Below, piece by piece: positions 1 through 24,855 of a stretch of 24,855 nucleotides of DNA. Source of the stretch: a virus; the IMG/VR virus record IMGVR_UViG_3300032116_001244, positions 1 to 24,855 of that record; one strand, given 5' to 3'. Under the pieces are notes generated by a model that was not told the DNA's origin, searched no databases, and worked only from the letters and a program-made list of their open reading frames with translations. Made by a program: the position numbers and the translations under genes. Numbering within the stretch: the stretch's first letter is position 1; every line of letters begins with the position of its first letter.

Positions 1-3000
1 ACGGCCTTGACAGGTTCAATAGCAATGTCTACGTATAGTTCATTTCTATCAATTCTGTTAGGTGTGTTGTTGCTTTCATCGCAGACTACTAAGAAGTCAT
101 ACAGTGCTCGTTGTCCAACTAGTTCTAACAATAGGCTTTCGACCTGTTGCTTGATCTCATCACGAGTGATTTTGTCGTTGGGTTCAAAGATGTATGGTTT
201 TGCTAGTTTGTTCAACTGGCTACGTAGATAAATTACCAAACGTGCTACGTTGATGCGATCTAACGCACTTGCATTTCTTGCTCTAGTCTTTTGTCCAAAG
301 TTCACAAGACCTGCGCCTACAAAGAATGTAATTGGGTTAACTTTTACATTGTACAATGTATCGCGTTGGCCTTCATTTAGTGCCACTGATTGGAATTCAC
401 CTTCGTCAGTTAGGTAACCAACAGATGAAGCGTTAGTAATACCACCACGACGTGTACCTGCTGGTGCAAACCATGGGAATGAAACTTGATCACTTAGAGC
501 AATCATACGCATAATCATATGACTTGGTGGAACAATTATGTCTCGGCCAGCGTTGTCGCTGGTAAAGCCCCATGGATAGAAAACGCCTAGATATTCATCA
601 CTGCTTACAAGACCTTTTTCATTGTCTTCTAGTGCCAGTGCGGCATTTGTACCCCAGTTGTTAATTGTTGTAGCATCTGGTGTTAAACGTGCAGGTGTAT
701 CACCGATTACGAAAGATGTTAAACCACGATCGTAGTTTAGACTGATCATTTCGCCAATTAGTTCTGGATATCCTGGGCAAGCCAACAAGTTAAATCCGTT
801 ACGTTCTGTGTCACGAATTTCTTGGTTGCTGTTTACCAATGCTTGTAGACTTTGTAGTACAACTTTACGCTGTGCAAAACGTCCAAATGAACCACTGCCA
901 TCTGCTTGGTTAGCACTTTCCGTAACCCAACGATGTGGGTAGTAGTTTTCCATACTGTCACCGCTTGTTGGCGCATCGCCTTGATCACTTTCGCTTGCTT
1001 TGTAGCGAATGTTATCATCTAGCGTGTTAATATAGTTCTTTTTAAACTTCTTAACGTTGAAACCGCTTCGACGTAGATTCCACAGCAACATACCACGTGG
1101 GTATAATGCAGGATCTGGTGCGTCAAAGTCTAAGAAATTACTGACTAGCAGTTCTTGGATACTTGCTGGGTCTGCTGTTAAGCCGTCTTCGTTCCAACGT
1201 GCATCTGCAAATAGAACACCATTTTCTGTTGTTTGATCACTCTTATCTAACAATATCCAACGTTTGTTTGTATAATCATAACGCTTGATTGATGGATAAT
1301 TAGCGATGTCGCTGGTATCGATCCATAGATCACCTTCTTCTAACACAGTACCATCGCTTTGCTCGACTGGCTCACTGGCAGAAACAATTGGACCTGCTGG
1401 GCTAGTAACGCCAGCACCTCGGCCATGGTCATAATTCTTATAACCAACCCATGTATTTCCGTTGTGTACCATGACATCTACATCGTCTACTACACTGCTG
1501 TACCATAGAGTGCCATCGGCAACTAGTGTCTGTGGATTATCGTTGCTGATATAATAACTTTGACGCACAACATTAGCAGTGTCAGGAGTGATAGTCATTG
1601 GGATCCAGTTGCTGGCAACATATTGATATACACCACCGCTGCCGAACTGTAATTCATCTCCGTCTGCCTCTTGCTCACGGACTGTGTAGACATTACTGTT
1701 TTTATCAAACTGTAATAGTGTTCCTACAAATGCTGTACTATCACCAAAATCTGCAAAACGGATTTCGCCGCCAGTGCTGTGAGTAATTACTACACGATTT
1801 AAGTTGTCAACACTGGCAATGATATTTGTAAATCCTGCAAGGTTGATTGCTTCTGCAATTCTTTCACTGTCTACTGCATTGCCTTGAACTGTTATTTCAA
1901 CGGCTTTGTTGTTTAATGTAGCACTACCAACTAGACTTTCAGCAATCTGCATTGTGTAAGTACCAGCGGTAATTCCAGTAGATGCAATTTCTTTACTGCG
2001 GATTACTGTTTCGCCAGTACGGAAACGACGTAGCACACGGAAGTCTGCTTGTGGAGAACTGTGTTGATTAAAGTTATATTCAACAAATGCACTGTTTAAT
2101 GGAATGTTAATACCACCACCAGTCTTGTCTAGTTCAGCAAGTGCTGAATGTGCATTTGCGTAAATTGGTGATTCAACGTTGGCCCATAGTTCAGTGTTTC
2201 CGTTGTATTTCTTAACTCTCCAACGTGCTCCTGCATTTGGTTCTGTGATCTTAATCCATACAGAACCTGTTGGGCGTGGCTCACTGTCTCTTATTTTATA
2301 AGATGGCAGTTGAGTATGCTTGGAAATCTGTAGTTTAGGAGTATAGTAAGTTTTGGCAGGATCAATGGATAAAGTAAGGCCAGCAATAAGTGTACCAGTT
2401 ACTTTCAAACTTGTGCCTGCTGAGAAAAATTCTAAAACGCCATTGGCATAGGATGCTGTGACACCTGCATTGGTGTCAGTGACAGCGGCAGCAACTTGTG
2501 CTAAACTTGTTGCTGTGGTCATACCAGTTACTGGTGTACCTACTGTATCGCCATCTAAGAATAAATTTAAATCATATGCGCCAGCACTAAATGACGCAGT
2601 AGAACCTGCACTGGCTGTGATTGTTGGGTGGCTAGCAATCCAGTCTGGACTACCAATCTTGACCCATACTCCGCTTCGATTCTTGTAATACATTGCCACT
2701 TCATGACTTGTGGACTGGTCAACGTTGGAAGTATTATCTTCTTGCTCACCTTCGGATAGTGCGTTTGTACCAACTGCTACAGCATATTCGCCAATACGTC
2801 CAACGCTGGACTTGGGACCAGTAGCAGTCAACTGACTTGCTTCTAACACGATCAATGGTGTTTTAGAAACAAAACTTTGTCCATTACGTGTGCTGGCAGG
2901 TGCGGCATTCCATTCAAAAATACCCCATTGTGTTGTACTTGTATCTAACCAGAATGTACCGTCTTGAGGATCGCCGCCTGGAGCGTCTGCTGATGGCTCA

Positions 3001-3356
3001 AGTGCTGTTAAATCAATGTCTGCACGAGCAATCAATACTGAGTTGGCCACGCCTAAGAAACTGTATGCGGCTTGCAGGCCAAACTCATTTAATTCGCCTG
3101 CGTGAATTGGGTTGTTGTTATTGTCAACACGGAAAGTTGGATCTCCAAACAAGTCTGCTAGTTCTCTTTGACTTGTTACAGTATAAACTTTTCCAGCATT
3201 GGTTGTTAGGGTACCTTGGGCTGTGCCGGTACCTGAAGCATTCTTTTTGTTGGCTGCTGAAGCAACGATAACTAGTGGTCTAGTACCTGGTTCAGCAGGT
3301 GTGTAAAAACTTTCGTCGATTACAGAAACCTGTACGCCTGGTGAAGTTAAAGCCAT
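1..3356 (-). CDS. Tail sheath protein (T4 gp18-like), 3' end cut by window edge
   Basis: Contractile tail sheath subunit, which polymerises round the tail tube and contracts on infection. I translated this open frame directly: 1118 codons with no stop, starting at 3356 (ATG with GGAGA 8 nt upstream) and running off the left edge. The N-terminus MALTSPGVQVSVIDES is the classic sheath start. The C-terminal part has sheath hallmarks: FPWFAPAG followed by RRG near residue 950, then NVARLVIYLR, FEPNDKITR and NELYVDIAIEPVKA just before the edge. By comparison with other sheaths, only some 10-25 residues should be missing. It is unusually long: T4 gp18 has 659 residues. The extra length lies between residues about 120 and 720 and includes at least three short modules of the form DG-x-(F/L)W followed by N-x-x-W (near residues 133, 613 and 673), resembling sugar-binding or Ig-like surface insertions. 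A TAAATA box lies upstream. Sheath identity is near certain; the role of the insertions is inference. Confidence 0.93.
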   Translation of the reverse strand, partial: MALTSPGVQVSVIDESFYTPAEPGTRPLVIVASAANKKNASGTGTAQGTLTTNAGKVYTVTSQRELADLFGDPTFRVDNNNNPIHAGELNEFGLQAAYSFLGVANSVLIARADIDLTALEPSADAPGGDPQDGTFWLDTSTTQWGIFEWNAAPASTRNGQSFVSKTPLIVLEASQLTATGPKSSVGRIGEYAVAVGTNALSEGEQEDNTSNVDQSTSHEVAMYYKNRSGVWVKIGSPDWIASHPTITASAGSTASFSAGAYDLNLFLDGDTVGTPVTGMTTATSLAQVAAAVTDTNAGVTASYANGVLEFFSAGTSLKVTGTLIAGLTLSIDPAKTYYTPKLQISKHTQLPSYKIRDSEPRPTGSVWIKITEPNAGARWRVKKYNGNTELWANVESPIYANAHSALAELDKTGGGINIPLNSAFVEYNFNQHSSPQADFRVLRRFRTGETVIRSKEIASTGITAGTYTMQIAESLVGSATLNNKAVEITVQGNAVDSERIAEAINLAGFTNIIASVDNLNRVVITHSTGGEIRFADFGDSTAFVGTLLQFDKNSNVYTVREQEADGDELQFGSGGVYQYVASNWIPMTITPDTANVVRQSYYISNDNPQTLVADGTLWYSSVVDDVDVMVHNGNTWVGYKNYDHGRGAGVTSPAGPIVSASEPVEQSDGTVLEEGDLWIDTSDIANYPSIKRYDYTNKRWILLDKSDQTTENGVLFADARWNEDGLTADPASIQELLVSNFLDFDAPDPALYPRGMLLWNLRRSGFNVKKFKKNYINTLDDNIRYKASESDQGDAPTSGDSMENYYPHRWVTESANQADGSGSFGRFAQRKVVLQSLQALVNSNQEIRDTERNGFNLLACPGYPELIGEMISLNYDRGLTSFVIGDTPARLTPDATTINNWGTNAALALEDNEKGLVSSDEYLGVFYPWGFTSDNAGRDIIVPPSHMIMRMIALSDQVSFPWFAPAGTRRGGITNASSVGYLTDEGEFQSVALNEGQRDTLYNVKVNPITFFVGAGLVNFGQKTRARNASALDRINVARLVIYLRSQLNKLAKPYIFEPNDKITRDEIKQQVESLLLELVGQRALYDFLVVCDESNNTPNRIDRNELYVDIAIEPVKA

Positions 3357-3383
3357 TTTAGTGGTCTCCTTTATTACTCATAA

Positions 3384-3390
3384 TATTTAG
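3384..3390 (-). promoter_or_regulatory. Late-promoter-like CTAAATA for the sheath gene
   Basis: The minus strand reads GCTAAATATTA. This resembles the T4 late promoter box TATAAATA, the -10-like element read by the gp55-type sigma. If initiation occurs about 6 nt downstream, as in T4, the leader is about 22 nt and contains the GGAGA ribosome-binding site of the sheath gene. It sits back to back with the plus-strand box at 3451-3457. Confidence 0.6.
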
Positions 3391-3450
3391 CGTAACTTAG
3401 TAGAAAGAGCCCGTTATAACATCTAGAAAAGGGTTCAAAAAGGGCGGTTG

Positions 3451-3457
3451 CTAAATA
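3451..3457 (+). promoter_or_regulatory. Late-promoter-like CTAAATA abutting the HNH gene start
   Basis: CTAAATA ends only 4 nt before the ATG at 3462. With T4-like spacing the transcript would start within or at the start codon. No Shine-Dalgarno sequence lies at a normal distance; the nearest purine-rich stretch, AGGGCGG at 3441-3447, is 14 nt away and upstream of the box. The mRNA would be leaderless if this box is used. Confidence 0.5.
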
Positions 3458-3461
3458 TCAT

Positions 3462-3797
3462 ATGCGACCTTTATGTAAAACCTGTGATTCCAAGCCCTGT
3501 GCAGTTAACTACTACAAGGGAAAGAAAGTATTCTACAGGAGTCAGTGTGACAGTTGTGCTAGAGGTGCCACACCCAAGAAGCCTAGATGGTATCAACTGG
3601 GTTATAGACAACGGGACTTTTGTGAAAAGTGTGGGTTCAAAAGTAAGAACGCAAAAGTATTCAATGTATTCCACATAGACGGAAATTTAGATAACTGTAG
3701 ACCCACTAATCTAAAAACAGTATGCGCCAACTGTCAACGCATACTGCACCAAGAAGGTGTCAAGTGGCGGCAGGGAGATTTGACACCAGATTTTTAA
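3462..3797 (+). CDS. Small HNH / zinc-cluster protein
   Basis: This 111-residue protein has two cysteine clusters. The first is C5, C8, C13, C29 and C32. The second is an HNH-like treble-clef fold: C54-E-K-C57, then FHIDGNLDN (H71, D73, N75, N78), N83-L84, and C88-A-N-C91. The H-x-D-G-N-x-x-N then N-L then C-x-x-C order is the usual HNH nuclease core, so a metal-dependent DNA endonuclease is the natural reading. Activity is unproven, and the second His of canonical HNH (often C-x-x-C-H) is Q92 here. I recall small proteins with the same layout in marine T4-like phages. It stands alone on the plus strand between sheath and dNMP kinase, and its 3' end overlaps the kinase 3' end by 38 bp. A DNA-packaging, homing or zinc-binding regulatory role are alternatives. 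Confidence 0.75.
   Translation: MRPLCKTCDSKPCAVNYYKGKKVFYRSQCDSCARGATPKKPRWYQLGYRQRDFCEKCGFKSKNAKVFNVFHIDGNLDNCRPTNLKTVCANCQRILHQEGVKWRQGDLTPDF
3756..3795 (+). terminator. Possible hairpin terminator at a convergent gene overlap
   Basis: GGTGTCAA (3756-3763) and TTGACACC (3780-3787) form a perfect 8-bp inverted repeat with a 16-nt loop, followed by TTTTT at 3791-3795. It sits in the 38-bp overlap of two convergent genes, where a terminator would be useful. The long loop and the three bases between stem and T-run make it weak. It lies inside coding sequence of both genes, so it may be fortuitous. Confidence 0.3.
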
Positions 3798-4410
3798 TTG
3801 CTAGATATAGGTCGTCAATACTGCCGTTATTGTCTAACTCTGCGTCAAACTGTGTGCCTACCCATGCTGTTTCACTGGCATGAATTCCTGTGCTTTCTAA
3901 TTTAGTTTTACTAGAAGACCACATCATATTGCCGTCAGGTCCGCGATTTACGTTTACTGCGGCATCATACCATTCAGGCAATGCACCTCGTTTGATCCAC
4001 ACAATCCTACCGCCTGCACGGCGAATGCTGGCAATTTCGTTGGGGAAACGGCAGTCGCTGATTACAATGTTATCTGAGGAATTACGCAGTTTGTTTTCTA
4101 GACTAGCAATCCAGGTGTCATCGTGAAAGCCTCTTCGGCATACTTCTGTTCCCCAATATTGTAGTACCCAGCGTGGTGTTAAGTTGGGCATTTTCAAGCG
4201 GTCTGCCCACCAAGGATCTACTTGTTCTCGCCATTCACGAGCAGTTTTTGTGCGACCTTCCAGCATGGTTCTGTCCCAACCAAATACTGCGGCAACTGCA
4301 TCTTTTAATGTGTTGGCAAAACTTTCTCTGCGAAATTCGTGAAAGTTAACTAGATAGTCAGCAACTGTGTCTTTGCCTGAACCAATAAAACCGCACACAC
4401 CTATAATCAT
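3760..4410 (-). CDS. Deoxynucleoside monophosphate kinase (T4 gene 1-like)
   Basis: Phosphorylates dNMPs to dNDPs with ATP, feeding phage DNA synthesis and allowing modified or salvaged nucleotides to be used. The 216-residue protein opens with MIIGVCGFIGSGKDTVADYL, a P-loop (G7-F-I-G-S-G-K13-D14) of the dNMP-kinase type, where a D follows the lysine. Further family-like features are the Q-Y-W-G-T-E-V-C-R segment near residue 85 and ISDCRFPNE near residue 118, a Walker-B-like region. The length is close to T4 gp1 (241). The start at 4410 has AGGAGA 4 nt upstream. In T4 gene 1 also lies beside tail genes, so its place among structural genes fits. Its 3' end overlaps the HNH gene on the other strand. 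No clear TAAATA box precedes it, so it is probably read from the upstream neck-gene promoter. Confidence 0.87.
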   Translation of the reverse strand: MIIGVCGFIGSGKDTVADYLVNFHEFRRESFANTLKDAVAAVFGWDRTMLEGRTKTAREWREQVDPWWADRLKMPNLTPRWVLQYWGTEVCRRGFHDDTWIASLENKLRNSSDNIVISDCRFPNEIASIRRAGGRIVWIKRGALPEWYDAAVNVNRGPDGNMMWSSSKTKLESTGIHASETAWVGTQFDAELDNNGSIDDLYLAIKNLVSNLPAAT

Positions 4411-4431
4411 AGCGTCTCCTTAGATAACGCT
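4411..4431 (-). promoter_or_regulatory. Small hairpin presenting the dNMP kinase ribosome-binding site
   Basis: On the minus strand AGCGT and ACGCT can pair round an 11-nt loop, TATCTAAGGAG, which contains the Shine-Dalgarno sequence. The stem is only 5 bp, so stability is modest. It could hold the ribosome-binding site open in the loop or mildly limit access to the ATG that follows directly. Confidence 0.25.
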
Positions 4432-4467
4432 AGTATATAACAGTTAGATTACAAGGTCAAATTATTT

Positions 4468-5244
4468 TTAGCCAATAATGAATGTGTAGCCACGTCCGCC
4501 AGCAACTTGAGTGATCAGTTCTGCTTCCAATTTTTCCATCTCAGCAGTGCCTTCAGATTTCATAGCAGATCCGTTGAGTGCTGTACCGCCTTGAGGGCCA
4601 GCAATTTGTGCGAACTTTTCGCGGGCTTGACCTAACATCAGTTTGCAGTTGGCCAGTGTGTAATCTTTAATCCATTGTGTGGCATATACATCATTTAAAA
4701 TACCAATGTCGGGACGATAGTTGTAGCAGTAAAGCATTAGTTCTTCGTCACTGTTACGTGGACGTTGTAACAATGTTAATTTGTGACTTTGACTGTGCCA
4801 TTTAAACTCTATAAAACTGCCAAACATACGACCAATCATTTCCTGATACTGAGCAAACAATTCGTAGGTCAATATGCCACCCATGTTGCTACTGGATAGC
4901 AAATAGGTGTTGGTGTAAGCCAAATTAAACGGTTCAAAGATTGTGCCGCCTTGCCCGCCACCTGTTCTTGAACCAATACTACGACGGAATATTTGACGTA
5001 CTTCAATTACTTCCTTGGGCAATATGTATGTGTTCTGATCCTGTACAGTGGTCAAGAACATGTAACTTTCTTCCACACTACTGTCGCCTCGTTGACGATA
5101 TTTGCCTAGAGCACGTTCTAATGCTGTTTCGTAGTGCTTGGGATCTAGTTCAACATCAATCATGCCGTCGCCCAGCATGTTACGACAGTAGTCGTAGACT
5201 GCTGTTTTTGCCTGTTGTAGTTCGTTGATTTCTGTAGTTGGCAT
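4468..5244 (-). CDS. Neck / head-completion protein (T4 gp13-like)
   Basis: Predicted neck protein joining the filled head to the tail. The 258-residue sequence begins, after a short leader, with AVYDYCRNMLGDGMIDVELD and then HYETALERALGKYRQRGD. This is the D-Y-C-x-x-x-L-G, I-x-V-E-L-D, E-x-A-L-x-x-Y pattern seen at the N-terminus of gp13-type neck proteins in T4-like phages. Other recognisable segments are YILPKEVIEVRQIFRR (near residue 75) and the W-I-K-D-Y-T-L-A-N-C-K-L-M-L-G helix in the C-terminal third, followed by a Gly-rich linker and a charged helix. T4 gp13 is 309 residues, so size is in range. The ATG has AAAGAGA 6 nt upstream and a TAAATA box at 5262-5269. A structural role is likely; exact gp13 orthology is inference from pattern. 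Confidence 0.65.
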   Translation of the reverse strand: MPTTEINELQQAKTAVYDYCRNMLGDGMIDVELDPKHYETALERALGKYRQRGDSSVEESYMFLTTVQDQNTYILPKEVIEVRQIFRRSIGSRTGGGQGGTIFEPFNLAYTNTYLLSSSNMGGILTYELFAQYQEMIGRMFGSFIEFKWHSQSHKLTLLQRPRNSDEELMLYCYNYRPDIGILNDVYATQWIKDYTLANCKLMLGQAREKFAQIAGPQGGTALNGSAMKSEGTAEMEKLEAELITQVAGGRGYTFIIG

Positions 5245-5261
5245 TGTTTATCTCTTTAGTA

Positions 5262-5269
5262 TATTTACC
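5262..5269 (-). promoter_or_regulatory. Late-promoter-like GGTAAATA for the neck protein gene
   Basis: The minus strand reads CGGTAAATATACT, the same 9-mer CGGTAAATA as upstream of the giant fibre at 24102-24110. With a T4-like start 6 nt downstream, the leader is about 12 nt and includes AAAGAGA before the ATG at 5244. The box lies in the 27-nt gap after the upstream fibre gene, showing that the neck gene probably has its own promoter. Confidence 0.6.
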
Positions 5270-5271
5270 GT

Positions 5272-8200
5272 TTAAGTTGGGGTACCCCACGCTCCGCCAC
5301 TCTGTTGCCAAGCACCGTCTGTAAAGATTAAAGTACAGATGCCACCAACACTATCATAATAACTTTCACTAGAATTGTCGTATACGCTGAATGGCGACAA
5401 CGTGCCAACACCTATATTACGACTATTGGCAACTAATACACTTACGTTAGCCGGAACAACACCATTTTGTGCCACTAGATACATGATCTGTCCTTCCGTA
5501 CCGTCAGCCAGTGTGTAAGCACCGTCAGTTAGTTTGTTGATAGTCTTAGTTAGGTCTATAGCCGTAACCCCTTGAACAACATCCGCAACTGATATATTTG
5601 AGGTGCTTCCAGATGTTCCACCCAGATCACCGGTATCTAATGTTCCAATAACAGCACCTACTGCGGTATTACCAGTTGTGGCAGTGACAGTATATGCGGC
5701 TACTCCGCTAGTGACTACTACTGTAAATGTAACTCCACTTAGAGTAAATGGACCGTAGTTTCCATCTACAATAGAACCTATATATGTGCTATCTTCCAGA
5801 GCAGTTGCTGTTCCAGTGTTATAGGCAATGCCAGTCTTGGCCACTGTAGTTAGGGTACTACCAGTATAAGCCGTTGTCTGTACAGTATTATCTGGGAATG
5901 TTAGATCACCATCCTCACCAAATTGCCATCTGCGTAGTGTTGAGTCTGAAAGATTGACTTCAATGTTGATACCGTTTTCACCGCGGATATTACCGGTAGG
6001 GTTTAATTCTAAATCGCCAGGTAGTGATGTAATACCATCTGAACTAAACAACCAATAGTTACCTGTACCGGTAATATCAGTTGCCATTACAATTCCTGGA
6101 GGTGCTCCATTGTCGTCAATAGTGATCCGAGTATTGTTGCCACCAATTCGAACAAATGCGTTACTGCCTAAATCTCCAGAACTGTCTATGGTCATACCAT
6201 TTGGCAATGTTACAATTCCATCAGTGCCAAATTGCCAAGCGTGAACATCTGGAGTAGGGTATGTGTACACACCAGTAGGAGCAACACTTCCATAAGGAGG
6301 ATTGGTGTTCCACTGTGCTACTGGTACATTTAATGTTCCTGTGTTGACATAAAGTGGTGTAACTGGATCATAGCCAGGAGCAACAATTCCATACTCGCCT
6401 TCTACAAACTGTATAAAAGGATCATTGGCAGGGTCATAACTACCTGGGTAACCAACTGGATACCACAGTGAATTTGCTCCGTCTTTGATGTAGGTTACAT
6501 TCACCAAGGCAACATCAGCACCACTGATAACTATGGTAGTTGGCGGCACCAATGGCACAGTTGTTTCTGTAGTTACTTGTATTCCACCATCCACTGTAGT
6601 ACGCACATTGTGATTGTCTGTGCCTAAGAAGATGCTGGTCTCTGCTAAATTGCCTGTGGTCAAATGTAAATGATATGGGCTGTCAAAAGTGGGTGCGTCA
6701 GCATTGATCAAGCCGGATTCAACACCCACATTCGCAGGGTCGTAGTTGTTGTCTTCAGGTGATACACGCACAGTAAATTCATAGTCGTCATTGTCTACTA
6801 CAAAACTGATAGGTCCAACACTACCACCAGTTCCATTTATTGCTATTGTGCCAGAACTTGGAGTTGTTAGGCCAGCATCGGTTGGATAGATCCACCAGTA
6901 GAGTGTTTGGTTATTATAATTGCTTGCACCGTTAATATAGAATTCAAGTGTATCACCAACTAGGGCAGTATTATCTTGATAACTTAAGGTTATGCCGTTG
7001 TCAGTGAAATTATAATTGCTACCACCTTTGATCACCAACTTCTGACTGGCAACATCTGGCGTTGCTGGTGTAAGTTGAATAGTTGGATTGCTGGTAACAT
7101 ACCCTTCAGTGATTGTACCGCCTTGTGGCAATGTCACAGTGCCTGTTGTACCTAATACCAGTTCGTTACCGCCGTTGAATAATCTGTTGTTGGCAGTGGT
7201 CGAGTATAATGTGCCTAACAGGAAACCGCTGACTTCTGTAGTCAGTGTCACTGTGCCGGTGGTGATGTTTTCACTGTTGTCGGTGTCAGTCTTGCCTGCG
7301 TCAACCACTGTGATATCGCTGGCTGTGCCGTTTAAAACACCACTGAATGAGGCTGCTTTGAAATCCCAGTCGCTTACGGAGAATACATCTCCACTGGCTG
7401 CTACTTGTATCAATGTAGCCTGTGGCGTTCCCCCACCTATGAAATCACCAAAACCACCGCCTAATACTACATAGCCTGATTTAACTGCTATGTTACTGCC
7501 GCCACCGTCGCTGAAAAAGATGCCGCCGGTAAATGTCCAACCTGTGGTGGTTTTGTCTATCAATCGTTGCCATTCTACTTGACCGTTAAAGTCATACTTG
7601 GCTGCAACCCAGGTATAAGCGTTATTCGCATCATTGTTGTTGCCGGTCATGGCTGACAGATACAGTTTGTCATCGGCTCCAACTACCACGCTGACGCCAA
7701 ATGTATCACAGTCACCTGTTACTCTTCTGCTCCACTGTTTAGCACCCGTGCCGTCCAGTTTCAGTATGCTAAGGGCATTGGTTGTTCCTCCATCAAAACT
7801 ATATTGATAACTGCCTGTTACATAGATGTTGCCCATGCTGTCAATGTCAGCATCTGCTCCACGACAGTCAAAGCCCGCGTCAAACAGTATGGCCTTTTGC
7901 CATGCTATTGTGCCATCGCTGGCATACTTGACCACAAGCATACGATTGTCTGGATCGTTAGTGGCCAGGGTGCCGACTTTGACAACCATGTCGTCTACGC
8001 CGTCAACTCCTCCAAATACGCTTCCATTAATTGTGGCAATCACATCATCTACAGATCGATTGCCAATTGTATCACTGATGTTGCTGAATGTAGCGACTCC
8101 GGCAGTGACCGTAACACTAAACGCCACACCATTTGAAGTTGCTCCTAAGACGCCGCCAGTCCAATTGAGATTGTTGTCAGCATACAGAGTGGCCACACCG

Positions 8201-9543
8201 TCACTAACGCCCAACTGCTCCATGTAGCCAATGGCCACCACTTCACCTGTAGGACCCACTGCCATACCGTAGGCTTCTTCGTCGGCCTGACCGTCTAGTG
8301 CTCTTGACCAAATGACTGAGCCGTCTGCTTCATCTACCTTGGTAGTGGCAACATAGTCATCTGTGCCGTTATAGGCATAACCCACCATGACGGGATTTCC
8401 GTCCGATGCCACATCCACTACTGAACTTTGACTACTGAATCCAAAGTCATAGATCTTGCTCCATAGTACACTGCCATCAGTGCTGTCAAGTTTGGTCAAA
8501 GTGGCATTGTCCTGTCCTTCAACATCTGTCTCGCCTGCTACATATATCGAGTCAGTGTCGTTGTCCACTGCCAGCCCCCAACCGTCTGTGTAAAATTCAT
8601 CGTCAAATCTTGCTGTCCATATCTTGGCGCCAGTTGTGGTGTACTTGCCCACGGAATAATAACTACCACCACCTTCGTCGTTGAAATGATTGAACAAGGC
8701 AATCACATTGCCCGCACTATCATATTCCACGCTGATTGCTATTGATACAATGTCTGTTGGAGCACCGGTTTGAGTTTCAAATGTCTGTACCCAAACATTA
8801 GTATCACCTGTAGCACCACCCAATACTGAGTTACCTTCACTGTCTAAAATGTCTCCACCGGCTGGCAGTGTTAGATCACCATCTGTGCCAAAGGTCCAAC
8901 CGTGAGCAGTAGGAGTAGGACCACTGTAGGTATATATTTGAATATCTTTGTCAACAGCACCGTCTATGATAAATGCATCTGTTCCGTCAGCGGTGGCAAT
9001 TGTGGTGCCTTGCGGGAATGTTAATGCACCACTGTTGTTAAATGTCCAAGTATGAGCATCTGTGCTGTATTTTGTAGCAATAGTAGCGCCATTGTTGTCA
9101 ACCCACATCCATGAATCTTCATCCTTGCCTGCTGGGCTTGCTGGGCCTGCTGTGATACCAGCATAGTTGCCTGCTATAGTTTTTAATGTGGCACCGTTGA
9201 TGATACTACCATCTGGCAATGTCACCACACCACCGTTGGTAACACCTAGTTCGTATTGATTGTTAAGTCCTGGATTGGGATTTTCATTATACAGTTTGCT
9301 GGTAGTAATTTTTCCACTATCTAGTGAGTCAGTAAAGCCTTCACCAAAGTCGGATACGGATAGTCCGCCACCGCCTGTCTCTTGCTCGTTAAAATAAGGA
9401 AGTGAAGTCCAAGCAGTTGATCCGTCACCAATTTTAATTTTGTTATTGGTTAAATCTAAGCCAAGTTCACCTTGTGCCAGCGTTGGGTTAGCACTGGTCC
9501 AGTTCGCGCCCGAATCGCGTCTAATTTGTATTTGTGTTGGCAT
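5272..9543 (-). CDS. Tail fibre / receptor-binding-type protein with beta-propeller
   Basis: This 1423-residue fibre-type protein starts MPTQIQIRRDSGANWTSANP, then TLAQGELGLD and KIKIGDGSTAW, the attachment domain common at phage fibre N-termini (Mtd N-terminal/hyaluronate-lyase-like). Motifs of the form W-x-F-G-x-D-G-x-L-T-x-P recur near residues 165, 215, 1100, 1168 and 1208, typical of marine phage fibres. Residues about 250-710 form a beta-propeller-like region with repeated elements such as SIYVAGET, NIYVTGSY and GSVLWSK/GSVIWSR, resembling SBBP or PQQ-type blades. One blade junction carries an inserted domain (about 465-525) that resembles a segment near residues 1260-1325. An Ig/cadherin-like beta segment lies near residue 925. 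The ATG has AAGGA 7 nt upstream and follows the 89-residue gene by 16 nt, so the pair is probably co-transcribed. Fibre identity is firm; receptor and oligomer state are unknown. Confidence 0.85.
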   Translation of the reverse strand: MPTQIQIRRDSGANWTSANPTLAQGELGLDLTNNKIKIGDGSTAWTSLPYFNEQETGGGGLSVSDFGEGFTDSLDSGKITTSKLYNENPNPGLNNQYELGVTNGGVVTLPDGSIINGATLKTIAGNYAGITAGPASPAGKDEDSWMWVDNNGATIATKYSTDAHTWTFNNSGALTFPQGTTIATADGTDAFIIDGAVDKDIQIYTYSGPTPTAHGWTFGTDGDLTLPAGGDILDSEGNSVLGGATGDTNVWVQTFETQTGAPTDIVSIAISVEYDSAGNVIALFNHFNDEGGGSYYSVGKYTTTGAKIWTARFDDEFYTDGWGLAVDNDTDSIYVAGETDVEGQDNATLTKLDSTDGSVLWSKIYDFGFSSQSSVVDVASDGNPVMVGYAYNGTDDYVATTKVDEADGSVIWSRALDGQADEEAYGMAVGPTGEVVAIGYMEQLGVSDGVATLYADNNLNWTGGVLGATSNGVAFSVTVTAGVATFSNISDTIGNRSVDDVIATINGSVFGGVDGVDDMVVKVGTLATNDPDNRMLVVKYASDGTIAWQKAILFDAGFDCRGADADIDSMGNIYVTGSYQYSFDGGTTNALSILKLDGTGAKQWSRRVTGDCDTFGVSVVVGADDKLYLSAMTGNNNDANNAYTWVAAKYDFNGQVEWQRLIDKTTTGWTFTGGIFFSDGGGSNIAVKSGYVVLGGGFGDFIGGGTPQATLIQVAASGDVFSVSDWDFKAASFSGVLNGTASDITVVDAGKTDTDNSENITTGTVTLTTEVSGFLLGTLYSTTANNRLFNGGNELVLGTTGTVTLPQGGTITEGYVTSNPTIQLTPATPDVASQKLVIKGGSNYNFTDNGITLSYQDNTALVGDTLEFYINGASNYNNQTLYWWIYPTDAGLTTPSSGTIAINGTGGSVGPISFVVDNDDYEFTVRVSPEDNNYDPANVGVESGLINADAPTFDSPYHLHLTTGNLAETSIFLGTDNHNVRTTVDGGIQVTTETTVPLVPPTTIVISGADVALVNVTYIKDGANSLWYPVGYPGSYDPANDPFIQFVEGEYGIVAPGYDPVTPLYVNTGTLNVPVAQWNTNPPYGSVAPTGVYTYPTPDVHAWQFGTDGIVTLPNGMTIDSSGDLGSNAFVRIGGNNTRITIDDNGAPPGIVMATDITGTGNYWLFSSDGITSLPGDLELNPTGNIRGENGINIEVNLSDSTLRRWQFGEDGDLTFPDNTVQTTAYTGSTLTTVAKTGIAYNTGTATALEDSTYIGSIVDGNYGPFTLSGVTFTVVVTSGVAAYTVTATTGNTAVGAVIGTLDTGDLGGTSGSTSNISVADVVQGVTAIDLTKTINKLTDGAYTLADGTEGQIMYLVAQNGVVPANVSVLVANSRNIGVGTLSPFSVYDNSSESYYDSVGGICTLIFTDGAWQQSGGAWGTPT
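5565..8162 (-). repeat. Duplicated beta domain inside the 1423-residue fibre
   Basis: Two segments of about 60 residues share a pattern. Copy 1 (about 8162-7975) contains GVAFSVTVTAGVATF, then TIGNRSVDDVIATI and GGVDG. Copy 2 (about 5755-5565) contains GVTFTVVVTSGVAAY, then TTGNTAVGAVIGTL and GGTSG. Both end in a V-x-x-V segment. Copy 1 interrupts the propeller; copy 2 lies near the C-terminus. The copies have diverged well beyond DNA identity. Confidence 0.6.
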
Positions 9544-9559
9544 TTATAGTTCCTTGTCC

Positions 9560-9829
9560 TTAGAATGTTGAAGTAGCACTGCCGCCGTCGATGACAACAG
9601 TTAGATTTAATTTGTTTTGTTGATCATTGTACGAAACTGCCACGCCATTGTGTGTTCCGTTAAGAAACATCTGAGACGCATAATCTTGGGCAAGTTCCGT
9701 GAGACTGTTTACTCCAGTAGTATTGTACAATTCGTCAAAATTTTGATTTACTTTATTAAACGCATCACGGATGATATCTCCATCTCTAGTGTTTGCGCTA
9801 GTACCAATGTTTATCGTTTGTTTTGCCAT
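9560..9829 (-). CDS. Short fibre-attachment-like structural protein
   Basis: This 89-residue protein begins MAKQTINIGTSANTRDGD and continues IRDAFNKVNQNFDELY. That is the I-N-I-G-x-x-x-N-x-x-x-G-D, A-F-x-K-V-N-x-N-F-x-E-L-Y signature found at the N-terminus of many T4-like phage fibre and baseplate-decoration proteins. Here it is followed only by a short beta-rich tail (GVAVSYNDQQNKLNLTVVID), so it is a free-standing version of a domain usually fused to something longer. It lies 16 nt upstream of the 1423-residue fibre on the same strand and shares its promoter, so it may be an adaptor or assembly partner. AGGA lies 9 nt before the ATG. The stop is intact, with no sign that the frame was ever continuous with the fibre. 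Confidence 0.72.
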   Translation of the reverse strand: MAKQTINIGTSANTRDGDIIRDAFNKVNQNFDELYNTTGVNSLTELAQDYASQMFLNGTHNGVAVSYNDQQNKLNLTVVIDGGSATSTF

Positions 9830-9860
9830 TATTTTTCGTCCTAGGAGTTACATTAACTAG

Positions 9861-9868
9861 TATTTATC
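9861..9868 (-). promoter_or_regulatory. Late-promoter-like GATAAATA for the fibre operon
   Basis: The minus strand reads CGATAAATACTAG, the closest match in the window to T4 TATAAATA. A start 6 nt downstream gives a leader of about 26 nt with AGGA correctly placed before the ATG at 9829. It faces away from the plus-strand box at 9874-9880, five bases away. Confidence 0.62.
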
Positions 9869-9873
9869 GTGCG

Positions 9874-9880
9874 CTAAATA
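9874..9880 (+). promoter_or_regulatory. Late-promoter-like CTAAATA for the plus-strand island
   Basis: GCGCTAAATATAATACT leads directly into the ATG at 9888. A T4-like start would give a leader of about 2 nt. The genes to the left are on the other strand, so the promoter of the island should lie in this 58-bp gap, and this is the only box seen there on the plus strand. No Shine-Dalgarno sequence lies at a usable distance; AGGAG at 9843-9847 is about 40 nt away. Confidence 0.55.
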
Positions 9881-9887
9881 TAATACT

Positions 9888-11441
9888 ATGCCACGCTTAT
9901 CACTTTACCGCCCACAAAAAGGGGCAGATTACAAGTTTATTGACCGCACTGTCTACGAGATGTTTCAAGTGGGCGGTGTAGATGTGTTTCTGCACAAATA
10001 TATAGGTCCTGCTGATCCCAGTGATCCCAACAAGGCCTTGGGAGAAACCACTATCCAAGACGTGCTTTTTTTAGAAAATCGCGATAGAAAATACGATGCA
10101 GATGTTTATACTCTACGCGGCGCTTACAACATTCAAGACACGGATTTTAACCTCAGTCAATTTGGCTTGTTTTTGCAAAACGATACTGTATTTTTAACAG
10201 TACACATCAACAACAGTGTAGATACCATTGGGCGAAAAATAATGAGTGGCGATGTGGTAGAATTGCCCAACTTAAAAGATGAGTATGCGTTAAATGATTT
10301 TAAAAGTGCTTTAAAACGATACTATGTTGTAGAAGATATCAATCGAGCCGCTGAAGGATACAGTGCTACTTGGTATCCACACCTATACAGACTAAAATTA
10401 AAACCCATTGTTGACAGTCAAGAGTTTAAAGATATTCTTACTCGTCCAGAAGATGAAGATTTATTTGCCGGCGACTGGAGTCAAGAAAGAACATATTATG
10501 CTGGCGAAGTGGTAAGATACAATGGAACTTTGTATGTGGTCAAACCAACCGTTGGTGCTGAAGGCACACTATTAGAGCCGCCAAATCTTCAAGTTTGGAG
10601 TCCGTACAACGACAACACTGTGCGAGATTTAATCAGCACCTATGAAAAAGAAATGCAGATCAATGCTGGTATTATTGCTGAAGCAGAATCTGATGCAGAA
10701 CTAAGCGGATCAGATACCACGCACTTTTATACATTGTCTGTAGATCAACAAGGTAGATCAGCAGTAGAAACCGCAGACACTGACATAAATGTGGCTAGTG
10801 CATTTGACGTTAGCAATACATCGCCCCCTCCAGTAAGAGATGGCTACAAAGGTTACTTGCTGGAAGATGGAATTCCTCCAAACACTTCTGATGGCCAGTT
10901 TGGATTTGGTATACAATTTCCCCGTGGGCCAGTCACGGGCGATACATTTTTACGCACAGACTATTTGCCCAACAGATTGTTTAGATGGAACGGCAACAAA
11001 TGGATCAAGCAAGAAGACAATGTGCGCATGACTCTTTCCAACACTGATGATCGTAAAACGCTCAAGACTTCCTTTATTAATAACAGCAACGTCAGTGGAA
11101 TTTCTAAAATTAAAAGCGATGTTATTCGTATTGACGAGAACAGAAATCCGTTTTTTGAACCCAGCAACGGAACTGTTAACTTTGTTGTTAGCAACAGTTC
11201 ATTGTTTATATTGACAGACGTGCCTTATCAAGAAAACATGTTTGTAGAAGTATGGCTAGATGAATCAAGCAAAGCCACTGATATCACGTTATCAGATCAA
11301 CAGGGATTTTTAGCATTTACAGTTAATCATCCAATTTTAGAAAGCACAATTATACGTTGGACAGCATTCGATGAAACTGTTGACCAACGACAAAGTCTAA
11401 CCAAGGCTTTGAGAAAAATTAAACCAACGGCGGATAATTAA
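9888..11441 (+). CDS. Virion structural protein, neck/tail region, with carbohydrate-binding-like insert
   Basis: A 517-residue protein, not assigned with certainty. The N-terminal third contains IQDVLFLENRDRKYD, LSQFGLFLQNDTVFLTVHIN, GDVVELPNLKDEYAL and ALKRYYVVEDINRAAEGYSA, then WYPHLYRLKLKPIVDSQEF. This layout (a protein surface named by what it binds or accepts, 'ELP.L.D' then 'KRYYVV.D..RAAEG.S.TW.PHL') is one I associate with conserved neck or tail-completion proteins of marine myophages, perhaps the gp14 position. Residues 196-240 (DWSQERTYYAGEVVRYNGTLY ending in VWSPY) match the CBM5/12-type chitin-binding pattern W...Y..G..V.Y.G..Y......P....W..Y. A later element, LFRWNGNKWI (364-373), echoes sheath and gp15-like modules. 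The gene is followed after 2 nt by the gp15-like gene, so the two are surely co-translated. No ribosome-binding site precedes its ATG. Confidence 0.72.
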   Translation: MPRLSLYRPQKGADYKFIDRTVYEMFQVGGVDVFLHKYIGPADPSDPNKALGETTIQDVLFLENRDRKYDADVYTLRGAYNIQDTDFNLSQFGLFLQNDTVFLTVHINNSVDTIGRKIMSGDVVELPNLKDEYALNDFKSALKRYYVVEDINRAAEGYSATWYPHLYRLKLKPIVDSQEFKDILTRPEDEDLFAGDWSQERTYYAGEVVRYNGTLYVVKPTVGAEGTLLEPPNLQVWSPYNDNTVRDLISTYEKEMQINAGIIAEAESDAELSGSDTTHFYTLSVDQQGRSAVETADTDINVASAFDVSNTSPPPVRDGYKGYLLEDGIPPNTSDGQFGFGIQFPRGPVTGDTFLRTDYLPNRLFRWNGNKWIKQEDNVRMTLSNTDDRKTLKTSFINNSNVSGISKIKSDVIRIDENRNPFFEPSNGTVNFVVSNSSLFILTDVPYQENMFVEVWLDESSKATDITLSDQQGFLAFTVNHPILESTIIRWTAFDETVDQRQSLTKALRKIKPTADN

Positions 11442-11443
11442 TT

Positions 11444-12805
11444 ATGCAATGGTTCTACGACGGACAAATAAGAAGATATGTAGGACAAATTGTCCGAATG
11501 TTAAGCGGGTTTAGATATCAGAGTTTAGACGGTAAACAAACCACTGTGCCTGTGATGTATGGCGATTTAACTAGACAAGTAAGTAACATTATTAGAGAAA
11601 ACTCGGAGAATAAAATTCCCAGTGCTCCTAGAATTGCTGTTTATATCAGTGATTTAGCCATGGACAAAACTAGGCTAGCAGATTCCACTCACGTTAGTAA
11701 AATTCATATTAGAGAACGTGAAAAAGTTTTTGACAGTGCTGGCAATTTTGTAGAATACGGTGTCACACAGGGCAGTGGATATACAGTAGAACGTCTAATG
11801 CCTACACCATATAAACTAACTGTCAAAGCCGATATATGGAGCACTAGCACTGATCAAAAATTACAGATTTTAGAACAAATTTTAATGTTGTTTAACCCCA
11901 GTTTAGAACTGCAAACGTCTGACAATTACATAGACTGGACCAGCATCAGTGTGCTGGAAATTACTAATATTCAGTTTAGTACAAAAAATATTCCAGTGGG
12001 TGTTGACAGTGACATTGAAGTAGCATCCATAACATTTGAGACTCCAATTTATATCAGTCCTCCTACCAAGGTCAAACGATTGGGTGTTATTCATGATATT
12101 ATTATGAATATACACGATCAAAACTATGACATAGATATCACTGAAAAAATCAATATAGGCGGGTTTGATATTTTTGTCTATTATAATACTGACACCGGAC
12201 AGTACAATGCAGAATTGTTAGATCCTAAAACTGCACTGGTTGTGTTAAAGGAAGATGCGGCAAAATTATGGCAGAAAAATGGTGCTGAAGTAAATTGGAG
12301 AGTATTATTAGATCAATATGCTGGAAAATTTAGAGCCGGTAGTACACAAATTTTCCTAGAACAAGCCACTGGAAATTATATTGTTGGCACTGTGGCATTG
12401 AATCCTGCAGACGAAACAAAATTAGTTATTAATTTTGATCAAGACACTTATAATACCAATACTCCTATTCTGTGTACACAAACAGGCATTACTAGAACCA
12501 ATGTGGATGCAATCATAGATCCTGAAACTTATAATCCTGGAGCAGTCACAGGAAATCCTAGATATCTAATATTAAATAATATTGGAAATAATACGTCAGC
12601 CTGGGGCAACATTACGGCCAAAGCCAATGACATCATTGAATGGACTGGCACACAGTGGGTAGTTGCACAAGCCTCTGAAGATATTGATCAAATAATTTAT
12701 ACTACCAATCTCAGAACTGGAGTACAATACAAGTTCGAAGACAGTGAATGGACTCGTGCATTTGAAGGCGAATATCAGAAAGGTTCCTGGCGTATTGTGC
12801 TTTAA
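11444..12805 (+). CDS. Tail sheath stabiliser / completion protein (T4 gp15-like)
   Basis: Predicted tail terminator that caps the sheath and joins it to the neck. Features matching the gp15 family, in order, are WFYDGQIRRYVGQIVRML at the N-terminus; VPVMYGDLTRQ with IIRENSENKIPSAPRIAVYI; VERLMPTPYKLTVKADIW; STDQKLQILEQILMLFNPSL; and DIEVASITFETPIYISPP followed by a V-I-H-D-I-I helix near residue 225. T4 gp15 has about 272 residues, and that core ends near residue 230 here. The remaining 220 residues are a C-terminal extension with WTGTQW (400-405) and LRTGVQYKF, ending GSWRIVL, as I recall from marine myophage relatives. It lies 2 nt after the upstream gene with only a weak GGA as ribosome-binding site, suggesting translational coupling. 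Its stop codon is embedded in a TTTAAATA box. Confidence 0.83.
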   Translation: MQWFYDGQIRRYVGQIVRMLSGFRYQSLDGKQTTVPVMYGDLTRQVSNIIRENSENKIPSAPRIAVYISDLAMDKTRLADSTHVSKIHIREREKVFDSAGNFVEYGVTQGSGYTVERLMPTPYKLTVKADIWSTSTDQKLQILEQILMLFNPSLELQTSDNYIDWTSISVLEITNIQFSTKNIPVGVDSDIEVASITFETPIYISPPTKVKRLGVIHDIIMNIHDQNYDIDITEKINIGGFDIFVYYNTDTGQYNAELLDPKTALVVLKEDAAKLWQKNGAEVNWRVLLDQYAGKFRAGSTQIFLEQATGNYIVGTVALNPADETKLVINFDQDTYNTNTPILCTQTGITRTNVDAIIDPETYNPGAVTGNPRYLILNNIGNNTSAWGNITAKANDIIEWTGTQWVVAQASEDIDQIIYTTNLRTGVQYKFEDSEWTRAFEGEYQKGSWRIVL

Positions 12806-12808
12806 ATA
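12801..12808 (+). promoter_or_regulatory. Late-promoter-like TTTAAATA overlapping a stop codon, before the Nudix gene
   Basis: TTTAAATA contains the TAA stop (12803-12805) of the gp15-like gene and ends 9 nt before the Nudix ATG at 12818. A T4-like start would give a leader of about 4 nt. No Shine-Dalgarno sequence is visible in AGTACTGTT. It is the third plus-strand gene with this arrangement. Read-through from 9874 is an alternative. Confidence 0.4.
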
Positions 12809-12817
12809 AGTACTGTT

Positions 12818-13261
12818 ATGACCAGCATTAGAGAACAGATTGTTTGTAGCGGCGCACTATTTTACGCCAAGTCTACACGAAGATTCCTACTGTTGCAAAA
12901 AGCCACAGGCAAGCATCGCGGAACATGGGGGCTTGTTGGTGGCACCAACATCGAAGGAGAAACTGCTTGGCAGGGTCTCCAGCGTGAAATATCAGAAGAA
13001 GTTGGCGACATACCTGTTATTATTAAAACAATTCCTTTGGAAACATTTGTCAGCAACGACAGTGTGTTCAACTTTCACACATATCTCTGTGTAATAGACA
13101 ACGAATTTATTCCTACATTAAGTAGTGAACATCAAGGATGGGCATGGTGTACTGTAGACGGTGCTCCTAAACCATTACATCAAGGTCTTAGATCAAGTTT
13201 TTCAAATAAAACTATAAGAACTAAATTACAAACAGTATTTGATATTGTTGACTTGATATAA
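12818..13261 (+). CDS. Nudix hydrolase
   Basis: Hydrolyses a nucleoside diphosphate linked to another group (for example oxidised dNTPs, ADP-ribose, dinucleoside polyphosphates or capped RNA). The 147-residue protein has a complete Nudix box from G42: G-x5-E48-x7-R56-E57-I-S-E60-E61-V-G63, giving the catalytic and metal-binding glutamates E57, E60 and E61. It is preceded by LLLQKATGKHRGTWGLVGG, the usual strand leading into the box with the W-G-L-V-G-G substrate-site turn. The length is typical of a single-domain Nudix enzyme. The substrate cannot be read from sequence; the sequence resembles the NTP-pyrophosphatase type more than RppH. It is the last gene of the plus-strand island, ending at the bidirectional terminator, and is unusual as a metabolic gene following tail completion genes. 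Confidence 0.9.
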   Translation: MTSIREQIVCSGALFYAKSTRRFLLLQKATGKHRGTWGLVGGTNIEGETAWQGLQREISEEVGDIPVIIKTIPLETFVSNDSVFNFHTYLCVIDNEFIPTLSSEHQGWAWCTVDGAPKPLHQGLRSSFSNKTIRTKLQTVFDIVDLI

Positions 13262-13285
13262 AAAATGCCCCTAAGGGGCATTTTT
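13261..13285. terminator. Bidirectional intrinsic terminator
   Basis: AAAAATGCCCC (13261-13271) and GGGGCATTTTT (13275-13285) form a perfect 11-bp stem with a TAA loop. The GC-rich top and the flanking A and T runs make it a Rho-independent terminator on both strands. It fills the 27-nt gap between the Nudix gene (its stop TAA supplies the first A of the stem) and the stop of the giant fibre at 13289, so it ends both convergent transcripts. Confidence 0.93.
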
Positions 13286-13288
13286 GTT

Positions 13289-16200
13289 TTACATACGTCC
13301 TACCACTACTTCAATAACTCCATGATCTCCGTCAAAGTCTTCCAATGCTTTACCAATCACTTGGCCCATCTTTGGATCTTCTTCTGCACGAGCGTGGCCA
13401 TTATCTGCGGCAACTAACATATCTCCTTTACGGATCTTGCCAACGACCTTACATGGTACACGACCTTGTAGTGCAAGAGCAACTACAGTTTCGCCTGTTA
13501 AGCCGTCATTCATCAAGTGTGCTGGATTTGTAGAAACAACGCCTGCTACTCGACGTGTTCCGTCTAGTGCCAATGTTACTTCTGCATCACCTCCAAACAT
13601 AACAACAGTACCTTCTTCGTACTTGACGTCACCTAAATAGTTTTCTGCCAAGTCAGCGTAACGTGCTGTTGTTGCTGTACCCCGGAACAAGTTAGCATAG
13701 ATATCTGAACTTGCATCGCGCAGTGCAACAGTGTTGGCACTACTTGCTGTATTACCAGCATAACTTGTTGCACTAACTAAGATGTTGGTAGCACTTGTAG
13801 CATTACCACTCAATGCGGCTGTAATTGTACCTGCGCTAAAGTTACCCGAAGCATCACGTGACACAACTTTACTACCAGTGTTAGCATTTGTAGCATCAAC
13901 TGCTAGTGTACTTGCGGCACTACCGTTGAATGTTGTACCAACACTCCATGTCAAGAACGAACCTGCTGTTAAACTAAACAAGTTAGAACCTAATGCAACA
14001 CCACTAATTGTACTGTTTGCCAACTTAGCATTGGCAATACTACCTGCCAACATGGTGTTGGACACACTGCCAGTGTCGCCTGTTGTAATAATTGTACCGC
14101 TGACGTTTGGAACTGTCAATGTACGAGTTACGTTGGCAGTTACACCACTTACATCAAAAGCCATCTTCTTAGTATTGTCTGCATCGTCCTGGAACAATGT
14201 TGATGAATCAGTAAATGTCTTATTGGTAAATGTTTGTGTACCAGTTAGTGTAGCAACTGAAGTTCCGATACTGATTGTACGTGCAGAACCACCGTTGAAT
14301 GTTGTACCACTGTCTAATTGTAATCCAGTACCAACTGTTAGGTTGTTAGCAAGATTTGCTGTTACTGTTATAGTATCACCTAGGTTAACCAGTGAGCCGT
14401 TCAGTGTAATACTGCTGTTTGCCAACTTGCTATTTGGAATACTTCCAGCCAACATGTTGGTACTAACTGTACCAGTATCGTTGGTACCGATTAGCGTACC
14501 GCTGGTTGGCAATGTAACGCCAGTGGTGTTTGTAACAGTAATGGTTGTAGCAAACGATCCAGAAGTGGTCAAATTACCACCCAGTGTAATAGTTCTACCA
14601 GTATTGGCAACACCTGTACCACCGTACTGTCCTGCGATTACGTTTGCAGTCCATGTACCGCCTGTCAATGTACCAACACTGGTCAAACTAGAACCAACAA
14701 CTGATGATCCCAGTGCAGTATCACTTAGTACAGCAACGTTGTTGACTTTGTAAGACTTGCCTGTTGGAATATTAACATGCTCGTTCAATGTCCAGTTTGT
14801 ATTTGTTACATCCCATAAGATTGTATGGTCAGTGGTTCCTTTTAGGATAATACCGCCACCGTCTGCTACAGCATTGGTAGGTGTTGAACGTTGTGCCAAC
14901 TGAATGGCATTGTCTGCAATAGTAACTGCGGTAGCACTTAGAGTTGCATTGGTGCCACTTAATGTTAAGTCGCCGCTAACTGTCAAATTATTTCTAACTG
15001 TTGTTGTACCAACAGCATTGGCACCAATTGTGATTGCAGTACCTGCTCCAGCAAAGTTCACAGTTGTAGCAGTGTCATTAATCAAGTTGAATGTTGTGGC
15101 TGTTGTGGTAATATCGCCGCCGTTGACAGCAATGTCGCCAGAACTGGTAATATTTGTAGTTACGTTGATGCCACCGGCAGCGGCTGCACCAAGTGTTAAA
15201 CTGCCTGCACTGTTAATTGTGATTGCACTGTTTGTACCTGTAGGGCTAAAGTTGATAATTTGCTGGTTTTGTGTAGCACTTAGGTTACCCACTAATGTTG
15301 TTTGAACACCCAGTGTACCAAGTGTTGTAACACCTGCTGGCTGAATACTTACTGTGCCAGTGCCGCCAGGACTTAGTGTAATAACAGCATCGTCGCCAGT
15401 AATTGCCAATGAACTATTAAAGTTAATAGCACCTGATACAGTTAAACTGCCACCCACAAACAAGTTGCGAGTAATGCCAGCACCACCCAGCACTTGCAAT
15501 GAACCACTGGTGGTATTTGTACTGTTTACATCGCTGTTAAACAGTGCGTTACCCGCAGTTACACCACCTGCTAGATTTAAATTAGTAGTCCATGATGGAA
15601 CAGATCCGTCTGAACTTAATACACTACTGATTCCGCCAATGCCCAACTGTGTTAAACTTCCGCCAGCACCTGCATACAACAAGTCGCCTTGTAGATATGT
15701 TGTTAATCCTGTACCACCTTTGAGCACTGGCACAGCCTTGCTCAAGTTATCTGGATTAGTATAGTATGTTCCAGGTTGTCCGCTTAGGAAACCTGCGTCA
15801 ACGACACCTGGTTTAATGCTGACGTTACCTGTGTCAATTGGAACGTTAGTTGGTTTACCTACTGCAAACTGAGTCTTGTCAAATGCTGCCACACCCAAGT
15901 TGGTGAAGTTAGGTGTACCGCCATCGCCGTCCACTTTGTCAACATCAAGAATTGGTTGATTAAAATAGATAGTATCAGCGCCTTCTGTATAACTATCACC
16001 GCTTAGACTGATACTACTTCCGGCATTCTTACGAATACCCTGAACAGCATATGCCCATGAACTGTCACCGCGTAAGAATGTTTGTGTATTAGCAGTGCCT
16101 GCACTGGCCAATCTACTAGATGCAAACACACCAGACACAATGTTACTTGCATCCAAACTGCTGACGCTTACTGTTCCCCAGTTAGCAGATGATCTGCTAC

Positions 16201-19200
16201 TGTTGTTAATAGTTGCATTAAATGCCACGTTTTGTACAGTCAATGTTGCACTGCCTGAACCAACATCTGTTACTGCAACTTTAGATAAAGTTGCGCCGCC
16301 TACACTGGCCAATGCGTTTGCACGAATTGTGTGCAATGTAAATGTGTTTGTGCTTACACTACCTACAAAGTAGTATGCACCTGTGTTCAAACCTGCTGGT
16401 AAATCTGCACCTTCTACTAGTACTGGATCTCCAACTGTAAAGCCGTGTGCAGCCTTGTAGAAGAAACTTAAACTTGTTGAACCAATAGCAACAGTGTTAC
16501 GTGTTAGAGTATGTGTACCTGTTGATGTTGATGTTAACAACAACTGGTCGCCTGCGCCCAGTGCATAATTGGTATATAATTCAATTGTGTCAACGTTGAT
16601 TACTTTAACAAAGTAAGCACGGTTATTAGTCATGCCACCAATACTGGTATTTGCTTGATTGCTATACTGTAAAATATCTCCGTTGGTTAAGCCGTGTGCT
16701 GTTAAAGTAAAACGTCCAGTACCTGTATTAATGTCAGTGTTTGCATTGAAACTGAATGTAGCAAATGTTGCCAAGTTACTGATAGTGACTACTGGAGCAT
16801 TGTCGTCTTCAAAGAAATCATTGGCAACGCTAGACGCATTGAATTTAGTCTTGTTACCAACTAAGTCAACATACAATCGTGTATCTGCACGGTTGGCATT
16901 GATCTGGAATCCTGAACCTGTACCACCAATTGAAGCAGAACTTGCACTCAGCACACTGCTGGTAGTATAACCAGAACCACCGCTGACAATTGTCACGTCA
17001 GTGACTGCACCGTTAGTAACAGTAATATCAGCAGTTGCGCCAGTACCTGTACCGCTCACGTTAGTCAGCGCCACTCCAGTATATGTTACAGCACCACTGC
17101 CTGGAGTGTATAAACTACCTCCAACTAAACTGCTTAGATTCAATCCATACAATACACCTGCACGGTACTCAGTAATTTGTCCTTGTGCTAGACCAACAGC
17201 ACTGGTGATAGTCGAACCGTTGGTAAAACTATACCCCCCTGGGCTAGACAATATCAAGAATTGACTGCTGGTGTCATTGTTTAAGAAGTAGTTGTCAACA
17301 ATTTCAACAACAGCAGTTAATGCATTTGGATATACACCAGTTACAGTTGCACCGTTCTTTCGAATTGTTTGTGCGGCATTGTCTTCACTGAATGTACCAG
17401 TTACACCGTATAGTACAACACTTGTACCGCCAGTGACTGCTTCTTTAACACGACCTGAACCAGTTGTTCCGTTTTGTGTAATTAAATCTCCCACAACTGC
17501 TGTCAATGTTCCGCCAGTCAGTGTTAGAGTCTGTTGTTGATAAGTTTCACTTGCGTTATCACCGTTAAACACTTCAACGGTTGGAATTTTTTCACTTAAC
17601 TCTAAACGACCACCAAAAGTGGTACTAGCATAAGTTGTGACACCGCGTAATGGTGGAATCAAGTCAACGTTGATCTGACCCGAACTGTTCAACTGAACAA
17701 GAGCGCCAGCAACAGCGTTGGTAGAAACGTTCTTATCAAGTACATTACCAAGTCTGTTGTTGATGAAACTACGGATAGCCTTTTGTGTTGTCAATCGACT
17801 GTCACTTGCGCCACCAATTTCGTTATCACCTAATCCAGTATCGTTACTGATACTACTAATTTCAATACTAGACAATGATAGTCGTAGCACGTTCAACTGT
17901 CCAACAGTAACTTCAGTACGGAATGTAATCTTACCAGTGTTGTTCTCAGCCTTAATAAAGTCACCAACTAAGAAGTCACCAATTTCGTTTGTACCTGATG
18001 CATACACACGACCTGGCAATTCAGTGTATTGCTGATATGCAAGAATAGTTGTACCACCGTTTTGTGGTAGTGCGTTATAGTCTGTACCAGAACCTGCATA
18101 TTCCCAAGTGTGTGAAGAACTGTTTACAATACTTGGACGATGGAAGTTACATTTGAATCCAACAGTGCCTGATGGATTTAAGATTTCACTGGCAGTACGA
18201 GTACTGTTTGTGGTGAACACAGTGGTGTACAAGTCTGAACGATCTTCGACACTAACTAATGGAATGCCGGTATATGTGCTTTGGTCTGCTGTGATTGTAC
18301 TCAATGTAGTGAACTTGATACGTTGTTGTTCCTCGCCAACTGTGGTCAACTGGTTAGACACAACTAGTTCTCTAGTAGCAGGAGTCCAACTCAACACATA
18401 AGCATTGTTGGTAAATGCACCAGTTGTGCCGGTAATTGCAGACCCTATACCGAATACATAATCAGGTGACGATTCTGGAAGCGTCAATGTTTGATAACTG
18501 TTGTGGCTGCTTAGAATTTTTTCAACGAAGAATTCTTCAACGTTTTTAGCAATACGCTGTGTGCCAACACCGCCAGTTTGAATATCTGCAACGTAGGCCA
18601 ATCCATTGTCGTTAAACAATTGAATTGTGTTTGCACTGATCACTTTAGCAAAATAGATACCATTGTCAATCAACCCCAATACTGATACATTGCCAGGGAT
18701 TGCTGTGTCTACATAATAGTATACGCTGTCGCCGTTTAATAATCCATGAGTTGGAATTGTTAACGTGTTGGCTACCGTGTTAATTGCTCCGCCCACTGAA
18801 AATACCAATGATCCAGCGGTGATTGTACCATTACTGGAAATATCAATTTCGTTGGCGCCTGCACGTATTGCTGTGACAGTAGTAACACTGCCCAGTATAC
18901 CATCACCACTGGTCTTGGTCAAATACTTGCCGTTGACAATGCCAGTGGTATTAACACCAGTTAGAGTAGCAGTGTAAGGTCCGCTGCCTGCAATGTTGGT
19001 GATGGTTCCTGTGCGGCCTGCAATGGCATTGAACGCTGAAGCATCAAAACTAAATTCTGTGCTGGCTGTTTTAAAGTTGCTGGTAACGTCTGCATCTGTG
19101 CTGGGATTACGGAACTTCAATACATATTGCGCAACTGGCTCACGCTCGGTGCCCAATGTGGTCAATGAAATTCGGCCGCCGCTGGTGCCTGTGGCAGCAA

Positions 19201-22200
19201 CAAAACCTCGGTCAAATTCAAAGGCAAACGGACTAAATCCACTTGAACGTAGTGCATACACACCGAAGTTGGTGGCAGAGTTGGTAATGGACAAGTATCC
19301 GCCTGACTGACAGTAGGATCCGTTCAAACAGAAGATCTGGAAACAGGACACGACCTGCGCATAACCGTCGTTACTTACTAGCCATCCAGTACCACCGAAT
19401 GACACCATGGTAAAGGCGTTGGCCACCATGGACTTACCTTGTGGTGGTGTTGGGCCCGACACTGGATTTTCTTGTTCAATTTCAAAGCCTGGAAGGCTAA
19501 TGTTAGGATCACGAATCTTCTCACCGTCTACCCAAATACCATTACCGCCTAAGAACGAAATAATAGAGCAGTTCTGAATGTATGGTGACAATGAAATTTG
19601 TGGTTTGGTTCTACGAAGTCCGAAATATCCAGAACGATCAACTGTGTCGTCCAGAGGATCGTCGAAGGCCACACACCAGTTAAATGTATAACTTGGAACT
19701 AGGTTCGCATCTAGACCGTCACGGAATGTAAAACCAGTCATGTAAGCACCGTTACGAATACGGAACATGTCCTTGCCTGCATTCAATGGGCGAATAACCA
19801 CGGAACGTAAACTGTCTCCAACTACCGATACTCTATCAGGAATAATAATTGGATTATCAACATAATAATCGCCTGCGGCACAACTGATAGTAACAGGAAT
19901 TTCTTGGAAAGCATTAGCAACCACTGTAGGTGCTGGCTGTCCTTCAAAAATGCCAATAATAGTATTAAACAGTGATTCAACATCATTAATTGCCGCAACA
20001 CCTGTAATACTTGGGTATTTGATCTGTGTTGGTTCTCCACCTATTGGTGTAAAGAACGGACTAATGGTTTGATTTTGTATAATTTGTTTGGCAATTCGCT
20101 TGGCATACTTGTTGGCTTCGGCAGTCTCAAATCGTTGATCTGATATAACTAAGGCCGCGCTGGTATTGCCGGCTTCATAGTAAGCAAGACCTGCTTCAAC
20201 ACTTCGTTCGTTACCACCAAGGATAAAGTCAAGAATTACCGCATCAAGAATTAATCCAGTATCACGAGAGCAAGTTGCACTGTTATAAACAAAGCCAGTA
20301 AATGTATCTGCAATATAAGCAACAACAGCGTCAATGATTGCAGTGCGATTTGTGTTTTTAAATGCATTATAGTTTGCAGTAATTGCACCACTTTGCCAAC
20401 TTGTATCGGGCTCCACTTCTGTTGGAATTGTGCCAATGCCGTTGATGATAACACCTGAAATGATACCTAGTAAATCAGTTAGTGTATTTGCTTCAACAGT
20501 TGTGGCATTGCTACCGCTGGTAACTTGATTGACTGCTGTTTGATATTTGTCAGTGATAACTTCACCACGCACAACTTTGTCTACAAGATATGATAATCTA
20601 TCAATGGCCAACGAAGTAACACTTTCTTGTTGTGGCACTTGTGTGTCGTAGGTACTACCATCTATAGTAATCCAGTATGCATTGGCAGCACCAATTGTTG
20701 CGCTGTTACCGCCATACAATACGTCATAGGTTATGGCATCAACAATATATCCTACATCTCGACTGCATCTTACTTCGTCGTAGACAAAATCTTGGAATGT
20801 TGTTTGAACAAAATCAATTGTATCGTCAATAATGGTTTGACGATCTGCCACCAGTTCCAAACGAGCATTTTGTAAACCACTATCTACCCAAGATAAACTT
20901 GGGTTGACTGCTGTTGGTAACACGCTGAGACCGTTTTCGATAACGTTGGTAACGATGCCAAGTAGACTTACTGCGGCTGTCTGTTGTGTGGCACCACTTG
21001 CACCGGAAGAAGTATCTTGTGCGGCTCCTGTGTATGTTTCTATTAAACTAACATTGACAATGTCAGCAGTTGTTGCAGTGTCGCCCCATGTCTGTGTCAA
21101 TGTTTTACTGGTTGTTAATGTAATAGTGTTTGTTGAAATTGTTGTATTTGATACTGATACTTCGATACCATTAACATAAATTTCGTAGGGTTCTGTTCCG
21201 TCTAACGCAGTAAATTTAGATTTAAAACTTGTACCATTGCTGTTGCCAGTTGCTTCAAGAATTAGTGTGTTGGCACTCCAACTGGTGACAGCAAATGCAT
21301 CTGCGCTTGATGCGCCTTTGGTAAATGTTGCTCTATCTAGGCTAGGAGTCACTGCGGCGTTTACTAGTACATCATCAACTATGCTGGCTAGATATTCAAA
21401 TGCTTTTTTAGTTTGATAAATTTGATCAGGTACTTGAGTTACTGCACCGACCCAATATGCATTTGCAGTTGTGCGTGTGGCAGTGTTACCACCATATAAA
21501 ATATCATATGTTAATCCGTCAACAATATATTTTACATCACGTTCGCACTTTGTTTGATTGTATGAAAACGCATCAAACGTTGTTGTCAAGTATGCACTGG
21601 TGTTTGTGATAATTGTTGGCTTGGCTGTTGCTAGAGCATCTGTAGCAGACACAATGTTTGCATTTACCCATCCAAAACTTGGATAAGTTGGAGTTGGTAA
21701 TCCTGCAGGAGTTTCAGCAGTGATAACATCTATAATTAATTGTAAATCTCCAGAAACTAAAGTTGCTTCTGCGCTGGTACCTACAGTTGCCGAGCCGACT
21801 CCGGACTGTGTTTCGATGTTTCCTGTTGTTTTAGTTACTAATTGACCTTGTATAACCTGAGATAAAACAGTGTTTAATCTGTTATAGGCTGCAATGGTTC
21901 CGTCTTTTTGACCTGCTCCCAACTGTCCTAGTGTGCCTACAAAATAAGAATTAGCGGCAACAATACTTGCTGAATTTCCACCGTACAATAAGTCATAAGT
22001 CAATGCGTCAATAATGTAGCCAACGTCTCGAGAACATTTTACACTGTTGTATGTGAATCCGTCAAATGTGCTTCCAGGAGCGGCAGTTGCTATCTGATTG
22101 TTGATCCATGCAATGATTTCTGCTTTGGCAAATTCTTTGTTGGCAGTGATTTGATTTTTAGAATTAATAACTGCTTGCGTGGCATTTGCTGGGTTAGTAA

Positions 22201-24073
22201 ATGTTAAAGTATCTGCAGAAGTATCAGTGGATACTACTCCGTTTCTGATGATATCAACGACTTCATCAAAGGCAGCGTTGACACGAGTTACAGTAGTGCC
22301 GTTTGCACTTACTGCGGCCAGTGCGGCAGTTTTTGCAAATTCAATACCTGCAATAGTTTGTATATTTTGTCCGCTTAACACGTAAGAACTATTAGCACGT
22401 TGATAGGCTAGACCTGCGGTCACTGCGTTAAAATTTGTACCTAAGGCAGCATCATAACGTGCGGCATCGATAATAATACCAAGGTCACGTTCGCAGGTTG
22501 CTTTTACAATACCATTGTATGTGTAACCTACAAATTGTTTGTTAATGTATGAACTAACTGCATCTGCTAGGAAATTGCGGTTAGCCTGTAGTTGATTACG
22601 TGCATCAATGGCATCTTGTGTAGCATTGCTTGGTGCATTATATACGATGGCATCAGTGCTGTCATCACCTTGAGCATTGGCAATAATATCTAATATTTCA
22701 TCAAATGCCAGTGTAACACGTTGAACGGCTGTAGCATCACCTGTGACACTTAATAGTGCTTGACTCTTGGCATACTGGAATGCGGCAACTGTTTGTAATT
22801 TTTGATTATTTTCTAAGTAGTCTGCGTTGGCACGTAGATAAGCACGGCCTGCAACAACAGCATTATAGTTTGTGTTTAGTACTGCGTCAAATCCAGCGGC
22901 ATCTAATAACAAGCCTGTGTCACGAGCACACTTGGCTTCGTCATAAACGAAGTCAGAGTAGTTTGTATTGATCCAAGCGATAACTTCTTCTTTTAAGAAG
23001 TTTTTGTTTGCCTGTAGTTTATCTTTTGCGGCAATTTCTTCAGTACTTGTTGCACTGTTGGAAGGATAGATAATGGCATCAGTACTGTCGTCTCCAATGT
23101 CATTTTCTAAGATATCGACAATTTCTGCAAAGGCTGTGTTGTAACGACCAAGTGCAGTTGAGTTGGTAATAAATCCTGTACCTTCTTGTTGTGCTTGAAG
23201 AATTGCACTCTTGGTTTGAAGAATTTGATCTTGAATAACAGTGTAGGCATTTGCACGACGGTATGACAAACCAGTGGTCACCGCCTTGTAGTTGGATCCT
23301 ATCACAAAGTCCAAGGCCACTGCATCGATGATTAGTCCTAGATCTCTACGACATTTTTCTTCGTCATATTGGAAATTAACAAAGTTTGCATCAATCCATT
23401 TAATTACTTGACTTTGAATAAAACTACGATTGGCTTCTAGTAGACGTTTAGCGTTGTACTTGCCTTCGCCTGGATCAACAAGTGGTCGTAGACCCAAACT
23501 TGCGGCAATTTGTGCGGCACGTTTCATTGAACGTACTGGCGCATTGGTACCGTCATTGTTGTCGTCACCTCTTCGATCTGATACATATACACGGTTTCCA
23601 CCAAATCCATCTGGTGAACCCCACTCTAAGTTTCCTTGACCATCCAAGGTCAATACACTTGGATCAATAGGTTGAAAACTTGGAAGTTTAATTTCATAAC
23701 TAAAGTCAACGTTGTCCGGACCTTTGATAGTTACTGTGTTAGTATTTGCGGCATCGTTAAAAATTAAACCTTTTTGGTTTTTAATTCTAACATCATTAAC
23801 AAACTCTGTGCCATCTTCAGTAACTTCAAATTGAGTTACGTTGTCAACTTTATTAACAATTTTACTTGGTGTAGTGCCACCATCGTCATTTGTTGTGATA
23901 CTAGTATCACGTTCAAATGTTGTTTTGGTGATATCAAGTACAGTATCGTCTTCTTTCTTTAGAAAGACTTTACCATCAGCAGTGTTCATCGCTAGTTCAC
24001 CTTGAACCAACGATCCTGCACTTGGCGTTACACCCGCATTGTTATTTCTCTTAAAAAGGATTCTTGATGCCAT
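13289..24073 (-). CDS. Giant multidomain tail fibre-type structural protein
   Basis: A 3594-residue virion protein, probably a fibre or long tail decoration. The N-terminus (MASRILFKRNNNAG, then LVQGELAMNTADGKVFLKK) is an Mtd N-terminal-like attachment domain. Residues about 215-1385 hold seven helical Cys/Arg/Asp modules (see the repeat entry). Residues about 1390-1640 look like a right-handed beta-helix: IPDRVSVVGDSLRSVVIRP, MTGFTFRDG, YIQNCSIISFLGGNG, VANAFTMVSFGGTGW, SITNSATNFGVYALRSSG, FEFDRGFV. I recognise close relatives of this segment in marine cyanophage structural proteins. Then come long Ser/Thr/Asn/Gly-rich beta repeats with GGTG and TFTNKTFTD motifs. The C-terminal 125 residues (ARYADLAENYLGD, YEEGTVVMFGG, RRVAGVVSTNPAHLMN, ALALQGRVPCKVVG, ending VIEVVVGRM) resemble peptidase-G2-like fibre chaperone domains; any autocleavage is inference. 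The ATG has GAGGA 5 nt upstream and its own late promoter. Confidence 0.88.
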   Translation of the reverse strand: MASRILFKRNNNAGVTPSAGSLVQGELAMNTADGKVFLKKEDDTVLDITKTTFERDTSITTNDDGGTTPSKIVNKVDNVTQFEVTEDGTEFVNDVRIKNQKGLIFNDAANTNTVTIKGPDNVDFSYEIKLPSFQPIDPSVLTLDGQGNLEWGSPDGFGGNRVYVSDRRGDDNNDGTNAPVRSMKRAAQIAASLGLRPLVDPGEGKYNAKRLLEANRSFIQSQVIKWIDANFVNFQYDEEKCRRDLGLIIDAVALDFVIGSNYKAVTTGLSYRRANAYTVIQDQILQTKSAILQAQQEGTGFITNSTALGRYNTAFAEIVDILENDIGDDSTDAIIYPSNSATSTEEIAAKDKLQANKNFLKEEVIAWINTNYSDFVYDEAKCARDTGLLLDAAGFDAVLNTNYNAVVAGRAYLRANADYLENNQKLQTVAAFQYAKSQALLSVTGDATAVQRVTLAFDEILDIIANAQGDDSTDAIVYNAPSNATQDAIDARNQLQANRNFLADAVSSYINKQFVGYTYNGIVKATCERDLGIIIDAARYDAALGTNFNAVTAGLAYQRANSSYVLSGQNIQTIAGIEFAKTAALAAVSANGTTVTRVNAAFDEVVDIIRNGVVSTDTSADTLTFTNPANATQAVINSKNQITANKEFAKAEIIAWINNQIATAAPGSTFDGFTYNSVKCSRDVGYIIDALTYDLLYGGNSASIVAANSYFVGTLGQLGAGQKDGTIAAYNRLNTVLSQVIQGQLVTKTTGNIETQSGVGSATVGTSAEATLVSGDLQLIIDVITAETPAGLPTPTYPSFGWVNANIVSATDALATAKPTIITNTSAYLTTTFDAFSYNQTKCERDVKYIVDGLTYDILYGGNTATRTTANAYWVGAVTQVPDQIYQTKKAFEYLASIVDDVLVNAAVTPSLDRATFTKGASSADAFAVTSWSANTLILEATGNSNGTSFKSKFTALDGTEPYEIYVNGIEVSVSNTTISTNTITLTTSKTLTQTWGDTATTADIVNVSLIETYTGAAQDTSSGASGATQQTAAVSLLGIVTNVIENGLSVLPTAVNPSLSWVDSGLQNARLELVADRQTIIDDTIDFVQTTFQDFVYDEVRCSRDVGYIVDAITYDVLYGGNSATIGAANAYWITIDGSTYDTQVPQQESVTSLAIDRLSYLVDKVVRGEVITDKYQTAVNQVTSGSNATTVEANTLTDLLGIISGVIINGIGTIPTEVEPDTSWQSGAITANYNAFKNTNRTAIIDAVVAYIADTFTGFVYNSATCSRDTGLILDAVILDFILGGNERSVEAGLAYYEAGNTSAALVISDQRFETAEANKYAKRIAKQIIQNQTISPFFTPIGGEPTQIKYPSITGVAAINDVESLFNTIIGIFEGQPAPTVVANAFQEIPVTISCAAGDYYVDNPIIIPDRVSVVGDSLRSVVIRPLNAGKDMFRIRNGAYMTGFTFRDGLDANLVPSYTFNWCVAFDDPLDDTVDRSGYFGLRRTKPQISLSPYIQNCSIISFLGGNGIWVDGEKIRDPNISLPGFEIEQENPVSGPTPPQGKSMVANAFTMVSFGGTGWLVSNDGYAQVVSCFQIFCLNGSYCQSGGYLSITNSATNFGVYALRSSGFSPFAFEFDRGFVAATGTSGGRISLTTLGTEREPVAQYVLKFRNPSTDADVTSNFKTASTEFSFDASAFNAIAGRTGTITNIAGSGPYTATLTGVNTTGIVNGKYLTKTSGDGILGSVTTVTAIRAGANEIDISSNGTITAGSLVFSVGGAINTVANTLTIPTHGLLNGDSVYYYVDTAIPGNVSVLGLIDNGIYFAKVISANTIQLFNDNGLAYVADIQTGGVGTQRIAKNVEEFFVEKILSSHNSYQTLTLPESSPDYVFGIGSAITGTTGAFTNNAYVLSWTPATRELVVSNQLTTVGEEQQRIKFTTLSTITADQSTYTGIPLVSVEDRSDLYTTVFTTNSTRTASEILNPSGTVGFKCNFHRPSIVNSSSHTWEYAGSGTDYNALPQNGGTTILAYQQYTELPGRVYASGTNEIGDFLVGDFIKAENNTGKITFRTEVTVGQLNVLRLSLSSIEISSISNDTGLGDNEIGGASDSRLTTQKAIRSFINNRLGNVLDKNVSTNAVAGALVQLNSSGQINVDLIPPLRGVTTYASTTFGGRLELSEKIPTVEVFNGDNASETYQQQTLTLTGGTLTAVVGDLITQNGTTGSGRVKEAVTGGTSVVLYGVTGTFSEDNAAQTIRKNGATVTGVYPNALTAVVEIVDNYFLNNDTSSQFLILSSPGGYSFTNGSTITSAVGLAQGQITEYRAGVLYGLNLSSLVGGSLYTPGSGAVTYTGVALTNVSGTGTGATADITVTNGAVTDVTIVSGGSGYTTSSVLSASSASIGGTGSGFQINANRADTRLYVDLVGNKTKFNASSVANDFFEDDNAPVVTISNLATFATFSFNANTDINTGTGRFTLTAHGLTNGDILQYSNQANTSIGGMTNNRAYFVKVINVDTIELYTNYALGAGDQLLLTSTSTGTHTLTRNTVAIGSTSLSFFYKAAHGFTVGDPVLVEGADLPAGLNTGAYYFVGSVSTNTFTLHTIRANALASVGGATLSKVAVTDVGSGSATLTVQNVAFNATINNSSRSSANWGTVSVSSLDASNIVSGVFASSRLASAGTANTQTFLRGDSSWAYAVQGIRKNAGSSISLSGDSYTEGADTIYFNQPILDVDKVDGDGGTPNFTNLGVAAFDKTQFAVGKPTNVPIDTGNVSIKPGVVDAGFLSGQPGTYYTNPDNLSKAVPVLKGGTGLTTYLQGDLLYAGAGGSLTQLGIGGISSVLSSDGSVPSWTTNLNLAGGVTAGNALFNSDVNSTNTTSGSLQVLGGAGITRNLFVGGSLTVSGAINFNSSLAITGDDAVITLSPGGTGTVSIQPAGVTTLGTLGVQTTLVGNLSATQNQQIINFSPTGTNSAITINSAGSLTLGAAAAGGINVTTNITSSGDIAVNGGDITTTATTFNLINDTATTVNFAGAGTAITIGANAVGTTTVRNNLTVSGDLTLSGTNATLSATAVTIADNAIQLAQRSTPTNAVADGGGIILKGTTDHTILWDVTNTNWTLNEHVNIPTGKSYKVNNVAVLSDTALGSSVVGSSLTSVGTLTGGTWTANVIAGQYGGTGVANTGRTITLGGNLTTSGSFATTITVTNTTGVTLPTSGTLIGTNDTGTVSTNMLAGSIPNSKLANSSITLNGSLVNLGDTITVTANLANNLTVGTGLQLDSGTTFNGGSARTISIGTSVATLTGTQTFTNKTFTDSSTLFQDDADNTKKMAFDVSGVTANVTRTLTVPNVSGTIITTGDTGSVSNTMLAGSIANAKLANSTISGVALGSNLFSLTAGSFLTWSVGTTFNGSAASTLAVDATNANTGSKVVSRDASGNFSAGTITAALSGNATSATNILVSATSYAGNTASSANTVALRDASSDIYANLFRGTATTARYADLAENYLGDVKYEEGTVVMFGGDAEVTLALDGTRRVAGVVSTNPAHLMNDGLTGETVVALALQGRVPCKVVGKIRKGDMLVAADNGHARAEEDPKMGQVIGKALEDFDGDHGVIEVVVGRM
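19920..23431 (-). repeat. Seven tandem Cys-x-Arg-Asp helical modules in the giant fibre
   Basis: Each module has an N-(R/K)-x-(F/I) helix, a W/Y-I segment, then F-x-Y-(D/N)-x-x-x-C-x-R-D-x-G-x-I-x-D-A-x-x-x-D-x-x-x-G-x-N. The conserved Cys lies at residues 241, 382, 527, 680, 843, 1103 and 1268, so spacing is 141, 145, 153, 163, 260 and 165. Modules 1, 2, 3 and 7 share a G-L/I-x-x-D-A...A-G-L-A-Y-x-R-A-N type; modules 4, 5 and 6 share V-x-Y-I-V/I-D-A/G-x-T-Y-D-x-L-Y-G-G-N. The gap between 5 and 6 carries an extra beta-rich insertion of about 100 residues. DNA identity between modules is low, so the array is old. Confidence 0.85.
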
Positions 24074-24101
24074 AATATTCCTCGTTTTCCTTGTCTGTTA
24101 T

Positions 24102-24109
24102 TATTTACC
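24102..24109 (-). promoter_or_regulatory. Late-promoter-like GGTAAATA for the giant fibre gene
   Basis: The minus strand reads CGGTAAATAATAACAG in the 56-nt gap between the two fibre genes. A T4-like start gives a leader of about 23 nt ending in CGAGGAATATT before the ATG, so the ribosome-binding site GAGGA is well placed. The CGGTAAATA 9-mer is shared with the neck-gene promoter. Confidence 0.6.
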
Positions 24110-24129
24110 GTTTCTAAAATACACGTTCT

Positions 24130-24855
24130 TTAAAATGTTCCACAATCAATGACATCAGTCCAAACTGGTACACCTTGAGCATTAGTGGTCAATATTGCAT
24201 TACTAGTCTGTTGGTTAGTACCTGTGTAAGGGGTTTCATAATCACTGCCTGCTGTAGCCTGTATGGCATCTGTACTGTTTCCGTATAGTATACCTCTGGC
24301 AGTGAATTGGCCAGTGCCTGTACCACCACTGGATACACTTAGTTCGTTTTCGAACAATACTGTACCGCGCAATGTCAACTGATTGGCACTTACGTTACCT
24401 TCAACATTTAAGTTTTCACCAATACCCATACCACCCTGTAAAACCACAGTACCTGTGGTAGAATCAACACTACTAGTTCCAGCAGTAAATCTAGTTTGAG
24501 CATTTGCTTCTAAACTTGTAAATCTACCAGCGGCTCTTGTTGTTGCGCCAATGCTGACATTATTAATAGTACCAAGTGTTGTTGGATTTAAAGTAAATCC
24601 GCCTTGTGGTTCAATGATAACACGACCAGTACCCTGTGGACTAATAACAAAGTCGTTGTTTTCACCACTGGTGTTCAACGAAGTCAATGTCAAGTTGCCG
24701 TTGACTGTTAGATTTTCTTCTAAAATTGTGTTGCCAGTAACTGTTAGGTCAGTGTTAACTGTGGTTAAACCGCCAACGCTACCCATATTAATACTAGTTG
24801 CGGCACCACCAAAATAGATTGTTTCAGCAGTTGCGTCTGCAAGGAAGAATGTTGT
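24130..24855 (-). CDS. Fibre-type structural protein, N-terminus cut by window edge
   Basis: C-terminal part of a fibre protein. The frame is open from the right edge (first readable residues TTFFLADATAETIYFGGAATSIN) down to TAA at 24130, 241 codons. The ATG at 24786 is an internal methionine: no ribosome-binding site precedes it, and the frame upstream continues the same beta-repeat style (A-T-A-E-T-I-Y-F-G-G-A-A, the usual lead-in to a T-V-x-x-D-L-x-V-T-G-N-x-x repeat). Within the visible part are LTVTGNTILEENLTVNGNL repeats, SPQGTGRVIIEP, GTVVLQGGMGIGENLNVEGN and a GGTGTGQFTARGILYG segment, the same motifs as the C-terminal half of the giant fibre. It ends 57 nt before the giant fibre ATG on the same strand. 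Its attachment domain must lie beyond the window. Confidence 0.85.
   Translation of the reverse strand, partial: TTFFLADATAETIYFGGAATSINMGSVGGLTTVNTDLTVTGNTILEENLTVNGNLTLTSLNTSGENNDFVISPQGTGRVIIEPQGGFTLNPTTLGTINNVSIGATTRAAGRFTSLEANAQTRFTAGTSSVDSTTGTVVLQGGMGIGENLNVEGNVSANQLTLRGTVLFENELSVSSGGTGTGQFTARGILYGNSTDAIQATAGSDYETPYTGTNQQTSNAILTTNAQGVPVWTDVIDCGTF

Follow-up and report, generated by a model that had tools for sequence, protein, structure and literature searches.

Predicted leaderless mRNAs from T4-type late promoters at a conserved subset of late genes in jumbo-type phages

Late promoters of the gp55 type very probably make leaderless mRNAs for a conserved subset of the late genes in a group of T4-related jumbo phages, while the other late genes would be expressed from leadered mRNAs with a Shine-Dalgarno (SD) sequence. 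The stretch of DNA that was analysed, hereafter the window, is a virus fragment of 24,855 bases, and it was compared with related contigs, with orthologous loci and with cultured phages.

In the mechanism that we propose, boxes with a TAAATA core would be T4-type late promoters, read by a phage-encoded gp55-like sigma factor. For most late genes, the box would lie 16–40 nt before the start codon and give an mRNA with a short leader and an SD. For the conserved subset, the box would have moved to 4–5 or 7–8 nt before the start codon; the members of this subset would be the HNH and 517-aa genes in the window, joined in relatives by the large terminase gene and further late genes. RNA polymerase, starting 5–6 nt past the box, would then place the 5′ end of the mRNA at the A of the AUG (gap of 4–5 nt), or three bases before the AUG, usually as ACU (gap of 7–8 nt). 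Such short-gap mRNAs would be translated as leaderless messages through their 5′-terminal AUG, in the same cells that use the SD for other late genes. The box, its spacing and bimodality, the loss of the SD, the strict use of ATG, the conservation and the repeated switching can be read in the sequences described below.

Results

Gene content and TAAATA boxes of the window

The window carries genes for a tail sheath, an HNH endonuclease, a dNMP kinase, a gp13-like protein, fibre-type proteins, a virion structural protein (517 aa), a tail sheath stabilizer-like protein and a Nudix protein (Table 1). The block formed by the 517-aa, stabilizer and Nudix genes is also present in the cultured jumbo phages CBB, 121Q, XaC1, Munch, PA5oct and Vibrio phage 2.275. 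Since this block is common to cultured jumbo phages, the window phage is assigned to the T4-superfamily jumbo type and is not a cyanophage. Its 517-aa protein shares 35–37% identity with the best cultured matches along most of its length. A gp55-like sigma gene is present in four relatives (G001, G002, G003 and G011; phrog_12791, E 1e-79 in G001 and 1e-78 in G003); the window fragment does not reach that gene. Some relatives (loci L289–L294) lie in marine MAGs binned as Neomarinimicrobiota, Pelagibacter, Rickettsiales and Gammaproteobacteria, which probably reflects binning but may hold hints of hosts; the labels of these six MAG contigs were too mixed for a host to be named.

Table 1. Genes and TAAATA boxes of the window. 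Gaps are counted from the end of the box to the base preceding the ATG.
Feature	Position	Strand	Details
Tail sheath gene	3..3356	-	phrog_10581, E 2e-212; extends beyond the window edge
Tail sheath late box TAAATA	3384..3389	-	gap 27 nt, GGAG in leader; leadered
HNH late box TAAATA	3452..3457	+	gap 4 nt (TAAATAtcatATG); predicted leaderless
HNH endonuclease gene, 111 aa	3462..3797	+	N-terminus MRPLC; phrog_2255, E 1.4e-6
Head-tail adaptor / gp13-like neck gene	4468..5244	-	phrog_211, E 3e-34
gp13-like late box TAAATA	5262..5267	-	gap 17 nt; leadered in the window
89-aa fibre / baseplate-connector N-terminal protein gene	9560..9829	-	phrog_677, E 3e-11
89-aa gene late box TAAATA	9861..9866	-	gap 31 nt; leadered, divergent from the 9875 box
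517-aa gene late box TAAATA	9875..9880	+	gap 7 nt (TAAATAtaatactATG); predicted 3-nt leader ACU
517-aa virion structural protein gene	9888..11441	+	N-terminus MPRLSLY; phrog_11591, E 4e-84; followed by the 453-aa gene
453-aa tail sheath stabilizer-like gene	11444..12805	+	without a late box of its own
Nudix-proximal TAAATA	12803..12808	+	gap 9 nt to Nudix ATG, at the 453-aa gene's stop codon; excluded from the set
3594-aa ORF	13289..24073	-	fibre-like by sequence alone
3594-aa fibre-like gene late box TAAATA	24102..24107	-	gap 28 nt; leadered

The preliminary description of this DNA had placed TAAATA boxes before seven gene starts, and all seven were found again at the same positions. The leader lengths that it derived from T4 geometry are likewise correct, being 22, 12, 26 and 23 nt for the minus-strand genes and −1, 2 and 4 nt for the plus-strand genes. 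Seven of the nine TAAATA copies in the window sit 4–31 nt upstream of one of ten gene starts; when starts were placed at random, the mean was 0.07 boxes near starts and none of 5000 trials reached seven. The hexamer is depleted in the window (9 found, 21 expected), as if there were selection against late-box look-alikes.

Three further observations concern individual promoters. First, the late boxes of the 89-aa and 517-aa genes point in opposite directions with only 8 nt between them and make up an imperfect inverted repeat (window 9858–9887; AGTATTTATCGTGCGCTAAATATAATACT), an arrangement kept in many relatives. Second, no late box precedes the dNMP kinase gene; at window 4410–4450, and likewise in orthologues, it has AAGGAGA as a good SD together with a −10-like stretch rich in TATA, and the gene is probably served by an early or middle promoter. 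Third, the 453-aa stabilizer-like gene is probably transcribed from the promoter at 9875.

The Nudix gene had been counted among the near-leaderless genes, and this assignment did not hold. The box in question opens with the TAA stop codon of the 453-aa gene and largely consists of it. TAAATA persists where the identity of a relative is 95% or more, and in one locus at 85% (L005); other, more distant relatives have TAAAATA or TAAACTA, which rules the box out as a conserved promoter.

Box spacing in orthologues

For the 517-aa gene, a conserved spacing of 4–9 nt had been proposed as the mark of a functional box, and the orthologues bear this out. In a first scan, all 79 IMG/VR loci with a readable start of this gene (47–97% identity) have TAAATA 5–8 nt before the same ATG. 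The set was then taken to 125 orthologues by including more distant loci and cultured phages; many loci are closely related to one another and such near relatives are included in the counts, which are 99 with a gap of 4–8 nt, none with 9–15 nt, 22 with 16–33 nt and four with no box. A gap of 6 nt is rare within the short-gap class (2/99). The SD follows the same division: a match of at least 4 nt is found in 1 of the 99 short-gap orthologues versus 20 of the 22 long-gap ones. Conservation extends down to 33–47% protein identity.

None of the nine cultured relatives examined is short-gap. The homologue is leadered, with a box, in Atu_ph07, Phosso, PA5oct, CBB, 121Q, XaC1, Munch and Vibrio phage 2.275, and SCTP-2 has no TAAATA box before it. 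On a maximum-likelihood tree of the 517-aa gene (quick search), at least eight changes between the short-gap and leadered states are required.

The spacings depend on the start codons being right. Starts in the window and in the contigs were assigned by ORF length, with a simple ORF picker for G001 and the other contigs, so the true starts might be downstream in-frame codons with normal leaders and an SD. The residues that follow the assigned ATG are, however, conserved in both genes: the 517-aa protein begins MPRLSLY, with M1, P2, R3, S5, L6 and Y7 invariant, and the HNH protein begins MRPLC. Furthermore, in SD-led orthologues the SD is normally spaced relative to the homologous codon, as in PA5oct (MARLSL), where the protein starts at the same residue. 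We consider misassigned starts very improbable.

The HNH gene, for which the same spacing had been proposed, behaves similarly: of 41 unique upstream regions of its orthologues, 40 have the box at 4–6 nt, and a pyrimidine precedes the ATG in 40 of 40. A conserved, purine-rich, SD-like block abuts this box on its upstream side (window 3427–3451), roughly AAAAAGGGnnnnAAAAAGGTGAGG and often AAGGTGAGG in orthologues. It could be an SD for longer transcripts or a promoter element.

The leadered genes keep their own geometry. The tail sheath box lies at 32–39 nt, with AGGAG, in most relatives, and the gap of the 89-aa gene is 27–37 nt in relatives. These two genes and the gp13-like gene are leadered throughout the relatives examined, the exception being the gp13 homologue of G001 (40677, minus strand, beside the 517-aa gene), which has a gap of 5 nt. 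Both divergent genes of that intergenic region are therefore short-gap in G001, and the minus-strand neighbour in the window is leadered. TAAATA is conserved before the 517-aa, HNH, sheath and 89-aa genes, and the first two positions of the T4 box vary.

Genome-wide distribution of box spacing

G001, a 364-kb contig of a relative, shows two separate classes of spacing: the gap is 4–5 nt for 21 genes, 9–15 nt for three and 16–40 nt for 49. Fourteen control hexamers of the same composition gave a mean of 3.2 genes at 4–5 nt in this contig; the highest control reached 8, probably through the overlapping shifted word ATAAAT. The same bimodal spacing is found in the fragments G004, G005 and G006, and in a weaker form in G003 (one gene at 4–5 nt, three at 6–8 nt). 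No comparable peak at 4–5 nt was found in T4 (1 gene), Syn9 (0), P-SSM2 (4), PA5oct (2) or Atu_ph07 (2).

These counts bear on whether the boxes might be chance occurrences in AT-rich intergenic DNA, picked for their nearness to starts. A six-base box is short, and the Nudix box is such a case. For the HNH and 517-aa genes, however, chance is refuted by conservation of the box; with the boxes at starts in the window and the excess over control hexamers in G001, we regard this explanation as extremely unlikely for the set as a whole.

The short-gap genes of G001 include those for the large terminase, a tail-tube-type protein, virion structural proteins, an Rz-like spanin and the gp13 homologue. 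Promoter mode is largely a property of the gene. It agrees in 70 of 79 orthologue pairs with aligned N-termini; six gene families with at least three members are short-gap throughout, and a change of mode is seen in three families.

The preliminary description had described two modes of late promoter, leadered on the minus strand and near-leaderless on the plus strand. Two geometries do exist, one of them predicting near-leaderless mRNAs without a ribosome-binding site; the division by strand, like the inclusion of the Nudix gene, falls away. A strand effect, for example through the direction of replication, would agree with the boxed genes within the window, but the proportions in G001 are equal (short-gap genes, 4 on the plus and 17 on the minus strand; leadered genes, 12 and 37; Fisher p = 0.76), and in G001, G004 and G005 the short gap occurs at minus-strand genes, that of the terminase among them. 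There is hardly any likelihood left that strand sets the mode: the mode follows the gene, and the split between strands in the window is an accident. The orientation of the upstream neighbour, considered as another rule, gave no clear difference (30 same-strand and 19 divergent for short-gap genes, 60 and 26 for leadered ones). An internal box in a 626-aa gene of G001, ahead of a second start (427 aa), was judged to derive from the codons of the coding sequence and was set aside as a promoter.

Predicted transcription starts and start codons

The T4 late box is an 8-bp element at −13 to −6 (PMC2988020), and a gap of 5 nt therefore puts +1 exactly at the A of the ATG. Among the leadered late genes of T4, Syn9 and P-SSM2, and of PA5oct and Atu_ph07, the sixth base past the box (box+6) is a purine in 74–77%, and pyrimidine-purine (YR) steps peak there, which agrees with the T4 rule. 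The clade's own leadered genes have a weak YR preference spread across box+5 and box+6, with box+8 equally high. Short-gap genes have a YR step at box+5 or box+6. Genome-wide, a pyrimidine precedes the ATG in 37 of 40 short-gap genes versus 47 of 90 leadered ones (p = 3e-6). At gaps of 7 or 8 nt, RYY precedes the ATG in 39 of 41 genes, mostly as ACT, which places a purine at box+5 or box+6 and would give a three-base leader. For the short-gap genes, T4 geometry combined with the YR step predicts a leader length of 0 or 3 nt.

A different reading is that the short-gap TAAATA is not the promoter used, and that transcription comes from further upstream, with the AU-rich TAAATA serving as an SD-independent ribosome-binding or unfolding element. 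AU-rich leaders can help SD-free initiation, which lends this reading some plausibility, and since the HNH orthologues keep the SD-like block upstream of the box, a longer transcript of that gene could be translated conventionally. Yet the hexamer is identical to that of the leadered late promoters, same-composition hexamers have no peak at 4–5 nt beyond shifted overlaps, and a YR step at box+5 or box+6 is expected of a promoter and not of an AU-rich enhancer. In addition, the 517-aa gene of the window and its divergent neighbour are only 58 nt apart, and a further promoter would hardly fit there. We consider an upstream promoter improbable, and initiation from the short-gap box itself the preferred reading.

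Start codons provide a further indication. The short-gap 517-aa genes start with ATG in 99 of 99 cases. SD-led orthologues include ATT (three, assigned from SD spacing only) and GTG (one), and two SD-led orthologues without a TAAATA box use TTG. The apparent ATT and TTG starts (loci L209, L211, L213, L218 and L221) lie 7–8 nt past AGGAG or GGAG. In E. coli, leaderless messages need an AUG for initiation (PMC4965119). Such a requirement would fit the short-gap 517-aa genes, non-ATG starts being limited to SD-led orthologues, which represent few independent events.

Discussion

We infer that the 5′ ends of the short-gap mRNAs lie at or next to the AUG, that a gp55 homologue recognizes the box, and that ribosomes load through the 5′-terminal AUG. 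The parts of this arrangement are already known, namely T4-type late promoters and leaderless mRNAs, which are recognized from a −10 box close to the start codon (PMC3160421). In our literature search, which reached few subscription journals, we found no description of T4-type late promoters that serve a conserved class of leaderless late genes.

The boxes resemble the late promoters of T4 (TATAAATA, with the sigma factor gp55, gp33 and gp45) and their cyanophage version (NATAAATA) in having a TAAATA core, in preceding virion genes and in occurring in both polarities; the start site in T4 and cyanophages lies 6 nt past the box, and a gp55-type sigma is encoded by relatives of the window too (PMC2988020, PMC2984593). 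The difference is that in T4, Syn9 and P-SSM2 a leader with an SD nearly always fits between the box and the start codon, and no large, conserved short-gap class is seen. The jumbo phages CBB and GAP32, with the late-type motif ATAAATA (PMC5259590), share the gene block, the motif and a gp55-like sigma with the present group. The 517-aa homologue of CBB is nevertheless conventionally leadered, since its box lies ~30 nt upstream with GGAG.

In bacteria, a −10-type box ~10–12 nt before the start codon has been taken as evidence of leaderless, TA-led genes, which are widespread and change between orthologues as the short-gap genes do (Zheng et al. 2011, PMC3160421). Those genes use the host Pribnow box TANNNT, whereas here the box is that of a phage late sigma, it precedes late genes only, and the phage uses the SD for its other late genes.

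Leaderless phage mRNAs are mostly known as single cases, and the lambda cI message is a single repressor mRNA transcribed from a host sigma-70 promoter. It is comparable in being a phage mRNA translated from a 5′-terminal AUG (PMC4965119), and differs in that a set of late virion genes would be involved here. That phage transcripts are often leaderless has been stated in a passing remark (PMC5312081). Start-proximal late promoters are also found in T4, where those of e, soc, 49 and I-TevI adjoin the ribosome-binding site and hairpins are involved (PMC3014915). Although translation is likewise tied to late RNA in those genes, their late mRNA keeps the SD and escapes the hairpin (PMC3014915); the short-gap genes here are without an SD.

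A short-gap gene would have no translation site on a longer, read-through RNA, and its expression is therefore likely to depend on the firing of the late promoter. Going further, one might speculate that these jumbo phages deliberately divide their late programme into two channels, such that conserved late genes, the large terminase included, are placed on leaderless mRNAs, their translation is gated by late-promoter firing together with a change in host initiation late in infection that favours 5′-AUG loading, and genes swap channels in evolution. We put this forward tentatively, as a possibility with rather more against it than for it.

The analysis predicts about two dozen leaderless late genes per genome, among them essential packaging and virion genes, beside SD-led late genes. 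For gene finders and promoter scans this is a warning, as an SD is not required at short-gap starts. The at least eight mode switches of one orthologous gene amount to a natural experiment, with precise predictions of the 5′ ends (0 or 3 nt). A single virus would then start translation in two ways, within a widespread and abundant group of environmental T4-related jumbo phages, and this may bear on why bacteria and their viruses retain two modes of translation start.
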